Shown here piece by piece: positions 1 through 64,000 of a stretch of DNA of 64,000 bases. This DNA is from Maribacter spongiicola. GTDB taxonomy: Bacteria > Bacteroidota > Bacteroidia > Flavobacteriales > Flavobacteriaceae. Under the pieces are notes generated by a model, which did not search any database, had not been told where the DNA came from, and saw only the letters and a program-made list of their open reading frames with translations. How positions within the stretch are numbered: position 1 is the stretch's first letter; each line of letters opens with the position of its first letter. The stretch covers positions 1,453,098 to 1,517,097 of the forward strand of contig NZ_SOAY01000010.1 of NCBI RefSeq assembly GCF_004364165.1, read 5' to 3'. A program made the translations under genes and the position numbers.

Positions 1-934
1 CGACAGCAGATCCGTTTAAATAAAAACCTTCTTTTTTAAAGTCAATATGTCTAATACCAAACTCGGTTTCATATTCATCTACAATTTGCCCGTCTATGAT
101 AACACGACTTATAGATTTGTATAAATTGGGATTGCCAATATGCCATAATTTCGGGTTTGTAACCTCAATTTCTTGAATTTCTTTGCTTTCAGATTTTTTT
201 AAAAGAGAGACTTGCGATGCGCTTACGGCCACGCTATTATTTTCGGTATCTAAAATGGTGGTTTCTAAAGTCACTTCTTTCGCACTTTCTGAAGCATTTT
301 TTATTTTGGTTTCAACTTTTACCAATGCTTTTTCTGAGGTAGCAGTTGGGGTAGTGATGTAAGTTCCCCATTGCGGTATGTGTATTGCATTATTTATTTT
401 TAAACGTACATTTCTGTAAATTCCCGCGCCAGGATACCAGCGTTCAGACAGTACTTCTGGTGCTAATTGTACAGCAATAACATTGTCTTCGCCAAACTTA
501 ATATAAGGTGTTAAATAGTATTCAAAACCACTATACCCGTAGTGCCTTTTGCCAACAAAATTACCATTGATATATACTTTTGAATTATCCATTACTCCGT
601 CAAATTCAATTGAAATTTGTTTGTCCTCGTTTTCTTTTTCTATGGTAAAATGTTTTCTGTACCACGCAATTCCATCAATTGTTAATCCACCGTTTCTGGC
701 ATTATTACTACTGTCAAAAGGCATTTCTATAGCCCAATCATGTGGTACATTTACTTTTCTCCAATTGCTATCTTCTAAAGTTATACTTTCTCCATTTTCA
801 ATAGTGTCTTTGACAAATAGCCAATCTTTATTAAAATCTATGTCTTCAATAACTTTTTCTTCTTTTGGCTGGCAAGAGGTTACTAAAAGCGCCAATAGAA
901 TTATCTTATAAACTACTATTTTGAACAGTTTCAT
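1..934 (-). CDS. Glycoside hydrolase family 2 lipoprotein, N-terminal part (cut by window start)
   Basis: The reading frame stays open from ATG at 934 to base 1 (311 codons), so the gene continues outside the window. It begins with a lipoprotein signal (MKLFKIVVYK..., lipobox LVTSC, Cys21). The GH2 sugar-binding domain follows, with the signatures VPHDWAI, WYRKHF, EFDGVMDNSKVYING and RWYPGAGIYRNV; then an Ig-like domain ending near FGIRHIDF. The catalytic barrel would lie beyond the left edge, so no catalytic residue can be checked. It starts 17 bases after the sulfatase stop on the same strand, so the two are probably co-transcribed. A beta-galactosidase role on agar/porphyran oligosaccharides is inferred from context and from similarity to the GH2 at 15005-17527; other GH2 specificities are possible. 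Confidence 0.88.
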   Translation of the reverse strand, partial: MKLFKIVVYKIILLALLVTSCQPKEEKVIEDIDFNKDWLFVKDTIENGESITLEDSNWRKVNVPHDWAIEMPFDSSNNARNGGLTIDGIAWYRKHFTIEKENEDKQISIEFDGVMDNSKVYINGNFVGKRHYGYSGFEYYLTPYIKFGEDNVIAVQLAPEVLSERWYPGAGIYRNVRLKINNAIHIPQWGTYITTPTATSEKALVKVETKIKNASESAKEVTLETTILDTENNSVAVSASQVSLLKKSESKEIQEIEVTNPKLWHIGNPNLYKSISRVIIDGQIVDEYETEFGIRHIDFKKEGFYLNGSAV

Positions 935-951
935 TTCTTTAATTTCTATGG

Positions 952-2472
952 TTAATCGGTTAGGTTTGTAGTATAGCAATCGGTAATGTCAAGTGGATCA
1001 TCCATTTCTTGCTGTAATTGTTGCAAGTCTAGAAATAGCGATTTAATTCTTTCTTGTTGTTCAGCTAGATTAGAAATATCGTTCATTTCTTCAGGGTCAG
1101 CATTTAAATCGAAAAGGAGTATTTTTTTGATTTTAGGAAACACCATTAATTTGTAACCATCTTTACGTATCATTCTTTGAACGTCTAAATATGCACCGTA
1201 TATAGCACCATATTTGCTTTTGGTTTCTTTCCCTTTTGCAATATCCAGAAAACTATGATATTCAATATATGACGGTTTTTCTATACCTGCGATATCTAAT
1301 GAAGTAGCCATGGCATCTTGTAAATACACATCTACATTACTTTTTTTATTTTTTGGTATATCTGGACCTAAAATGATCATTGGTGGTCTAATACTATGCT
1401 CAAATAAGCTTTGCTTGCCCAACAAACCATGTCTGCCCATAGCCAAACCATGATCGGCCGTAAATATGATATAGGTATTGTTCATCTTTCCAGATTTTTT
1501 TAATGATGCTATAATTTTTCCTATTTGCGCATCTACATGGGTAATACTTGCGTAATATTCTTTGGTATGGGTTTTTATGGCAAGTTGTGTTCTAGGGAAG
1601 GGTGCCAATGCTTCATCTCTAAGGTTATCTCCATTAGCAATATCATGACGGTAGGTGTATTCGGGCATAAAGCTCTTCGGTACCGACATTTCTTCAATTG
1701 CATACATATTCTGATATTCTGGCGGAGCTTGCCTAGGATCATGAGGCGCATTGAAAGCCAAGTACATAAAAAAAGGTTTTTCACTTTCCTTAGCTTTATT
1801 TATAAACCCAATGGCATCATCTTTTAAAACTTCGCTCCAATGTTTTCCGCCTTGCCAGTATCCGCCATGAGCGGTATTTGTTGGTGACCAAGTAGTATCG
1901 TTGATAGAAAGCGGGCGATTATAGCCATTGGGCATAATATCGGCTGATTTTGCATTCGTAATTTTTGAAAGTGAATCGAACTTAGCAACCATGGTTTCGT
2001 GGTCCCATGCATCGTTTGGCATTCCAGGACGAATATGTGCTGTATGCATAAAAACTTTCTGTGCAGGAGCATCTACATGCCATTTTCCGGTCATATAGGT
2101 TTCATAACCATTACTTTCCAAAAGCTTGCCCCAAGTCTTATCGATAGAGTCATTAGCAATCCAATTTTTTCGAAATGTATTTGCCCTCCAAACAGAGCGC
2201 CCAGAAATTATCATTGCTCTAGACGCCGCGCAGACAGCGCCGCTCCATGAGCCCATATTGTAAGCATTTGTAAACGTGGTACCCTCATGAACCATAGCAT
2301 CCATATTCGGTGTAATGATTTCTGAATTACCTAATGCATGTATTGACGAATAGGTTTGGTCGTCAGTGAAAATAAAAACAATGTTAGGCTTTGAATTTTG
2401 GCTAGCTGTTTTAGACTCGCTTTCACAAGAGATGAATACTGAGAATAGTAAAATGTATAGTGTAATTTTCAT
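952..2472 (-). CDS. Type I (S1) sulfatase, lipoprotein
   Basis: A 506-residue formylglycine-dependent sulfatase that would remove sulfate esters from algal galactan oligosaccharides. The N-terminus has a lipobox (FISC, Cys16), so it is likely membrane-anchored. Metal ligands appear at TDDQ (Asp37, Asp38). The modification site is Cys81-Ala-Ala-Ser-Arg85, a C-x-A-x-R variant of the usual C-x-P-S-R. A second metal motif is ADHG in FTADHGLAMGRHGLLGK. It needs a maturation enzyme (FGE or anSME), not seen here. It lies between the hybrid sensor (155 bases upstream) and the GH2 gene (17 bases downstream). A natural substrate is L-galactose-6-sulfate of porphyran, but the S1 subfamily cannot be assigned by eye. 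Confidence 0.9.
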   Translation of the reverse strand: MKITLYILLFSVFISCESESKTASQNSKPNIVFIFTDDQTYSSIHALGNSEIITPNMDAMVHEGTTFTNAYNMGSWSGAVCAASRAMIISGRSVWRANTFRKNWIANDSIDKTWGKLLESNGYETYMTGKWHVDAPAQKVFMHTAHIRPGMPNDAWDHETMVAKFDSLSKITNAKSADIMPNGYNRPLSINDTTWSPTNTAHGGYWQGGKHWSEVLKDDAIGFINKAKESEKPFFMYLAFNAPHDPRQAPPEYQNMYAIEEMSVPKSFMPEYTYRHDIANGDNLRDEALAPFPRTQLAIKTHTKEYYASITHVDAQIGKIIASLKKSGKMNNTYIIFTADHGLAMGRHGLLGKQSLFEHSIRPPMIILGPDIPKNKKSNVDVYLQDAMATSLDIAGIEKPSYIEYHSFLDIAKGKETKSKYGAIYGAYLDVQRMIRKDGYKLMVFPKIKKILLFDLNADPEEMNDISNLAEQQERIKSLFLDLQQLQQEMDDPLDITDCYTTNLTD

Positions 2473-2499
2473 TGCTTAATGGATGGTTTTAAAACAAAT

Positions 2500-2527
2500 A
2501 ATGCCCACTTCGGCAGAAGTGAGCATT
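2500..2527 (-). terminator. Hairpin after the hybrid sensor gene
   Basis: AATGCCCACTTC and GAAGTGAGCATT pair around a GGCA loop with one internal mismatch; a moderately T-rich run follows on the minus strand. It ends the sensor gene transcript, or sits in the leader of the sulfatase gene, which starts 28 bases further on. A TTGAGTTA element lies just before it on the minus strand (see 2533-2540). Confidence 0.55.
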
Positions 2528-2532
2528 ATAAA

Positions 2533-2540
2533 TAACTCAA
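2533..2540 (-). repeat. TTGAGTTA element before terminator (copy 1)
   Basis: On the minus strand TTGAGTTA stands a few bases before the hairpin at 2500-2527. The same octamer precedes hairpins after the SGBP gene, the SusD2 gene and the fasciclin-like gene in this window. Confidence 0.5.
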
Positions 2541-2627
2541 ATAATTTTTAGCTAACACTCACTACAAATGTGGCTTTTATAGTTTTGTTTAGCAGTCACA
2601 GATGGTTTTTATAGAATAACATATGTT

Positions 2628-5600
2628 TTATCCTTCAATTTCTTCATTTGATATATCATCGGTTTTTTTAAGTCGGATGTATTTGCTAGGTATTACCCCA
2701 AACTGTTTCTTGAAACATTTTGAGAAGTACGAAGCGGTATTAAAACCGGTCATATACATAATTTCTTTTACTGATAAATCACTTTTTTCGAATAGCTGAA
2801 CAGCACGTTTTAATCGAATATTTCTAATAAATTCACTTGATGATAGACCGGTCAATTCTTTTATTTTTAAATACAAGTTACTTCTACTCATATTCATTTC
2901 TTTCACCAACATTTCAACACTAAATTCAGAATTCATCATGTGTTTTTCTACCATTTCAATTGCATTCTGTAAAAATATTTCATCGGATGAGGTTACCGTA
3001 ACTTCATTAGGCTGTAATGTTATTTCTCTATTGAATCTTTTACGTAGTTCTTCACGATCCTTTAAAATATTAGCAAGTTTTAATTCTAAAAGCTCTAAAT
3101 CAAAAGGTTTTCTAATATAGGCGTCTGCACCAGTTTTTAGACCTTCGATTTCTTTTTCCTGAGATGTTTTTGCGGTTAGCATCACCACAGGAATGTGACT
3201 TGTTTCTTGTGTGGTTTTTAATTTATTACAAAGTTCAATACCATCCATTACTGGCATCACCAGATCGGTAATTACAATGTTTGGCATAAACTTGTTTGCT
3301 AACTCTAAACCTTTTTCGCCATTTTCGGCTTCGTAGATATAATAGCTTTCTCCTAATCCCTTTTTAATAAAAGATCTTATATCTGAGTTATCGTCTACGA
3401 TCAGTAGTAAGGGAAGTTTAGATCTAGACCGTGTCATGTTTTGGTCAATGATGTCATCCATAAAACTTATAGCATGCGAGTCGGCGTCATCTTTACTGAT
3501 AAAAGTATTGGTCTCAAAAACTTCATGAAAGTTGAGTTCTTTTGTTTTTTCAAAGGTTTCTTTTTCTTTGGGTAACCAAACATAAAAGGTAGTGCCGGTT
3601 TCAGAATCACTCTTAACTTTTATAATACCTTGATGTAATTCGACAAGATTTTTGGTAAAGGAGAGTCCTATACCCGTTCCTTTGGTATCTACATGGGTTG
3701 TAAGTCCTATTTCGGTGTAAAAGCGTTCAAATATATGTTGTAGTCTATGGGCAGGAATACCGGGACCAGAATCTTTTACTTGAATAACAATGTATTTAGA
3801 TTGGTCAACGGTAAGCTCAATATCCTTTGGTGTGTTAAAATCGTTACCATCGAAAATTTCAAAAAGAATGTTACCGTCTTCAGGTGTAAATTTAAAGGCG
3901 TTCGAAAGTAAATTGTTGCAAATTTTCTCAACGGCATCTGGATCGAACCATGATAAAATTGAATCTTTAGAAGATTTTATTTCGAATTCAATATTCTTTT
4001 TTCTACTAAGAAACTGAAAAGGTTCACCTACTTCTTTTAAAAACTCTGCAATATTACTCTTACTTAGATTTAGGTTCATTTTACCATGATCCATTTTTCT
4101 AAAATCTAATAACTGATTTACCAAACGTAGTAGGTAATCGGTGTTTTTTCGCATTAACCCATATTGGTCTTTTGTTTCTTTAGGACTAATTTTTCCTCCT
4201 TTTTTGATTAAATAGTCCAACGGACCTTTTATAAGTGTTAGCGGAGTTCTAAATTCATGAGATATATTGGTAAAGAACTCTAGTTTTAATCGGTGAATTT
4301 CTTCGTTCTTATCTTTTTCTAAATTTCGAAGTTCTAACTGGTGCTTCTCTGCAGATCTGATCATGGTAAACCTTCTAAAAGCATATAGCAATGCGATTGT
4401 CAATAGTAAATACGCAAATTTAGCAAGGTTAGTTTGCCACCATGGCGGCGTTACTTTTATTTTAATTTCAACGGGAGTTTCGTCCCAAATGTTATCGTTG
4501 TTAGAAGCTTTTACGCGTAACATATAAGAACCTGGTTCAAGATTGGTATATGTGGCAAACCTATTATCGGCAGAAGTGTATATCCAATCTTTATCAAACC
4601 CATCTAACTTATAAGCATATTTATTTTTACTAGAAGCGGCATAATGCAAGGCCGCAAACTCGAAAGAGAAGCTGTTTTCATTATGTTTTAATTCAATTTC
4701 TTCTATAGAATTTATAGATTGATCAAGAATAACGCGACCATTTGTTTCGGTGTCAATACCCACAGGTTTATTAAAGATAGAAAAGTTGGTTAAAACCGTT
4801 TCTGGTTTTATTTTATTACTTATAATATCTTCTGGGTAGAAAGCGGTAAGACCGTTAACACCCCCAAAAAGCATTAATCCTTCTTCGGTTTTAAAGGCGG
4901 CTAGCTCGCTAAATTCGTTGCTTTGTAAGCCATCATTTACATCGTAATTTTGAAATTTTTCTTTGTCAATATTAAATTTTGATATGCCTTTATTGGTTGA
5001 TAGCCATAAATTACCCTGATTATCATCTAAAATTCCTTTTATAACATTATTAGGTAAACCCTCTTTTTCGGAATAGGTTTTAAAATGTTCTGTTTTACCA
5101 TCTTTTGCAGGTATAAACTTATTTAAACCACCACCAAAAGTACCTACCCATATGTCTTTAGACTTACTTTCGAAAACCGATAAAATGTAGTTATGGCTAA
5201 TGGTAGTTTCATCGTTAGGTGTATTCTTATAATTAACGAATCTTGGATTCTTAGAATCAATTTGATTGTAAGGTAATTTTGCTAAACCATTACCGGTAGC
5301 AAACCAAATGTCACCCTTTGAATCTTGAAAAATATTTCTGATAATATTATTGGGTATACCGGTTTCATTGTTGGGTATATATTTAAAATTAGCTTTGGTA
5401 AAAGTGTCACCATCCTCATTTATAAGCCAACGTTGTATTCCGCCATTGTAGAAGCCTATCCAAACATTACGATCTTTATCTTGTAATATTGAAAATACAC
5501 TACTGGGTACCTGAGTTATTGGTTTTAGATCATCTGTACCAATTTTTTTATTAGTTACAAGATCTATTTCGAATAACCCTGGCGCATTTTCTCCGCCTAC

Positions 5601-6917
5601 AAATAATTTGTTTCCAGATTTTAATTGTATTTCTTCAATAGCAAATACCTTGTTGATTTTGGTAAAGTGTTGAAATTGATTAAAATCACTTTCTTTATCT
5701 GTTTTTCCTAATAGGTTTAAACCACCACCTTCGGTACCTATCCATAGATTTCCATTACTGTCTTCACGTATGGCTCTAATTTTATCATTACTTAAACTGC
5801 CTAGCTCAAGGTTCTTTTTAATATGTGAAAATTGTTTTCTTTGGGGGTCTAATTTGTTGATTCCGCCTCCATTAACACCTATCCAGATAATTCCTGTATG
5901 GTCAATATGTAGTGCTTTTACAGAATTTTTACTTAAGCTAGTAGTAGGGTTTTCTGGGTCGTACTTGTATTCGCCCACTAACTCGGGTAATTTTGTTTCA
6001 GATAGGTTAGCAAACTCGAAAAGACCATCGTCGGTACCTGCCCAAATATGATTGTTATTTATTGAAATAGTGTTAAAATTGCCGCTATAGAAAAACTGTA
6101 ACTGATTCTCTTTTTTATTAGGAGAAAATCGATACAGACCGTTGCCAGTCCCTAAAATTAAATGCCCATAAGTGTCTTCAACTATAGATTTTACTTGCGT
6201 GTTTGGTAAGTTAATTTTTTCGTTTACTTCTTGAAAATACATGTCTCCATTATTATCTCTAGATAACTTGGAAAGACCATTTATGCCACCGATCCAGATT
6301 TGGTGCATACTGTCTTCGAAAAAAGTGTTTACATTATTACTGTTTCTGGTAGGTGAATTGCTGTTTTGATATAAGTTGAAATGTTCAAATTTTAATGAAT
6401 CTGTTGGCTTTGATAGGTCGGCCATATCAATTCCTTTCGTGGTGCCTACCCAAAGTCTGTTATCACTATCATTAAATACTAAGGTGATATAATCGCTTGA
6501 TATCGAAAATTCATTGTTAGGGTTACTTTTATATTGTTTAAATCTTTCGGTTTTTTTGTCAAAATAATTTAACCCTCCGCCAGTAGTTCCAATCCACAAA
6601 TTACCTGATCTGTCATCAATTATTTTCCAAATTAAGTTGCTGCTAATGCTGTGCGGCTTTTCAGGGTTTGGTTTAAAAACAGTAAAATTATAACCATCAT
6701 ATCTGTTTAATCCATCATGTGTTCCAAACCACATAAAACCGTTATCATCTTGAATAATTGTATTTACATCGCTTTGCGATAATCCGTTCTCTGTATTTAA
6801 ATGTTCAAATTTTAAAGAATTTTGAGCGTAAGAAATATGTGCTAATCCGAAGAGCAGCATAAAGATTACATATAGCGAACTCCTAGTGGAGCTCAATTTA
6901 TAGGGGAGATAGGTCAT
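2628..6917 (-). CDS. Hybrid two-component system sensor/regulator (HTCS)
   Basis: A 1429-residue one-protein sensor and transcription factor that, in this family, binds imported oligosaccharides in the periplasm and activates polysaccharide utilization genes. Visible in order: signal anchor (13-32); two-component propeller repeats with recurring WIGT/GGGLN blades (about 39-700); Y_Y_Y domain (about 750-825); transmembrane segment (831-850); HisKA with NISHEFRTPLTLI, phospho-acceptor His887; HATPase with NNLLSNAFKF (1001) and KGTGIGLSF; receiver with VDDNSDI and acceptor Asp1218 (ITDLVMP); AraC-type HTH (about 1316-1415). No domain is missing and length is typical. It is divergent from the L-galactose operon across 271 bases. 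Its AraC-type domain makes it one candidate to bind the 11-bp direct-repeat operators described at the five promoters; this is inference. Confidence 0.97.
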   Translation of the reverse strand: MTYLPYKLSSTRSSLYVIFMLLFGLAHISYAQNSLKFEHLNTENGLSQSDVNTIIQDDNGFMWFGTHDGLNRYDGYNFTVFKPNPEKPHSISSNLIWKIIDDRSGNLWIGTTGGGLNYFDKKTERFKQYKSNPNNEFSISSDYITLVFNDSDNRLWVGTTKGIDMADLSKPTDSLKFEHFNLYQNSNSPTRNSNNVNTFFEDSMHQIWIGGINGLSKLSRDNNGDMYFQEVNEKINLPNTQVKSIVEDTYGHLILGTGNGLYRFSPNKKENQLQFFYSGNFNTISINNNHIWAGTDDGLFEFANLSETKLPELVGEYKYDPENPTTSLSKNSVKALHIDHTGIIWIGVNGGGINKLDPQRKQFSHIKKNLELGSLSNDKIRAIREDSNGNLWIGTEGGGLNLLGKTDKESDFNQFQHFTKINKVFAIEEIQLKSGNKLFVGGENAPGLFEIDLVTNKKIGTDDLKPITQVPSSVFSILQDKDRNVWIGFYNGGIQRWLINEDGDTFTKANFKYIPNNETGIPNNIIRNIFQDSKGDIWFATGNGLAKLPYNQIDSKNPRFVNYKNTPNDETTISHNYILSVFESKSKDIWVGTFGGGLNKFIPAKDGKTEHFKTYSEKEGLPNNVIKGILDDNQGNLWLSTNKGISKFNIDKEKFQNYDVNDGLQSNEFSELAAFKTEEGLMLFGGVNGLTAFYPEDIISNKIKPETVLTNFSIFNKPVGIDTETNGRVILDQSINSIEEIELKHNENSFSFEFAALHYAASSKNKYAYKLDGFDKDWIYTSADNRFATYTNLEPGSYMLRVKASNNDNIWDETPVEIKIKVTPPWWQTNLAKFAYLLLTIALLYAFRRFTMIRSAEKHQLELRNLEKDKNEEIHRLKLEFFTNISHEFRTPLTLIKGPLDYLIKKGGKISPKETKDQYGLMRKNTDYLLRLVNQLLDFRKMDHGKMNLNLSKSNIAEFLKEVGEPFQFLSRKKNIEFEIKSSKDSILSWFDPDAVEKICNNLLSNAFKFTPEDGNILFEIFDGNDFNTPKDIELTVDQSKYIVIQVKDSGPGIPAHRLQHIFERFYTEIGLTTHVDTKGTGIGLSFTKNLVELHQGIIKVKSDSETGTTFYVWLPKEKETFEKTKELNFHEVFETNTFISKDDADSHAISFMDDIIDQNMTRSRSKLPLLLIVDDNSDIRSFIKKGLGESYYIYEAENGEKGLELANKFMPNIVITDLVMPVMDGIELCNKLKTTQETSHIPVVMLTAKTSQEKEIEGLKTGADAYIRKPFDLELLELKLANILKDREELRKRFNREITLQPNEVTVTSSDEIFLQNAIEMVEKHMMNSEFSVEMLVKEMNMSRSNLYLKIKELTGLSSSEFIRNIRLKRAVQLFEKSDLSVKEIMYMTGFNTASYFSKCFKKQFGVIPSKYIRLKKTDDISNEEIEG

Positions 6918-7134
6918 ACTAACAAATATATCAATTAAGCTATGAAATTTTATGATTGATTTTTTTAACGGTAGACATAAGTTATATTGTGTTTTGTTGT
7001 AAGCGTTTGATTTTCAGTAGTTATTCGTTAATTCTTAAAAGTAGTGCTTCCTATTAAACATCATATGTTCTAGCTTTTAAATCATTTGCTATAATTCAAA
7101 ATGGCTTTATACACGAACTTTACGGTCTATTAAG

Positions 7135-7167
7135 TGAAAGTTGAATTCTATATTCAATACAATTTCA
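7135..7167 (+). promoter_or_regulatory. Imperfect dyad upstream of L-galactose operon
   Basis: TGAAA (7135-7139) and TTTCA (7163-7167) flank an inner inverted repeat TTGAAT-TCTAT-ATTCAA (7141-7157). It lies 21 bases before the proposed start at 7189, where a repressor could act. It resembles the KdgR/IclR type only loosely (GAAA...TTTC); it may be chance in AT-rich DNA. Confidence 0.25.
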
Positions 7168-7188
7168 AACGTTACTAATACCGCATTA

Positions 7189-8199
7189 ATGAAATATATA
7201 GTTTGTGAAAAGCCAGGTGAATTTATTTTAAAAGAAAAAGAAGCACCTATAAGAAAGAAAGATGAAGCCTTGTTGAGAATTAAAAAAGTAGGTATTTGTG
7301 GTACGGATTTACATGCATATGGTGGTAATCAGGCATTTTTTACATACCCTAGAATATTAGGTCATGAATTAGCTTCTGAGGTAGTTGAGATTGGCGCAAA
7401 TGAGCGTGGAATTAAAGCAGGGGATAAGGTGGTAGTAATGCCGTACATAAGCTGTGGAACATGTATCGCTTGTAGCAACGGAAAAACAAATTGTTGTACT
7501 AATATTAGAGTTTTGGGCGTGCATACCGATGGTGGAATGCAAGAGTTCATTACCATACCCACCAATATTTTGTTATTAGCAAATAATTTGACCGATGATG
7601 AAATGGCTATTGTAGAACCATTGGCAATTGGTGCACATGCTGTTAGAAGAGCCAATATAGTACCTGGAGAAACAGTTGCCGTTGTTGGTTGTGGACCAAT
7701 AGGGATAGGAATTATGAAATTAGCACAGATTGCTGGTGCAAAGGTTATCGCTTTAGATATGAACGAGCAACGTTTGCAATATGCAAAAGATAAAATAGGG
7801 GTAGATTATATTGTTAATGTAAGCGAAGATCCTATAAAACAAATTTCTGAAATTACTAACGGAGATTTATGCACGGCCGTATTCGATGCTTCTGGTCACA
7901 AGGGGGCATTAGAAATGTGCCCATCATATATGTCGCACGGTGGTAGATTTGTTTTAGTAGGACTTTCAAAAGGAGAACTCACCTATACGCACCCAGCAAT
8001 ACATGCTAAAGAAATGACTTTAATGTGTAGCAGAAATGCTACTACTGAAGATTTTGAACATGTTATTAATGTTTTAGATCAATTTCCAACGGCATCATTT
8101 ATCACACATTCGGTCCCCTTTACAGAAATGATCGAAAATTTTGATAGTTGGTTAAAACCTGAAACAGGAGTGATAAAAGCAACAGTTAATTTTAATTGA
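7189..8199 (+). CDS. Zinc-dependent dehydrogenase, probable L-galactonate 5-dehydrogenase
   Basis: A 336-residue medium-chain dehydrogenase. ATG at 7189 is preferred over an upstream in-frame TTG at 7141, because the extra 16 residues resemble no family member and overlap a dyad. Catalytic zinc ligands are Cys37 (GICGTD), His59-Glu60 (GHE) and Glu143 (VEPLAIG). The structural zinc cysteines are 89, 92, 95 and 102/103. The Rossmann motif is GCGPIG (167-172). It is the first gene of an operon with lactonase, SDR, UxaA and UxaB homologs. That set points to oxidation of L-galactonate to D-tagaturonate, as in E. coli LgoD (YjjN) and the Bacteroides vulgatus L-galactose pathway. Role is from context; generic sorbitol/threonine dehydrogenase activity is the alternative. 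Confidence 0.85.
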   Translation: MKYIVCEKPGEFILKEKEAPIRKKDEALLRIKKVGICGTDLHAYGGNQAFFTYPRILGHELASEVVEIGANERGIKAGDKVVVMPYISCGTCIACSNGKTNCCTNIRVLGVHTDGGMQEFITIPTNILLLANNLTDDEMAIVEPLAIGAHAVRRANIVPGETVAVVGCGPIGIGIMKLAQIAGAKVIALDMNEQRLQYAKDKIGVDYIVNVSEDPIKQISEITNGDLCTAVFDASGHKGALEMCPSYMSHGGRFVLVGLSKGELTYTHPAIHAKEMTLMCSRNATTEDFEHVINVLDQFPTASFITHSVPFTEMIENFDSWLKPETGVIKATVNFN

Positions 8200-8203
8200 G
8201 ATA

Positions 8204-9850
8204 ATGCAAAAAAGTTACGTTCAAATAGATCCGAAAGATAATATTATCGTTGCCATCACTAATTTAGAGAAGGGTACGATTGTTACTATAGCAGATCAAG
8301 AGGTTACTTTAATCGAGCATATTAAGCAAAAACATAAGTTTGCCTTGGTCAATTTTAATTTGGGTGATGACATTTTTATGTACGGTGTTTTAATTGGTAA
8401 AGCAATGACTAAAATTGCTGCTGGTGGTGCTATTACCATAGAAAACGTAAAACATGCTTCTGCAGAATTTAATGAAACTAAAGTAGCATTTAATTGGCAG
8501 GCGCCAGATGTTTCTAAATTTGAGAATAGAACTTTTAACGGCTACCATAGAGAAGATGGTAAAGTAGGTACAGCCAATTATTGGCTGGTTATACCGCTGA
8601 CATTTTGCGAAAACAGAAACTTAGATGTAATTGAAGCTGCACTATCAGAAAAATTAGGATACCAAACCATCAAAGATTTTTCTGTAGATACAGATGCTTT
8701 AATTCAACAATATAAATTAGGTAGTTCAAGAGATAAAATATTAAGCACACCTATAATAGCTACCCATGAAGAAATGGCGAAAAATAGGGTATTCCCGAAT
8801 GTGGACGGAATTAAATTTTTAAAGCATGATGGCGGTTGTGGTGGCATTCGGCAAGATTCTGAAACCTTATGCAAGCTGCTAGCCGGCTACATTGCCAACC
8901 CAAATGTGGCTGGTGCGACCATACTGAGTTTAGGTTGCCAAAATGCACAGATTGCAATGCTTCAAAATGCATTGAACGCAATCGATAGTGATAAGCCTGT
9001 GCATTATTTAGAACAACAGCATAGTTTAAGTGAACGTCATTTTATTGAAGAGGCTGTTAAAGTAACTTTCTTAGGGTTAATTGATGCTAATGAAATCTTT
9101 AGAAAACCGGCACCGCTTAATAAATTGGTTCTAGGTTTAGAATGTGGTGGATCAGATGGTTTTTCAGGTATTTCTGCCAACCCTGCTTTAGGGTATGCAT
9201 CAGATTTATTGGTTGCCTTAGGGGGTAGTCCTGTATTATCAGAATTTCCAGAGTTGAATGGGGTTGAGCAAGAAATGATTAATAGATGTATGACTGATGA
9301 AGACTCTAAAAAGTTTTATAATCTAATGCGTGCATATTCTGCCGCAGCTGTTGCCGTGGGGTCTGGTTTTGAAAATAATCCGTCTCCTGGTAATATTAAA
9401 GATGGTCTCATAACAGATGCCATGAAATCTGCCGGTGCAGCCAAAAAAGGTGGTACTTCACCAATTGTAGAGGTGTTAGATTATACAGAACAGGTAACCA
9501 AACCTGGCTTAAACCTTTTGTGTACCCCAGGTAATGATGTTGAATCTACGACCGGTTTAGTTGGTTCGGGCTGCAACGTGGTTGTTTTTACTACTGGTTT
9601 AGGCACACCAACAGGTAACCCGGTATCACCAGTTTTAAAAATGTCAAGTAATACTGCTTTATACGAACGTATGAATGATATTATTGATATCAACGCCGGT
9701 ACGGTTATAAGTGGTGAAGATTCTATAGAAACAATGGGCGAGAAAATTCTTGAACATATTATTCAAGTAGCCAGTGGTACGATTGCTTCAAAAGCGGTTG
9801 CCCATGGTAATAATGACTTTATTCCGTGGAAAAGAGGAGTTTCTTTATAG
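8204..9850 (+). CDS. uxaA: Altronate dehydratase
   Basis: A 548-residue UxaA-family enzyme that dehydrates D-altronate to 2-keto-3-deoxy-D-gluconate in the cytoplasm. An SAF domain covers about residues 1-90. The galactarate/altronate dehydratase catalytic part follows, with KFLKHDGGCGG, ILSLGCQNAQI and LGLECGGSDGFSG; the repeated Cys/Gly motifs are those of the iron-dependent family. SAF and catalytic parts are in one chain, as in E. coli UxaA. The start is 4 bases after the previous stop, so translation is probably coupled. Next to UxaB it completes the D-tagaturonate to KDG segment. Galactarate dehydratase (GarD) is the nearest alternative but fits the neighbours less well. Confidence 0.93.
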   Translation: MQKSYVQIDPKDNIIVAITNLEKGTIVTIADQEVTLIEHIKQKHKFALVNFNLGDDIFMYGVLIGKAMTKIAAGGAITIENVKHASAEFNETKVAFNWQAPDVSKFENRTFNGYHREDGKVGTANYWLVIPLTFCENRNLDVIEAALSEKLGYQTIKDFSVDTDALIQQYKLGSSRDKILSTPIIATHEEMAKNRVFPNVDGIKFLKHDGGCGGIRQDSETLCKLLAGYIANPNVAGATILSLGCQNAQIAMLQNALNAIDSDKPVHYLEQQHSLSERHFIEEAVKVTFLGLIDANEIFRKPAPLNKLVLGLECGGSDGFSGISANPALGYASDLLVALGGSPVLSEFPELNGVEQEMINRCMTDEDSKKFYNLMRAYSAAAVAVGSGFENNPSPGNIKDGLITDAMKSAGAAKKGGTSPIVEVLDYTEQVTKPGLNLLCTPGNDVESTTGLVGSGCNVVVFTTGLGTPTGNPVSPVLKMSSNTALYERMNDIIDINAGTVISGEDSIETMGEKILEHIIQVASGTIASKAVAHGNNDFIPWKRGVSL

Positions 9851-9880
9851 ACTTTTCAATTTAATACAAGTAAGAGTAGC

Positions 9881-11359
9881 ATGACGATACATAAGGAAAT
9901 AACAGAACTAAAAGTTTTAAACAGAAAAACAACAGGTAAGCCTGTAGAATATCCTGTTCGTGTACTACAGTTTGGTGGAGGTAATTTTTTAAGGGCATTT
10001 TGCGATTGGATGTTCGATGTGTTAAATAAAACAACAGATTTCAATGGGAGTGTGGTTGTCGTTAAACCAACCGAAAGAGGGGAGTATTCAGAACTCTTAA
10101 ATCAAGACGGCTTGTTTCATGTAGTTTTAGATGGATTGAAAGACGGTAATTTAGTCTCAGAGGTAACATTGGTAGAATCTGTTAGTACTATTATTCAACC
10201 GTATAAAGAATGGAATGCTTATTTGGCATTGGCAGAGGTACCTGAACTGAGATTTATTGTTTCTAATACTACAGAAGCAGGAATTAAATTTTTAGAAAAG
10301 GATAATAAAACAGATAACCCACCTCATGAATTTCCAGCTAAATTGACCTTATGGTTATATCACCGTTTTAATTATTTTAAAGGTGCAGCTGATAAAGGTT
10401 GCATTTTATTACCATGCGAATTAATTGAAGATAATGGCGATGCTTTACGGAAAACCATTATCCAATATGCTGAACATTGGGGTTTAGAAACAGCATTTAT
10501 TACTTGGATCAAGAACTGTAATTATTTCTGTAGCACATTAGTTGATCGCATTGTATCTGGTTTTCCTACGGATAGAAAAGTTGCCATTGAACAGCAAACG
10601 GGTTATAAAGATGATTTGTTGGTCGCTGGTGAGGTGTACCATAGTTGGGTTATAAAAGCAGCACCAATTGTTCAAAAAGAATTACCTTTTTCTAAAACGG
10701 ACTTAAATGTTTTGTTCGTTGATGATCTTAAAGAGTACAGAGAAATGAAGGTTCGTATTCTGAATGGGGCGCATACTTCTTTGGTACCTGTAGGGTATTT
10801 GGCAGGTTTAAGAACGGTATTAGAAAGTATGAACGATGATTTGGTTAGAAACCATGTATTGCAAGTGCTCTCTGAAGAAATAAAACCTACCCTAACCAAT
10901 TTTTCAGAAAAGGAGATTGACGCTTTTGTAAATGCAGTTATTGATCGATTTAAGAATCCGACTCTTAAGCATTTTTTAATTGCCATATCATTAAATAGTA
11001 CATCTAAATTTCAGGCTCGCTTATTACCGGCATTTAAAGAATACACTCAAATTAACGGTCGTTTTCCAAAGAGAATAGCATTTTCATTGGCATGTTTAAT
11101 TCGCTTCTATAAAGGCGAATTCGATGGGGAGCATATACCTGTAAATGATGATGCCAAGGTGTTGGCCTACTTTAATGAAGAATGGCGAAAAGTAACAGAG
11201 CAAGACCAAACGATAGAAAACTTGGTTACAAACGTGCTGTCTAATAGTGATATAGTTGGCGAAAATTTAACCACATATAATGGTTTGGTTCAATTTGTTA
11301 CTAAGAGTATCAACAGTATAGATGAGGTAGGTGTAAAAGAGTGTTTAGAGGCACTATAA
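9881..11359 (+). CDS. uxaB: Tagaturonate reductase (altronate oxidoreductase)
   Basis: A 492-residue member of the mannitol dehydrogenase/UxaB family, reducing D-tagaturonate to D-altronate with NADH. The N-terminal nucleotide-binding motif is VLQFGGGNFLRAFCDWMFD, and IVSNTTEAGI is the typical UxaB strand. The central KVRILNGAHTSLVPVGYLAG segment carries the conserved Lys/Asn/His region of the family. The gene lies 30 bases after uxaA and 8 bases before the amidohydrolase. In this operon it takes the product of the L-galactonate dehydrogenase; with no glucuronate/galacturonate isomerase (UxaC) here, hexuronate catabolism is a less likely job. Confidence 0.93.
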   Translation: MTIHKEITELKVLNRKTTGKPVEYPVRVLQFGGGNFLRAFCDWMFDVLNKTTDFNGSVVVVKPTERGEYSELLNQDGLFHVVLDGLKDGNLVSEVTLVESVSTIIQPYKEWNAYLALAEVPELRFIVSNTTEAGIKFLEKDNKTDNPPHEFPAKLTLWLYHRFNYFKGAADKGCILLPCELIEDNGDALRKTIIQYAEHWGLETAFITWIKNCNYFCSTLVDRIVSGFPTDRKVAIEQQTGYKDDLLVAGEVYHSWVIKAAPIVQKELPFSKTDLNVLFVDDLKEYREMKVRILNGAHTSLVPVGYLAGLRTVLESMNDDLVRNHVLQVLSEEIKPTLTNFSEKEIDAFVNAVIDRFKNPTLKHFLIAISLNSTSKFQARLLPAFKEYTQINGRFPKRIAFSLACLIRFYKGEFDGEHIPVNDDAKVLAYFNEEWRKVTEQDQTIENLVTNVLSNSDIVGENLTTYNGLVQFVTKSINSIDEVGVKECLEAL

Positions 11360-11367
11360 TAAAATAT

Positions 11368-12195
11368 ATGAAAATAGATTCGCATCAACATTTTTGGAAA
11401 TATGAACCGGTAAAACATAGCTGGATAGATGATGAAATGGCAGTAATTAGAAAAGATTTTATGCCAGCTGACCTAAAGCAAGTTTACCTTGAAAATGATA
11501 TTGATGGCTGCGTTGCAGTACAGGCAGATCAAACAACTGCTGAAACGGACTTTTTAATTGAACTGGCTTCAGAAAATAATTTTATAAAGGGAGTTGTAGG
11601 ATGGGTAGACCTAAGAGGTAATGATATTGATGAGGTTTTGGAACACTACAACAAGTTTAAGGTTGTAAAAGGTTTTAGGCACGTTGTACAAGGTGAGGCT
11701 GATCACAATTTTTTATTGCGACCAGATTTTATTGCTGGTATTTCAAAACTAGCTCCGTATAATTTCACCTATGATATTTTGGTGTTTCCGCATCAATTGG
11801 GAGCGGTTGTAGAATTTGTAAAAAAATTCCCAAATCAAAAGTTTGTAATTGATCACATAGCCAAGCCTTATATAAAAGATAATTTTTATGAGGGTTGGGC
11901 TGTATTAATGACCGAAATAGGTAAGCAAAAAAATGTGTATTGCAAGTTATCAGGAATGATTACCGAAGCCGATTATAAAAAATGGACAGTTGAGCAAATA
12001 ACACCCTATATGACCTTGGTATTAAATGCATTTGATGCAGATAGAATTATGTTCGGTTCTGATTGGCCAGTGTGTTTAGTGGCAGGAAATTACAAAACCG
12101 TAAAAAAAATAGTTACAGATTTCATTTCGCAATTAAGTGAAGAAGAGCAGGCTAAAATAATGGGTTTGAATGCAATGAAATTTTATAATTTATAA
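11368..12195 (+). CDS. Amidohydrolase-family sugar lactonase (probable L-galactonolactonase)
   Basis: A 275-residue COG3618 amidohydrolase. ATG at 11368 (MKIDSHQHFW) is chosen because the family begins right at this metal-binding His6-x-His8 motif; a GTG at 11341 would add nine residues inside uxaB. Further family marks are FVIDHIAKPYI (His) and GSDWPV near the C-terminus (Asp). COG3618 members include L-fucono-, L-rhamnono- and L-galactono-lactonases. Between an aldose dehydrogenase and an L-galactonate dehydrogenase the expected reaction is hydrolysis of L-galactono-lactone to L-galactonate. L-fuconolactone is a likely side substrate. Confidence 0.88.
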   Translation: MKIDSHQHFWKYEPVKHSWIDDEMAVIRKDFMPADLKQVYLENDIDGCVAVQADQTTAETDFLIELASENNFIKGVVGWVDLRGNDIDEVLEHYNKFKVVKGFRHVVQGEADHNFLLRPDFIAGISKLAPYNFTYDILVFPHQLGAVVEFVKKFPNQKFVIDHIAKPYIKDNFYEGWAVLMTEIGKQKNVYCKLSGMITEADYKKWTVEQITPYMTLVLNAFDADRIMFGSDWPVCLVAGNYKTVKKIVTDFISQLSEEEQAKIMGLNAMKFYNL

Positions 12196-12205
12196 TAGGA
12201 ACAGT

Positions 12206-12997
12206 ATGGATTTAAAACTAAAAGATAAAGTAGTTGTCGTAACAGGTGCTGCAGGATTAAAAGGAAGTATAGGTGAAACCATAGTTCAGCATTTGGCAGC
12301 CGAAGGCGCAATACCTGTAATCGTTTGTAGAAACGATAGAGGTATAGGTTATGAGAAAGAATTACGAGAAAAAGGTATCGACGCCTTGTTTGTAAAGACA
12401 GATTTATCTGATCATGTTCAAATTGAAAAGGCTGTTCGTAAAATTGAAGCGAAATATGGCGAAATACATGCATTAATAAATAATGTTGGGGTAAACGATG
12501 GCGCAGGTTTAGATGCTTCAATAGATGATTTTATGTATTCCTTAAAACTAAATATGGTAAGCTATTTTGCAATGACTAAATACTGTTTGCCAATGCTTAA
12601 AAAGTCAAAAGGGAATATTTTGAATATAGGCTCGAAAGTAGCACTTACAGGTCAAGGTGGTACTTCTGGATATGCGGCGTCAAAAGGTGGTGTCTTCGGT
12701 TTAACAAGAGAATGGGCGGTTGATTTAATACAATTCGGTATCCGTTCTAATGCCATTGTTATTGCAGAAAGTTGGACTCCTGCTTATGATGCTTGGATTA
12801 AAACATTAGATAACGGAGAAGAAAAACTTGAGGCTATCGTTAAGAAAATTCCTTTAGAAAATAGAATGACAATGCCGGCAGAAATAGCAGATCAATGTCT
12901 ATTTACCATTTCAGAAAAATCATCTCATACAACCGGTCAGTTTATTACCGTAGACGGTGGGTATGTACATCTCGATAGATCTTTATTGACGGAATAA
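12206..12997 (+). CDS. SDR dehydrogenase, probable L-galactose (L-fucose) 1-dehydrogenase
   Basis: A 263-residue short-chain dehydrogenase. The cofactor loop is VVTGAAGLKGSIGETI, with two residues more than the usual TGxxxGIG spacing. NNVG is at 92-95, and the catalytic residues are Ser143, Tyr156 and Lys160 (YAASK). It sits 10 bases after the lactonase. The pair fits oxidation of L-galactose to its lactone and ring opening, the first steps of the pathway. An SDR for another step, or for L-fucose, cannot be excluded. Cytoplasmic; no signal peptide. Confidence 0.8.
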   Translation: MDLKLKDKVVVVTGAAGLKGSIGETIVQHLAAEGAIPVIVCRNDRGIGYEKELREKGIDALFVKTDLSDHVQIEKAVRKIEAKYGEIHALINNVGVNDGAGLDASIDDFMYSLKLNMVSYFAMTKYCLPMLKKSKGNILNIGSKVALTGQGGTSGYAASKGGVFGLTREWAVDLIQFGIRSNAIVIAESWTPAYDAWIKTLDNGEEKLEAIVKKIPLENRMTMPAEIADQCLFTISEKSSHTTGQFITVDGGYVHLDRSLLTE

Positions 12998-13064
12998 TTT
13001 CCGCTTTTCCTATCAGAATAACCAAAGTCTAATTCGTACCGGATTAGCATTTTTTATTTTAACC

Positions 13065-14405
13065 ATGAAAGTTATCCAGCTAAATATGAATCAACCAAAA
13101 AAAATACCCGTAGTCAGTAAAGAGTTATTAGTTCCGTTTATAATAATCACTATACTTTTTGCTTTATGGGGCTTTGCAAATGATGTTACGAACCCCATGG
13201 TTACGGCATTCAAAAAAGTAATGCCAGAATTAAGTTGGACACAAGCATATTTAGTACAATTTGCATTTTATTTCGGCTATGGTTGTATGGCCATACCAGC
13301 TGCACTTTTTATTAAAAAATATACCTATAAAAAAGGTATCATTCTTGGGCTGTCGCTTTATGCTATTGGTGCATTTTTATTTTATCCAGCATCTGTTTAT
13401 GAAGAGTATTCGTATTTTTTAATTTCATTATATGTTATCACTTGTGGCCTAGCCTTATTAGAAACAACTTCAAACCCTTTGATTTTATCACTAGGGGCAA
13501 AAGAAACCGCCACGCAGCGTTTGAATTTGGCACAATCATTTAATCCTATAGGGTCTATATCAGGTATGTTGATCGCTCAGTTTGTTGTTCTTAGTCAAAT
13601 AAAATCGTCAACTTATAATGATGAGACCTACGCGGCTTTAGATGCAGCAAGTAAAGCGTCTATTAAAACCGAAGATCTGAATATTATAAGCTACCCTTAT
13701 TTAGGCATAGGGGTCGTTGTTTTAATTATTTTAATATTAATAGTATTTACCAAAATTCCGACGGTTCAAGAACATACAAGTTTAAGCTTCAAAGAATCGT
13801 TAAATAAAATCTTTTCGAAGAAGACATTTTTACCGGGTGTTATAGCTCAAATGTTTTATGTAGGTGCACAAATAATGTGTTGGACAGCTATATTTCAATA
13901 CGTGCAATATTTAAATGAATCTACAAATAGTGATATAAATGCCACTTATATGAATATGATCGCTATGGGAATTTTTCTTGGCGGTCGTTTTCTAGGGACT
14001 GCTTTGTTAAGTGTATTCTCGGCTCCAAAATTACTTTACACCTTTGCAGGCTTTGCCATTTTATGTTGTGCAGGCGCTATTATAATACCTGGTATGCCCG
14101 GTTTAATTTCTCTAGTGAGTATTTCTTTATTTATGTCAATTATGTTCCCTACCATTTATGGTATTGCTTTAAAAGATATGGGTGACGAAGCAAAGTTGGG
14201 GTCTGCATTTCTGGTGATGGCAATTGTTGGAGGAGCTATTTTTCCGTTAATGCAAGGTGCCATTATCGACATAGGAGGTGATAACCTTGCAGACACGCTT
14301 ATTTTAGGAATTCCAGAAGTTAAATTTTCTTTTATAATGCCAATGATATGTATAGCTGTTGTCGGTTTATATGGCTTATATGCTGCTAAACAACAAAAGG
14401 CTTAA
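13065..14405 (+). CDS. FucP-like sugar:proton symporter
   Basis: A 446-residue, twelve-segment MFS transporter of the FucP (L-fucose:H+) family, with LFALWGFANDVTNPMV and the LLETTSNPLILSLGAKETA region. Asp40 and Glu133 fall where E. coli FucP has its key acids Asp46 and Glu135. L-galactose is L-fucose with a 6-hydroxyl, so import of L-galactose (possibly also L-fucose) is inferred from the operon. ATG at 13065 is given; ATG at 13086 (MNQPKK) is equally possible. The 67-base gap before it is the largest in the operon. Confidence 0.87.
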   Translation: MKVIQLNMNQPKKIPVVSKELLVPFIIITILFALWGFANDVTNPMVTAFKKVMPELSWTQAYLVQFAFYFGYGCMAIPAALFIKKYTYKKGIILGLSLYAIGAFLFYPASVYEEYSYFLISLYVITCGLALLETTSNPLILSLGAKETATQRLNLAQSFNPIGSISGMLIAQFVVLSQIKSSTYNDETYAALDAASKASIKTEDLNIISYPYLGIGVVVLIILILIVFTKIPTVQEHTSLSFKESLNKIFSKKTFLPGVIAQMFYVGAQIMCWTAIFQYVQYLNESTNSDINATYMNMIAMGIFLGGRFLGTALLSVFSAPKLLYTFAGFAILCCAGAIIIPGMPGLISLVSISLFMSIMFPTIYGIALKDMGDEAKLGSAFLVMAIVGGAIFPLMQGAIIDIGGDNLADTLILGIPEVKFSFIMPMICIAVVGLYGLYAAKQQKA

Positions 14406-14423
14406 TTATTTAAAACTAGAACG

Positions 14424-14762
14424 ATGACAAAAAGATATTGTTACGCCTGCGATTTAAAAGAGGACGCTCAACTTATTGCAGAATACAAAGCATATCATGC
14501 CGAAGGCAACGCATGGCCAGAAATCACTAAAAGCATTAAAGATGCCGGTATTGTTGATATGCAAATTTACCTTACCGGTAACCGTATGTTCATGATTATG
14601 GAAGTTGATGAAACATTTGATGCTGAGAAAAAAGCAAAAATGGATGCCGATAATACTATAGTTCAAGAATGGGAGAATTTAATGTGGAATTACCAACAAG
14701 AGTTGCCATGGGCTAAAGATGGTGAGAAGTGGATTGCATTAGAGCAGATATTTCAATTGTAA
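14424..14762 (+). CDS. L-rhamnose/L-fucose mutarotase-family protein (RhaM-like)
   Basis: A 112-residue DUF718/RhaM family aldose mutarotase. Tyr21 and His25 (YKAYH) keep the spacing of the RhaM active-site Tyr and His, and the conserved WPEI follows at 31-34. It would interconvert anomers of the imported L-sugar for the SDR dehydrogenase. It is the last gene of the L-galactose operon, 18 bases after the symporter and 16 bases before a strong terminator. L-galactose as substrate is inferred from the neighbours. Confidence 0.85.
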   Translation: MTKRYCYACDLKEDAQLIAEYKAYHAEGNAWPEITKSIKDAGIVDMQIYLTGNRMFMIMEVDETFDAEKKAKMDADNTIVQEWENLMWNYQQELPWAKDGEKWIALEQIFQL

Positions 14763-14778
14763 CACAACAAATGTCACA

Positions 14779-14820
14779 GAAACACAAAAGCCAGACCTAT
14801 AGGTTTGGCTTTTGTGTTTC
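14779..14820 (+). terminator. Terminator of the L-galactose operon (bidirectional)
   Basis: A 19-bp stem (arms 14779-14797 and 14802-14820, loop TATA) with a single G-T pair. T-rich tracts within both arms let it serve the plus-strand operon and possibly the converging GH2 gene. The stem core is AAAAGCCAGACC. The following bases to 15004 show no gene. Confidence 0.85.
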
Positions 14821-15004
14821 AATAATTAATGTACTTACTTTATTTTAAGTTAGACAATTGTTGTCGGCAATAATAATCGTCCCATTTAATTAATCTTTCA
14901 ATTTATAAATCTTGTAGTTATTATAATGCCCTTATTTTTGAAGTTAATCTGTTTACGTTGATAATGCCGTATTTATCTATCAGTTATCAACTGAGCTGCT
15001 GTTT

Positions 15005-17527
15005 TTACTTACTTGGGGCTATTGTAATTTCTATTTCGTTACTCGTTAATGTATTTGAGCTTGCTTTTATACGTATTGGTGTTGAGCTATCTTTTATTGA
15101 TTGAACAATAAGTAAAGCACGCCCTTTATTTGTTATTAATTCATGGGAATTAAAATCTTGCGTATTAGTTATGCTGCCATTATCTACACCAAGTACTTTT
15201 GCATCTCCGGTCACTGTAAATAGTACTTTTTGATTTTCTGTTTTAACAGGATTACCATCGTTATCTACAATTTGAAGTACAATATGTGCGGTGTCATAAC
15301 CATTTGCTACTACGCTTTTAGTATCGGTAAATAGTTGTAAAGCTTTTGGTTGAGTGCTTGTTTTTATAACTGATTCAACTACTTTTCCATTTTTAGATGC
15401 AACAGCCTTTAAGGTACCTGCTTCAAACGGAACTGCCCATTTGTAAATATGATCATCAAAATCTGCTAGTTTTCTTGTTCCTAATGATTTTTCGTTCAAG
15501 AAAAGTTCTACGGTATCAGAATTTGAATATACTTCTACTATTGTGGTTTGATCACTATCATAGTTCCAATGTTCATTAACATCTTGCCAAACCCAAAGCG
15601 CTTTTTGCCAAGCGCCTTCTTTTTTCTCGACAACTTTACCATGGTTATTAAGCTGATATTTTGATTTTTCAGCAGTCTGTGTGGCAATGTAAATACTAGG
15701 TGCCTCGCTCCATAAAGATTTAAACATATAGAACGACGGCTTTTCAAATCCAGCTAAATCTAATAATCCGCTAGGGGTCCCTTTTTTTGGCCAGCCTCCG
15801 TTAGATTCTCCCATATAGTCAATGCCGGTCCATAAAAATGTTCCTGAAATAAAGGGTCTTTCCATTACAGCCTTCCATTCATGCCATTGTCCTAAATTTT
15901 CGGTTCCCATAAGTGGCTTGTTAGGGTAGTTTTCATGACCGTAATCATAAAGTACGCGTCTATAGCTAAAACCAATGATATCAAGAGCATCTGCATAGCC
16001 AGATTCATAACTAGAAGACGGTAGAATGCAATTGGCAATTACATACCTTGTTGTGTCTAATTCTTTGGTCCATTTAGCTAATTTTTGAGCAGTTTTACCA
16101 ATGTCATATGTTGCTATTGGCAATGTGTCTAACTTCTCTTTAATCTGTTCTATGCTATTTGGTGGTGCAGACCAAAAGTAATTGCCACTCCAGTCCATAT
16201 TATTGAAGAAACCGGTAGCTTCAGCATTACGAGGGTATGTCCATTCAATTTCATTACCAATACTCCATTGAAATATAGATGGGTGATTTCTATGTGATAA
16301 GATGGTGTTTTTCAAGTCTCTTTCTGCCCAATCTTGAAAATGTTCGGCATAACCTCTGGTAATATAGTCCACACTTTTTTCGTTCATGTTTTTTCTTTTG
16401 TCTTTAGGGTTGTCCCATTCATCAAAAAATTCATCTTGAACCAAAAAGCCCATTTCATCGCATAAATCTAAAAATTCATTCGAAGCAGGGTTGTGCGATA
16501 TTCGTATTGCATTACAGCCAGCATCTTTTAGTTTTTCTAAACGTCTTTTCCAAACACTTTTAGGCACTGCAGCACCAACTAAGCCTGCATCATGGTGTAA
16601 GCAAACGCCTTTTATCTTGCGGTTTTTTCCATTGAGATAAAAGCCTGTATTGGCATCAAACTTAAAACTGCGAATTCCGAAAATAGTTTCTTCAGAATCT
16701 ACTATTTTACCATTTTCAATAAGTTTGGTAATGGCTTTATAAAGAGTAGGTTTATCAATATCCCATAAATCAGGATTTTTAATATCTAGAGTGGCTGTAT
16801 AATTTTCTGATTTCCCTTGATAAATGGTTAGTTCTGTAGTTGTTGAGCCGACCTTAATATTCTTGTCAGTAAAAATATCTGTAGTAATCTTAGCTTTTTT
16901 ATCTTCTAAGTATCCGTTTTGAAGTTGAGTTTCTATTTTAACCGTGGCTTTATCTTTATTTACTTGCGGTGTGGTAATGAAGGTTCCCCAAACCGGAATG
17001 TGTAGTTTGTTTTTTGTAATTAGGTTTACATTTCTGTAGATACCAGATCCGGTATACCATCTACTGTCTGCATATCTTGTTCTGTCTACAGTTACGTGTA
17101 CTGTATTCGTATTTTGTTGTAGTTGTTCTGTAATATCATAATAAAAGGGTGCATAGCCGTAAGGATGTTTGCCTAATTCTTGATTATTTAGGCTTACTGT
17201 AGCATTATTATAGACACCATCAAAAACCAAATAGGCAACTTGATTGTTTTTCAAGTTTAAGTTAAAATCTTTTTTATAATAGCCCGTGCCACCTAATAAA
17301 TAACCCGTAGCACCTTCACCTTTGATTGAATCGAGTGGAGATTCAATACTCCAATCATGTGGTAGGTTTATTTTTTTCCAAGTGGTATCGAATCGATTAG
17401 ATGTAGAGTCTTCTAATTTAAATTCCCAATTAAAATTAAAGTCGGTGTTAGCGGTCAAATATTCTTTTGTAGAACAACTAAAAAGTGTGAACGCAATTAG
17501 GTGGATTAGAAAAATTTTATATTTCAT
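15005..17527 (-). CDS. GH2 beta-galactosidase, lipoprotein
   Basis: An 840-residue GH2 enzyme. The lipobox is LFSC (Cys18). The sugar-binding domain runs over about 25-175 ([32 protein letters not shown]), followed by an Ig-like domain to about 290 and the TIM barrel. The acid/base is Glu426 (WSIGNE) and the nucleophile Glu543 (MGTENLGQW). Two further Ig-like domains form the C-terminus from about 590. GH2 enzymes of agar/porphyran loci remove terminal D-galactose from the non-reducing end of oligosaccharides; that role is inferred. The gene stands alone, converging on the L-galactose operon. Its promoter probably lies at 17790-17850, giving a leader of about 255 bases. Confidence 0.93.
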
Positions 17528-17789
17528 TCTCTTTGTTTAAAAATGATGCTTATGGTGAATTTTAATCTTGTACTGTATTAGAGAAAACTAAACATGTTAT
17601 GTAATTAATATTTATTAAACTTTTTTCAATAATACTTTAACTGAACTTTTGGCGGTATAAAAATGAAATTTTTTGGTGACAAGCAACTAGATTTAATTCG
17701 TTTGTATTTGCTGAAATTGTACTTTATGTTTGATATAATTCAAAATATTGTAATATTAGGCAATAATAATTACAGTATTCTTAGCTTTA
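17528..17789. other. Gene-free leader region upstream of GH2
   Basis: No reading frame or RNA gene is seen. Two isolated half-sites of the operator type occur on the plus strand (ACTAAACATGT at 17587 and ACTGAACTTTT at 17640). They are not arranged as an 11-bp pair and have no matching -7 element, so they are not called as operators. Confidence 0.4.
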
Positions 17790-17850
17790 CAAATATGTAG
17801 TTATTATAGAATTTATTCTTATTGTTCAACTAGACAAAAACTCAACAAAC
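17790..17850 (-). promoter_or_regulatory. Direct-repeat operator and -7 element for GH2 gene
   Basis: On the minus strand two 11-mers, GTTTGTTGAGT and TTTTGTCTAGT (17850-17829), stand in tandem. CATATTTG (17797-17790), one mismatch from TAnnTTTG, follows exactly 31 bases later. Orientation and spacing equal those at the SusC1, galK, SusC2 and GH16 promoters, so it is assigned to the GH2 gene and not to the regulator at 17943 on the plus strand. Confidence 0.6.
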
Positions 17851-17942
17851 CTCAATTAATGGGAGTTTTTGAAAATAATGAACTAGACAATGTATATATT
17901 GATTTCTGAATTGAACTTTATAATAACGGGAAGATTTTTGGT

Positions 17943-19574
17943 ATGAACTATTCTTTACAAACTATGTTAAGATATTTAATTTCTTATTTAACGTTAGGTC
18001 TTTTAGTATGTCTATGTGGTGTGTTGTCGGCACAAACTATTAATAAATCGGATGAGTATTTTAAAAAAGCAGAGTCTTTAAAGGCAACGAATATTGATAG
18101 TGCTATTAATTTTTATAAGAAAAGTATACACTTACATAAAGAGCAAAAAGATACCGCTAACTTGGTAAATAGTTTATACGAGCTTTCTAATTTATATGCC
18201 CATAATTTAGATTATGGAAGTTCATACGATGGTTATTGGGAAGCTTTATTTCTTGCCGATAATTCAAAAAACGATGTAGCAAGAGCAAAATTATATCAAG
18301 CTTTGGGTTGGCTTTATTTATTTTATAGACGTGACAATGAAGCTAAAAATTACTTCAACCTTTCGCTAAGATTAAAGGATAAAATGATTGATAAAAAAGT
18401 TATAGATTCTACTAATGTATTAACTGATTATTATGCATTAATAACTTTGTTTAGAACCAATGGAAATAATAAAATGGTTCGTAAATATTTGGATAGTAGT
18501 AACCTTATTAAAAAACAATTTAAGATTACATCTAACTATTTAGATGCAGAAGAGGGCTACCAAGATGCGATTGACGGCAATTTTGAAATGGCATTACTTA
18601 AATTAAATAGAACTAGAAATGAGTTTACTTTAAAAAACCCGTCTTACTTAATTATAATAGACTACTTAATTGGTCAAGTATATTTTATGAAGGGTGATAT
18701 AAGAACGAGTAAAAAGTTTTTTGAACAATCATTAGCTTATACGAAGGTGTATAGTAATCATTCTAATTATAAGTTGATGGTGCAAGAAGCTTTGGCTCTT
18801 TTAGAAAAAGAGGAGAAAGATTTTGAAAGCGCTTTTTTTCATTTAGAGGCGGCAAATGAATTGAATGAATCAATTTTTGGTAGAAAGAGTAAGAATAATC
18901 AACATTTGTTTGAAATTAATGATAAGTATCGCTTGCAGAAAGAAAAAGAAAAAGAATTAATAAAAGAGCAGCGCCTGGCCAATTTGGAAAATGAAGAAAA
19001 GCTATGGGTATTAAAGTTTTCATTGATGTTTGTGGTTGTGGCTTCTTTGTTAATTCTTGGATTTTTATTCATTCGTAATATTAGACGTAAACATAAGCTA
19101 GAAAAAAAATCACTTGAAGAAAAGCGGGTTGTTGAATTACAGAAATCTAATGAAATATTAGAATTGAAGAATAATGAACTTACGTCTTCTGCATTGCAAT
19201 TGATAGAGAAAGAAGAGTTTATTAAAAAAATGAAAGATACTATTGGCAAGAATAGAGAAAATTTAGACGTTTCTGCTCTCAATAGAATTATTAATACTGC
19301 ACAAGGTAGCCCCAGCGGTAACTGGAAAGAATTTGAGGCCAGGTTTACTGCTATAAATCAAAGTTTTTATAAAAATCTTAAAGAAGCTTACCCTTCTTTG
19401 AGTCAAACAGACTTAAAACTTTGCGCACTGGTAAAGCTCAATTTTTCTAGTAAAGAAATGGCATCGCTTTTAGGTATTTCAATTGAAAGTATGCACACAT
19501 CTCGTTATCGTTTAAGAAAAAAATTGAAACTTGACCGTAATGATAATCTTACCGAATTTATAGCAAACCAATAA
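17943..19574 (+). CDS. TPR-transmembrane-HTH transcriptional regulator 1
   Basis: A 543-residue protein with a signal segment (about 11-30, ending LSAQ). Helical TPR-like repeats follow (about 35-310, with LYELSNLYAHNLDYG and IGQVYFMKGDIRTSKKFFEQSL), then a charged coiled coil, a transmembrane helix (355-378), a second coiled coil (380-440) and a C-terminal LuxR/GerE-like helix-turn-helix (about 484-543). The family places the TPR part outside and the DNA-binding part in the cytoplasm. A paralog of near-identical layout is at 45139-46773; both directly precede a SusC gene. It may sense galactan fragments or SusC activity and control the adjacent SusC1 operon. No phosphorylation domain is seen. 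Function is inferred from position. Confidence 0.85.
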   Translation: MNYSLQTMLRYLISYLTLGLLVCLCGVLSAQTINKSDEYFKKAESLKATNIDSAINFYKKSIHLHKEQKDTANLVNSLYELSNLYAHNLDYGSSYDGYWEALFLADNSKNDVARAKLYQALGWLYLFYRRDNEAKNYFNLSLRLKDKMIDKKVIDSTNVLTDYYALITLFRTNGNNKMVRKYLDSSNLIKKQFKITSNYLDAEEGYQDAIDGNFEMALLKLNRTRNEFTLKNPSYLIIIDYLIGQVYFMKGDIRTSKKFFEQSLAYTKVYSNHSNYKLMVQEALALLEKEEKDFESAFFHLEAANELNESIFGRKSKNNQHLFEINDKYRLQKEKEKELIKEQRLANLENEEKLWVLKFSLMFVVVASLLILGFLFIRNIRRKHKLEKKSLEEKRVVELQKSNEILELKNNELTSSALQLIEKEEFIKKMKDTIGKNRENLDVSALNRIINTAQGSPSGNWKEFEARFTAINQSFYKNLKEAYPSLSQTDLKLCALVKLNFSSKEMASLLGISIESMHTSRYRLRKKLKLDRNDNLTEFIANQ

Positions 19575-19682
19575 ATAAGAATTTTTCTAATCCTAAAAGT
19601 TCTTTAGTTTTTTATTCATAGCGTCATTTTTACTCTTCTTTTTAATTATTACTCAACGGTTTCTGAAAATACTATCAAAATT
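19575..19682. other. Gene-free spacer after regulator 1
   Basis: No gene and no convincing terminator are seen between the regulator stop and the operators of SusC1; read-through into the SusC1 operon is possible. Confidence 0.35.
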
Positions 19683-19702
19683 ACTGTCTAGTTGTGTTTA
19701 GT
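19683..19702 (+). promoter_or_regulatory. Additional upstream operator-like pair (10-bp period)
   Basis: ACTGTCTAGT and TGTGTTTAGT stand in tandem with a 10-bp period, 38 bases before the main SusC1 operator. The nnAGT ends match the other sites, but the period differs by one base and no -7 element is at the proper distance. Confidence 0.35.
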
Positions 19703-19740
19703 ATTGCTTAAAACACTGATAAATAAGTCTTTTTTTTATG

Positions 19741-19801
19741 ATTTGTTCAGTTTTTGTTGAGTCCTATTTCTTAAAATAACAATATCAAATTAATAATTTA
19801 G
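19741..19801 (+). promoter_or_regulatory. Direct-repeat operator and -7 element for SusC1 operon
   Basis: ATTTGTTCAGT and TTTTGTTGAGT are tandem 11-mers (19741-19762). TAATTTAG (19794-19801), one mismatch from the Bacteroidota -7 consensus TAnnTTTG, follows after 31 bases. Transcription would start near 19808, giving a leader of about 95 bases before ATG at 19903. Confidence 0.65.
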
Positions 19802-19886
19802 ACCCAGTAAATTTATCATTTGATTATAATTTTAGAATCTAAATAAGAATTTATTAAAAATAACTCACCACAACTTAATTATTAAT

Positions 19887-19894
19887 TAACTCAA
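19887..19894 (+). promoter_or_regulatory. TAACTCAA leader element of susC1
   Basis: TAACTCAA followed by TTTTATTTATG lies just before the SusC1 start. The SusC2 leader has the same octamer and then AATTTTATTTA (47341-47348). The octamer is the exact complement of the TTGAGTTA element found before four terminators, including the one ending this operon. Confidence 0.4.
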
Positions 19895-19902
19895 TTTTAT
19901 TT

Positions 19903-22900
19903 ATGAAGAAAAAGGACAAATTATGGAAGAGGATGCTTTCAGTGTTTTCTCTATTTGTAATCTTGGCAATGCAACAAGGTTTTGCCCAAGATGTAATTAA
20001 TGGATCCGTAAGTGATGAACAAGGTACGCCAATACCAGGTGCAACCGTTCTTATTGAAGGAACAACTAAAGGTGCCGTTGCCGATTTTGATGGAATTTTT
20101 TCAATCAATGCTGCATCAGGCGATGTTTTAGTGATTTCATCAATTGGTTTTAAAACTAAAAAGGTAAGTGTAGGTGCAAGTAAGAATTTGAAAATAGTTC
20201 TTGTTGAAGATCTTGCGCTGTTAGACGAAGTAGTAGTTGTAGGTTATGGTACTCAAAAGAAAAAAGAAGTAACCGGTGCTGTAGTACAAGTAAAGTCTGA
20301 TATTATTAGTATTGCCCCTGTATCTGATGTCAGTGAATCTCTACAAGGGCGAGTAGCGGGTGTAAATATTCAAGCTGCAAGTGGGCGTCCGGGTGAAGCT
20401 GCCAACATTCAAATAAGAGGTGTAGGGTCTTTGCTTGGTAGTTTAGAGCCATTATATGTTGTAGATGGGGTTCCTTATGAATCTAATCCAAACATTGCGC
20501 CTGATCAAGTAGAGACTATAGACATCTTAAAAGATGGTGCTGCGGCTTCTATTTATGGAGTAAGAGCTTCAAACGGGGTTATTTTAATTACGACCAAAAC
20601 TGGTAAAGAAGGGAAGTTGGGTGTTAACTTTTCAACGTACACAGGTATTCAGAATATAACTTCAGGAACACCTTTAATGAATACCCAACAACAGTTGTTT
20701 GCAGATTTTTCTGTAGATAATGTTTTAAACGCGGGTAACCTTCCAGGGTATTTTATTACTTCTCCTGAATTATTGGATTTTGATAGTGATTTCGTTGGAG
20801 ATGTACAAAACAACAACGCATTATTTAGAAACTATGAGTTAGGTATAAGCGGCGGATCTAAAGGTTTAAATTTAGGGTTCAGTACCAGTTATAACGACCA
20901 AGAAGGTGTGCTGATTAAATCTGGTTTTGACAGATTGAGTTCTAGACTGACAGCTAATTTTACTAAAGGAAAATTTAAGGCATTTGCTACTGTTGCCTAT
21001 ACAGAAGAAAATAGAGAGCAAGAGCCTTTTGCCTATTATGAATATAGTATTGGTCAAAACCCATGGCAGTTACCTTTAGGTGATTTAAATATTAGTGAAG
21101 ATAATGTAGTAACAATACCAGTAGATAATACGATCTATTTTGGCTTTTTAGCAAAACAATTATTGAACATTGATGATAGAAAAACAACTTCTACCAATAT
21201 TGCATTCAATATGGAGTATGAATTAGCGAAAGGATTGACTTATAAGTTGAGTTTAAGTAATAATAAATTTGATTATAATAGAAAATTCTTTAGACCTACA
21301 TTTTTAATTTATGGTAGAGATGGGGTAATAAATGCAACGGCTTCTACGCTTGAGGCTCAACTTCAAAAAGATTTTACCATGTCTACTAGAAGGGTGCTTG
21401 AAAATATGATAAACTACGATGTAAAATTCGGTGGTCATAAAGTAAACACAACAGTGGTATCTTCATATGAAGATTTTTCATCGGAACAACTTACCATAGG
21501 TGGTATTGGTTTCCCAACAAATAGTACACAAGAAATAGGTCAGGCTTTTTCTGCTACAACCCCCACCAGTTTTGTAAATAACTATACACTATCTGGTTTA
21601 TTGGGTAGAGTTCAATACAGTTTTGATGAACGTTACTTACTTTCCGCAAGTATTCGTAGAGATGGTTCTTCTAAATTCGGACCAGATAATAGATATGGTA
21701 CTTTTGGAGGTATATCAATAGGCTGGAATGTTGCCGAAGAAAATTTCTTTAAAAATTCATTTTTGGGCGATGCTGTCAATAACTTAAAGCTTAGAGCAAG
21801 TTATGCAGAATTGGGTAACCAAGATGTTCAGCCTTATGCTGCATCGACTCAAATTGAAACAGGTGTAAATTACTTATTCGGACCTAATGAAGCTATAGCT
21901 TCTGGTTTGATCCAAAGAAGAAATGCAAATCCGGATTTGAAATGGGAAACGAGTGTGTCGAAAAACATCGGACTTGATTTAGCTATGTTTCAAAATAAAT
22001 TGACCTTAACTGCTGATTTTTATAGTAATGATAAGCAAGATATGTTGTTGCCATTTCAAACACCACCGTCTTTAGGTACATCAGCACCTGGTGCAGAAAC
22101 CGTTTATAATCCAATATTTATTAATGCAGGTAAAATGACCAATGAAGGTATAGAAATTGCATTAGGATTTAAAAGTGAATTAAAAAATGGACTAAAATAT
22201 AATATCTCTTCTACGTTTACTAAAAACACCAATGAGATTGTAGATCTTAATGGAATAGAACGTGGGTACTCTAATGGTAGACCAACATTTTCTTTAGGTA
22301 ATAGTATAGATGAAACTACATTTTTTGCGGTAGGTCATGAGGCAGGAGCTTTTTTTCTACTAAGAAATGAAGGGGTAATTAAAACGGATGAAGAATTAGC
22401 AGAATACCAGCAAATCAATCCGTCTGCAGCAAAAGGTGACATACGCTATGCTGATGTAAACGGTGATAATGCAATTGATGATAACGATCGAGTTTATGCG
22501 GGATCTGGACAAGCAGAATGGGAAGCTGGTTTAAATCTTGATTTAAACTATAAAAACTTTGATCTATCGGTTCAGACGTACATGTCTTACGGTGCAGAGT
22601 TATTTAACGGGGCACGTTTTTTCGCCTACACTCAAGGTAGACATTTAGATCAATTTTATCAATGGTCTCCACAAAACCCTACTTCTGATATTCCAAGTTA
22701 TAGAAATAGCGAAGCTACGGAAAGCATTAGAGCAAGATCAGATTATTGGATAGAAGATGGTACGTATTTAAGAATTCGAAACATTACTTTGGGGTATTCT
22801 TTACCTCAAGAATTACTAGATAAAACCAAACTTGGTAGCATACGATTATATGTAACAGGCTTTAATCCTTTTACAGTAACTAATTATACTGGTTATGATC

Positions 22901-22998
22901 CAGAAGTTGGTGGTAACGGTATAAGCACAAGGGGTGTTGATAGGGGTAATTACCCTGTGGCTAGGCGTTTTGTTCTAGGGGCCAATATTAAATTTTAA
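19903..22998 (+). CDS. SusC-like TonB-dependent outer-membrane transporter 1
   Basis: A 1031-residue SusC/RagA protein that imports oligosaccharides across the outer membrane with TonB energy. Order: signal peptide ending QGFAQ (about 29), carboxypeptidase-regulatory-like domain (SVSDEQGTPIPGATVLIEG, about 33-110), TonB box region LDEVVVVGYGTQKKKEVTGAV, plug domain (PLYVVDGVPYES, IYGVRASNGVILITTK) and a C-terminal beta-barrel ending FVLGANIKF. It leads an operon with SusD1 (18 bases on) and a surface lipoprotein. Agar/porphyran oligosaccharides are the inferred cargo because a GH16 enzyme follows. Confidence 0.97.
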   Translation: MKKKDKLWKRMLSVFSLFVILAMQQGFAQDVINGSVSDEQGTPIPGATVLIEGTTKGAVADFDGIFSINAASGDVLVISSIGFKTKKVSVGASKNLKIVLVEDLALLDEVVVVGYGTQKKKEVTGAVVQVKSDIISIAPVSDVSESLQGRVAGVNIQAASGRPGEAANIQIRGVGSLLGSLEPLYVVDGVPYESNPNIAPDQVETIDILKDGAAASIYGVRASNGVILITTKTGKEGKLGVNFSTYTGIQNITSGTPLMNTQQQLFADFSVDNVLNAGNLPGYFITSPELLDFDSDFVGDVQNNNALFRNYELGISGGSKGLNLGFSTSYNDQEGVLIKSGFDRLSSRLTANFTKGKFKAFATVAYTEENREQEPFAYYEYSIGQNPWQLPLGDLNISEDNVVTIPVDNTIYFGFLAKQLLNIDDRKTTSTNIAFNMEYELAKGLTYKLSLSNNKFDYNRKFFRPTFLIYGRDGVINATASTLEAQLQKDFTMSTRRVLENMINYDVKFGGHKVNTTVVSSYEDFSSEQLTIGGIGFPTNSTQEIGQAFSATTPTSFVNNYTLSGLLGRVQYSFDERYLLSASIRRDGSSKFGPDNRYGTFGGISIGWNVAEENFFKNSFLGDAVNNLKLRASYAELGNQDVQPYAASTQIETGVNYLFGPNEAIASGLIQRRNANPDLKWETSVSKNIGLDLAMFQNKLTLTADFYSNDKQDMLLPFQTPPSLGTSAPGAETVYNPIFINAGKMTNEGIEIALGFKSELKNGLKYNISSTFTKNTNEIVDLNGIERGYSNGRPTFSLGNSIDETTFFAVGHEAGAFFLLRNEGVIKTDEELAEYQQINPSAAKGDIRYADVNGDNAIDDNDRVYAGSGQAEWEAGLNLDLNYKNFDLSVQTYMSYGAELFNGARFFAYTQGRHLDQFYQWSPQNPTSDIPSYRNSEATESIRARSDYWIEDGTYLRIRNITLGYSLPQELLDKTKLGSIRLYVTGFNPFTVTNYTGYDPEVGGNGISTRGVDRGNYPVARRFVLGANIKF

Positions 22999-23016
22999 TA
23001 ACTAATTAAGAAAAAA

Positions 23017-24756
23017 ATGATACACGTTATATTAAAACACAAAGTATGGTCCATTACAATGGTGGCATGCTGTATATTATCTCTAGCTAGTTGTTCAGAG
23101 GATGAATTTTTAACAGTAGATAATCCTAACTCCATTACAGACGCTACGTTTTGGAATACACCAACTCAGTTCAATACTGCTTTAACCACAGTATATGGCG
23201 CAATGCAGTTTCAGGCAGTAAGCGGTAGTGGATTATCACAAGAAATAATTAGGGCTGACATTGCAGATACCTATTCTTTCTTCGGTAGATGGAACATTTT
23301 TAGACAATTAAGCTATACGGATAATAGCGAGCAAATAGTAAATAAGTGGAATCAATTATATATTGGAATTTTTAGAGCTAATCAGATAATAACTAATATT
23401 GAACTTGCCGATGAGACTATTTTTGCCACAGGTGAAAAAGAAGCTATTTTAGGGCAAGCAAGATTATTAAGGGCTTTCTTCTATTTTCAATTGGTTCATA
23501 CTTATGGTAAAGCAGTAATACGTACCGAGGTTTCTACAACCGAATTAAGTAAAGCTCTGAGCTCAATCGAAGAAGTTACACAGCAAGTAATTTTACCAGA
23601 TTTAAATTATGCAAAAGATAACTTACCACTTACTTGGGAAAATAGTTCAGATTTAGGCAGAGTAACCTCTGGTACAGCAACATCTTTAAGAGGTAAGGTA
23701 TATTTATTTGCTAAAGACTGGCAACTTGCTGCCGATGACTTTAAAGAAGTTATAGATTCTGGTGTATATGCCTTAGTCCCAAACTCTTTAGACAATTTCA
23801 GCGATCAGAATGAATTTAATTCTGAATCAATTTTAGAGGTAGCATACAGTTCTACAGCCAATCCTGGCGCAAATGGAAATAACGTAGATGATACCCCTGG
23901 TAATTCAGGTGCTGAAGCTAGTGGTATTTCAAGTAATTATGCTTCCATCGGCGGTTTTGGCGGATTTAATACCGTAGTGGCAAATTTATATTTGCATGAA
24001 TTATTTACGAACGATGAAATAGATCCAAGTAATCCGATCAATGCAGGGGGTAATTTACATTCGCAACGTTTAACGGCTTCTATTTGCCCAAAAGACTTTG
24101 AAGGCACCTATTATGGTGTAGATAATACGGATGCAAACGTACATACCTATAGAGGACTAGGCTTAACTGCTTTAGTGAAAAAGCATACGAATTGGTTTCA
24201 AGGTACAGCAGAAATAGCTTTAAATAGAAGTGGAATTAATTTCAGACATATTCGTTTGGCCGATGTCTATTTAATGTATGCAGAGGCGGTTTTAAATGCA
24301 AGCGGAGATGTAGATGAGGCTATTGAGTATATCGACATGGTTCGTTCAAGAGCAGGTGTAATCACCATAAGACAGTACTTGGATGATAACGGAAATACTT
24401 TTCCACAATTGCATATCAGCAAACAAAGGTATGGTAGCCAGCCATTTGTAAGTCCGACGGCAGATAATTTAATGACACACCTTCAAATGGTAGAAAGACC
24501 ACTAGAACTTTGTTTTGAAGGGCAAAGATGGGCAGATTTAGTTCGCTGGGGTATCGTTGATGATGTATTTACAACTATGGGCGACAATTTGAACTGGAGA
24601 AATGATAATTTTGAATCTCTTATAGGTCAAGCACCTCTTTTTATTGAAGGATCGATCAATTTACTTTCGTTAGGCGGTATAGATAGATATAGTTCAAGTC
24701 AACATGATTATCTCCCTATTCCTGCAGGAGAAGTACAAAGTAATAATGATTTATAA
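23017..24756 (+). CDS. SusD-like surface glycan-binding lipoprotein 1
   Basis: A 579-residue SusD/RagB protein that forms the lid of the SusC1 transporter. Lipobox LASC (Cys26) is followed by acidic SEDEF, a surface-export type sequence. Typical marks are ARLLRAFFYFQLVHTYGKA (first TPR helix), IRLADVYLMYAEAVLNASG and the C-terminal RPLELCFEGQRWADLVRWG. It starts 18 bases after SusC1 and ends 10 bases before the next lipoprotein gene. Confidence 0.96.
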   Translation: MIHVILKHKVWSITMVACCILSLASCSEDEFLTVDNPNSITDATFWNTPTQFNTALTTVYGAMQFQAVSGSGLSQEIIRADIADTYSFFGRWNIFRQLSYTDNSEQIVNKWNQLYIGIFRANQIITNIELADETIFATGEKEAILGQARLLRAFFYFQLVHTYGKAVIRTEVSTTELSKALSSIEEVTQQVILPDLNYAKDNLPLTWENSSDLGRVTSGTATSLRGKVYLFAKDWQLAADDFKEVIDSGVYALVPNSLDNFSDQNEFNSESILEVAYSSTANPGANGNNVDDTPGNSGAEASGISSNYASIGGFGGFNTVVANLYLHELFTNDEIDPSNPINAGGNLHSQRLTASICPKDFEGTYYGVDNTDANVHTYRGLGLTALVKKHTNWFQGTAEIALNRSGINFRHIRLADVYLMYAEAVLNASGDVDEAIEYIDMVRSRAGVITIRQYLDDNGNTFPQLHISKQRYGSQPFVSPTADNLMTHLQMVERPLELCFEGQRWADLVRWGIVDDVFTTMGDNLNWRNDNFESLIGQAPLFIEGSINLLSLGGIDRYSSSQHDYLPIPAGEVQSNNDL

Positions 24757-24766
24757 TATTTAAGAT

Positions 24767-26329
24767 ATGAAAACAAAATTTAAAATATTAATAGCATTTG
24801 TAGCGGTTATATTAGGTCTGTATTCTTGTGAAGATATTTACGATGATATAGAACTAAATGAAGCTAATAGTAGAATTATCGCTACATCTCAAATGAATTT
24901 TACCAATACGATTAGAATTGGTAATAGCATTACTTTAGGAGATTTATCTTCTGGAGTACAGTCCCGATTATGGACTTTACCAACTGGTGTGGCAGATATT
25001 GTTGGGTCTGATAATGATGAAACATCAACAGAGCAAAACGTAAAGGCGATATTTAATGTTGAAGGCGAGCACGATGTAGTTTTATCTCAGGTTTTTAAGG
25101 GCGATGCTTACGACCTGGCAGGTAATGTAATCGGTAAAGAAATAGATACCACTTTTGTTGTAACCGTACTTCCTGAAATAAAAACTGTTCTTAAAGCATA
25201 TAATTTAAACGAAGATGGATCACTGGGAGATGAATTAAATCTTACAAGTGGAGCAAATAATGAAGTTACTGCAGGTAAGGCGGTTCGTTTTATAGTAGAC
25301 GAGTCAACTCAAGGAAGTCCTGATAGTTTTTTATGGACTGCAGAAGGTGGTACCAGAATTAGCCTATCTGAAGATAAGAGAATTTATGATGTACGTTATA
25401 AAAAAACGGGTTCTTTTGGCTTAGAGCTTATATCTTCATTGGCAAGACCAGTCGGAGAAGAAATAATTACCCTTTCAAGTTTGATTAATGTAATACCTTC
25501 TACTGAGCCAGTGCAATTAGATGGCATTGAAGCAATAGGGACTAGTATATTCTTGAATTTTAGTAGAGATATGGATGAAACTACAGGTGTACCTTCAGAT
25601 TTTGTTGTATCGATCGATAATGGTGGAATATCTAATCCAGCAATAACTTCGATTACGGTTGATCCTGACGCTGCTAACTTTGTAGAGTTAAAATTAGACA
25701 TACCTCAGTTTTATTCTGATGATATGATTAGTCTTTCTTACACAAAAGGAAGTTTGTCAACCTTAGATGGTGTTATAGCCGATACATTTACTGATCAACA
25801 AGCAATATTGATTGAACAAAACCTTTTAATTGGCACCAGCTACGATTATAGTATGGAGAATGGTGGTCCTGATTGGAGAGATGTTGGTTGGGGAGGCGTT
25901 TGGGGCCAATTCACGGCAGCCGTGACCGACGCAAGAGCTAAAACTGGTACAATGGCTACTCAGGCTGCAATAGAGGCAAATGGCGGTATGATATACGCTT
26001 ACAAACCTGAGGCTATCGATAATGCCAAGTTTACTTTCGAGGCAGGTAAAAATTATAAGTTAGGAGCTTGGGTTTATATTACTACTCCGGTTTCAGGTAC
26101 AGCAGATCTTAGATTTTATGTGGTTCCTCCTTTTAAAGAAGTTTTTATAGCAGAACTTAATGCATCAACACCTCTTGATAAATGGGTTTACATTAGTTCT
26201 GATGAATTTAACTTCTTAAGTGATACAACCAGTGAAATTTTAATTAGAGGTAATAATCAAAATAATGGCGCAGAGTTATTATTTACTATTGATGATATTA
26301 CTATTACTGAAGTGGTAAATAAACCTTAA
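24767..26329 (+). CDS. Surface glycan-binding lipoprotein (SusE/SGBP position) with PKD-like and CBM-like domains
   Basis: A 520-residue lipoprotein (GLYSC, Cys21, then acidic EDIYDD). The middle part reads as PKD/Ig-like modules (RLWTLPTGVAD..., DSFLWTAEGGTRISL), followed by an Ig-like SusE-type module near VQLDGIEAIGTSIFLNFSRDMDE. The C-terminus from about 360 resembles a CBM4/22-type beta-sandwich (YSMENGGPDWRDVG, GKNYKLGAWVYI, FTIDDITITE). Third gene of the SusC1 operon, where SGBPs are expected. Binding to agar or porphyran is inferred; no catalytic motif is seen. Confidence 0.82.
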   Translation: MKTKFKILIAFVAVILGLYSCEDIYDDIELNEANSRIIATSQMNFTNTIRIGNSITLGDLSSGVQSRLWTLPTGVADIVGSDNDETSTEQNVKAIFNVEGEHDVVLSQVFKGDAYDLAGNVIGKEIDTTFVVTVLPEIKTVLKAYNLNEDGSLGDELNLTSGANNEVTAGKAVRFIVDESTQGSPDSFLWTAEGGTRISLSEDKRIYDVRYKKTGSFGLELISSLARPVGEEIITLSSLINVIPSTEPVQLDGIEAIGTSIFLNFSRDMDETTGVPSDFVVSIDNGGISNPAITSITVDPDAANFVELKLDIPQFYSDDMISLSYTKGSLSTLDGVIADTFTDQQAILIEQNLLIGTSYDYSMENGGPDWRDVGWGGVWGQFTAAVTDARAKTGTMATQAAIEANGGMIYAYKPEAIDNAKFTFEAGKNYKLGAWVYITTPVSGTADLRFYVVPPFKEVFIAELNASTPLDKWVYISSDEFNFLSDTTSEILIRGNNQNNGAELLFTIDDITITEVVNKP

Positions 26330-26367
26330 ATGTACTTCATGAAAGGAAAATAAATAAGTAAAAGTTG

Positions 26368-26375
26368 TTGAGTTA
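26368..26375 (+). repeat. TTGAGTTA element before terminator (copy 2)
   Basis: TTGTTGAGTTAGT (26365-26377) stands 11 bases before the terminator hairpin of the SusC1 operon. TTGAGTTA can pair with TAACTCAA in the leader of the same operon (19887-19894). Confidence 0.5.
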
Positions 26376-26387
26376 GTAATTTGTTAG

Positions 26388-26422
26388 AAAAGGGGGAAGC
26401 ATAGCACTGTTTTCCCTCTTTT
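26388..26422 (+). terminator. Terminator of SusC1-SusD1-SGBP operon
   Basis: AAAAGGGGGAA (26388-26398) pairs with TTCCCTCTTTT (26412-26422) with one G-T pair. The T-rich 3' arm runs into TTTTAATA. It separates the operon from the GH16 gene at 26562. Confidence 0.65.
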
Positions 26423-26561
26423 AATATGCATTAAATAGTAAATGTTGTATGTCAAATTTGTTACAAAATACGAATACGACTTTGTCTAGTACATTACCTT
26501 TTTTAGATAGTATGTTCTATAATCTTATCTATAAAAATAATTATTTAGAAATTTAAAAAAT

Positions 26562-27530
26562 ATGAAGAAATCCCTCGTTTTAATTGTGTTGATTGAAAGT
26601 TTGTTTCTTGGTAGTTGTTCTAGTCAAAACAATGAGCCTACAATTGATGAGCCCGATTCTAAGGAAATAATAGATGAAGAAATCGTTGATGAAGAAGAAG
26701 TTGTGGTAGAAGAAAATAATGCAACTGAGAATGAAGTTTCCTTTTTGCCTAGCCCGAAGGAAGAAGGGACCGTATGGACTATTCAACCTTTAGTTTCAAG
26801 TGAATTTAATTACGAAAACGGCAAATCTTCTGCTGAATTTTCTACTAACTGGAAAGATAGTTTTTTCAACGGATGGACGGGTCCGGGAATAACTAGATAT
26901 ACCCCTGAACAATCTTCTATTGATGCAGGTGAGCTTGTTTTTAAAGCTAACATCGTCGATGGTAAGATATTGACCGGATGCGTTACTTCTAAGGCAAAAA
27001 CATCGTACCCTATGTATATGGAGGTTAGGGTGAAACTCAGTGAATCTGTGCTATCATCTGCTGTATGGATGTTAAGTGATGATTCTACTGAAGAGATTGA
27101 TAATTTAGAAGCGTTCGGTGCAAAAAGTAACGACTATTTCTCTAAACGATTACATTTGAGCCATCATGTTTTTATTCGAGAGCCTTTTCAAGATTATCAA
27201 CCAACTGGTCCAGAAACTTGGTATGCTGACGGCAATGGAACAATATGGTCAGAAGAATATCATAATTATGGCGTTCTTTGGGAAGATCCTTGGAGTTTGT
27301 CGTATTATGTAGATGGTGTTTTAGTTCGCACAACGCCTGTTGACGAAATAGATCCAGAAAACTATACTAACGGTAATGGTTTAACAAAACCAATGCACAT
27401 GATTATTAGTGCTGCCGCCCAGTCGTGGAGAACAACCCAGGGTATAGATTTTTTAAATGACCCAACGGTCACAAATGAAGAAAACACAATTATGCATGTA
27501 GATTGGATACGGGTGTACAAACCTGAATAA
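26562..27530 (+). CDS. GH16 beta-agarase/porphyranase-type lipoprotein 1
   Basis: A 322-residue GH16 endo-hydrolase. Lipobox FLGSC (Cys19) is followed by a strongly acidic linker (about 29-60), which suggests a surface-anchored enzyme. The catalytic EIDNLE motif gives nucleophile Glu178, Asp180 and acid/base Glu183. HLSHHVFIREPFQDYQPT, SYYVDGVLVRT and the ending VDWIRVYKP are the pattern of GH16 beta-agarases. Porphyranase or another algal galactanase cannot be excluded. The gene has its own upstream region with only one operator-like half-site (TTTGTCTAGT at 26481) and a shared terminator just after its stop. Confidence 0.9.
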   Translation: MKKSLVLIVLIESLFLGSCSSQNNEPTIDEPDSKEIIDEEIVDEEEVVVEENNATENEVSFLPSPKEEGTVWTIQPLVSSEFNYENGKSSAEFSTNWKDSFFNGWTGPGITRYTPEQSSIDAGELVFKANIVDGKILTGCVTSKAKTSYPMYMEVRVKLSESVLSSAVWMLSDDSTEEIDNLEAFGAKSNDYFSKRLHLSHHVFIREPFQDYQPTGPETWYADGNGTIWSEEYHNYGVLWEDPWSLSYYVDGVLVRTTPVDEIDPENYTNGNGLTKPMHMIISAAAQSWRTTQGIDFLNDPTVTNEENTIMHVDWIRVYKPE

Positions 27531-27534
27531 ATAA

Positions 27535-27574
27535 AAACAGAAGCCAGATCATATGATCTGGCTTCTGTTTTTTT
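27535..27574. terminator. Bidirectional terminator between GH16 and the anhydrogalactose operon
   Basis: A perfect palindrome, with arms 27535-27552 and 27553-27570 (core CAGAAGCCAGATC), is flanked by A and T runs on both sides. It lies between converging genes, 4 bases after the GH16 stop and 20 bases beyond the transporter stop at 27595. Confidence 0.88.
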
Positions 27575-27594
27575 AAACTATGCTTTTAAGTAGC

Positions 27595-28608
27595 CTAAGT
27601 AAGACTATTGCTATAGGCAACTATGATAATACCTATTACCATACAGCTTAAGCCCATGTACAAGAACTTTCTGGCTTTTGGTGAAGCATTGACCCATTCT
27701 TTAGTGATAATACCACTTATAATAGCTGTTACCACACAAGCTGTATTAAATATTGCATACCCAACCGTATTGCCCGATGCACCCAACTTGTATGCCGCAA
27801 AAGCAAATAGGGCAGACGCTGCGTAATGGAAAAAAGCCATGACTAATATTAATACAAAGTTTTTGCCGAATGCAGGAGTTTTAAAATCTCCCCATGCCTT
27901 TTTAGTACTTAACTGCCAAAGAAAATAAGCGGTCATTACTATACCACCACTAATAAAAATCGGGAACATTACGGCCACTGCGGTAATCCACTCTGCGTTA
28001 CCTGCGGCCTGACTAGCTTCATGTAAGTAAGGTCTGCCAGCTGCATTCGCATAACTAAAGCCAGTTGCAAGTAAACCGCCAATAACAGCGATTAAAATAC
28101 CTGTTGCCATAGAACCTTTTTGTTCGCTATTGGCATGATTGTCCTTTTCAACTTTTTCCCGAATAAAACCTGCTTTACCGTTAGCAAAAATCCCTATTAA
28201 TACAACGAACAAGCCTAATAGGATGGTAGTTAATTTATTTGTAGGTGGTAAGCCATCTTCAATAAACGGTAATACCGATCCCACTAAAATAATTGTACCG
28301 ATAAAGAGAGAAAAACCTAAAGACAACCCAATATGGTTAATGGCTTTACTCCACATCATAACTCCCACGCCCCATAGAAAACTGGTTAACCCCATTTTTA
28401 TCCATATCTCTGTTGGCATGTTGCCGAATATATCTCCAAAGCCGTTGATAAGGCTAATAGATGCTATAATGGGTACCACGAACATGGTTAGTAAAAAGAA
28501 TAAGCTCCATGTATTTTCATACTTAAAGTCTTTGGTGAATTTCTCGGGTAAGGCATAAAGCCCTAACATTAGTCCGGCAAAAATGGCCAGTAAAACTCCT
28601 TCTGTCAT
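27595..28608 (-). CDS. RhaT-family sugar:proton symporter-like transporter
   Basis: A 337-residue integral membrane protein with about ten hydrophobic segments, of the L-rhamnose-proton symporter (RhaT)/DMT type (LAIFAGLMLGLYALPEKFTK, MMWSKAINHIGLSLGFSLFIG, YKLGASGNTVGYAIFNTACVVTAII). It is the last gene of the 35530-27595 operon, 32 bases after galM. By context it should carry a monomer of that pathway, most likely 3,6-anhydro-L-galactose, across the inner membrane. This is inference; L-rhamnose has no catabolic genes here. Confidence 0.82.
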   Translation of the reverse strand: MTEGVLLAIFAGLMLGLYALPEKFTKDFKYENTWSLFFLLTMFVVPIIASISLINGFGDIFGNMPTEIWIKMGLTSFLWGVGVMMWSKAINHIGLSLGFSLFIGTIILVGSVLPFIEDGLPPTNKLTTILLGLFVVLIGIFANGKAGFIREKVEKDNHANSEQKGSMATGILIAVIGGLLATGFSYANAAGRPYLHEASQAAGNAEWITAVAVMFPIFISGGIVMTAYFLWQLSTKKAWGDFKTPAFGKNFVLILVMAFFHYAASALFAFAAYKLGASGNTVGYAIFNTACVVTAIISGIITKEWVNASPKARKFLYMGLSCMVIGIIIVAYSNSLT

Positions 28609-28640
28609 AATTGGTTATTTAGTGAGTTGATTAGTTGTAA

Positions 28641-29684
28641 TTAAAATGAAAATTTAAAAACAGTTGTGCTTTTGAAATGCTCACCTGCTTTAGTAATTGA
28701 TTTTGGTGAGCCTTCAATATTGGGCCCATTAGGGTATCTATGAGTTTCACAGCAGAAACCTCTATATTTTCCGTATTGAATTCCGTTTTCCCTTTTTAAA
28801 TCATCTGAGGTGTATTTGCCTGTGTAAAACAACATACAAGGTTCTGTAGAAAAGACATCTAAACTCAGTTCCTCTTTAGCGGTTGAGATTGAAGCAACCT
28901 GGTTTAAATCTTCTTTTTGATTGTCAAAGATGTAGAAATGCTCAAATCCGTCATTTATAGCATCGTGTACGTCTCCTATACGTTTTCCTTCTGTTAAGTC
29001 GTCTGGCTGTTTTTCTACATTAATAATTTTTCCTGTAGCAGCACCGGTGTCATCAAGTTCTAAACGTTTGTTCGTGTGTACTTTTGCGATATGATTTTCT
29101 ACTGACTCGGTAAAGCCAGTTAAATTAAAATAGGTGTGGTTGGTAATGGAAAGCGGAGTATCGGCATCAGTCGTTGCATTATAGTCGATTTTCAATTCAT
29201 TGTCATCTGTCAAAGTAAAAGAAACTTCAACCTGTACATTACCAGGAAAACCTTCTTCCAAATCTTTACTAAGTAATGACATTTTAATTGTTGATTGTTC
29301 ATCATCAGCTAATGAGATATTCCATATTCTTTTGTCAAAACCAACAACCCCGCCATGTAAATTATTAGGGCCACAATTATCTGCTAAATGATATGTTTTA
29401 CCATTTAAGCTAAATTTAGCATCTTTAATTTGAGAACAATACCTGCCAACTGTAGAGCCAAAGTAAGGTGAATTTGTTTTGTAATCATCGGTAAAATACC
29501 CTTCTAAAGTATCAAAACCACAAGTAATTTCCTTCAATTCTCCATTAGAATCAGGAATTTGTATCGATGTAATCGTAGCGCCATAGTTGGTTATTTTTAC
29601 GACCATTCCTTTAGAATTCATCAGCGTATACAGATCAACCTTTTCTCCTTCTAAATTTCCGAAATCTTTTTTTTCTGGTTTCAT
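28641..29684 (-). CDS. galM: Aldose 1-epimerase (galactose mutarotase)
   Basis: A 347-residue GalM-family mutarotase that interconverts alpha- and beta-D-galactose for galactokinase. Catalytic His183 is in NHTYFNLTG, an additional His110 in NNLHGGVVGFDKRIW, and the base Glu313 in CCETHRYPN. No signal peptide, so cytoplasmic. It starts 7 bases after the cycloisomerase stop. Its partner GalK is encoded at 37933-39093 under a different promoter. Confidence 0.92.
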   Translation of the reverse strand: MKPEKKDFGNLEGEKVDLYTLMNSKGMVVKITNYGATITSIQIPDSNGELKEITCGFDTLEGYFTDDYKTNSPYFGSTVGRYCSQIKDAKFSLNGKTYHLADNCGPNNLHGGVVGFDKRIWNISLADDEQSTIKMSLLSKDLEEGFPGNVQVEVSFTLTDDNELKIDYNATTDADTPLSITNHTYFNLTGFTESVENHIAKVHTNKRLELDDTGAATGKIINVEKQPDDLTEGKRIGDVHDAINDGFEHFYIFDNQKEDLNQVASISTAKEELSLDVFSTEPCMLFYTGKYTSDDLKRENGIQYGKYRGFCCETHRYPNGPNIEGSPKSITKAGEHFKSTTVFKFSF

Positions 29685-29691
29685 ATATTTC

Positions 29692-30783
29692 TTATTGTTG
29701 ATAAGGGGCTAATTTTTTCCAATCGAATACTACGCCTGTTCCTGGTTCATTAGAAGCTACAGCTCTATAATCTTCTACCACTAACGGTCGTGTAGTATAC
29801 TGGTCTATAGGAAAACTATGTACTTCAAGCCAACCTGAATTGGGTTGTGCCGATACTAAGCTTACATGTAATTCTTGCATACCGTGAGAGCATGCGGGTA
29901 TGCCATGCTTATCTGCTAAACGTGCAGCTTTAAGCCAACCGGTAACACCACCACAATTAGAGGCGTCTGGTTGAATGAAAGACAGTTTAGCTTGGTCAAA
30001 GGCATACTCAAATTCGTGAATGGTATGTAAATTTTCTCCCATAGCTAATGGGAAACCTGTTTTTTCCACTATTTCGGCAAAACCTTTGTAATCATCTGGT
30101 ATAATCGGCTCTTCAAACCAAGTAATATCATACTGTTTAAATCCTTCAATTGCCTTGATCGCTTTTTCTATGGACATAGAATAATTGGCATCTACCATAA
30201 AAGTTACATCAGGACCTATAAATTCTCTAACAGCCTTAATTCGTTCTAAGTCTTCTTCTAAGTTTTCTCTCCCAATTTTGATTTTTACGGCGTTGAATCC
30301 GTTATCCAAATAGGTACTCATATTGTTTAAAAGCTTTTCTATGGAAAATTGTAAATCGATACCGCCACAGTATGCTTTACAGGTATTACCATTGCCGCCA
30401 GCCATTTTCCATAAAGGCTGACCGGCTTTTTTACATTTTATATCCCAAAGGGCAATATCAATGGTAGAAATAGCAAAAGATGCAATGCCACCACGGCCTA
30501 CATAATGTATATGCCACTCCATAAAATCATAAATACCATCTATATCTATACCATCTTTACCTACGAGAACATTGGCAAAATCATGATCGATCATTGCCTT
30601 TATAGAAAAACCTCCCTTTCCACCTGTATATGTATACCCAGTGCCTTCGCTACCATCTTCTAGAGTAATGGTGGTAGTTACTAATTCGAAATGTGTATGG
30701 TCTCCATGTTTTGCATCGTTCATTACTTCAGGTAACGGAACTTTAAAAAGTTTGGAGATTACGCTCTTAATTTTTGTGCTCAT
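29692..30783 (-). CDS. Enolase-superfamily enzyme, probable 3,6-anhydro-L-galactonate cycloisomerase
   Basis: A 363-residue mandelate-racemase-subgroup enzyme. Catalytic Lys167-x-Lys169 (VKIKIG), metal ligands Asp198 (VDAN), Glu224 or Glu225 (WFEEP) and Glu250 (AMGEN), and a His300/Asp273 dyad are visible. Enzymes of this type in agar-degrading bacteria (ACI, EC 5.5.1.25) open the anhydro ring of 3,6-anhydro-L-galactonate to give 2-keto-3-deoxy-L-galactonate. The aldehyde dehydrogenase directly upstream (53 bases) and GH117 nearby support this. Another acid-sugar dehydratase is the alternative. Confidence 0.85.
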
Positions 30784-30836
30784 TTTATCTTTTCTAAAGG
30801 GTACTAGTAAGTGGAGTTAATAGTGCTAAGTAAGAC

Positions 30837-32291
30837 TTATGCTTTATGTCTTACGTAAAAGGTCTTCTTTTCCATATATTGTTCAAAACCATATTTACCA
30901 TCTTCACCACCAGAACCAGATAATTTATATCCATTATGGAAACCTTGGTGTTGTTCACCATGACCACGATTCACGTATATTTCACCGTATTCCAATTCAT
31001 CGTTACACTTCATGATGGTATTCATGTCATTGGTAAAAACCATTGCGGCCAAACCGTATTCACAATCGTTCGCATACCCAATAACTTCTTCAAAAGTCTT
31101 GAATTTTAAAACCGGTAAAATAGGACCGAACGATTCTTCATGAACAATCGTCATGTCTTGAGTTACGTTGGTTAAAACAGTAGGTTCGAACCAAAATCCT
31201 TTTTCGAACTCCGCACCTTCTGGTCTTTTGCCACCTGTAGCAACAGTTGCTCCTTCTTTGATACTAACAGCTACTAAGTGCTCCATATGTTTTAATTCTG
31301 CTGCATTTACTTTAGGGCCCATATCTGTATTTTCTAACATAGGATCTCCAACCTTTATGGCTTTTGTTTTTGCTATGAATTTTTCCATAAACGCATCATA
31401 AATACCTTCATGCAAATACATTCTTTCATTGCAGGTACATACTTGCCCACAATTATCAAAACGAGAATGTAAAGCGGCATCTACGGCAGCATCAATATCT
31501 GCATCTTCAAAAACGATAAAAGGTGCTTTACCACCTAGTTCTAATTGAACATGTGTTAGATTTTGTGCAGCATTCCTAGCTATTTGCTGACCAACAGGTG
31601 TAGAACCTGTCATGGTTACCATTTTACAAAGTGGACTCTCGACCAAGGCATTACCCATTGCTCTACCCGGACCGGTTAAAATATTGATTACCCCTGCAGG
31701 TATACCAACTTTATTGGCTAAATTCCCTAATTCTAAAGTAGCTATAGGCGTTTCAGAAGTTGGCTTAATGACAATGGTATTTCCGGCAACTAAGGCTGGA
31801 CCTAATTTACGGCCTGCCAGTGCCAATGGAAAATTCCATGCTGTTATGGCAACAACAACACCACGAGGAACTTTCTGAATCCAGATTTGTTCGTTAGGGT
31901 TGTCAGAAGGTATAATATCACCTTCAATTCTGCGTGCACCTTCGCAAGCATATCTTATAAAGGAAGCGGTAACGGCTACCTCAAAACGAGCAACCTTTAA
32001 AAGTTTACCTTGTTCTTTTGTTAATAATTGAGCTAAATGCTCTGTATTTGCATCAATTTCATCAGCCAATTTATACAATAGATCAGCTCTTGTTCTAGCA
32101 GGTAGTTTTTTCCATTCTTTTTGAGCTTTATCGGCATGTTTCAATGTTTCTATAGCTTCTTCTGCAGTACCATTTTGTACACGTGCTACAACTTCTCCAT
32201 TAGAAGGACTAATGATATCAATAGTTTCTCCTGAAGTTGATGTTCTCCATTCTCCGTTAATAAAAAGCTGGTAATCCTTAATTGTTGACAT
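30837..32291 (-). CDS. Aldehyde dehydrogenase, probable 3,6-anhydro-L-galactose dehydrogenase
   Basis: A 484-residue NAD(P)-dependent aldehyde dehydrogenase related to lactaldehyde/succinate-semialdehyde dehydrogenases. Catalytic Cys285 (FDNCGQVCTC), general base Glu251 (LELGGKAPF) and Asn153 (AWNFPLA) are present, and length is typical. Next to the cycloisomerase it should oxidize 3,6-anhydro-L-galactose to the acid, step one of the pathway. AldA-like lactaldehyde oxidation is the default alternative. Confidence 0.87.
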   Translation of the reverse strand: MSTIKDYQLFINGEWRTSTSGETIDIISPSNGEVVARVQNGTAEEAIETLKHADKAQKEWKKLPARTRADLLYKLADEIDANTEHLAQLLTKEQGKLLKVARFEVAVTASFIRYACEGARRIEGDIIPSDNPNEQIWIQKVPRGVVVAITAWNFPLALAGRKLGPALVAGNTIVIKPTSETPIATLELGNLANKVGIPAGVINILTGPGRAMGNALVESPLCKMVTMTGSTPVGQQIARNAAQNLTHVQLELGGKAPFIVFEDADIDAAVDAALHSRFDNCGQVCTCNERMYLHEGIYDAFMEKFIAKTKAIKVGDPMLENTDMGPKVNAAELKHMEHLVAVSIKEGATVATGGKRPEGAEFEKGFWFEPTVLTNVTQDMTIVHEESFGPILPVLKFKTFEEVIGYANDCEYGLAAMVFTNDMNTIMKCNDELEYGEIYVNRGHGEQHQGFHNGYKLSGSGGEDGKYGFEQYMEKKTFYVRHKA

Positions 32292-32302
32292 AGTATATGG
32301 TA

Positions 32303-33706
32303 TTATTGTTTTGTATTCGTTTTTTTATAGGCATCCATTCTATCTGCTGCTTTACCTTCAAATTCTCGTCTTAATTGCCAAAGAGGTCTTTCTAACGTAA
32401 GCTCCCATTTGAATAATTGTTTGTAAAGTTGTTTTACCTTTTCAGGATACTGTGCTGCCAAATTGTTGGTTTCTGACATGTCATTTTTAATATTGTACAA
32501 TTCTGCGGGTCGGTCAGGAAATCGTAGTAGTTTCCAATCTTGATTTCTAATAGCGCCTCTATTTTCTTTTTTCCAATACAGAAATTCATGAGGAGCATCT
32601 GTTTTTTCACCTTTTAAATAGGGAATAAGATTAACGCCGTCTAAATCTTTAGTATCTGCAATTTTTCCTCCTGCAGCTACTAAAAAAGTAGGAAATAGGT
32701 CTAAGGTGCTAATAGGGTAGTGGTAGGTTGTGTTTTTCTTTAGTAGGTTTGGCCACGACATTAAAAATGGTACTCTTATACCACCTTCTAAATGATTTGC
32801 TTTCGTACCACTTAACGGACTATTATCTGATTCATTAGCGTCTGATGGGCCACCGTTATCATTGGTGAAAACAATTAATGTATTGTCTGATAACCCACGT
32901 TTTTTAAGTTCCTGTAAAACCTTTCCAATGGCACGATCCATAGCTAAAGTCATGGCGGCCAATGTTTTTCTTTTCCCTTTTAAATTTGGAAATTGCTTTA
33001 AATCTACTGCAGTAGCCTCCATAGGAGTATGAACTGCATTAAAAGACAAATAGATAAAAAATGGATTTTCTTTATTTTTATCGATGAAAGAGATTGCTTC
33101 GTTAGCTAGTTCATCGGTTAAATAGCCTTTGTGTTCTAAGAAATTTCCGTAGCCATGTTCAAGTCTATCTTCAATTCTATTGGTTGTATTTTTTTCATCG
33201 TATGGTAAATAGCTTCGGGCTCCACCTCGAAAGCCATAAAATTCATCAAACCCACGTTTAGTTGGGTGAAAGCGATCTGCATTACCTTGATGCCATTTTC
33301 CAAATAGAGCAGTTTTGTAACCAACTTCTTTTAAATGTTCTGCTATAATTGTTTGATCAAGAGGTAATCCCATTTCATCACCTACTAGACCAGATGCACT
33401 CATGTACCCAGGAACATTGTTTTCTTCGAAACCAAATTTCTGTTGGTATTTGCCAGTCAACATTCCTGCTCGTGATGGTCCGCAAACTGCTGCGCTTACA
33501 TAGGCTTGAGAAAATTTTACACTGTTTTCTGCAAGTTTATCTAATTCAGGTGTTTTAAATTCTTTGCTTCCTTGAAAGCCAAAATCGGCATAACCTGCAT
33601 CATCTGATAAAATAAAAACAATATTTGGTTGCTGCTGAGCAGTTAAAAAACTCACCTTAAAAAAGCCTAGCAGAATTAATAATATTTTTAAATACCGATG
33701 ATGCAC
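32303..33706 (-). CDS. Type I (S1) sulfatase, secreted
   Basis: A 467-residue arylsulfatase-A-like enzyme with a signal peptide ending LTAQ (about 24). The formylglycine site is Cys75-Gly-Pro-Ser-Arg, the classical motif, followed by AGMLTGKY. Metal ligands are Asp35-Asp36 ([11 protein letters not shown]) and TNDNGGP. Sulfated galactan oligosaccharides, for example L-galactose-6-sulfate units, are the expected substrate by context. It lies inside the operon, 24 bases after the SDR and 11 before the aldehyde dehydrogenase. Unlike the sulfatase at 952-2472 it has no lipobox. Confidence 0.92.
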
Positions 33707-33730
33707 TTTATACCTTTTTTTGAAATTAAA

Positions 33731-34501
33731 TTATCTACCCATCCAACCGCCGTCAACTAGGGTAATTGATCCATGCATATAATCTGATGCTTTAGAGCAT
33801 AAGAAAACAATTGGTCCGGCAAAATCGGTAGGCTCACCCCATCTACCAGCTGGTATACGCGATAAGATAGATTTAGCTCTTTCTGGGTCATTACGTAATG
33901 CCTCTGTATTGTCTGTGGATATATAGCCAGGTGCAATACCATTAACATTCACGCCTTTACCTGCCCATTCGTTTGCAAATGCCATAATCATTTGACCGAT
34001 AGCGCCTTTACTAGCCGCATACCCTGGTACAGTGATGCCACCTTGGTAGGTTAGTAATGATGCAGTAAATACTATTTTTCCAGAACCACGGGCAATCATA
34101 TCTTTCCCAATTTCTCGTGTCAAGATAAATTGTGCGTTTTGATTGACTTCTATCACTTTATCCCACATTTCATCTGGGTGCTCTGCTGCCGGTGTTCTTA
34201 AAATTGTACCTGCATTATTTACCAAAATATCTATTGTAGGGTGGTTTGCTTTTACGTCTTTGATAAATTTATAAAGCGCTTTTCTATCTGAAAAATCACA
34301 TTGGTAAGCCGTAAATTTTTTACCTAATGCGGTAACTTCTTTTTCAACTGCACTACCTGATGCTTCTAAAGTTGCAGATACACCTATAATGTCCGCACCG
34401 GCTTCTGCCAATGCCAAAGCCATTCCTTTACCAATACCTCTTTTACAACCTGTAACTAATGCTACTTTTCCATTTAGGTTGAAACTGTCTAATATGCTCA
34501 T
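33731..34501 (-). CDS. KduD-like SDR, probable 2,5-diketo-3-deoxy-sugar-acid reductase
   Basis: A 256-residue classical SDR with TGCKRGIG (17-24), NNAG (95-98), Ser148, Tyr161 and Lys165. It resembles KduD / 2-deoxy-gluconate dehydrogenases (IARGSGKIVFTASLLTYQGG). In agar degraders 2-keto-3-deoxy-L-galactonate is oxidized at C5 by one dehydrogenase and reduced by a second one (EC 1.1.1.127 type) to KDG. This SDR, 12 bases after a zinc dehydrogenase, fits the second step. The division of labour between the two enzymes is inferred. Confidence 0.83.
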   Translation of the reverse strand: MSILDSFNLNGKVALVTGCKRGIGKGMALALAEAGADIIGVSATLEASGSAVEKEVTALGKKFTAYQCDFSDRKALYKFIKDVKANHPTIDILVNNAGTILRTPAAEHPDEMWDKVIEVNQNAQFILTREIGKDMIARGSGKIVFTASLLTYQGGITVPGYAASKGAIGQMIMAFANEWAGKGVNVNGIAPGYISTDNTEALRNDPERAKSILSRIPAGRWGEPTDFAGPIVFLCSKASDYMHGSITLVDGGWMGR

Positions 34502-34513
34502 TGTATATTTTAT

Positions 34514-35530
34514 TTATAATTGACAATCCATCAAGACTTTTAGTCCGTCGGGGTTATTATCTATGTTTTCAAATACTTGTTGAATATTCGTTAAAGGTTG
34601 AACATCTGTTATCATTTGTGAAAATGGTAATTCATTTAGAGTGATCAGTTCAATGGCTTTTTCGTAATCTTCTTTTTCATAAACTCGAGCACCTATTAAG
34701 CTCAATTCTTTCCAGAAAAATTTGAATAAATCAACTGGTTTTTTCTCACCATGAATGGCCACCATTAAAATTCTACCTCTAATACCAGCAACTTCACACA
34801 TAATATCTAATGCAGGTTGCACCCCAGCAACTTCAAAAACTACATCTGCACGGCGATTTTCGGTTTTGCTTTTTACGTATTCTACTAAGTCTAATTCGAT
34901 AGGGTTAACTGCGTCAAAACCTAATTCTTTTGCCTTTGCAATACGTTTAGGGTTCACTTCTGAGATTATTACTTGAGCACCTACTTCTTTAGCTACCATG
35001 GCAACTAATAACCCAATTGGTCCACCACCTAAAACAACTGCAGTTTCACCTTTTACCAACCCACTTCTGCGAACATCATGTGTTGCAACAGATAATGGTT
35101 CTATTAAAGCGGCCAGTTTTAAATCGGTTTCTGCTTTTAATTTATGTAGTACGAAAGATGGTACATTCCAATACTGTTGCATGGATCCAGGACTATCAAT
35201 TCCTATAAACTTTAATTCTTCACAAATGTGATTAAAACCTTTGTCAGAAGCTTTTACTTTTCTGTCATCTAATGGGCGTACGACTACTTTCTCTCCCACA
35301 TCATACCCCTCAACACCTTCGCCAACGGCATCAATAGTACCAGACATTTCATGCCCAATAGTTTGTGGCATTGCTACACGTTTATCCATCATGCCATGGT
35401 AGATGTGAACATCTGTACCGCAAACACCAGAATAAGCTACTTTAATTCTAACTTCACCTTGGGCGGGTTGCTCAATTTCTTTGTCTATGACAGTGAATGT
35501 TTTATTGCCTTCGTAAATCGTTGCTTTCAT
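34514..35530 (-). CDS. Zinc-type dehydrogenase, probable 2-keto-3-deoxy-L-galactonate 5-dehydrogenase
   Basis: A 338-residue medium-chain dehydrogenase with catalytic zinc ligands Cys37 (GVCGTD), His60-Glu61 (GHE) and Glu144 (IEPLSVATH). The Rossmann motif is GGGPIG. The structural-zinc lobe is unusual: residues 85-110 keep only one cysteine (Cys103) instead of four, so that zinc is probably absent. As first gene of the anhydro-L-galactose operon it fits the C5 oxidation step (EC 1.1.1.389 type). It begins 11 bases downstream of a 32-bp palindrome, the probable IclR operator. Confidence 0.84.
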   Translation of the reverse strand: MKATIYEGNKTFTVIDKEIEQPAQGEVRIKVAYSGVCGTDVHIYHGMMDKRVAMPQTIGHEMSGTIDAVGEGVEGYDVGEKVVVRPLDDRKVKASDKGFNHICEELKFIGIDSPGSMQQYWNVPSFVLHKLKAETDLKLAALIEPLSVATHDVRRSGLVKGETAVVLGGGPIGLLVAMVAKEVGAQVIISEVNPKRIAKAKELGFDAVNPIELDLVEYVKSKTENRRADVVFEVAGVQPALDIMCEVAGIRGRILMVAIHGEKKPVDLFKFFWKELSLIGARVYEKEDYEKAIELITLNELPFSQMITDVQPLTNIQQVFENIDNNPDGLKVLMDCQL

Positions 35531-35541
35531 TACTTAATTTG

Positions 35542-35573
35542 TTTCAAATAGTAAACTAGTTTCATATTTGAAA
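35542..35573 (-). promoter_or_regulatory. 32-bp palindromic operator, probable IclR/KdgR-type site
   Basis: The half-sites TTTCAAATAGTAAACT and AGTTTCATATTTGAAA share one centre and match at 14 of 16 positions, with a perfect AAACTAGTTT core. It lies 11 bases before the start codon of the first gene of the anhydro-L-galactose operon. The TGAAACnnGTTTCA-like core recalls KdgR (IclR family) boxes, and an IclR gene is the next gene upstream. Repression relieved by a KDG-like intermediate is inferred. Confidence 0.7.
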
Positions 35574-35664
35574 TAAATATACAATTATTTATATAACCAG
35601 CAACTAATAAATTATCATATACTAAAGTTTAATTGTTAAATATTAGATAAGGAGATATTTAGAT

Positions 35665-35690
35665 ATAAAAAAACCCTTTAAAAAGGGCTT
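35665..35690 (-). terminator. Terminator of the IclR gene
   Basis: On the minus strand AGCCCTTT and AAAGGGTT form a short hairpin followed by a run of seven T. It is 37 bases beyond the IclR stop and isolates that gene from the operon downstream. Confidence 0.75.
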
Positions 35691-35726
35691 ATGGTATCTG
35701 AGAACAAGAAATGATTTGTTAAAGTT

Positions 35727-36518
35727 CTATTGTGATATATAACCCAATTTTATTGAAATGTCAAGCGCATATTGAGCTATGATTTTTCCTTTGGCATCAA
35801 ATTCATCATGGGGTAATCTACCATGTGGTGCAGTGATCCAAAGGGCCGCTACAGGATACCCTGATTCATTGAAAATTGGTGCGCCAATACAATGAATACC
35901 TTGTATATCTTCACCATTATCTATCGCAAATCCATTTTTCTTCACTTCTTGTAGGGTGTTTCTAAAATCTTTTTTAGAAGTAATGGTATTTTTTGTGAAT
36001 TTAGTAAGTGTAATTTTTTTTAAAATTTCATCAGATTCCTCTTTTGGTAAATATGATAAAATACATTTACCGCCCACAGAGCTATGTAAACTGAATTGAG
36101 TGCCTTGTTCTACAAATAGTTTTACGGGATAAGATGAAGATACTTGTTCTAAAATAGTGCCTTTATCGCCCAGTAAAATACCCAACATAACAGACTCTTT
36201 TAACTCATCTCTTAAGGCGCGCATTACATCAATAGACATTTCAACAATGCTTTGTTCGGTCATAGAAGAAATGCCTAATGAAAGCATTTTTCTGGAGAGT
36301 GTAATCTTTTTGGTAGTTTCGTTTTTTTGTAAGTAGTTCTTGAAAATTAACGTGCTAACTACCCTGAATGCAGAAGTTTTCGTTAATGACAACGTTTCGG
36401 TAATTTCAGCTAAGGTAAGGCCGCTTTTTTTTGTAGCCAATAACTCAATGACCAGTAAACCTCTTTCAAGATTTGGTACATTATACTCTGATTTTAAATT
36501 GGGTTTAGTTTTGTTCAT
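35727..36518 (-). CDS. IclR-family transcriptional regulator
   Basis: A 263-residue regulator. An N-terminal winged HTH (about 14-75: LERGLLVIELLATKKSGLTLAEITETLSLTKTSAFRVVSTL) is followed by the IclR effector domain (about 80-260: SSVGGKCILSYLP, FAIDNGEDIQGIHCIGAPIF, GYPVAALWITAP). It lies next to the anhydro-L-galactose operon and to a long palindrome at its promoter. It probably senses a pathway acid such as KDG or 2-keto-3-deoxy-L-galactonate and represses that operon; effector and sign are inferred. It has its own terminator, so it is expressed separately. Confidence 0.92.
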   Translation of the reverse strand: MNKTKPNLKSEYNVPNLERGLLVIELLATKKSGLTLAEITETLSLTKTSAFRVVSTLIFKNYLQKNETTKKITLSRKMLSLGISSMTEQSIVEMSIDVMRALRDELKESVMLGILLGDKGTILEQVSSSYPVKLFVEQGTQFSLHSSVGGKCILSYLPKEESDEILKKITLTKFTKNTITSKKDFRNTLQEVKKNGFAIDNGEDIQGIHCIGAPIFNESGYPVAALWITAPHGRLPHDEFDAKGKIIAQYALDISIKLGYISQ

Positions 36519-36576
36519 TGAAAGAATTCTAACGTAAAATTACTATTATTTAGCATACGATATGGGCATAAAAAAA

Positions 36577-36598
36577 AGGAGCACTTTTAAATGCTCCT
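36577..36598. terminator. Terminator after GH117 (bidirectional form)
   Basis: AGGAGCA (36577-36583) pairs with TGCTCCT (36592-36598), with A and T runs on the two sides. It follows the galK-GH117 unit on the minus strand, 24 bases beyond the GH117 stop. Confidence 0.75.
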
Positions 36599-36621
36599 CT
36601 TTTTAATAATTTGAAATTTAT

Positions 36622-37848
36622 TTATTTTGCTTTTTCTCCTTTTGCGGCATGGGTAGTTTTTCTTTCAGATGTAAAGCTCATTATACTTTGGTAATCACTA
36701 TTATTGTAGATATGTGAAAGCCCCCAACGTAAAATTTCAGTCGGTTCTTTTTCATTGTCAGCTGATCTGTCTAAACCAATTGCATGTGCGGAAACCCCAG
36801 GAATTACTGACATTATCTCAAAATTAATACCATCTGGTGCCCATTGAATTGTGTTTTTTTCAGGACCATCTGTAGTAATTAAGGCAGCAATACCATCATT
36901 ATAAGGCCATACGCAAATTTCGTGTCCGCTATTGCTGATAGGGTTGTAAGGTGATTTTACATATGGACCCAGTGGGTTATCTGCAATAGCAACTCCATGA
37001 CGAATTTGTCTACCTCCAAAAGTGATTTTTTCTCCCATTTGTTCTCCTTTATAATACAAATAGAATTTCCCCTTGTAAGGAATAATGCATGGGTCATGTA
37101 CTTTATGACTGTCAAAATCTCCTTTTTTCTCTACTAAAAATCTGTTTTGTTCTTCTCCTTTCCAAACACCATTGTCTGCCGGGCTTAAAATAGGCTCTTC
37201 ACTTTTGGTCCATGGTCCGTTAGGTGAATCTGACCATGCCAACCCTACTTGATTTTTGACTCGAACATTATAAGGTGATTTTACCGTTTGGTAGCATAAA
37301 TAATACTTATCCTCAAATTTCATGATTTCTACCGTAAACACTGAGCGGTCATCATAAGTTCCTTTTTCGCCTCTTGCTACTGCTAGACCTTCTTCTTTCC
37401 AAGTTTCACCATCTTCAGATGTTGCATACCAAATATCGCAGCGATCCCACGGAAAAACTTTGTCATTTTCAATGTCGCCGCCAAAACCTTGAGACGGTCC
37501 TACACTTTTACTATACCAAACGTAATATTTTCCATTTTCTTTAATGACGGCACTAGGGTCTCTTCTTACGACACCTTCTTCATACGCCAAGTCACCCTTT
37601 AAAGGTTTAAGATTAGAAAATTGAATAAACCATTCATTTCCTAAATCTTGTGGCCATTGTAACGCTCTTTTTGAAGCGGCACTTAATGAGTCTCGATTAG
37701 TAATACCTAATTCATCTATAAGCTCATCGGTAATTGTTATTTCTTCTTCTACTGTCTGCTTTTCTTTTTCAGTTTTTTTAGTTTCTGAACATGCGGTAAA
37801 GATGAACAAACATGCTAGTGATAATAATCTAATATTATTTTTTTTCAT
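36622..37848 (-). CDS. GH117 exo-alpha-1,3-(3,6-anhydro-L-galactosidase), lipoprotein
   Basis: A 408-residue GH117 enzyme that releases 3,6-anhydro-L-galactose from the non-reducing end of neoagaro-oligosaccharides. Lipobox FTAC (Cys20); an N-terminal helical arm with the family's [11 protein letters not shown]; then a five-bladed propeller. Asp97 (RRDPSA) and Asp252 (VHDPCI) fall at the residue numbers of the two catalytic acids of Zobellia AhgA, and His309 (SNSGHEIC) is in the place of its general-acid His302. Length is typical. It follows galK by 84 bases on the same strand, so D-galactose and anhydrogalactose release appear co-controlled. Activity on porphyran-type ends is possible. Confidence 0.92.
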
Positions 37849-37932
37849 TTTTATTTGTTGTTTGGTTTGTAAATTAAGTTAAGTATGTTGAAAATATATC
37901 ATATTGAGCTAAATTTCCTTTTAATTGAATAA

Positions 37933-39093
37933 TCAAGCTAGATTACAATATAAATTGTTGGTTTTGATACTAGTACCTTCACTTGGCATTGCTTCGAAAG
38001 CGGTTAATTTAATATTGAATTTATTATAATATGCGCTGGTGGCTTCTTCAATAAATTGCGGTACCGCATCTTCATGTATTAGATTTATGGTGCAACCACC
38101 AAAACCACCACCCATCATTCTCGCTCCAAGAATGGCATCATAATTTTTAGAAAAATCAACTAAAAAGTCAAGTTCTGGGCAGCTTACGTCATAAAGGTGC
38201 TGTAAACCATGGTGGGTCTCAAACATGTATTTTCCTAATTGGTGTAGAGATGATTCTTTTAAGGCTTCTACCGATTTCAACACACGTTCTTTTTCTTCAA
38301 TGATATACGTACAGCGATTAAAAACATCTTCAGAAAGTTCATTTTTAAATTCAGCTAACATGGTCATCGAAACATCGCGTAAAGAACTTACCTCATTATA
38401 TTTTTCATGAATAATCGCTACCCCTTCTTCACATTGACTCCGACGCACATTGTACTCGCCAGAAGCTAAATTATGCGAAACATTCGTATTCAATAAAAGA
38501 ATTTTATATGGAGCAATTGCTATGGGAACATACTCATAATCAAGAGATTTACAATCTAACAAGATTACATGCCCTGCTTTGCTCATTACTGAGCTGAATT
38601 GATCCATGATACCACATTTTGTACCCACATAATTATGTTCTGCACGTTGAGATAATGCTACGATTTCTTGTTTCGAGAGTCCTAATTCAAAAAGTTCGTT
38701 TAGTCCGTATGCAATGCCGCATTCTAAAGCGGCCGAAGAGCTAATACCTGATCCTACAGGTATGTCGCTATCTAAAATACAATCGAACCCTTTTAGCTTA
38801 TCGGTCAGTTGCTGTAGTTCATATATAACTCCCAAAACATAATTTTCCCACTGGTTATCGCTCGTACTAATATTATTAAGTTCAAAAGTTAGACTTGCGT
38901 TAAAATTGCAACTATGAATATTACAGGTCGTGGCACTTTCATTTTTATTGAATTTGAGTTGAATTTTTTTATCAATGGCTGTAGGAAGTACAAAGCCGTT
39001 ATTGTAGTCGGTATGCTCACCAATAATATTTATTCTACCCGGAGAGTCGATAATTAAATCCCAATTTTTCGAATTAAATTCTATTTCCTTCAT
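37933..39093 (-). CDS. galK: Galactokinase
   Basis: A 386-residue GHMP kinase that phosphorylates D-galactose at C1 with ATP. Signatures are GRINIIGEHTDYNNGFVLP (19-37), the ATP loop PVGSGISSSAALE, GIMDQFSSV and the C-terminal GARMMGGGFGGCTI. The gene opens a unit with GH117 and is preceded by the direct-repeat operator at 39237-39258. It would receive galactose made by GH2, mutarotated by GalM, and freed from 6-O-methylgalactose by the P450 system. GalT and GalE are not in the window. Confidence 0.96.
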   Translation of the reverse strand: MKEIEFNSKNWDLIIDSPGRINIIGEHTDYNNGFVLPTAIDKKIQLKFNKNESATTCNIHSCNFNASLTFELNNISTSDNQWENYVLGVIYELQQLTDKLKGFDCILDSDIPVGSGISSSAALECGIAYGLNELFELGLSKQEIVALSQRAEHNYVGTKCGIMDQFSSVMSKAGHVILLDCKSLDYEYVPIAIAPYKILLLNTNVSHNLASGEYNVRRSQCEEGVAIIHEKYNEVSSLRDVSMTMLAEFKNELSEDVFNRCTYIIEEKERVLKSVEALKESSLHQLGKYMFETHHGLQHLYDVSCPELDFLVDFSKNYDAILGARMMGGGFGGCTINLIHEDAVPQFIEEATSAYYNKFNIKLTAFEAMPSEGTSIKTNNLYCNLA

Positions 39094-39197
39094 ATTCGGG
39101 AATTGTAGTTTTTCTTTTTTAAAATTTGATTACGCTATTTCTTTTAGCCGTTTCAAATATTACATGACCTATACTGGACTGTTTATTTTACGGTCTA

Positions 39198-39258
39198 ACA
39201 ATGTACAGATACTGTATATGTTCTCAAGTAAATCTAACTTGACAAAAACTGAACAATA
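39198..39258 (-). promoter_or_regulatory. Direct-repeat operator and -7 element for galK-GH117
   Basis: On the minus strand TATTGTTCAGT and TTTTGTCAAGT are tandem 11-mers (39258-39237). TACATTGT (39205-39198) follows after 31 bases and matches TAnnTTTG with two mismatches. The predicted leader is about 98 bases, close to the SusC1 and SusC2 leaders. Confidence 0.6.
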
Positions 39259-39301
39259 GACATTTATGGTAGAATAAATTCTAAATCGGTAATAAACGAG
39301 C

Positions 39302-40099
39302 TTACTTTATTCCGTTAAAGAAAATCAAGGTCCGCTCAATATGTTTTTGCCAATATGTCCATTCGTGTTTACCTTCAAATTCTTGATATGTATGATCAAT
39401 ATCTGACTTGTCAAGTTTTAAATGAAGTGCTCTATTGTATTCAATCAATAAATCATCTTTACCACAATCAAAACGAAATGGAGGTAGCTGTTTTTTATTT
39501 TGTTCCATCAACTTGAAAACATCTTCGTTGAGCTCTTCGGTCTGATTATAATTACGCTCATCCTCTTCAACAAATAAATGCATTTGATTAATGTTGGTAA
39601 TAGAAGAATGCCCTGAAAACCCTTTGTATTTTTCAGGATATTTGGCAGCCAATCGCATTGCACCATAACCTCCCATTGATAGTCCAGAAATAAATAAGTT
39701 TGATGACGCGCTTGTACTGTCAATATTTTCTATAACTGCATCGATTACATCTTCAACAATCCATTTTTCAAAATCAAAGTCGTTATGTGGTAGGTAAGCA
39801 GAGCCGTCGCCCCATAATCCGTCAGAAGGCATTGCGATTACCATAGGTTTTATAAGCCCTTCGACCATCATACGCAAAGCGGTAAAGTGAACGCCCGCTT
39901 TGTGTGCCCAAATCCAAGCACTACCATAAACGCCATGTAATAATGTAACTATAGGTAGGTCCTTTAATTCTTCACCAGGCGGTACAAAAACACAAATATC
40001 TCCTCGTCCTTTAAGATTGGGAGTCTTTACCGTAATAAACCGAAGATGGTTACTTTCAAATTCAGGATTTGATATTTCTGTTGTTTTAAATTTTGACAT
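39302..40099 (-). CDS. Esterase D-like alpha/beta hydrolase, possible S-formylglutathione-type hydrolase
   Basis: A 265-residue serine hydrolase with nucleophile Ser141 (GLSMGGYG), Asp215 or Asp216 (CGKDD) and His245 (EGKHEW); oxyanion segment LLHGVYGS. No signal peptide, so cytoplasmic. It is the last gene of the P450 operon, 6 bases after a class-III-like alcohol dehydrogenase. In formaldehyde detoxification that pair oxidizes a thiol-formaldehyde adduct and hydrolyses the formyl thioester. This role is inferred from position; a carbohydrate esterase is the alternative. Confidence 0.75.
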   Translation of the reverse strand: MSKFKTTEISNPEFESNHLRFITVKTPNLKGRGDICVFVPPGEELKDLPIVTLLHGVYGSAWIWAHKAGVHFTALRMMVEGLIKPMVIAMPSDGLWGDGSAYLPHNDFDFEKWIVEDVIDAVIENIDSTSASSNLFISGLSMGGYGAMRLAAKYPEKYKGFSGHSSITNINQMHLFVEEDERNYNQTEELNEDVFKLMEQNKKQLPPFRFDCGKDDLLIEYNRALHLKLDKSDIDHTYQEFEGKHEWTYWQKHIERTLIFFNGIK

Positions 40100-40105
40100 A
40101 ATTTT

Positions 40106-41221
40106 TTATTCGAAAATGATTACTCCCTTAGCATTTTTACCTGCCAACATATCATCAAAAGCTTGTTGTAAATTTTCAATTGGGTATGTTCTAGTAATCA
40201 TCTCATCTAGCATTAAATCTCCTTTATCATAAAGGTTGACTAATTTTGGAAAATCTATCTGTGGGCGACATTTACCGTAAAGGGGATTAATGTAAATTTT
40301 ATCCCATTCAAATAAATTCATATCTATAGAAATGGTTTCTTCAATACCACTAACTTGAACTGCAGTACCTGCATTTCTAATCATAGCTAAAGGAGCAGCC
40401 CCTAATGCCGGTACGGCTGTACACTCAAAAGCGTAATCTGCACCTCTACCTTCTGTTATTGTTTTTACTTTTTCTGATGCCTGTAGTAAACCTGTATCAT
40501 TTTTATCAGCTAAAATAGTATGTGTGGCTCCAAATTGTTTTGCCATTTCAAGACGCTCTTCATTAATGTCTATTGCAATAATTTTTGATGCTCCAGAAAT
40601 TCTGGCACCTTGTATTACATTTAAGCCAACGCCACCTGTTCCAATAATTACAGCAGAACTTCCTGCGGTTACTTTTGCCGTATTCACAGCAGAACCATAC
40701 CCCGTCATTACACCACAACTAATAATACTTGCAGAAGTCATGGGTAAATCGCCATCAAACTTTACGCATGCAGATTCTTTCACCAAAGCGTATTCAGAAA
40801 TAGTACCTATGTTAAAAGAACGCTCTATAGGTTCACTATTCCATTTTGTGCCTTCTAAATGAGCATGACCAGGGGTAAAACCATTTCCACCAGCGGTTAC
40901 AGGCGAGTTGTTTTCACAAATATGCTGATTGCCTTCTTGGCACTGAAAACATTTCATACAAGGGGTAGCCCAATTGAGAATTACCTTATCGCCAATCTTA
41001 AAATCTGTAATAGCGCTACCAATTTGCTCTATAATACCTGCACCTTCATGACCAATAACAATTGGTTTGCCCCATGTTAAAGAATCGTGATCCGTATGGC
41101 AAAGTCCGGCAGCTTTTATTTTAACTATTATTTCATCTGCTTTGGGTTCTGCTATAGTAACTGTGTCTATGATAAATTTACCATCACCTGTTGCTATTGC
41201 ACATTTAGATTGTATTGACAT
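40106..41221 (-). CDS. Zinc alcohol dehydrogenase (class III-like), probable formaldehyde detoxification
   Basis: A 371-residue medium-chain alcohol dehydrogenase. Catalytic zinc ligands Cys41, His58 (GHEGAG) and Cys169 (IISCGVMTGYGSA) and all four structural cysteines (88, 91, 94, 102) are present; GTGGVG is the NAD motif. The family includes S-hydroxymethylglutathione/mycothiol dehydrogenases. Oxidative demethylation by the P450 of this operon yields formaldehyde, and an alcohol dehydrogenase linked to such clusters has been tied to formaldehyde removal in marine flavobacteria. Whether glutathione or another thiol is used cannot be read here. Confidence 0.87.
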   Translation of the reverse strand: MSIQSKCAIATGDGKFIIDTVTIAEPKADEIIVKIKAAGLCHTDHDSLTWGKPIVIGHEGAGIIEQIGSAITDFKIGDKVILNWATPCMKCFQCQEGNQHICENNSPVTAGGNGFTPGHAHLEGTKWNSEPIERSFNIGTISEYALVKESACVKFDGDLPMTSASIISCGVMTGYGSAVNTAKVTAGSSAVIIGTGGVGLNVIQGARISGASKIIAIDINEERLEMAKQFGATHTILADKNDTGLLQASEKVKTITEGRGADYAFECTAVPALGAAPLAMIRNAGTAVQVSGIEETISIDMNLFEWDKIYINPLYGKCRPQIDFPKLVNLYDKGDLMLDEMITRTYPIENLQQAFDDMLAGKNAKGVIIFE

Positions 41222-41243
41222 TTTTATATTTTTAATGCTGATT

Positions 41244-42488
41244 TTAAATAAAACTAGTCGGGGTTATGGCTATAGAAATATCTGAAAGTTTATGCTTATC
41301 AATTTTCTGATTTTTTTGAATAAAACGGGTACCTAACATATAGGCCTTAGCATTATTAATAGCATCAACAGCAAGTAATTCATCATCTTTAAAATACCAA
41401 ACCGATTGGCAGTTATCTCTATCTGTTTCTATTCGTTTAATAGTATGGTTATAACCTTGCGATAAACCTACCATTTGTAATTTTACGTCATATTGGTCAG
41501 ACCAAAACCAAGGTATGGCGTTATAGGTCACAGCCTCTCCACAAATAGATTTCGCTGCAACTTTTGCTTGATCTACAGCATTTTGTACAGATTCTAATCT
41601 AATATATTTTTTGTAATGCGGATTATAATGAAAAGTACAATCCCCTAAAGCATATATGTCTTCATCATTGGTTTTGCAGTTGGCATCAACTTTAATTCCG
41701 TTTTCAATTTCTAAACCAGCTTCTTCGGCTAATTCGGTATTAACTATAATACCTACACCAACGATAATGATATCTGCTTTGTAGCTAGAACCATCGTCGC
41801 ATTGAACTTCGTTAATGTAACTATTAAAATCAACGGATGTTACATTTTTATTTGATCGAAGTGATACGCCATGTTGCTGATGTAACTCTTTAAAATAGGT
41901 AGACATTTCAGGGGCGGTTACACGAGATAGTACACGTTCTTCGCGTTCTAAAACAGTTACTGATGCGCCTAGTTTACTCAAGGAAGCAGCAGTTTCTAGA
42001 CCAATGTATCCGCCGCCGATAATGACAACTTTGTTATGGTATTTATTAAGGGATTTTCTAATATTAATAGCATCTTCAGCAGTTCGCATCGCAAAAACGC
42101 GTTTTGCGGTATTTAATCCTTTTATAGGGGGTATAAAAGGGCGTGCCCCTGTGGTAAGAACTAATTTGTCATACTGTTGAACTGAACCATCAGAAATGGT
42201 GATGCTTTTTTCTTTACGATTAATTGAGCTGACGGTTTCACCTAACCTTAGGGAAACCCTATCAGTTTCATAGTTTTGTTTCGGAAACAATAAATCTTGA
42301 GTTGTACCTTCTTCACTTGTTAAATAAGCTTTAGATAACGGCGGTCTATGATAAGGGAATTCTGGGTCGCGATCAAATAAAATAATTTCACCTTCCCAGC
42401 CTTCTTTTCGTAAAGCGAAAGCAAAATTTACCCCAGCGTGACTTGCGCCGATTACAACACAAATTTTATTCGATGTTTCGGTAGACAT
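41244..42488 (-). CDS. NAD(P)H-dependent ferredoxin reductase (P450 electron transfer)
   Basis: A 414-residue FAD-dependent oxidoreductase of the putidaredoxin-reductase type. FAD motif GASHAG (14-19), RPPLSKAYL after it, NAD(P)H motif GGGYIG (158-163), and DIYALGDC binding FAD; a Reductase_C domain ends the chain. Its start codon overlaps the ferredoxin stop by one base (TAATG), so translation is coupled. It passes electrons from NAD(P)H to the ferredoxin and so to the P450. Confidence 0.93.
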   Translation of the reverse strand: MSTETSNKICVVIGASHAGVNFAFALRKEGWEGEIILFDRDPEFPYHRPPLSKAYLTSEEGTTQDLLFPKQNYETDRVSLRLGETVSSINRKEKSITISDGSVQQYDKLVLTTGARPFIPPIKGLNTAKRVFAMRTAEDAINIRKSLNKYHNKVVIIGGGYIGLETAASLSKLGASVTVLEREERVLSRVTAPEMSTYFKELHQQHGVSLRSNKNVTSVDFNSYINEVQCDDGSSYKADIIIVGVGIIVNTELAEEAGLEIENGIKVDANCKTNDEDIYALGDCTFHYNPHYKKYIRLESVQNAVDQAKVAAKSICGEAVTYNAIPWFWSDQYDVKLQMVGLSQGYNHTIKRIETDRDNCQSVWYFKDDELLAVDAINNAKAYMLGTRFIQKNQKIDKHKLSDISIAITPTSFI

Positions 42489-42796
42489 TATTTTGCAACA
42501 TTTAAAACGATCCCATCGATTGCATCAGAAACATCAATTTGACAACAAAGGCGACTAAATTCACTTACGTTATCATCAAATTCTAGCATATCACTTTCTA
42601 ATTGACTTGGAGCTCCAACTTTATCCCAAGAAGCAGGTTCTACATGAACATGGCACGTTGCACAAGAGCATACTCCGCCACAATCACCATCAATTCCTTT
42701 AACCTTATTTTGTACTGCAAGTTCCATTACATTACCTGTTGTCGCCTCGGTAATAATGGTTTCATTATCGCTTGTTAAAAATGTTATTTTTGCCAT
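42488..42796 (-). CDS. 2Fe-2S ferredoxin, adrenodoxin/putidaredoxin type
   Basis: A 102-residue ferredoxin with cluster ligands Cys39, Cys45, Cys48 and Cys85 (C-x5-C-x2-C and RLCCQ), the vertebrate/Pseudomonas P450-ferredoxin spacing. It is encoded between the P450 (23 bases upstream) and its reductase (one-base overlap), a complete three-component class I system. Confidence 0.94.
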   Translation of the reverse strand: MAKITFLTSDNETIITEATTGNVMELAVQNKVKGIDGDCGGVCSCATCHVHVEPASWDKVGAPSQLESDMLEFDDNVSEFSRLCCQIDVSDAIDGIVLNVAK

Positions 42797-42819
42797 TTTT
42801 AAATGTATTAGTGTTTTTA

Positions 42820-43974
42820 TTAATAGTTGAATTTAACGTGTAAACTGTCGAAGCCTACTTTTCGTTTAAAGTGACCTAAATCTTCAATGTTCTCTTTGTA
42901 GTCTATAATGTCTATTGATTTTACTTCTTCTAATAAAGTTGAAATCAATATCTTCAATATTTGCCTTGCATGTGTTGCACCTAGACAATTATGTGTGCCA
43001 AAACCAAATGCTACATGCGGATTTATTTTTCTGTCGATCACTATTTCATTTGCATTCTCGAATACATTGGCGTCGCGATTTGCTGAAGCCCAACAAAGCG
43101 ATATTTTACTATCAGCTTTTAACGAATGCTCACAAACATTAGAGGCTTCGGTGGTTATTCGTCCCATTTGTGTTAACGGAGAAAAATATCGAATCAATTC
43201 TTCAATAGTATTGTTCAATATTTCAGGTTCATTACGTAATCTTTCTAGCGATTCTGGATGTTCAGAAAAATAAGAAATCGAATTCGTAACGGCATTTATA
43301 ACGGTATCTCTACCGCCAGCAAAAGTTAGAATAATAACGCCCTTAACTTCTTTTTTAGTTAGTTTTTTGCCGTTTGCTTCAGATGCAAGTAGCACAGAAT
43401 ACAGATCGTCTGTTGGGGCTGCGCTTGCCCTTTCAATTTCTTTATCAATATAATCATACAAGATGTTTGCCTTGTCGGCATCTAAAGCAGTGCCTTCACT
43501 TCTAAAAACATGCGTACCCCAAGAGATCCATGTTTCGGCTTGTGAGTATGGTGTGTTTAATAAAAGAGTTAATGCACGAGATTGTAATGGTAACGCAAAT
43601 TCACTAACAATGTCTAAAGATTCTCTTTTTAAAACCTCTTTAACTAACGATTGAATTTGATTTTTAAGCTTTGTAGTATACTCTTCTTCTAAAGGTCGTT
43701 TAAACCACGGGTCTAATACGGCTCTATAGTCTGCATGTAGGGGCGGGTCAACTTCAAATGGAATCTGACGAATATCTCTTATGTTTTCTTCGGATGGAAT
43801 AACAATTCGACCAGGTGCAGCTCCAGATTGATAAGTTTTTGCATTATGTGCACATCTTCGAACATCTTTATGACCTAAGACCATGGTAACTTCCTCGCCT
43901 TGATCATTCATCTTGCCAAATCCTTTTTCAATTCTTTCCTTTTCAAAAGGGTCTTGAAAGTTGCTCTTATTCAT
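42820..43974 (-). CDS. Cytochrome P450, probable 6-O-methyl-D-galactose demethylase (CYP236-like)
   Basis: A 384-residue soluble bacterial P450. I-helix AGGRDT (219-224), ExxR at Glu259-Arg262, and heme-ligand Cys330 in FGFGTHNCLG. P450s in porphyran loci of Zobellia and Formosa convert 6-O-methyl-D-galactose, a porphyran constituent, to D-galactose and formaldehyde. The surrounding galK, GH16, GH117 and electron-transfer genes make this the best reading. It is first in the five-gene operon 43974-39302 and divergent from an AraC regulator over 157 bases. Confidence 0.9.
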   Translation of the reverse strand: MNKSNFQDPFEKERIEKGFGKMNDQGEEVTMVLGHKDVRRCAHNAKTYQSGAAPGRIVIPSEENIRDIRQIPFEVDPPLHADYRAVLDPWFKRPLEEEYTTKLKNQIQSLVKEVLKRESLDIVSEFALPLQSRALTLLLNTPYSQAETWISWGTHVFRSEGTALDADKANILYDYIDKEIERASAAPTDDLYSVLLASEANGKKLTKKEVKGVIILTFAGGRDTVINAVTNSISYFSEHPESLERLRNEPEILNNTIEELIRYFSPLTQMGRITTEASNVCEHSLKADSKISLCWASANRDANVFENANEIVIDRKINPHVAFGFGTHNCLGATHARQILKILISTLLEEVKSIDIIDYKENIEDLGHFKRKVGFDSLHVKFNY

Positions 43975-44131
43975 GGTGTTGATTATTTTTTATTCTTAAA
44001 ATGTATCATGACAAATATGAATAAACTACTGGCACGTTAATTAATGTTTATTAGCATATTTAGTGCTTATTTTGATATTTTAATAGCTATATTCACTTTA
44101 TTGAATCATAATAGATTATAATTGTTAACTT
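43975..44131. promoter_or_regulatory. Divergent promoter region of P450 operon and AraC gene
   Basis: 157 AT-rich bases between two start codons facing away from each other. No copy of the 11-bp operator is present. Near 44048-44090 several related TTAGnnnA-like words (TTTATTAGCATA, TATTTAGTGCT, TTAATAGCTA) recur at roughly one- to two-turn spacing, a possible AraC binding array; this is weak. Confidence 0.35.
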
Positions 44132-44989
44132 ATGAAAGCACAATTTGAAAAAATAAATTCTAATCAAAGTGCTTTATATGCATTTGTTTATGAGGGTGTT
44201 GAGTTTGATGCACCTTGGCATTTTCACCCAGAATTTGAACTGACTTATATTGTAAAAGGGAAGGGGATGAGGTACGTAGGCAATAATATTCAAAAATTCG
44301 AAGAAGGTGATTTTGTTCTTTTAGGATCTAATCTGCCGCATTGCTGGAAAAATACAGATTTACATATAGGTAATGTAAAGTCGGTCATTTTTCAATGGAA
44401 CGATTTGTTTTTAGGGGAAAACTGGCATCAAAAAGAGGAGTTTTACCAAATTAGCTTATTGCTAAAAAAGGCTTCTAAAGGAGTTTTTTTTCATTCATTT
44501 TCTTCAAAAAAGACAGCAAATAGATTAATGGAAATCATTGATAAAAAACCACTAGATAGATTGTTGAGTTTTTTACAATTATTAGAAGAATTGGCATCGG
44601 TAAAAACATTCGAATTATTAACGACTACAGGTTTCTCGCCTAATCTTAATTTAAAAGCTAATAATAGAATTGATTTAGTGTACGATTATGTGGAGAAGAA
44701 CTATAATTCAAAAATTAAATTAGATGATGTTTCTAAACTGGTTTCGATGAGTAATGAAGCGTTTTGTCGTTTTTTTAAAAAATCGCTCAACAAATCATTC
44801 TTCACTTTCATAAATGAGTACCGTATAAATTTGGCAAGTAAAATGTTGATAGAAACAAATAAGCAGGTAAGTCAAATTGCTTACGATTGTGGTTATGAAA
44901 GCCTACCTTTTTTCTATAGACAGTTTCAAAAATATATGAACAGCTCACCAAAGGTTTTTAAAAGTCAATATCTAAAAATGAATTCATAA
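44132..44989 (+). CDS. AraC-family regulator with cupin sensor domain
   Basis: A 285-residue cytoplasmic regulator. The N-terminal cupin (about 20-110) contains HFHPEFELTYIVKG and LLGSNLPHCW; the C-terminal AraC HTH pair (about 185-282) contains LDDVSKLVSMSNEAFCRFFKKS and QIAYDCGYESLPFFYRQFQKY. The His/Glu cupin pattern suggests direct binding of a small sugar. It is divergent from the P450 operon and may control it, with 6-O-methylgalactose a reasonable but unproven inducer. Confidence 0.92.
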   Translation: MKAQFEKINSNQSALYAFVYEGVEFDAPWHFHPEFELTYIVKGKGMRYVGNNIQKFEEGDFVLLGSNLPHCWKNTDLHIGNVKSVIFQWNDLFLGENWHQKEEFYQISLLLKKASKGVFFHSFSSKKTANRLMEIIDKKPLDRLLSFLQLLEELASVKTFELLTTTGFSPNLNLKANNRIDLVYDYVEKNYNSKIKLDDVSKLVSMSNEAFCRFFKKSLNKSFFTFINEYRINLASKMLIETNKQVSQIAYDCGYESLPFFYRQFQKYMNSSPKVFKSQYLKMNS

Positions 44990-45138
44990 TTTGCTTAGTT
45001 TGTACTTTGAAATCTATGATGTTTTGATGTTGAAATTAGTATTGGTCGATTTTTATTAAATTTTACTTTGTAGAGAAATTTACTTTAGCCAAGTTGTTAT
45101 TAGATGAATAATTAAAACTTTTCTTTGAAAATATACTT

Positions 45139-46773
45139 ATGAAAAAAACACTGTCTGTATTATGTTTGCTTGCCATTACATTACTTAATGCACAAAATAA
45201 TATAAAAGATATTAGTGCTCAACAAGCTTTTGAAAGAGCATTAGAATTGAGATTTCAAAATCCTGATAGCGCAGTTGCTTTGTTAGATTTTAGTAGTAAA
45301 AAATATTTACAATTAAATGATACCCTTGGTGCAACTTATAGTTTGTTGGAAAAAGCTTATGTTTTCGAAAATATTGCACGATACGCAAACTCATATGATG
45401 CATTATGGACAGCTTTAATTTTAAATGATAATAGAGAAGATGATAAACTGAAATCTATAATTTTCGTTAGACTAGGCAGAATATACAGTTATAATAAAAG
45501 AGTAAAAGAGTCTTATAAGTATTTACAATCTTCTTTAGAACTACAAAAAAGAAGAGTAGAAAAAATGAACCTTAAAAAGTCTGAACTAGTACCTTATTAT
45601 TACTCTTTAGCAAAGACAAGTAGAGAGTTGGAAGAAAATAAAGTTGCTCGTATTTATTTAGATAGTTGTTATTTATATTTTTCTGATGACGTTGATATTA
45701 AGCCATTAGCCCATTTAGAGTATGGTGGTAAAGAGTATCTTGATTTTGAAAAGGCTGTTTTATTAGAAAGAGAAGATAATAATGAAGATGCAATAGGATT
45801 AATGGAGGATGTAATACCTTATTTTCAAGAAAATGAGCCAACCTATCTCGTATTAATATATAAGTATTTAGGCGATATGTATTTTAATCTTTCTGATTTA
45901 AAAAAAAGTGAAGAACTTTATAGAAAATCTTTAAATATTTCAGAGGAATACAAAAGTCATGTAGATTTTACACCATTGGTCTATGAGAATCTAACTAGAT
46001 TATACCTATTAAAAAATGATTATAAGAACGCCTTTAAAAGTTTAGAGAAGGCTAAGGAGTTGGATGCTAAATTTTTTGATGGTAGAAGTTCTATAAACCA
46101 ATCTTTATTAGAAATAAAAGATAATTATCGATTAGAAAAGGATAGACAAGAAAAACAAATTCAACAACAGTACTTAAAGCAACTCGAGCAAGAAGAAGAG
46201 ATAAGTAAACTTCAAATGATTATTTTGTTAGGGTCTATTTTCTTTATCATAATAATAGGTTATGGCTATTTTAATTACCTAAGAACCAAACATAGAAATG
46301 AAAAAGCATTCATAAAAAGAAATAAGGAACTGGAAATACAAAAGCAACAGGTTCTTATTGATATAAAGAATAAAGAATTAGCATCTTCAGCACTTCAGCT
46401 AATAGAAAAAGATGAATTTTTGAAAGAGATAAAATCTAAGGTACGTGTAGGTAACGATAAGATTAAAATTCATGAAATTAATAAGGTGCTAAGATCAATC
46501 TCGTCTAATAATAATAATAATTGGGATGAGTTTAAGCATCGGTTTATATCAGTGAACAAAGAGTTTTATGATAAGATTTTCGAGAAATTCCCCAATTTAA
46601 GTCAAAGTGATCAAAAAATATGTGCTTTGATAAAATTAAACATGTCTAGTAAAGATATGGCGAGGTTGTTAGGTATATCTGTAGAGTCTGTGCATACTTC
46701 AAGACATCGTATTCGTAAAAAAATGAATCTACCTAGAAATGTCAATTTAGAAGATTATATTAATTCAATTTAA
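45139..46773 (+). CDS. TPR-transmembrane-HTH transcriptional regulator 2
   Basis: A 544-residue paralog of the regulator at 17943-19574: signal peptide ending LLNAQ (about 19), TPR-like helices (about 25-310), coiled coil (330-356), transmembrane helix (358-380), second coiled coil, and the HTH domain (about 487-544). The HTH core ALIKLNMSSKDMARLLGIS is shared almost residue for residue with the first protein. It precedes the SusC2 operon by 594 bases. Each SusC/D pair thus has its own regulator, which suggests partner-specific sensing. Confidence 0.85.
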   Translation: MKKTLSVLCLLAITLLNAQNNIKDISAQQAFERALELRFQNPDSAVALLDFSSKKYLQLNDTLGATYSLLEKAYVFENIARYANSYDALWTALILNDNREDDKLKSIIFVRLGRIYSYNKRVKESYKYLQSSLELQKRRVEKMNLKKSELVPYYYSLAKTSRELEENKVARIYLDSCYLYFSDDVDIKPLAHLEYGGKEYLDFEKAVLLEREDNNEDAIGLMEDVIPYFQENEPTYLVLIYKYLGDMYFNLSDLKKSEELYRKSLNISEEYKSHVDFTPLVYENLTRLYLLKNDYKNAFKSLEKAKELDAKFFDGRSSINQSLLEIKDNYRLEKDRQEKQIQQQYLKQLEQEEEISKLQMIILLGSIFFIIIIGYGYFNYLRTKHRNEKAFIKRNKELEIQKQQVLIDIKNKELASSALQLIEKDEFLKEIKSKVRVGNDKIKIHEINKVLRSISSNNNNNWDEFKHRFISVNKEFYDKIFEKFPNLSQSDQKICALIKLNMSSKDMARLLGISVESVHTSRHRIRKKMNLPRNVNLEDYINSI

Positions 46774-46803
46774 ACCCCATACAACTTATATTATATATCA
46801 ATT

Positions 46804-46850
46804 TATCGACTTGTGGAATTTAATTCAAGTCGATAGTCCTTACTCTTTTT
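46804..46850 (+). terminator. Hairpin after regulator 2
   Basis: TATCGACTTG (46804-46813) and CAAGTCGATA (46826-46835) form a perfect 10-bp stem. A loosely T-rich stretch ends near 46850. It lies 31 bases after the stop of the regulator gene. Confidence 0.55.
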
Positions 46851-46892
46851 ATTAACAGGTTATTTAATTGAATGATTAATACTATTCTTATT

Positions 46893-47143
46893 TATCTTTT
46901 ATAGGGGTAGGCGCTTGGTAACAGAAAAACTATTAATCAAGGAAATTAAATTTATTGACTACAAAAATAAATTCTAGCCGATAGTTAAGGTATAGGTGAA
47001 CAAGTTGTTTTAGAAATCACTCAAGTTTAAATTCTAATTACGGATAAATAAAGCTAACATAATTAATGATTGAGTAGTTTTTAGCTTAAATAATCTCGAT
47101 TTATAGGTATAAAAAGATTGTCTTTATGACAGTCTTTTTTTTT
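46893..47143 (+). ncRNA. Candidate small RNA upstream of SusC2
   Basis: TATCTTTT (46893-46900), one mismatch from TAnnTTTG with a TTG about 23 bases upstream, could start a transcript near 46907. It would end at the clear terminator 47114-47143, about 237 bases, with no reading frame inside. AAGCTAA and TTAGCTT (near 47051 and 47090) could close a loop that exposes TTGAGT, complementary to ACTCAA of the susC leaders. The alternative is simply a second terminator for the regulator transcript. Confidence 0.3.
47114..47143 (+). terminator. Strong terminator upstream of SusC2 promoter
   Basis: AAGATTGTC (47114-47122) and GACAGTCTT (47128-47136) pair with one G-T, followed by a run of seven further T. 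It insulates the SusC2 promoter from upstream transcription; which transcript it ends is unclear. Confidence 0.8.
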
Positions 47144-47207
47144 GACAAATATTTCAATTTCAAACCAAATTATATTCGAAAACCTTGATAAATCTAACTT
47201 TTAGTAA

Positions 47208-47268
47208 TTGTGTCAAGTTATTGTGCAGTTGTAAAATGGCAAAAAAAATAGAGTTATAATTAGTTTTA
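47208..47268 (+). promoter_or_regulatory. Direct-repeat operator and -7 element for SusC2 operon
   Basis: TTGTGTCAAGT and TATTGTGCAGT are tandem 11-mers (47208-47229). TAGTTTTA (47261-47268), one mismatch from TAnnTTTG, follows after exactly 31 bases. The predicted leader of about 93 bases matches SusC1. Confidence 0.62.
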
Positions 47269-47340
47269 CTTAATCATCAGATCTAATATTAAGAATACCA
47301 TAAAATATTAACAATATTCTTAGTTCAGATCTATGTATAA

Positions 47341-47348
47341 TAACTCAA
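47341..47348 (+). promoter_or_regulatory. TAACTCAA leader element of susC2
   Basis: TAACTCAA followed by GCAAATTTTATTTA lies 20 bases before the SusC2 start. It matches the SusC1 leader element and complements TTGAGTTA at 51917-51924 behind the last gene of this operon. Confidence 0.4.
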
Positions 47349-47367
47349 GCAAATTTTATTTAAACCA

Positions 47368-50300
47368 ATGATTATGAAAAAACAATTTTTTGAATTTTTA
47401 AAAAAATGCTTTCTGTCGGGACTGTTCTTTGCCCTACTGAGCATGAACAGCGCAATTGGTCAAGAGACCATTTCAGGAACAGTAACCGATAATTTAGGAC
47501 CTGTAGTTGGGGCCAATATTTTAGTGAAAGGATCGGCTAACGGTACACAGACCGATTTCGACGGTAATTTTTCAATTCAAGCATCACCAGATGATGTTTT
47601 ATTAATATCCTATATAGGGTATGCATCACAGTCGATAAAGGTTGGAGGTCAGAAAACTATTAATATAGTATTGGCAGAAGACGCAAGTTTGTTAGATGAA
47701 GTAGTAGTAATTGGTTATGGTACCTCTAAAAAAAGCGATCTTACCGGTGCTGTTTCTCAAGTAACGGCCAAATCATTTGAAAACCAACCATTGACTCGTG
47801 TAGAAGATGCATTGCAAGGTAGGGCAGCAGGGGTGTCAGTTTCAGGTTCTGGTGCACCAGGTGCAGGTATTAAAGTAAGGGTAAGAGGGGTTAACTCTAT
47901 AACAGGTAACAATGACCCGCTAGTTGTAGTTGATGGTGTTTTTGGAGGAGATTTGAGAACCATCAACCCAAATGATATTGCTTCTATAGAGGTATTAAAA
48001 GATGCTTCATCGTTGGCAATTTATGGTTCTAGAGCTTCAAATGGTGTAATTTTGGTGACCACTAAGAAAGGAGCCGGTAAAGCCAAAATTAGCTTCGATC
48101 ATTTCGTATCAATAAGTAGTCAAGCTAGAAGTATTGAAACATTAGGTTCTGGTGATTTTGCTAGACAAAAAAATGCAGGGTTAATTGCAAACGGTGCAGA
48201 TCCAGCATATACAGAACAACAAATATCTGCTCTTGATGCTAACCCAATCAATTACGAAGATCAATTGTTTCAAACAGGTATAGGAACAAATACGCAGTTG
48301 GCAGTAAGTGGCGGCAAAGATAATTTAAGATACTTCGTTTCTGGTAACTATGTAAACCAAACTGGTACGGTTATTAGTAATGAATATGAGCGATTCTCTT
48401 TACGTTCTAACATTAATCTTGATGTTACAGATAAATTATCGGTAGGTGTAAATTTATATGGTAGTAGAGAATCAGAGGTGAATAACCCAGATGATTTTAA
48501 TCGTTTTAAAGGGAGTAGTATTTTAAAGACGTTAACATGGGATCCAACACTACCTGTACAAGATAGTGATGGTAATTTTATTACAAGTTCAAATTTTGCA
48601 AACAATGGATTTAATCCAATAGGTACTTTATTAAGAAGTAATAGAGATCGTGCTGCTGATCGTTTAAATACTAATATTAATGTTGGTTATAAGTTTACAA
48701 ATCATTTTAAATATAGTCTTGTTGTAGGGGCGTCTACAATAAATCAAAATATTGAGTCTTTTATACGAGATGATAACCCTTCCGATGCTAATCCCGATCA
48801 TACACGTGTTGCATATACTAATTTTCGAAACACAAGTCATCAGGTAAGTAACATTCTTAATTATAACAATAGTTTTAATAAACATAATCTTGATATTACA
48901 GGGGTATATGAATTTCAAGGAGACCGTAATACTTTTAATAGTTACAATACATTCGCTATAGCTACAGGCGGAATTTATTTAGCCGATAATGAAGATCAAT
49001 CAAGAGAAAATTTTACTAATGATGGTAATCAAAATGCGATACAATCTTATTTAGGTCGTGTTCAATACAATTATAACAACTCACTTTATTTAACTGGATC
49101 TATGCGTATTGATGAGTCTTCTAGGTTTGCAAAAGGTAATAGAACAGGGTATTTTCCTTCTGGTGCAATTGCTTATAGTTTTAATAATTTGCCGTTTCTT
49201 GAAAATGGTACAACTTTAAGTAGTTTAAAGTTAAGAGCTGGCTGGGGTCAGGTAGGTAATCAGAATATAAACTCTACAGCACGTTTTTCTTTGACCAATG
49301 ATGCTGGTAATTATCCTTTTGACGGCTCTACATTGGTGTCTGGATCAACTCTTACACAAGTTGGTAATCCAGATTTGACTTGGGAGACAACTTCACAAAC
49401 AAACATTGGTGTTGATATTGGGTTTTTTAGTGGAAGACTTAATGCGTCTGTAGATTATTTTAAAAAAACTACAGAAGACCTCTTATTAAGAACTATAATT
49501 CCAGGAACATCTTTTGCGAAATTTGAAAATGCTGGGGTCGTTGATAATCAGGGTATCGACTTTTCTTTGGCTGGAACCATTGTCCAAAATGATAATTTCA
49601 CTTGGGATTCTTCCTTCAACCTTTCATATGTTACTAACGAAGTAACTGAATTGGTGAACGATGTTGATCAAATATTAGGAAATATTAGACCCGTAGATGG
49701 TACTGAAAATTCTATAAATGTAATTGAGCTTGGTCAACCATTGGGTCAATTTTACGGTCTTACGTTTTTAGGTACATGGAAATCAACTGATGTTTTGCCA
49801 GAAGGTATTCAGGCAGGTGATGCGAAGTATTTGACCGATGAAGAGGGCAACTCGGTTTTTTCTACTATCGGTAATGGGTTGCCAACCTTAACATGGGGTT
49901 TTAATAACACATTTACTTATAAAAATTTGAGCTTGAACGTATTCATAAATGCAGCACATAATTTTGATGTTTATAACCAAGTTGCGGCAGCAATTAATGG
50001 TGGTGCTGGTGATTTTAGAGATGACCTTTCTCCGTTAAGTGTAAATAAATGGACTCCTCAAAATGAAACAGATATACCACGAAGAGGTTCACTGAATGTT
50101 TTGAATTCTTCGCGATATGTTGAAGATGGTAGTTTTGTAAGATTAAGTAATTTAAAATTAGGCTACACATTTGACGAAGTGATAAAAGGTATTGAAAGCC
50201 TTCAAGTTTATGTCAGTGGGCAAAATTTATTATTACTAACTGACTACACTGGATATGACCCAGAGGTATCTTCTACACCGGTTAATCAAGATTTGAACAA

Positions 50301-50382
50301 TACAGATGCAGGAGCCGGTATTGATATAGGGGCTTACCCTAACCCAAGAACATTGACATTAGGTCTTAAACTTCAGTTTTAA
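47368..50382 (+). CDS. SusC-like TonB-dependent outer-membrane transporter 2
   Basis: A 1004-residue SusC/RagA protein: signal peptide ending SAIGQ, carboxypeptidase-regulatory-like domain (TVTDNLGPVVGANILVKG), TonB box region LDEVVVIGYGTSKKSDLTGAV, plug (PLVVVDGVFGG, IYGSRASNGVILVTTKKG) and barrel ending LTLGLKLQF. ATG at 47368 is given; ATG at 47374 (MKKQFF) is equally plausible. It is followed by SusD2 after 11 bases. It differs enough from SusC1 to suggest a different oligosaccharide size or modification; that is inference. Confidence 0.97.
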   Translation: MIMKKQFFEFLKKCFLSGLFFALLSMNSAIGQETISGTVTDNLGPVVGANILVKGSANGTQTDFDGNFSIQASPDDVLLISYIGYASQSIKVGGQKTINIVLAEDASLLDEVVVIGYGTSKKSDLTGAVSQVTAKSFENQPLTRVEDALQGRAAGVSVSGSGAPGAGIKVRVRGVNSITGNNDPLVVVDGVFGGDLRTINPNDIASIEVLKDASSLAIYGSRASNGVILVTTKKGAGKAKISFDHFVSISSQARSIETLGSGDFARQKNAGLIANGADPAYTEQQISALDANPINYEDQLFQTGIGTNTQLAVSGGKDNLRYFVSGNYVNQTGTVISNEYERFSLRSNINLDVTDKLSVGVNLYGSRESEVNNPDDFNRFKGSSILKTLTWDPTLPVQDSDGNFITSSNFANNGFNPIGTLLRSNRDRAADRLNTNINVGYKFTNHFKYSLVVGASTINQNIESFIRDDNPSDANPDHTRVAYTNFRNTSHQVSNILNYNNSFNKHNLDITGVYEFQGDRNTFNSYNTFAIATGGIYLADNEDQSRENFTNDGNQNAIQSYLGRVQYNYNNSLYLTGSMRIDESSRFAKGNRTGYFPSGAIAYSFNNLPFLENGTTLSSLKLRAGWGQVGNQNINSTARFSLTNDAGNYPFDGSTLVSGSTLTQVGNPDLTWETTSQTNIGVDIGFFSGRLNASVDYFKKTTEDLLLRTIIPGTSFAKFENAGVVDNQGIDFSLAGTIVQNDNFTWDSSFNLSYVTNEVTELVNDVDQILGNIRPVDGTENSINVIELGQPLGQFYGLTFLGTWKSTDVLPEGIQAGDAKYLTDEEGNSVFSTIGNGLPTLTWGFNNTFTYKNLSLNVFINAAHNFDVYNQVAAAINGGAGDFRDDLSPLSVNKWTPQNETDIPRRGSLNVLNSSRYVEDGSFVRLSNLKLGYTFDEVIKGIESLQVYVSGQNLLLLTDYTGYDPEVSSTPVNQDLNNTDAGAGIDIGAYPNPRTLTLGLKLQF

Positions 50383-50393
50383 AAAAAAAGAAT

Positions 50394-51911
50394 ATGAAAA
50401 ATTATAAAAACAAAAAAAGTATAGTGAAAAGACTTGCTTATGCAGGTTTGTTCGTAGCTATTTCTGCAACCGTTTTACAAGGTTGTGCAAATTTAGACCC
50501 AGACCCGGTAGAATTTAATCTGCCACCAGAATCTTTTGCAAGTTTAACTGATTTTGATAAAGGTATAACAGGTATTTACAGTACGTTGTTAAGTGCTGCA
50601 CAATGGACAACCTTTTATGCTGCTTCTTGGGCAGGTGACGATATTACGACCCACTTTGCAAGTAATAAAGCTGATTTTAGACAGTTTGATCAACGTGTGG
50701 TACAATCTACAAACGGACGTTTATTAAACAATTGGAATGCCATTTACAATATTGTAAACACAGCCAACTCCCTTTTAGAAAGATCGCAGGGAATGGAGAA
50801 TTTAGATGTTGATCAAGATCGTTTAAATATATTGATTGGCGAGGTCTATTTTTTAAGGGGTATGGCACTTTTTCATGCAACTCGTGTACATGGTAAAATT
50901 CCTATTCCTCTGACGGCTATTCCAGATCCTAATATTGGTTTATCTGAACAGGTAGATGTTTACCTTCAGATCGAATCTGATTTCATGGAAGCTGAAATGA
51001 GATTACCAGATGTATACCCAGGGCAAGAAGCTGGCGCTCCTAGACCTAATAAAGGTTCTGCAAAATCATTGTTGGCTAGACTTTATTTAGATTGGGCAGG
51101 CTTTCCTGTAAAAGATGTTAGTAAATATACCAGTGCGGCAACAAAAGCTAAAGAGGTTATTGATAATGCAGCACTTTATCAATTTGAGCTTTCAGCTAAT
51201 TTAGAAGATTTATGGAAAGTAGCTAACCGATTTAATAATGAAAGTGTATTTACGATTTCATATTGTGGGTCGTGTGGTTTTAACACGGCAAATTTAAAAG
51301 ATGGAATATTAGGTCTTCCAAGTGACTTTGGAGGGTGGCAAGAGACTTTTGCCGAAATCAGATATTTTGAAGATTTTCCTGAAGGAGCACGTAAAGAAGC
51401 TACTTATAGGACAGATTTGGATTATACCACTTTTAGTGATCAAAAAAGTCCGATTTTCAAAAAAATAGCTGGACCTGTAGATGATTTACCTGCAGCGGCA
51501 TTCATTACCGATAGAAATGATTTTTACATGCGTTACGCTGAGGTATTATTAATATATGCTGAGGCCTCAGGTAGATCTGGTGCATCAAGCGCAGATGCAT
51601 GGGAGGCTTTGAATATGATTAGAAGAAGAGCTGAAGGTTTACCATATGCATCTGCAGATTCAAGCATAGATGTAACTAGTGGCGATTTGGCAGAACTAGC
51701 TTTTTCCGAAAGAAAATGGGAGTTCGCTGGTGAATACCTTAGATGGTTCGATCTTGTTAGAATGGAAAAAGTGGAAGAAGCATTAATTGCAAGAGATTCG
51801 CCAGGTGCAATTCAAGAACATAATGAAATACAAGGTAGCCTAGGTACCAGTAATTATTTCTCACCAGTACCGCAGGCAATAATAGATTTAAATCCAAACC
51901 TGGGTAATTAA
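50394..51911 (+). CDS. SusD-like surface glycan-binding lipoprotein 2
   Basis: A 505-residue SusD/RagB protein with lipobox LQGC (Cys31). Marks are FLRGMALFHATRVHGKIPIPLT, FYMRYAEVLLIYAEASG and the C-terminal ERKWEFAGEYLRWFDLVR. Partner of SusC2. A perfect terminator follows after 22 bases, so this operon has only two genes. Confidence 0.96.
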   Translation: MKNYKNKKSIVKRLAYAGLFVAISATVLQGCANLDPDPVEFNLPPESFASLTDFDKGITGIYSTLLSAAQWTTFYAASWAGDDITTHFASNKADFRQFDQRVVQSTNGRLLNNWNAIYNIVNTANSLLERSQGMENLDVDQDRLNILIGEVYFLRGMALFHATRVHGKIPIPLTAIPDPNIGLSEQVDVYLQIESDFMEAEMRLPDVYPGQEAGAPRPNKGSAKSLLARLYLDWAGFPVKDVSKYTSAATKAKEVIDNAALYQFELSANLEDLWKVANRFNNESVFTISYCGSCGFNTANLKDGILGLPSDFGGWQETFAEIRYFEDFPEGARKEATYRTDLDYTTFSDQKSPIFKKIAGPVDDLPAAAFITDRNDFYMRYAEVLLIYAEASGRSGASSADAWEALNMIRRRAEGLPYASADSSIDVTSGDLAELAFSERKWEFAGEYLRWFDLVRMEKVEEALIARDSPGAIQEHNEIQGSLGTSNYFSPVPQAIIDLNPNLGN

Positions 51912-51916
51912 AATTG

Positions 51917-51924
51917 TTGAGTTA
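51917..51924 (+). repeat. TTGAGTTA element before terminator (copy 3)
   Basis: TTGTTGAGTTAGT (51914-51926) begins directly after the SusD2 stop and ends 7 bases before the terminator stem. With the preceding AAAAT it is close to the reverse complement of the SusC2 leader segment at 47341. Confidence 0.5.
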
Positions 51925-51933
51925 GTTTAGTTT

Positions 51934-51971
51934 AATAACGGTGAACCTTAATTTGTTCACCGTTATTTTTT
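51934..51971 (+). terminator. Terminator of SusC2-SusD2 operon
   Basis: AATAACGGTGAAC (51934-51946) and GTTCACCGTTATT (51955-51967) form a perfect 13-bp stem followed by T residues. Confidence 0.88.
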
Positions 51972-52044
51972 AATACCCTCTGTATTCTCTCGAAAATAGG
52001 AATAGTTATTATATACATGTATTTTAAAGATTTTATTATAAGCT

Positions 52045-55000
52045 ATGCAAGTCAAATACCTAAAGATGAATAATTCATTTATAAAACCTTGGTTTTATGT
52101 GTTAGCGTTTTTTTCCTTTTCATGTAATTCTTTCTCAGACGATAAAAAGGAAACAGTTACCACTTCCTCCCCTAAGTTATTTACAGAAATTACCTCTTCC
52201 AGTACTGGTATTTATTTTAATAATACACTTACAGAAACTGTAGACTCTAATTATTACCAATATATGTATACTTACATCGGGGCTGGGGTAGCTGCTGGTG
52301 ATATCAATAATGACGGTTTAGTTGATCTTTACTTTACTGCAAATTCAGCACCAGACAAGCTGTATCTAAATTTAGGTGATTTAAAATTTAAAGATATCAC
52401 TGAAGAAGCTGGTATTTTAAATCTTCCTGGTTTTAATACAGGTGTTACCATGGCCGATGTTAATGGCGATGGTTTATTGGATATTCATGTATCTCGTGGT
52501 GGTTGGTTGGATCAAAATGGTCAATTCGATAACTTAGTATACCTAAATAATGGAGATTTAACTTTTGAAGAAAAAGCTAAAGAAATAGGTCTAGCAGATA
52601 GTAACAGAACAATACAGGCTACTTTCTTTGATTTTGATAGAGATAATGATCTTGATGTCTATGTGTCGAATACACCAGATATAACGAGCAGAACAAAAAT
52701 AGTAGATTTAAATAAGGTTCATAGCAATCCAAAAACTATGGAGCTAAAAGGTAGTGATAGACTTTATAAAAATGATGGTTCTGGTCATTTTACAGATATT
52801 TCTTTAGAAGCCGGGTTGTATTATGATATAGGTTTTGGCTTAAACCCACAAGTTGGTGATCTTAACAATGATGGTTGGTTAGATATCTATGTTTGTAACG
52901 ATTTTAATTATCCTGATCTTGCCTATATAAATAATGGTGATGGCACATTTAAAGAGTCTAGTAAAACCATGTTTAAACACATGTCATTTAATAGTATGGG
53001 CAGTGATTTGGCTGACATGAACAATGATGGTCAATTAGATTTAATTACTCTTGATATGAACCCTGAAGATTATAAACGGGCTAAACTAAATATGGGTATG
53101 ATGCCAATCAGTCAATTTGAGATGATGGTAAATCAAGGCTATCATCATCAGTATGTTCATAACATGCTTCAAGTTAATAATGGTAATGGCACCTTTAGTG
53201 AAATATCTAAAATGGCAGGTGTTGCCGATACCGACTGGTCTTGGGCAGTTTTGGCAGCCGATTTTAATTTAGATGGTCTTAATGATATTTTTATAACTAA
53301 TGGTATTTACAGAGATGTAATGAATCGTGATGTTATAGAGTCTACAATGGACATTCTGCGTTCAAGAGGGAGAAAACCTACCGATGAAGATTTTTTAGAA
53401 TTCACTAAAATGTTACCCCAGCAAAAATTAAAAAATTATTTATTTCAAAATAATGGGAACAATACTTTTTTAAATGCATCCGATATTTGGGCAACGATGA
53501 CTCCATCACTTTCTAATGGTGCAACTTATGCCGATTTGGATAATGATGGTGACCTGGAAATTATTGTAAATAATATCAATCAAGAAGCTATAATCTTAAA
53601 AAATAACTCAATAGAACAAAAACTAGGTAATTTCATAAAAATAGAATTAGAAGGAGTAGATAAAAACAAATATGGTGTAGGCGCTAAAGTCACCTTAGTG
53701 TTTGATGATACATCTATACAAACTAAAGAATTAACTAATACTAGAGGCTTTTTATCTTCTGTTGCGAATACATTGCATTTTGGACTACCAAAAAATAAAA
53801 ATCCGAATAAAATAGTAGTGCAATGGTCAGATAATAGCACTAAAGAGTACACGACATTTAAAGTGAATCAAACAAATAGAATAAATTATGAAGAAGGTGT
53901 CGCCGCTAAAATAAGTGAAGAAGTAAAGAAACCTATATTTGAAAAGCAACCTTATGTTTTTGAACATAAAGAAGAGTATTTCAATGATTTTGATTTACAG
54001 CTTTTACTACCACATAAAATATCTCAGTCAGGACCAGGTTTGGCTGTAGGCGATATTAATGGTGATGGAAATGAAGAAGTTTATATTGGTGGGGGTAAAA
54101 ATCAAGCTGGTCAGTTAATTTCAATTGGTCAATCTAAAGAACGTCTTTTCTCAATACATACATTCGATATAGATAAGATGTTTGAAGATCAAGGTGCTTG
54201 CTTTTTTGATGCCGATGGTGATGGTGATTTAGACTTATACGTAGTTAGCGGTAGTTATGAAGATTATAGAAACGCCAGGTATGCACAAGACCGGTTATAC
54301 TTAAATAATGGCAAAGGTGAATTTACAAGGTCACTTACAGCATTACCAGAAATTACGTCAACTGGTTCTGTGGTTGTTTCTGGTGATATTGATTTAGATG
54401 GAGATTTGGATCTTTTTGTAGGTGGTAGAGTAATACCAGGTCAATACCCGTTTGCACCATCAAGTTTTATATTACGTAATAACGAAGGTAAGTTTTCTCG
54501 TGTAGAAGGTTTATTGGCTCCTGAATTAGAAAAAGTGGGTATGGTAACCGATGCCAAATGGGTAGATATTAATAATGACAAATTGTTAGATCTGGTCGTT
54601 GCTGGAGAGTGGATGGGTATTGAGATATTCATTAATGAATCGGGTAAATTTAAAAAGAGCGATGCATATAAAACCTTATCTAAATCGATAGGGTGGTGGA
54701 ACAAAATTGAAGTTCAAGATATTGATCATGATGGAGATTTAGATATCATAGCTGGTAATTTAGGTTTAAATCATAAACTAAAGGCAAGTTATGAAGACCC
54801 ATTATCGATTTTTGCTAATGATTATGATCGAAATGGTTCTGTTGATATAGTCATTGCAAAGGAAATTGATGGTAAGAACATGCCTATTAGAGGAAAAGTG
54901 GATTTAGCGAAACAAATGCCCTACTTAGTAAACCGTATAGATACGCATGAACAATTTGCAAAACTAGATTTAGATGCTATTCTAGGAGGCAAAGTAGGTG

Positions 55001-55401
55001 AACCTTTATATATTGCAACTGAATTTAGGTCTGGAATATTTATAAATGTAGACAACGAGTCTTTTGTATTTCAACCATTTGAAAGTCAGGTTCAACAATC
55101 TCCAATAAATAGTATTTTATATGAAGATTTTGATTATGATGGTATTTTAGATCTGCTGCTTGCAGGAAACAATTACCAAACAGAAGTTGAAACTACTCGT
55201 GGTGATGCAGGTATTGGCTTCTTTTTAAAAGGTAGTGAAAAGGCTACGTTTAAACTGATACCACATTTAGAATCAGGCTTTTTTACTGATAAAGACGTTA
55301 GAAATATGGGGTTTTTGAAATCAAAGAAAAAAACTACAATAATAGTAGCAAACAATAATGGTGCACATGATTTTTTTACGTTACTTCCTAAAAGTAGATA
55401 G
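52045..55401 (+). CDS. FG-GAP/VCBS-repeat lipoprotein with ASPIC/UnbV domain
   Basis: An 1118-residue surface lipoprotein; ATG at 52066 (MNNSFIKP) is an alternative start. The lipobox is FSFSC. Many DxDxDG-type calcium loops occur in FG-GAP repeats (GDINNDGLVDLYF, ADVNGDGLLDIHV, GDLNNDGWLDIYV, ADLDNDGDLEIIV, GDINGDGNEEVYI), forming one or two beta-propellers. An ASPIC/UnbV module (about 530-615, GVGAKVTLVFDD, ANTLHFGL) lies between the two propeller halves. No enzyme motif is seen. Such proteins often sit beside SusC/D pairs in marine Bacteroidota; glycan or cell-surface binding is a guess. Its own short upstream region (51972-52044) has no copy of the operator. Confidence 0.88.
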   Translation: MQVKYLKMNNSFIKPWFYVLAFFSFSCNSFSDDKKETVTTSSPKLFTEITSSSTGIYFNNTLTETVDSNYYQYMYTYIGAGVAAGDINNDGLVDLYFTANSAPDKLYLNLGDLKFKDITEEAGILNLPGFNTGVTMADVNGDGLLDIHVSRGGWLDQNGQFDNLVYLNNGDLTFEEKAKEIGLADSNRTIQATFFDFDRDNDLDVYVSNTPDITSRTKIVDLNKVHSNPKTMELKGSDRLYKNDGSGHFTDISLEAGLYYDIGFGLNPQVGDLNNDGWLDIYVCNDFNYPDLAYINNGDGTFKESSKTMFKHMSFNSMGSDLADMNNDGQLDLITLDMNPEDYKRAKLNMGMMPISQFEMMVNQGYHHQYVHNMLQVNNGNGTFSEISKMAGVADTDWSWAVLAADFNLDGLNDIFITNGIYRDVMNRDVIESTMDILRSRGRKPTDEDFLEFTKMLPQQKLKNYLFQNNGNNTFLNASDIWATMTPSLSNGATYADLDNDGDLEIIVNNINQEAIILKNNSIEQKLGNFIKIELEGVDKNKYGVGAKVTLVFDDTSIQTKELTNTRGFLSSVANTLHFGLPKNKNPNKIVVQWSDNSTKEYTTFKVNQTNRINYEEGVAAKISEEVKKPIFEKQPYVFEHKEEYFNDFDLQLLLPHKISQSGPGLAVGDINGDGNEEVYIGGGKNQAGQLISIGQSKERLFSIHTFDIDKMFEDQGACFFDADGDGDLDLYVVSGSYEDYRNARYAQDRLYLNNGKGEFTRSLTALPEITSTGSVVVSGDIDLDGDLDLFVGGRVIPGQYPFAPSSFILRNNEGKFSRVEGLLAPELEKVGMVTDAKWVDINNDKLLDLVVAGEWMGIEIFINESGKFKKSDAYKTLSKSIGWWNKIEVQDIDHDGDLDIIAGNLGLNHKLKASYEDPLSIFANDYDRNGSVDIVIAKEIDGKNMPIRGKVDLAKQMPYLVNRIDTHEQFAKLDLDAILGGKVGEPLYIATEFRSGIFINVDNESFVFQPFESQVQQSPINSILYEDFDYDGILDLLLAGNNYQTEVETTRGDAGIGFFLKGSEKATFKLIPHLESGFFTDKDVRNMGFLKSKKKTTIIVANNNGAHDFFTLLPKSR

Positions 55402-55588
55402 TGATTTTTTTAATCAAATTAATTGGCACATATTGCGAACTAAATTCCTCGGTACAGACAGGTGAGGTTGTATTTAGACAATAATACGGGTTAATTCTAT
55501 ATTTTTAAAAACGATAGATAAGCTCAATTAAGCCACAAGAAACATTAGCTTGCTAATTGAGAAATAACCTTGTAGTATGTTTAAAAAG

Positions 55589-55630
55589 AATGAGGTCATA
55601 TTTAATATATTTATTAGATGTGACCTCATT
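55589..55630. terminator. Bidirectional terminator between FG-GAP and GH16 genes
   Basis: AATGAGGTCA (55589-55598) pairs with TGACCTCATT (55621-55630) across an AT-rich 22-base loop. T runs follow on the plus strand and A-rich sequence precedes it, so it can serve both converging genes. The 187 bases between the FG-GAP stop and this stem hold no gene. Confidence 0.65.
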
Positions 55631-55646
55631 TTAAAATCAATTTCAT

Positions 55647-56717
55647 CTAGTTTTCAACAGGTTTGAAAATTCTGATCCAGTCAATAGTAAAGTCATTATC
55701 GGAAATTGATAATTCTGTATCGGTAGGTATTACGGCTTTACCATTTATAGCTCGCCACCCTTGTTCTTCAACACTGAATATAATATCCATTTCTTTAGAT
55801 AGCCCAGTTCTGGTGTCATTACTTGTATCACCTGGGTTTGTTGAATTTGTAAAATATAAAGGGTCGATTTGGTCTTTCCCTTCTCTTTTAGTTACAAGTT
55901 CGCCGTCAATATAATAATATAAATTGAAAGGGTCTTTCCAGTAAACACCATATCTATGAAAAGAGTCTTTCCAAAGTGTATTTCCAGCACCGTCATTTCG
56001 AGTGATCCACGTTGGGTTTGGTGCTGGGTTACCATTACCACTAACTAGCTCGCTAGGTTGCCAATCTTGAAATGGATCTCTAATGAATACATGGTGGCTA
56101 ACATGCATTCTCTCTGCGTACCATGAAAGATCACCATTTGCACTCTCTGAAAAACTAGCTCCGTAGCCTTCCATAAAGTCTATTTCTTGAGTGTCATCTG
56201 GGCTTAGTAGCCAAGCGCCATTTGCCAATACCGAATTCATGATTTTGATATTTGCCTCTATATATACCGGGTATTTAACAGTTTGGTTAGAATGTATAAC
56301 ACCCGCATTAACTCTGTCGTTTTCAAAACGTGAAGCAGTTAACTTTAAAGTGCCATTTTCTACAAATGAGTGATCTCTTGACCAAGTGGTGGAACCTGGT
56401 CCTGACCAAGCATTATGATACCAGTCGTCCCATTTATCTAAAAATATAGCACTTTTGTTCGAAGCCTCAGCTTCATATTCAAAATCATCGGAAACACTTT
56501 CTTGAAACTCCCACGTCATACCAGAACCTGCATCTGCGGGTACGGGTATTGTAATCCAGGTTTCTTCGATAACCTCTTCTTCATTTTCTTCTTCCTCCTC
56601 AGTTATGACTTCTTCCTCCAACTCTTTCTGTTCTGTAGTTGGTTCATCTGAAGTAGATGTTGAACAACTAACTACAATAAAATTTGTAAGCACTATCAGC
56701 AATACTATTTTTTTCAT
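55647..56717 (-). CDS. GH16 beta-agarase/porphyranase-type lipoprotein 2
   Basis: A 356-residue GH16 enzyme. ATG at 56717 (MKKIVLLIVL) is chosen because it gives a proper lipoprotein signal (VVSC, Cys18); the in-frame ATG at 56798 lies inside the operator and upstream of the predicted transcription start. An acidic linker covers about 31-52. Catalytic EIDFME gives Glu178, Asp180 and Glu183; AERMHVSHHVFIRDPFQDW, YYYIDGELVTK and the ending IDWIRIFKP follow the agarase pattern. It differs from GH16 copy 1 by longer loops (for example ELVSGNGNPAPNPTW), so its cleavage preference may differ. It converges with the FG-GAP gene. Confidence 0.9.
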   Translation of the reverse strand: MKKIVLLIVLTNFIVVSCSTSTSDEPTTEQKELEEEVITEEEEENEEEVIEETWITIPVPADAGSGMTWEFQESVSDDFEYEAEASNKSAIFLDKWDDWYHNAWSGPGSTTWSRDHSFVENGTLKLTASRFENDRVNAGVIHSNQTVKYPVYIEANIKIMNSVLANGAWLLSPDDTQEIDFMEGYGASFSESANGDLSWYAERMHVSHHVFIRDPFQDWQPSELVSGNGNPAPNPTWITRNDGAGNTLWKDSFHRYGVYWKDPFNLYYYIDGELVTKREGKDQIDPLYFTNSTNPGDTSNDTRTGLSKEMDIIFSVEEQGWRAINGKAVIPTDTELSISDNDFTIDWIRIFKPVEN

Positions 56718-56740
56718 TACAAGGATTTTTACACTTTGAT

Positions 56741-56800
56741 TAAAGATAAAAAACAAGTAATTTTTTCTCTGATATTCAACTGTACTAAAACTGAACAATC
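56741..56800 (-). promoter_or_regulatory. Direct-repeat operator and -7 element for GH16 copy 2
   Basis: On the minus strand GATTGTTCAGT and TTTAGTACAGT are tandem 11-mers (56800-56779). TATCTTTA (56748-56741), one mismatch from TAnnTTTG, follows after 30 bases. The leader would be only about 17 bases, unlike the roughly 95-base leaders of SusC1, SusC2 and galK. Confidence 0.58.
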
Positions 56801-57189
56801 AATCAGATTAACGATTTATATTTTTGTTAGAATTGGATTTCATTAAATAATGATTTTTTCAATTAATTTTTGCTGGTTTCTCTTTATAGTCTCAAACAGA
56901 AATACTTTATTTAATTTATGTATATAGCGGCGCTTTCATTTTTTATAGTGATGCTCTGAACTATCGATAAAAAGCTTTTTAAACTTGAAAAAGTATTTTA
57001 AAATAAGATTGCGAATGTGTTAGATGTGGGTGTGGGTTTTATGTTTTCATTAAGCAATTTTTAAAAATAAAAGTCTAATCAATTATATTTTATCACTACA
57101 TCAGTTTTATTAAATCGACCCCAAATTCTTATGATTTGTTACTGATTCAGATTACAATCAATCATTTTATATAACCTCTAAAAACCAAA
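56801..57189. other. Gene-free region
   Basis: No reading frame, RNA gene or repeat could be supported here. It lies between the GH16 promoter and the tRNA remnant and is a possible island junction. Confidence 0.4.
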
Positions 57190-57191
57190 AA

Positions 57192-57221
57192 AACCCTGCA
57201 AATTGTAAAATTTGCAGGGTT
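57192..57221 (-). terminator. Terminator beside tRNA remnant
   Basis: AACCCTGCAAATT (57192-57204) and AATTTGCAGGGTT (57209-57221) form a perfect 13-bp stem with a GTAA loop and flanking A/T runs. On the minus strand it follows the tRNA 3'-end fragment, as a tRNA terminator would. Confidence 0.8.
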
Positions 57222-57230
57222 TAAATCTTT

Positions 57231-57254
57231 GTGACCTCGACAGGATTCAAACCT
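57231..57254 (-). other. tRNA 3'-end remnant, possible attachment (att) site
   Basis: On the minus strand the fragment reads as a T-arm (ATAGG, loop TTTGAAT, CCTGT) followed by an acceptor 3' strand CGAGGTC, discriminator A and C. No matching 5' acceptor strand (GACCTCG), D-arm or anticodon arm occurs further up, so this is not a complete tRNA. tRNA-integrating elements leave such 3'-end duplicates at one border. No integrase is in the window. The 257 bases from here to 57511 hold no gene. Confidence 0.5.
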
Positions 57255-57511
57255 ATTGTTGGAAATTCCTGAATACAGAGGGTTATGCGAAATTTTATTT
57301 TTACTGTTGTCGATTTGCTACCTGCAATTGTTTAAAAGTTAATGAAAAACTTATCTCTTAGAATCAAATATAGAGAATAAAAAGAGTTTTTAAATGAAAT
57401 TCTTAGAGTATAGATAGAATTAAATCTTAAGATAAGAGAATACTTGTAGTCCAAAACAGTTGCTCTTTTTATAGTATATTTAAGAAAATATGATGTTGAA
57501 AGTAGGTACAA

Positions 57512-59983
57512 TTAAAACTCTCTTTTTCCAAATTCACTGTCAATAAATTTTGTTTTGTTTTTTCCGTTCTTGAATATAAAGGAAAGATTGAGTAATACTA
57601 TGTCAACTTCATAAATGTAGTTTGTAGTTGTAAAAAATTCGTCTGGTTTAACCGTTGTTATGCGCTGTTCGTTGGTGTCTAAAAGTCCCATATCAATATT
57701 TTGCCATTGAAAGGTTGCTGTTAGTCTATTGTTTAAAAACGATTTTTGTAAGGTTAAATTTGGGGAATAAAATCTGGAATCTTCACCTTGTGCCGTAACT
57801 TTTTCCGATAGGTAATTGAATGTAAATTGTAATGAAGCGTTGTCCCAAAATGTATAAGTAGAATTTAAGTTTATGGAATATACAGTTGCTTTAGAATCTA
57901 CTTTTCTGTCATCAAATGTTCCATCAATTGAATAATTATAGATATTGGCTCCAATGAAATTACCCCAGTTCTTTAATGGCTTAAATTGTGCTCCAATTTC
58001 TAGCCCTATGGCTTTGGCATTACCTACGTTTGAATAAATTCTGTTTAGAATTGTATCGTTGAATACAGTATTTACACGATTTACCAAGTTTTTTACATTT
58101 CTGTAATATGCTGTCGCAAAAATTGAGTTACCGCCTTCTATCTTTTTGGTAACTCCTAATTCAAGTAAATCAATAAATTCAGGTTTAAGTTCTGGGTCGC
58201 CTTGTTCTAAAGTTTCTGAATGCTCACGTTCTGGAAAAGGATTCATTTTAAATGTCGTGGTGCGCTCCACTCTTTTACTGTAGGCGGCTTTAATATTTGT
58301 ATTATCGTTAATACTATATAGTAAAGAAGTAGATGGGTACAATTTAGTAAAATCTAATTTAAAGGTTTCATCTACAGTATTGGCTTTATCTTTTAGTTCG
58401 AAGGTTCTATTGGTTATTTCAACTCTTGCGCCAGCTGCATAATCCCATTTTCCTTTCTGACCTGTAAATTGTGTGTAAAATGAATGAATACTTCTTTTTA
58501 GATTAACCTCACTTGAAAATTCAGGAACTAAAACAAAATCGTCTTCAAAACGAGGACGTCTTTCATAAACAAAATCACCTTTGTGGTCTAAATTTCTATA
58601 TTGGTATCCGGTTTCAAAAACTCCTAATTTAAGAGCGTTAAAGCGATAATCTAATAGAAATCTTACTCCATTTAAAGGATTGGTATTTGTGTTGAATTCA
58701 TCTTGATAGAGAATAGAATTATCAGGAAACCCTAAATTTTGGTTTACCGTTGGACCGCCTAACAGCGTATATTCATATAAAAATGAAGTTGATAATTTTG
58801 ATGTATTTTTGAACGTATGCTCATAATCTAAACTACCAATTGCAAAATCACTTTTACGTTCTCTAGTATTATGATTATAATATTGAAAGGTGTAAATTCT
58901 ATTGTTACTATTAGCTGGCGATATTCCATGGTTGTCAGAGTAAACAATATCCGCTAAACGCTCGTTACTACGCTTTCCTGCAAAGAAACCAAATGAGAAT
59001 ACGCTGGTAGAATCTGGCGAATAGTCAATCGTTGCACGTCCGCTATAATTAACCTCGTTAGAACTACGTTCTCCTGTAGACGGAAATTGTGTTTTTACAT
59101 CATTGATAATCGTAAATACGTCTCCTTCGCGTCTTCCTCCTAAATCGTTGCGTTGATAATTACCGCTAAATGCAAAGTTCCATTTGTCATTTTTAACATA
59201 ATAGGTAGCATCGATACCATGACGTTGATGCGTTTTGTCATTTCCATAATTTTCGATAGAGGGAAGGCCGCCCTTTATATTTAGCTGACCAAATGCACCA
59301 TTTGCTGCGCCCTTTTTTGTAATTATGTTTAGAATACCTGCTTTACCTTCGGGGTCATATTTTGCAGAAGGTGCTGTGATAACTTCTACACGCTCTATGG
59401 CATTTGCTGGTAGAGATGCCATTAACAAGCTGGCATTTCCTTGTATGGGTTTTCCATTAAGCAAAACAATAAAGCCGGTACTACCACGAACACTAATCTC
59501 ACCTAAACCATCAATAGTAACCGAAGGCAAATTACGTATTACGTCAACTCCAGATCCTCCTTGTGCATTTTTAAACCTTTTAGTAGTATATACTTGCCTG
59601 TCGATCTTATTGACCACCGAAGCATGTTCTGCTTTAACCACCACCTCATTAAGTAAGTTTCCCAAACTTAATTGTACGATACCTACATCTTTTTTATCGT
59701 AATTTTTCTCTATAACTATATCTCTAATAGTTGTTATGTCATAACCAATAAAAGATACCTCTAGATAATACGTTCCATTTTTTATGTCGGTTAGTGTAAA
59801 ATTACCTTCTAGGTCTGTTATGACACCTGTAATTAGGGTTTTGTCAAATTGATTGAAGATTGCTGCAGTAGCATATTCTAGAGCAATGTTGCTTTCATCA
59901 ACAATTTTACCTGTTACTTGAGAAAAGCATATTGCACCGTATGTTAGTAGTGAAACGGTGAGCCAAATTTGTTTAATATGCAT
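57512..59983 (-). CDS. TonB-dependent receptor (OMP_b-brl_3 type), not SusC
   Basis: An 823-residue outer-membrane receptor: signal peptide ending ICFSQ, a carboxypeptidase-regulatory-like domain (GKIVDESNIALEYATAAIF, about 24-110), plug (VIRNLPSVTIDGLGEISVRGSTGFIVLLNGKPI) and a C-terminal barrel. It lacks the SusC LDEVVVxGYG-type box, carrying LLNEVVVKAEH instead, and has no SusD beside it. Substrate unknown; small molecules, metal chelates or peptides are typical for the family. It is on the same strand as the third SusC/D operon but behind a terminator. Confidence 0.9.
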   Translation of the reverse strand: MHIKQIWLTVSLLTYGAICFSQVTGKIVDESNIALEYATAAIFNQFDKTLITGVITDLEGNFTLTDIKNGTYYLEVSFIGYDITTIRDIVIEKNYDKKDVGIVQLSLGNLLNEVVVKAEHASVVNKIDRQVYTTKRFKNAQGGSGVDVIRNLPSVTIDGLGEISVRGSTGFIVLLNGKPIQGNASLLMASLPANAIERVEVITAPSAKYDPEGKAGILNIITKKGAANGAFGQLNIKGGLPSIENYGNDKTHQRHGIDATYYVKNDKWNFAFSGNYQRNDLGGRREGDVFTIINDVKTQFPSTGERSSNEVNYSGRATIDYSPDSTSVFSFGFFAGKRSNERLADIVYSDNHGISPANSNNRIYTFQYYNHNTRERKSDFAIGSLDYEHTFKNTSKLSTSFLYEYTLLGGPTVNQNLGFPDNSILYQDEFNTNTNPLNGVRFLLDYRFNALKLGVFETGYQYRNLDHKGDFVYERRPRFEDDFVLVPEFSSEVNLKRSIHSFYTQFTGQKGKWDYAAGARVEITNRTFELKDKANTVDETFKLDFTKLYPSTSLLYSINDNTNIKAAYSKRVERTTTFKMNPFPEREHSETLEQGDPELKPEFIDLLELGVTKKIEGGNSIFATAYYRNVKNLVNRVNTVFNDTILNRIYSNVGNAKAIGLEIGAQFKPLKNWGNFIGANIYNYSIDGTFDDRKVDSKATVYSINLNSTYTFWDNASLQFTFNYLSEKVTAQGEDSRFYSPNLTLQKSFLNNRLTATFQWQNIDMGLLDTNEQRITTVKPDEFFTTTNYIYEVDIVLLNLSFIFKNGKNKTKFIDSEFGKREF

Positions 59984-60115
59984 TTTAAAATTAATTAAAA
60001 TTGATTTTTAAATTTGAAATAACAGAATTTTTGAAAATGAAGTAGAGGAAAGAAAAGTAGTATTTTAAAGAACACTTAAATTTTTATATTTTGTTTTTAT
60101 TATATAAAATAAAAA

Positions 60116-60148
60116 CCCTTTACAGTAATGCTCAAATACTGTGAAAGG
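60116..60148 (-). terminator. Terminator of the SusC3 operon
   Basis: CCCTTTACAGTA and TACTGTGAAAGGG pair (one bulge) around a nine-base loop; on the minus strand TTTTTATTTTAT follows. It is 46 bases beyond the fasciclin-like gene stop. Confidence 0.8.
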
Positions 60149-60158
60149 GTCTTTATAA

Positions 60159-60184
60159 ACTAACTCAACAAACTAACTCAACTA
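60159..60184 (-). repeat. Tandem 13-bp repeat with TTGAGTTA element (copies 4a, 4b)
   Basis: Two 13-mers, ACTAACTCAACAA and ACTAACTCAACTA on the plus strand, stand head to tail. On the minus strand each contains TTGAGTTAGT just before the terminator at 60116-60148, as after the SGBP and SusD2 genes. Confidence 0.6.
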
Positions 60185-60194
60185 TTTTTATAAA

Positions 60195-60908
60195 TTAATT
60201 ATTTGGACTAGGATAAGGTTCATTTCTTACGGGATCATTTGAACTATGACCTATTCCATTACTAAATACATAATTATAATTACGAAGTCTTTCATTATTA
60301 CCGCCTCCTGTTGCTGTACTAGGTAATGGTGCAGGTGACGTATTAACATCAACTCTCAATTGGCTATCTCTTCTCAGAACAATTTTACCAGCTTCACCTG
60401 GTATTAAAGTCTGAAATTCATAGTTAACATCACGTACTAAAAGCGGATTGTTTTGAGTAATGTACGTAGTGATGATATGATATTGTAAAATTAAACGCAA
60501 TACACTGATATCTGCTCTAGCCATAACTTCAGCAGGTGTTTCACCTTCTTCTATGTCAGCTGATCCTGTTACCAATGCAATTATATCGCCATTGCCCTCA
60601 AAGGCATTGTTATTTAGCATTATAAAGGTCCTACCGTCGTTTGGTGTGTTGTATTCATCCACCATACCGGCAGCTTCAATAGCTGCTCTAAAGTAGTTTA
60701 ACCCATCACCATTTAAAGTGCCATCTTCGTTTAGCTTTAATGCTTGCGTACTATTAAAAAATTGCCAAGCTGTCATTTCTCCAAACGGATCCGTTAAATC
60801 AACTTCGGGTTCAAAAACAAAACGCTCTTGCAAATCAATGTCGCATCCTATAAATGCTAGCATAAGCAGAAGTGTGCTACACAATTTTATTGCTTTTATT
60901 TTTTTCAT
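60195..60908 (-). CDS. Fasciclin-like lipoprotein
   Basis: A 237-residue protein with a lipoprotein signal (LAFIGC, Cys22). The middle resembles a divergent fasciclin domain (LNYFRAAIEAAGMVDEY, TFIMLNNNAF, LRLILQYHIIT). The C-terminus is low-complexity and ends YPSPNN. It is the third gene of the SusC3-SusD3 operon, 27 bases after SusD3, in the SGBP position. Adhesion or glycan binding is plausible; no catalytic motif is seen. Confidence 0.75.
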   Translation of the reverse strand: MKKIKAIKLCSTLLLMLAFIGCDIDLQERFVFEPEVDLTDPFGEMTAWQFFNSTQALKLNEDGTLNGDGLNYFRAAIEAAGMVDEYNTPNDGRTFIMLNNNAFEGNGDIIALVTGSADIEEGETPAEVMARADISVLRLILQYHIITTYITQNNPLLVRDVNYEFQTLIPGEAGKIVLRRDSQLRVDVNTSPAPLPSTATGGGNNERLRNYNYVFSNGIGHSSNDPVRNEPYPSPNN

Positions 60909-60935
60909 TTTAATATATTTTATAAGAATTATTTT

Positions 60936-62513
60936 TTAGTACCCCGGAGTTTGCTCCAATAACGGATTTTCAACTAGATGTTCATCAAATATTGGAAAAA
61001 GCAGTCTTTCATCTGTCAATGTTCTACCCCCATTAAGTGTATCTAAAATTGGGTTTAAGATTTCTAATGCACGACCGGTTCTTCTAAGGTCCCACCAACG
61101 TTGACCTTCGCCTAATAGTTCTAGTTGGCGTTCATCTAAGATGAAAAGTTCACGTTCTTGAATTGTTGTGCCAAATTCAGCTGCATCAACTAAAGGTAGT
61201 TGTCTAGCAGTTCTAAAATCATTGATAATCTCTAATGCTGTCATGTCATTGCCAAGCCTATTCTCAACTTCCGCAAGAAATAACACTATATGAGAATACC
61301 GAAAAAGTACCATGTCGCTATCGTCTAAATTTTGGCTATAATTTGCTTTGTTATATTTTGCCATTCTTGCATTTCCTAATCCTTTCAATTCTAGATTAGT
61401 AGTACCTTCTCTTGATAAATAGTATCTGTAGTCACCATAAATAAACGCTTCTTCACCTTCTTCATTGGTTGTTGTCAATACCGGATTCGTATCTGGATAT
61501 TTAGTAACCCAACCAAGAGAGTCAATTGGGAATTTTTCGCGCCATTTAAGTTCTAAACCTGGTGAAAGTGTATATGACGGTATACCGGCAAAAAACAAAT
61601 TAAAAATTCCTGCTCTATTTCTATTACCGCTACCTGGTTCTTCATTTAAGCTAAAACCTAAAGACATTATAAGCTCAGGTCCTTGTTGTACTTTCAACGG
61701 TCCAAGACTAGTAGGGTTAGCTGAAAAAGGATCTATGTTATCATTTAAGAATAGATTTTGCCAATCTCTTGCATTTGTAACCAAGTTAAACTCGTTACTT
61801 TCAACAATTTTTAAAAGTGCTTCTTTAGCCTTTACATCATCACCCAAGAAGCCATAAACTTCTGCTTGTAGTGCCCAAATACTAGTAGACGAAAACCGAT
61901 ATGGTCTACTTACTATACCAATATTTTCTTCTGCAGCCAACATATCTGGTATAATGATATCATTGATGATAGTATTTGAATCTGTTCTGGCTTTTTGTAA
62001 GTCTGGGCTCGCGCCAACTACCGGCTCTGTAAATAATGGTACATCGCCCCATACTCTAACTGCTTGAAAATAAGCGTATGCTCTCATCGCTTGTGCTTCG
62101 GCTAATAGGTCAGTATCAAACCCACTTATTTGAGGTAGGTTGGCTATTACTAAATTGGCCCTGTTAATAAGATCATAATAGTCGTCCCATCTCAATACTC
62201 CTGCATTACCAGAGGTAACATCATTTGTTGTAAGCTCGATATTATTTGCACTTGCACCATCATTTCCATTAATATAACTATCACCACGAAATTCGCCCCA
62301 ATAATAGTGTTTTAATCGAAAAGCTGGTTGCATGCCATCATACATGCCAATAACAGATGCTAAAGCATCGCTGTTATTTCTAAAAAAATTGTCTGGCGAG
62401 ATTTCACTTATTGGACTTTCATCTACCAAGTCTTCACATGATGATATAGATATGGTACCCATTAAAATGGCTACACTACCTATTATATATTTATTTATTT
62501 TCTTTAGTTCCAT
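60936..62513 (-). CDS. SusD-like surface lipoprotein 3
   Basis: A 525-residue SusD/RagB protein with lipobox SISSC (Cys26) followed by acidic EDLVDE. Marks are AQAMRAYAYFQAVRVWGDVPLF, RYSHIVLFLAEVENRLGN and LDERQLELLGEGQRWWDLRR. It starts 11 bases after the SusC3 stop. Substrate unknown; no glycoside hydrolase accompanies it inside the window. Confidence 0.95.
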   Translation of the reverse strand: MELKKINKYIIGSVAILMGTISISSCEDLVDESPISEISPDNFFRNNSDALASVIGMYDGMQPAFRLKHYYWGEFRGDSYINGNDGASANNIELTTNDVTSGNAGVLRWDDYYDLINRANLVIANLPQISGFDTDLLAEAQAMRAYAYFQAVRVWGDVPLFTEPVVGASPDLQKARTDSNTIINDIIIPDMLAAEENIGIVSRPYRFSSTSIWALQAEVYGFLGDDVKAKEALLKIVESNEFNLVTNARDWQNLFLNDNIDPFSANPTSLGPLKVQQGPELIMSLGFSLNEEPGSGNRNRAGIFNLFFAGIPSYTLSPGLELKWREKFPIDSLGWVTKYPDTNPVLTTTNEEGEEAFIYGDYRYYLSREGTTNLELKGLGNARMAKYNKANYSQNLDDSDMVLFRYSHIVLFLAEVENRLGNDMTALEIINDFRTARQLPLVDAAEFGTTIQERELFILDERQLELLGEGQRWWDLRRTGRALEILNPILDTLNGGRTLTDERLLFPIFDEHLVENPLLEQTPGY

Positions 62514-62524
62514 TATAGTTTTTT

Positions 62525-64000
62525 TTAAAATTTAAGATTAAGGCCTAAAATTACTTCACGGTCATTTGGAAATCTTAAGTTATCCACTCCCGGTTCTAAC
62601 GGATTGCCTCTTGTACCTAATTCAGGATTAAAGCCTGGGTAATTTGTCCATGTTAGTAAATTGTTTCCAGAAATATAAAAAGAACACTTTTTAACAAAAC
62701 CAAAATTCTCTAAGGCACTTTTTGGTAGGTCATAACCTAGTCTGACAAATCGTAACTTTATAAAACTACCATCGGTTACAAAGAAACTATTAGGGCGATC
62801 TCTATTTTGAGGTACTCTAGTCAACCTTGGGTATACAGTAATGTCGCCAGGGTTTGACCAAGCGCCAAGAATACGATCAGGACCTGGAGTTTCTCCTCCT
62901 GAATTCAAATCATTTCTTGCTTCATCCCAACGTCTCCATGTTTCGTTGCCTAATGTGAAATCGAATAAAAAGCTTAGACTTATATCTTTATATTTAAAAT
63001 CATTTGAGAAACCACCGAAAGAGGTCGGTAAACCATTACCGATTGTTTGTCTGTCTTCATTAGTAATTACAAAATCACCATCGACATCGTCCCAAATGAT
63101 ATCACCACCTTCTGCAACACGACCATCATTTCTTATCTGATTGACATCACCAGTAAATTCTGATCCGTTTAATGTATAATTAACGAACTCACCAGCATTA
63201 TCAAAATTTGGTGTTAGTTGAACACCATCGTCGGTATAAGCGTTTGACTCGTTATATTGATAGACTCCTAAATTTTTGAATCCGTAGATATTACCAAGCG
63301 GTTGACCTTCTTCAATTAGGTAATCGCCAGATTGAAATGCCGTACCACCAAATAACTGGGTAACTTCATTTTCTTGAAAACTGATGTTGAAATTAGTGTT
63401 CCAACTAAAATTCTTAGATTGTAAAATACGACCGCCGACATTTATATCTATACCTTGGTTTCTTACACCACCGACATTTTGTCTAATTCCAGAGAAGCCA
63501 GATTCTTCAGGCAGTGGAACGTTTGCTAATAAATCTTCTGTATCTTTTCTCCAAATGTCAAAGTTTACGGTTAGTCTATTTTTAAACATACCTAAGTCAA
63601 AACCGAAGTTTGTGGCGATTGTACTTTCCCAACTTAATTCTGGGTTACCCAATCTTGTTGGCGATACACCACTTATACCATCATAAATAGCACCAGGAGA
63701 AAGAGCAGAGGTAAATTCATAATCACCAATTCTGTCATTACCTGTTTCACCGTAACTAGCTCTAAATAGAAGATTATTAACTTTACTTCCGATATTCTTG
63801 AAGAAAGGTTCGTTACTTAACCTCCAACCTATAGAACCTGATGGGAAATAACCAAATTCTTTATTGTCGCCAAATCTTGATGAACCATCTCGTCTTAATG
63901 TGGCACTAATAAGATATCGGTTATCGAAATCATAATTGAAACCACCGAAGAAAGAATACAGATTACTTCTAGTATTGAAAGTTTGACCTCCATTAATACC
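62525..64000 (-). CDS. SusC-like TonB-dependent transporter 3, C-terminal part (cut by window end)
   Basis: The frame is open from base 64000 to the stop at 62525 (492 codons incl. stop), so only the C-terminal barrel half is present. Typical SusC stretches are SATLRRDGSSRFG, FRASYGETGNDRIGDYEF, ELSWESTIATNFGFDLGMF, DVDGDFVITNEDRQTIGNG and the ending REVILGLNLKF. A TTG at 63652 is internal and not a start. First gene of the operon with SusD3 and the fasciclin-like lipoprotein. Confidence 0.95.
   Translation of the reverse strand, partial: GINGGQTFNTRSNLYSFFGGFNYDFDNRYLISATLRRDGSSRFGDNKEFGYFPSGSIGWRLSNEPFFKNIGSKVNNLLFRASYGETGNDRIGDYEFTSALSPGAIYDGISGVSPTRLGNPELSWESTIATNFGFDLGMFKNRLTVNFDIWRKDTEDLLANVPLPEESGFSGIRQNVGGVRNQGIDINVGGRILQSKNFSWNTNFNISFQENEVTQLFGGTAFQSGDYLIEEGQPLGNIYGFKNLGVYQYNESNAYTDDGVQLTPNFDNAGEFVNYTLNGSEFTGDVNQIRNDGRVAEGGDIIWDDVDGDFVITNEDRQTIGNGLPTSFGGFSNDFKYKDISLSFLFDFTLGNETWRRWDEARNDLNSGGETPGPDRILGAWSNPGDITVYPRLTRVPQNRDRPNSFFVTDGSFIKLRFVRLGYDLPKSALENFGFVKKCSFYISGNNLLTWTNYPGFNPELGTRGNPLEPGVDNLRFPNDREVILGLNLKF

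Follow-up and report, generated by a model that had tools for sequence, protein, structure and literature searches.

Five sites of two tandem 11-bp repeats, lying in a 64,000-nucleotide stretch of the Maribacter spongiicola genome (the window), are very probably operators of one agar/porphyran-type galactan regulon, which would be read by two TPR-HTH activators and would turn on uptake and breakdown of such galactans. The motif, its period, its direction, its spacing (mainly in Flavobacteriaceae) and its association with TPR-HTH genes were established by computation.

Five probable operators and their promoters

The preliminary description had placed five tandem 11-mer sites of uniform orientation in the window; coordinates and direction of the 22-mers were verified for all five, each being oriented toward the gene downstream of its own operator (Table 1). 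All five fitted the consensus nnTTGTnnAGTnnTTGTnnAGT with 0–1 mismatch among the specified bases of a 20-base core. A TAnnTTTG-like octamer started 31 or 32 bases from the last operator base at every promoter, leaving the 30 or 31 intervening bases that had been claimed, and the sigma-A-type TAnnTTTG-like −7 box of Flavobacteriaceae was found at these promoters. In a congener, 19 of 20 core bases of operator 1 were kept; at operator 3 the core was fully conserved (20/20) as against 14/31 bases of the spacer. The solitary half-site upstream of operator 1 may have an auxiliary role.

Table 1. Operators, −7-like boxes and genes in the window (offset, start of the octamer counted from the last operator base; fractions after it, specified letters matched; bits, score on a matrix trained on other organisms)
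Feature	Position	Strand	Remarks
Operator 1, before GH2	17829–17850	−	core 17829–17848; 0 mismatch; 28.2 bits; 302 bases to start codon
−7-like box CATATTTG, GH2 promoter	17790–17797	−	offset 32; 5/6; congener keeps 8/8
Solitary half-site TTGTCTAGT	17882–17890	−	42 bases upstream of operator 1
Operator 2, before SusC1	19741–19762	+	core 19743–19762; 0 mismatch; 24.6 bits; 141 bases to start codon
−7-like box TAATTTAG, SusC1 promoter	19794–19801	+	offset 32; 5/6; congener keeps 8/8
Operator 3, before galK-GH117	39237–39258	−	core 39237–39256; 0 mismatch; 29.4 bits
−7-like box TACATTGT (weak), galK promoter	39198–39205	−	offset 32; only 4/6; congener keeps 6/8
Operator 4, before SusC2	47208–47229	+	core 47210–47229; 1 mismatch; 20.5 bits; 139 bases to start codon
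−7-like box TAGTTTTA, SusC2 promoter	47261–47268	+	offset 32; 5/6; congener keeps 7/8
Operator 5, before second GH16 gene	56779–56800	−	core 56779–56798; 1 mismatch; 22.3 bits; 62 bases to ATG 56717
−7-like box TATCTTTA, GH16 promoter	56741–56748	−	offset 31; 5/6
GH2 target gene	15005–17527	−	Pfam GH2 domains
SusC1 target gene	19903–22998	+	Pfam TonB receptor domains
galK target gene	37933–39093	−	TIGR00131 galactokinase above cut-off
Gene downstream of galK, labelled GH117 in the preliminary description	36622–37848	−	presumably GH117; Pfam: GH43 (PF04616) only
SusC2 target gene	47368–50382	+	Pfam TonB receptor domains
Gene labelled GH16 in the preliminary description	55647–56717	−	ATG at 56717; no family in a Pfam search at E up to 1e-5
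TPR-HTH 1, proposed regulator	17943–19574	+	directly upstream of SusC1; TPR_12 above cut-off
TPR-HTH 2, proposed regulator	45139–46773	+	directly upstream of SusC2; TPR_12 above cut-off; structure model
HTCS gene	2628–6917		
AraC-family protein gene	44132–44989		adjoins TPR-HTH 2

A scan of the 4.46-Mb genome gave three exact matches, all of them window sites, and four one-mismatch matches, two of which were window sites, a rarity that is partly circular because the pattern was derived from the same five sites. When up to two mismatches were allowed the pattern was frequent (73 matches versus 56 for the reversed control). An out-of-sample matrix served as the non-circular test: trained on 90 sites from other organisms, with the window and its nearest relative (L148) excluded, it scored the five operators at 20.5–29.4 bits and the next-best place in the window at 9.4. 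First-order Markov sequence yielded 0.025 places of at least 18 bits per 64 kb, and the best context among the genome's 68 remaining pattern matches reached 18.0 bits; the sole other match with a 5/6 box at offset 31–33 scored 13.1. The claim that one operator at a fixed distance from the −7 element unites five promoters was borne out by these scores and the spacing of 31–32. Chance resemblance of AT-rich promoters, for which the frequency of the two-mismatch pattern could be cited, is already refuted by the matrix together with the period and spacing controls given below, and its probability is practically nil. Further regulon members were sought genome-wide among the 73 matches with up to two mismatches, whose contexts outside the window scored 18.0 bits at best; sites with three or more mismatches were covered only within the stretches analysed, the L249 stretch by a matrix scan.

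Period, direction and spacing in relatives

Eighty named loci around relatives of the window's TPR-HTH protein were compared; their TPR-HTH content is by construction, because the loci were selected by TPR-HTH. Sites with at most one mismatch were detected in 57 of them and were absent from 23. As for the repeat period, 11 bp gave 22 exact matches and 91 with at most one mismatch, whereas seven other periods (9, 10 and 12–16) gave no exact match and 1–4 each with at most one mismatch, and the reversed control gave none of either kind. An inverted arrangement of the half-sites was rejected (79 named loci; 0 exact, 2 with at most one mismatch). Nearly all sites (89/90) were intergenic, though only 16% of the DNA was, and the next gene lay in the direction pointed to by 81 of 86 sites. 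The box stood at offset 31–33 in 59/91 sites (8 at 31, 38 at 32 and 13 at 33), with any other offset accounting for at most 5/91; outside Flavobacteriaceae it did so in only 2/15 sites (12 loci).

Spacing was also followed in a set, overlapping in genomes with the named loci, of 65 sites outside ORFs with 0–2 mismatches, those with two being admitted only if at most 500 bases before an ORF. After removal of five window and four congener rows, a TAnnTTTG-like octamer (at least 5/6) started at offset 32 in 21/56 and at offset 33 in 9/56, and offset 31 and all others between 1 and 61 had 0–2.

The operator recurred near TPR-HTH genes in many genera. At a Zobellia uliginosa locus, for example, which encodes SusC, SusD, ASPIC, TPR-HTH and GH117, it lay before SusC. 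Among 299 family genomes, 20 carried TPR-HTH (E up to 1e-60), and some may have been missed because only four candidates per genome were scored. Exact sites, tallied by eye, numbered 20 in 12 of these 20 genomes versus 1 in the reversed control, and 14 versus 20 in the other 279; they thus exceeded the control only where the genome carried TPR-HTH. Fisher tests were run on this co-occurrence and are inflated by relatedness. Eight of the 20 TPR-HTH genomes had no exact site. With one mismatch the excess was modest in 19 TPR-HTH genomes (145 versus 84) and there was none in nine others (16 versus 17), and in two genomes (G019 and G050) the control exceeded the motif. Where TPR-HTH was lacking, five of the 14 exact matches also had a 5/6 box at 32–33, three of these five lying inside ORFs. 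One match found motif-first, in genome G117, was 93 bases past a TPR-HTH gene overlooked by the 1e-60 cut.

Candidate readers of the operator

The preliminary description had offered three kinds of reader: AraC-type domains (HTCS or the AraC gene), PhoB-like dimers and TPR-HTH proteins. TPR-HTH, the third of them, fitted best, and the window's two TPR-HTH proteins are the most likely readers as judged from sequence comparison; HTCS and AraC dissociated from the motif and were rejected as likely readers on period and co-occurrence. The HTCS is encoded in the same window as the operators, and such proteins are described as established regulators of glycan loci (PMC3878776). Its orthologues (search at E up to 1e-200, 21 candidates scored per genome) were found in seven of the 11 other exact-motif genomes but not in four, yet were present in five of the eight GH117 genomes that lacked both TPR-HTH (E up to 1e-60) and an exact site, and a homologue occurred in only 4/57 motif loci within the locus DNA examined. 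Moreover, the period here was 11 rather than 21, and neither the HTCS promoter nor that of the AraC gene contained a place of at least 8 bits on the matrix, the 9.4-bit place sitting inside the AraC gene. Reading of the operator by the AraC-type domain of the HTCS is very improbable. Reading by the AraC-family protein is equally improbable: its gene adjoins that of TPR-HTH 2 and a homologue was present in 11/57 motif loci, but its orthologues (at least 50% identity), found in five of the 11 other exact-motif genomes, were missing from six, and one genome with an orthologue (G248; 65%) lacked both TPR-HTH at 1e-60 and an exact site.

Another regulator tied to galactan loci might read the operator, TPR-HTH being a mere neighbour. 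Substrate and regulator are confounded, because all 20 TPR-HTH genomes also carried GH117, but the exact site was present in 12/20 GH117 genomes with TPR-HTH and in 0/8 without it. Two distant TPR-HTH loci (L101 and L106, the latter found through its site) had the exact site with no homologue of the window's GH117, GH2 or SusC at the cut used, and the G117 match counts likewise. This reading is improbable, and the TPR-HTH proteins are preferred.

Two full-length TPR-HTH proteins were found in the M. spongiicola genome, both inside the window, a third match covering the HTH part only. Each gene was directly upstream of a SusC gene with an operator in between. Their last 60 residues were identical at 38 positions, and inspection of the site lists by eye gave no sign that TPR-HTH 1 and 2 have separate codes; a single operator set would serve both paralogues. 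Pfam (E 0.001) detected no AraC-type HTH, kinase or receiver domain in them. GerE scored 21.5 bits against TPR-HTH 2 (cut-off 23.5), and for TPR-HTH 1 no GerE match was listed; likeness of the HTH profile to EsrB was weak (E = 0.007). A structure search with the full model retrieved generic TPR folds, and the model and hydropathy were compatible with a membrane sensor.

We infer that TPR-HTH is a single-pass inner-membrane one-component sensor, whose periplasmic TPR domain would sense a sugar signal and whose transmembrane helix would continue into a coiled coil and then a cytoplasmic LuxR/NarL-like HTH. On the DNA, a dimer would place its two HTH units on one face, separated by a full helical turn of 11 bp, and each unit would recognise TTGTnnAGT. 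A class II activator site overlaps the −33/−35 element, and a promoter without a strong −33 TTG but with an upstream operator is expected of an activated promoter. Given a sigma-A box that is placed at −12 to −5 (PMC9723704), the operator was computed to span approximately −63 to −44, centred near −53.5. This puts it beyond the −33 region on the upstream side, with no overlap, and the class II-type geometry proposed in the preliminary description found no support. PhoB-like dimers were considered through this geometry only. Bound there, the HTH pair would bring sigma-A RNA polymerase to promoters having a TAnnTTTG-like box and lacking a strong −33 TTG. Binding of TPR-HTH as a repressor is unlikely; sequence alone does not fix the sign, but the operator lies upstream of the core of the polymerase footprint and a strong −33 TTG was lacking (0–4/58 at each distance 22–26 before the box). 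Activation rather than repression is the reading that we retain.

Comparison with known systems

SusR-like regulators, HTCS and ECF sigma/anti-sigma are the systems proposed for Bacteroidota glycan loci in PMC10316084. Within the open-access literature searched, no title or abstract opening described a TPR-HTH regulator with an operator. Membrane-spanning TPR-HTH proteins are probably a further class of glycan-locus regulator in several Bacteroidota orders, having a common 11-bp tandem code, which would be TTGTnnAGT twice and, in Flavobacteriaceae, 31–32 bases before the −7 box. Since code and spacing would be fixed and common, TPR-HTH regulons should be readable off genomes. If so, the red-algal galactan regulons of marine Bacteroidota could be predicted from the operator and a named regulator, which would also give a reporter for identifying the signal fragment of agar or porphyran.

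MalT couples a TPR-like sensor to a LuxR-type HTH, uses direct repeats and is cytoplasmic with an ATPase part. TPR-HTH may share the LuxR-type HTH with MalT and other LuxR/NarL-type activators but differs from MalT in its membrane segment and 11-bp period. Matches to the BT3442 family (NF053779), BT3442 being described as holding TPR motifs, were weak (residues 233–541 and 266–542; 25.3 and 42.1 bits, cut-off 940), and in TPR-HTH 1 the region of the TPR and the membrane segment matched the FimS sensor kinase (NF053520) at 36 bits (cut-off 600); scores so far under the cut-offs place the TPR-HTH proteins outside both families.

HTCS regulons of Bacteroides resemble the present one in that direct repeats in tandem precede the SusC/SusD and enzyme operons and in that the regulator spans the membrane, but their tandem sites are on average 21 bp apart (PMC3878776), and HTCS proteins have the AraC-type HTH, kinase and receiver domains that TPR-HTH lacks. 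SusR-like regulators of Bacteroides are likewise one-component, with SusC/SusD operons and direct-repeat sites, and are set apart by spacing, their sites being 67 or 77 bp apart in the same account (PMC3878776) versus 11 bp here. Outside evidence in favour of the proposed regulon comes from the Zobellia galactanivorans cluster ZGAL_4657–4669 (PMC5613140), although its description there names no operator: the cluster has a TonB receptor/SusD tandem, GH117 and two regulators, and agar is reported to induce it more strongly than porphyran does.

Five operators and their spread among relatives

Two tandem 11-mers (nnTTGTnnAGT) with constant spacing to a TAnnTTTG-like -7 element (box) had been proposed to unite the promoters of GH2, SusC1, galK-GH117, SusC2 and the second GH16 gene, all between 17.8 and 56.8 kb, and all five sites were found as described. 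All operators (5/5) faced their genes, three without and two with a single mismatch in the 14 specified bases, and the box began 32, 32, 32, 32 and 31 bases, respectively, after the operator's last base (offset). The galK box, TACATTGT, was weak taken alone (4/6 specified letters); in the congener, compared at four of the five promoters, TACATT stood at equal distance, with 20/20 operator bases and 14/31 spacer bases identical. The labels GH117 and GH16 (second gene) are an earlier reader's names; by Pfam the former is GH43, and the latter gave no family at E 1e-5.

The exact pattern matched only three places in the 4.46-Mb genome, all among the five window sites, and two of the four one-mismatch matches were the remaining window sites. 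Since the pattern was derived from these sites, a matrix was trained instead on 90 sites of other organisms, leaving out the window and the congener (L148). Window sites scored 20.5–29.4, the window's best other place scored 9.4, and Markov sequence gave 0.025 places scoring at least 18 per 64 kb. The five sites are not chance. When the contexts of all 73 genome matches with at most two mismatches were scored, the best outside the window reached 18.0, and the sole outside context with a 5/6 box at offset 31–33 reached 13.1; on these scores, the regulon seems to be these five promoters, among matches with at most two mismatches.

Of 80 named TPR-HTH loci, ranging from Maribacter, Zobellia, Algibacter and Tenacibaculum to Saprospiraceae and Cytophagales, 57 hold a site with no more than one mismatch. 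For the other 23 loci, where the flanking DNA examined held no such site, the only explanations to hand are divergence or a site beyond that DNA. Across the 80 loci, period 11 gave 22 exact matches and 91 with at most one mismatch; periods 9, 10 and 12–16 gave 0 and 1–4, and the reversed pattern none of either kind. In a second set of 38 loci, overlapping the first in genomes and with eight loci fetched for an exact match, the counts were 16 and 38 for period 11 and otherwise 0 and 0–2. Without the congener, 89/90 sites were intergenic (16% of the DNA is), and 81 of the 86 having a next ORF pointed toward it (SusC 20, GH117 14, GH2 12, GH16 2, galK 2, TPR-HTH gene 1, others 30).

Features of the window and one outside it (window positions unless a genome is named)
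Feature	Position	Strand	Remarks
HTCS gene	2628–6917		candidate reader
Solitary half-site TTGTCTAGT	17882–17890	-	GH2 promoter, 42 bases upstream of the GH2 operator
TPR-HTH 1	17943–19574	+	proposed regulator
IclR-family regulator	35727–36518	-	amid sugar-catabolism genes
Gene run, P450-like to esterase-like	39302–43974	-	ends just before operator 3; no promoter place of 8 bits or more (matrix)
AraC gene	44132–44989		candidate reader; contains a 9.4-bit place
TPR-HTH 2	45139–46773	+	proposed regulator
FG-GAP/ASPIC-UnbV protein	52045–55401	+	after SusD2; homologues in 27/80 named TPR-HTH loci
Second GH16 gene, as listed	55647–56798	-	listed TTG start 56798 falls within the operator; ATG 56717 is the likelier start
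Third TPR-HTH relative	G000:C1:866640–867104		outside the window; HTH part only, in a 934-aa open frame

The P450-like to esterase-like run may have a role in porphyran methyl-sugar use.

Promoter geometry

Among 91 sites of the named set, the box stood at offsets 31, 32 and 33 in 8, 38 and 13 cases, with at most five at any other offset. For 56 sites of other genera it stood at 32 in 21 and at 33 in 9, with 0–2 at each other offset from 1 to 61. Outside the Flavobacteriaceae only 2/15 sites (12 loci) had a box at 31–33; the fixed spacing rests on the Flavobacteriaceae. A TTG 22–26 bases before the box occurred in 0–4 of 58 aligned promoters per distance. The spacing had been read as that of a class II-type activator site. 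Mapped flavobacterial starts in the available text of PMC9723704 place the box at -12 to -5, and hence the operator at about -63 to -44; by these starts it lies upstream, beside the -33 region without overlapping it, and the class II reading is not supported.

Around 123 operators, the operator strand carried 11 further half-sites in each of the 5-base bins -25 to -21, -35 to -31 and -45 to -41, and the opposite strand 2, 0 and 1. The bin at -140 to -136 also held 11 and one downstream opposite-strand bin 10, so this signal is weak, hinting at further half-sites in some promoters. At the position of the solitary GH2 half-site, the congener (locus L096) has ATGTCTAGT; loci L128, L216 and L225 each carry two two-unit sites (at most one mismatch), one lying 43 bases upstream of the other.

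Candidate readers of the operator

The genome encodes two full-length TPR-HTH proteins, both in the window, each encoded immediately before a SusC gene, an operator lying between the two (2/2). Relatives at E 1e-60 or better were found in at least 20 of 299 family genomes (best four candidates scored per genome). The exact motif occurred 34 times in the 299 genomes: 20 matches in 12 of the 20 TPR-HTH genomes against 1 for the reversed control, and 14 against 20 in the other 279; the tally was made by eye, and Fisher values are inflated by relatedness. On inspection of 28 of the 34, 13/14 were intergenic in TPR-HTH genomes versus 5/14 elsewhere, and 9/14 versus 5/14 had a 5/6 box at offset 31–33. 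Beside one intergenic match in the non-TPR-HTH set (G117), a more diverged TPR-HTH gene ends 93 bases away; HTH relatives lie 4–6 kb from two others on the same contig (G195, G077), and no TPR-HTH or HTH relative was found near those of G123 and G064. A GH117 relative is present in all 20 TPR-HTH genomes, which confounds substrate with regulator; of the eight GH117 genomes without TPR-HTH, none (0/8) had the exact site. Allowing one mismatch diluted the signal, to 145 matches versus 84 for the control across 19 TPR-HTH genomes, and 16 versus 17 across nine others. A locus picked by its site alone (L106) had a 32%-identical TPR-HTH gene alongside. The diverged TPR-HTH genes of L101 and L106, from two genomes (33% and 32% identity to TPR-HTH 2), both lie beside the identical exact sequence TTGTAAAGTTATTGTAAAGT, and the flanking DNA examined gave no match to the window SusC, GH2 or GH117 at E 1e-15.

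The HTCS and AraC proteins had been named first as candidates, beside PhoB-like dimers and the TPR-HTH proteins. The search for HTCS orthologues (E up to 1e-200, best 21 candidates scored per genome) covered 11 other genomes with the exact motif, giving none in 4 of them, and gave one in five of the eight GH117 genomes lacking both TPR-HTH and exact site; an AraC orthologue (at least 50%) was missing from 6 of the 11. Of 57 site-bearing named loci, 4 had an HTCS and 11 an AraC homologue, TPR-HTH being present in all because the loci were chosen by it. At the window HTCS and AraC promoters no place reached 8 bits. In the available text of PMC3878776, Bacteroides HTCS motifs average 21 bp between tandem sites, and SusR motifs 67 or 77 bp. 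This HTCS spacing and the dissociation of orthologues from the motif make both proteins unlikely readers. The third candidate, TPR-HTH, is probably right, judging from motif co-occurrence; its binding is predicted.

Proposed mechanism and a similar Zobellia cluster

Both TPR-HTH proteins scored above the TPR_12 cut-off and contain a strongly hydrophobic segment around residue 358. TPR-HTH 1 has an additional N-terminal one; the TPR-HTH 2 N-terminus showed none above the cut used, the model giving a helix at 2–23. That AlphaFold model (mean pLDDT 82, pTM 0.58) comprises TPR helices (27–313), a single long helix (329–437) and an HTH (489–528). The HTH appears to resemble LuxR/NarL types (GerE slightly below cut-off; EsrB E = 0.007). 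Hydropathy and model layout suggest sensing in the periplasm and DNA binding in the cytoplasm. In the proposed mechanism, a fragment of agar or porphyran would be the periplasmic signal, a coiled coil would place two HTH units on adjacent turns, and RNA polymerase would be brought to a promoter that lacks a strong -33 TTG.

Operator, period, direction, spacing and co-occurrence were established by computation. The conserved operator is real, and comparison ties it to the TPR-HTH family, its predicted reader. According to the available text of PMC5613140, agar, and to a lesser degree porphyran, induces a Zobellia galactanivorans cluster that comprises a TonB receptor/SusD pair, GH117 and two regulators; this is consistent with the proposed mechanism. 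A Zobellia uliginosa locus (L181) with an operator before its SusC resembles that agar-induced cluster, as described there, in make-up.
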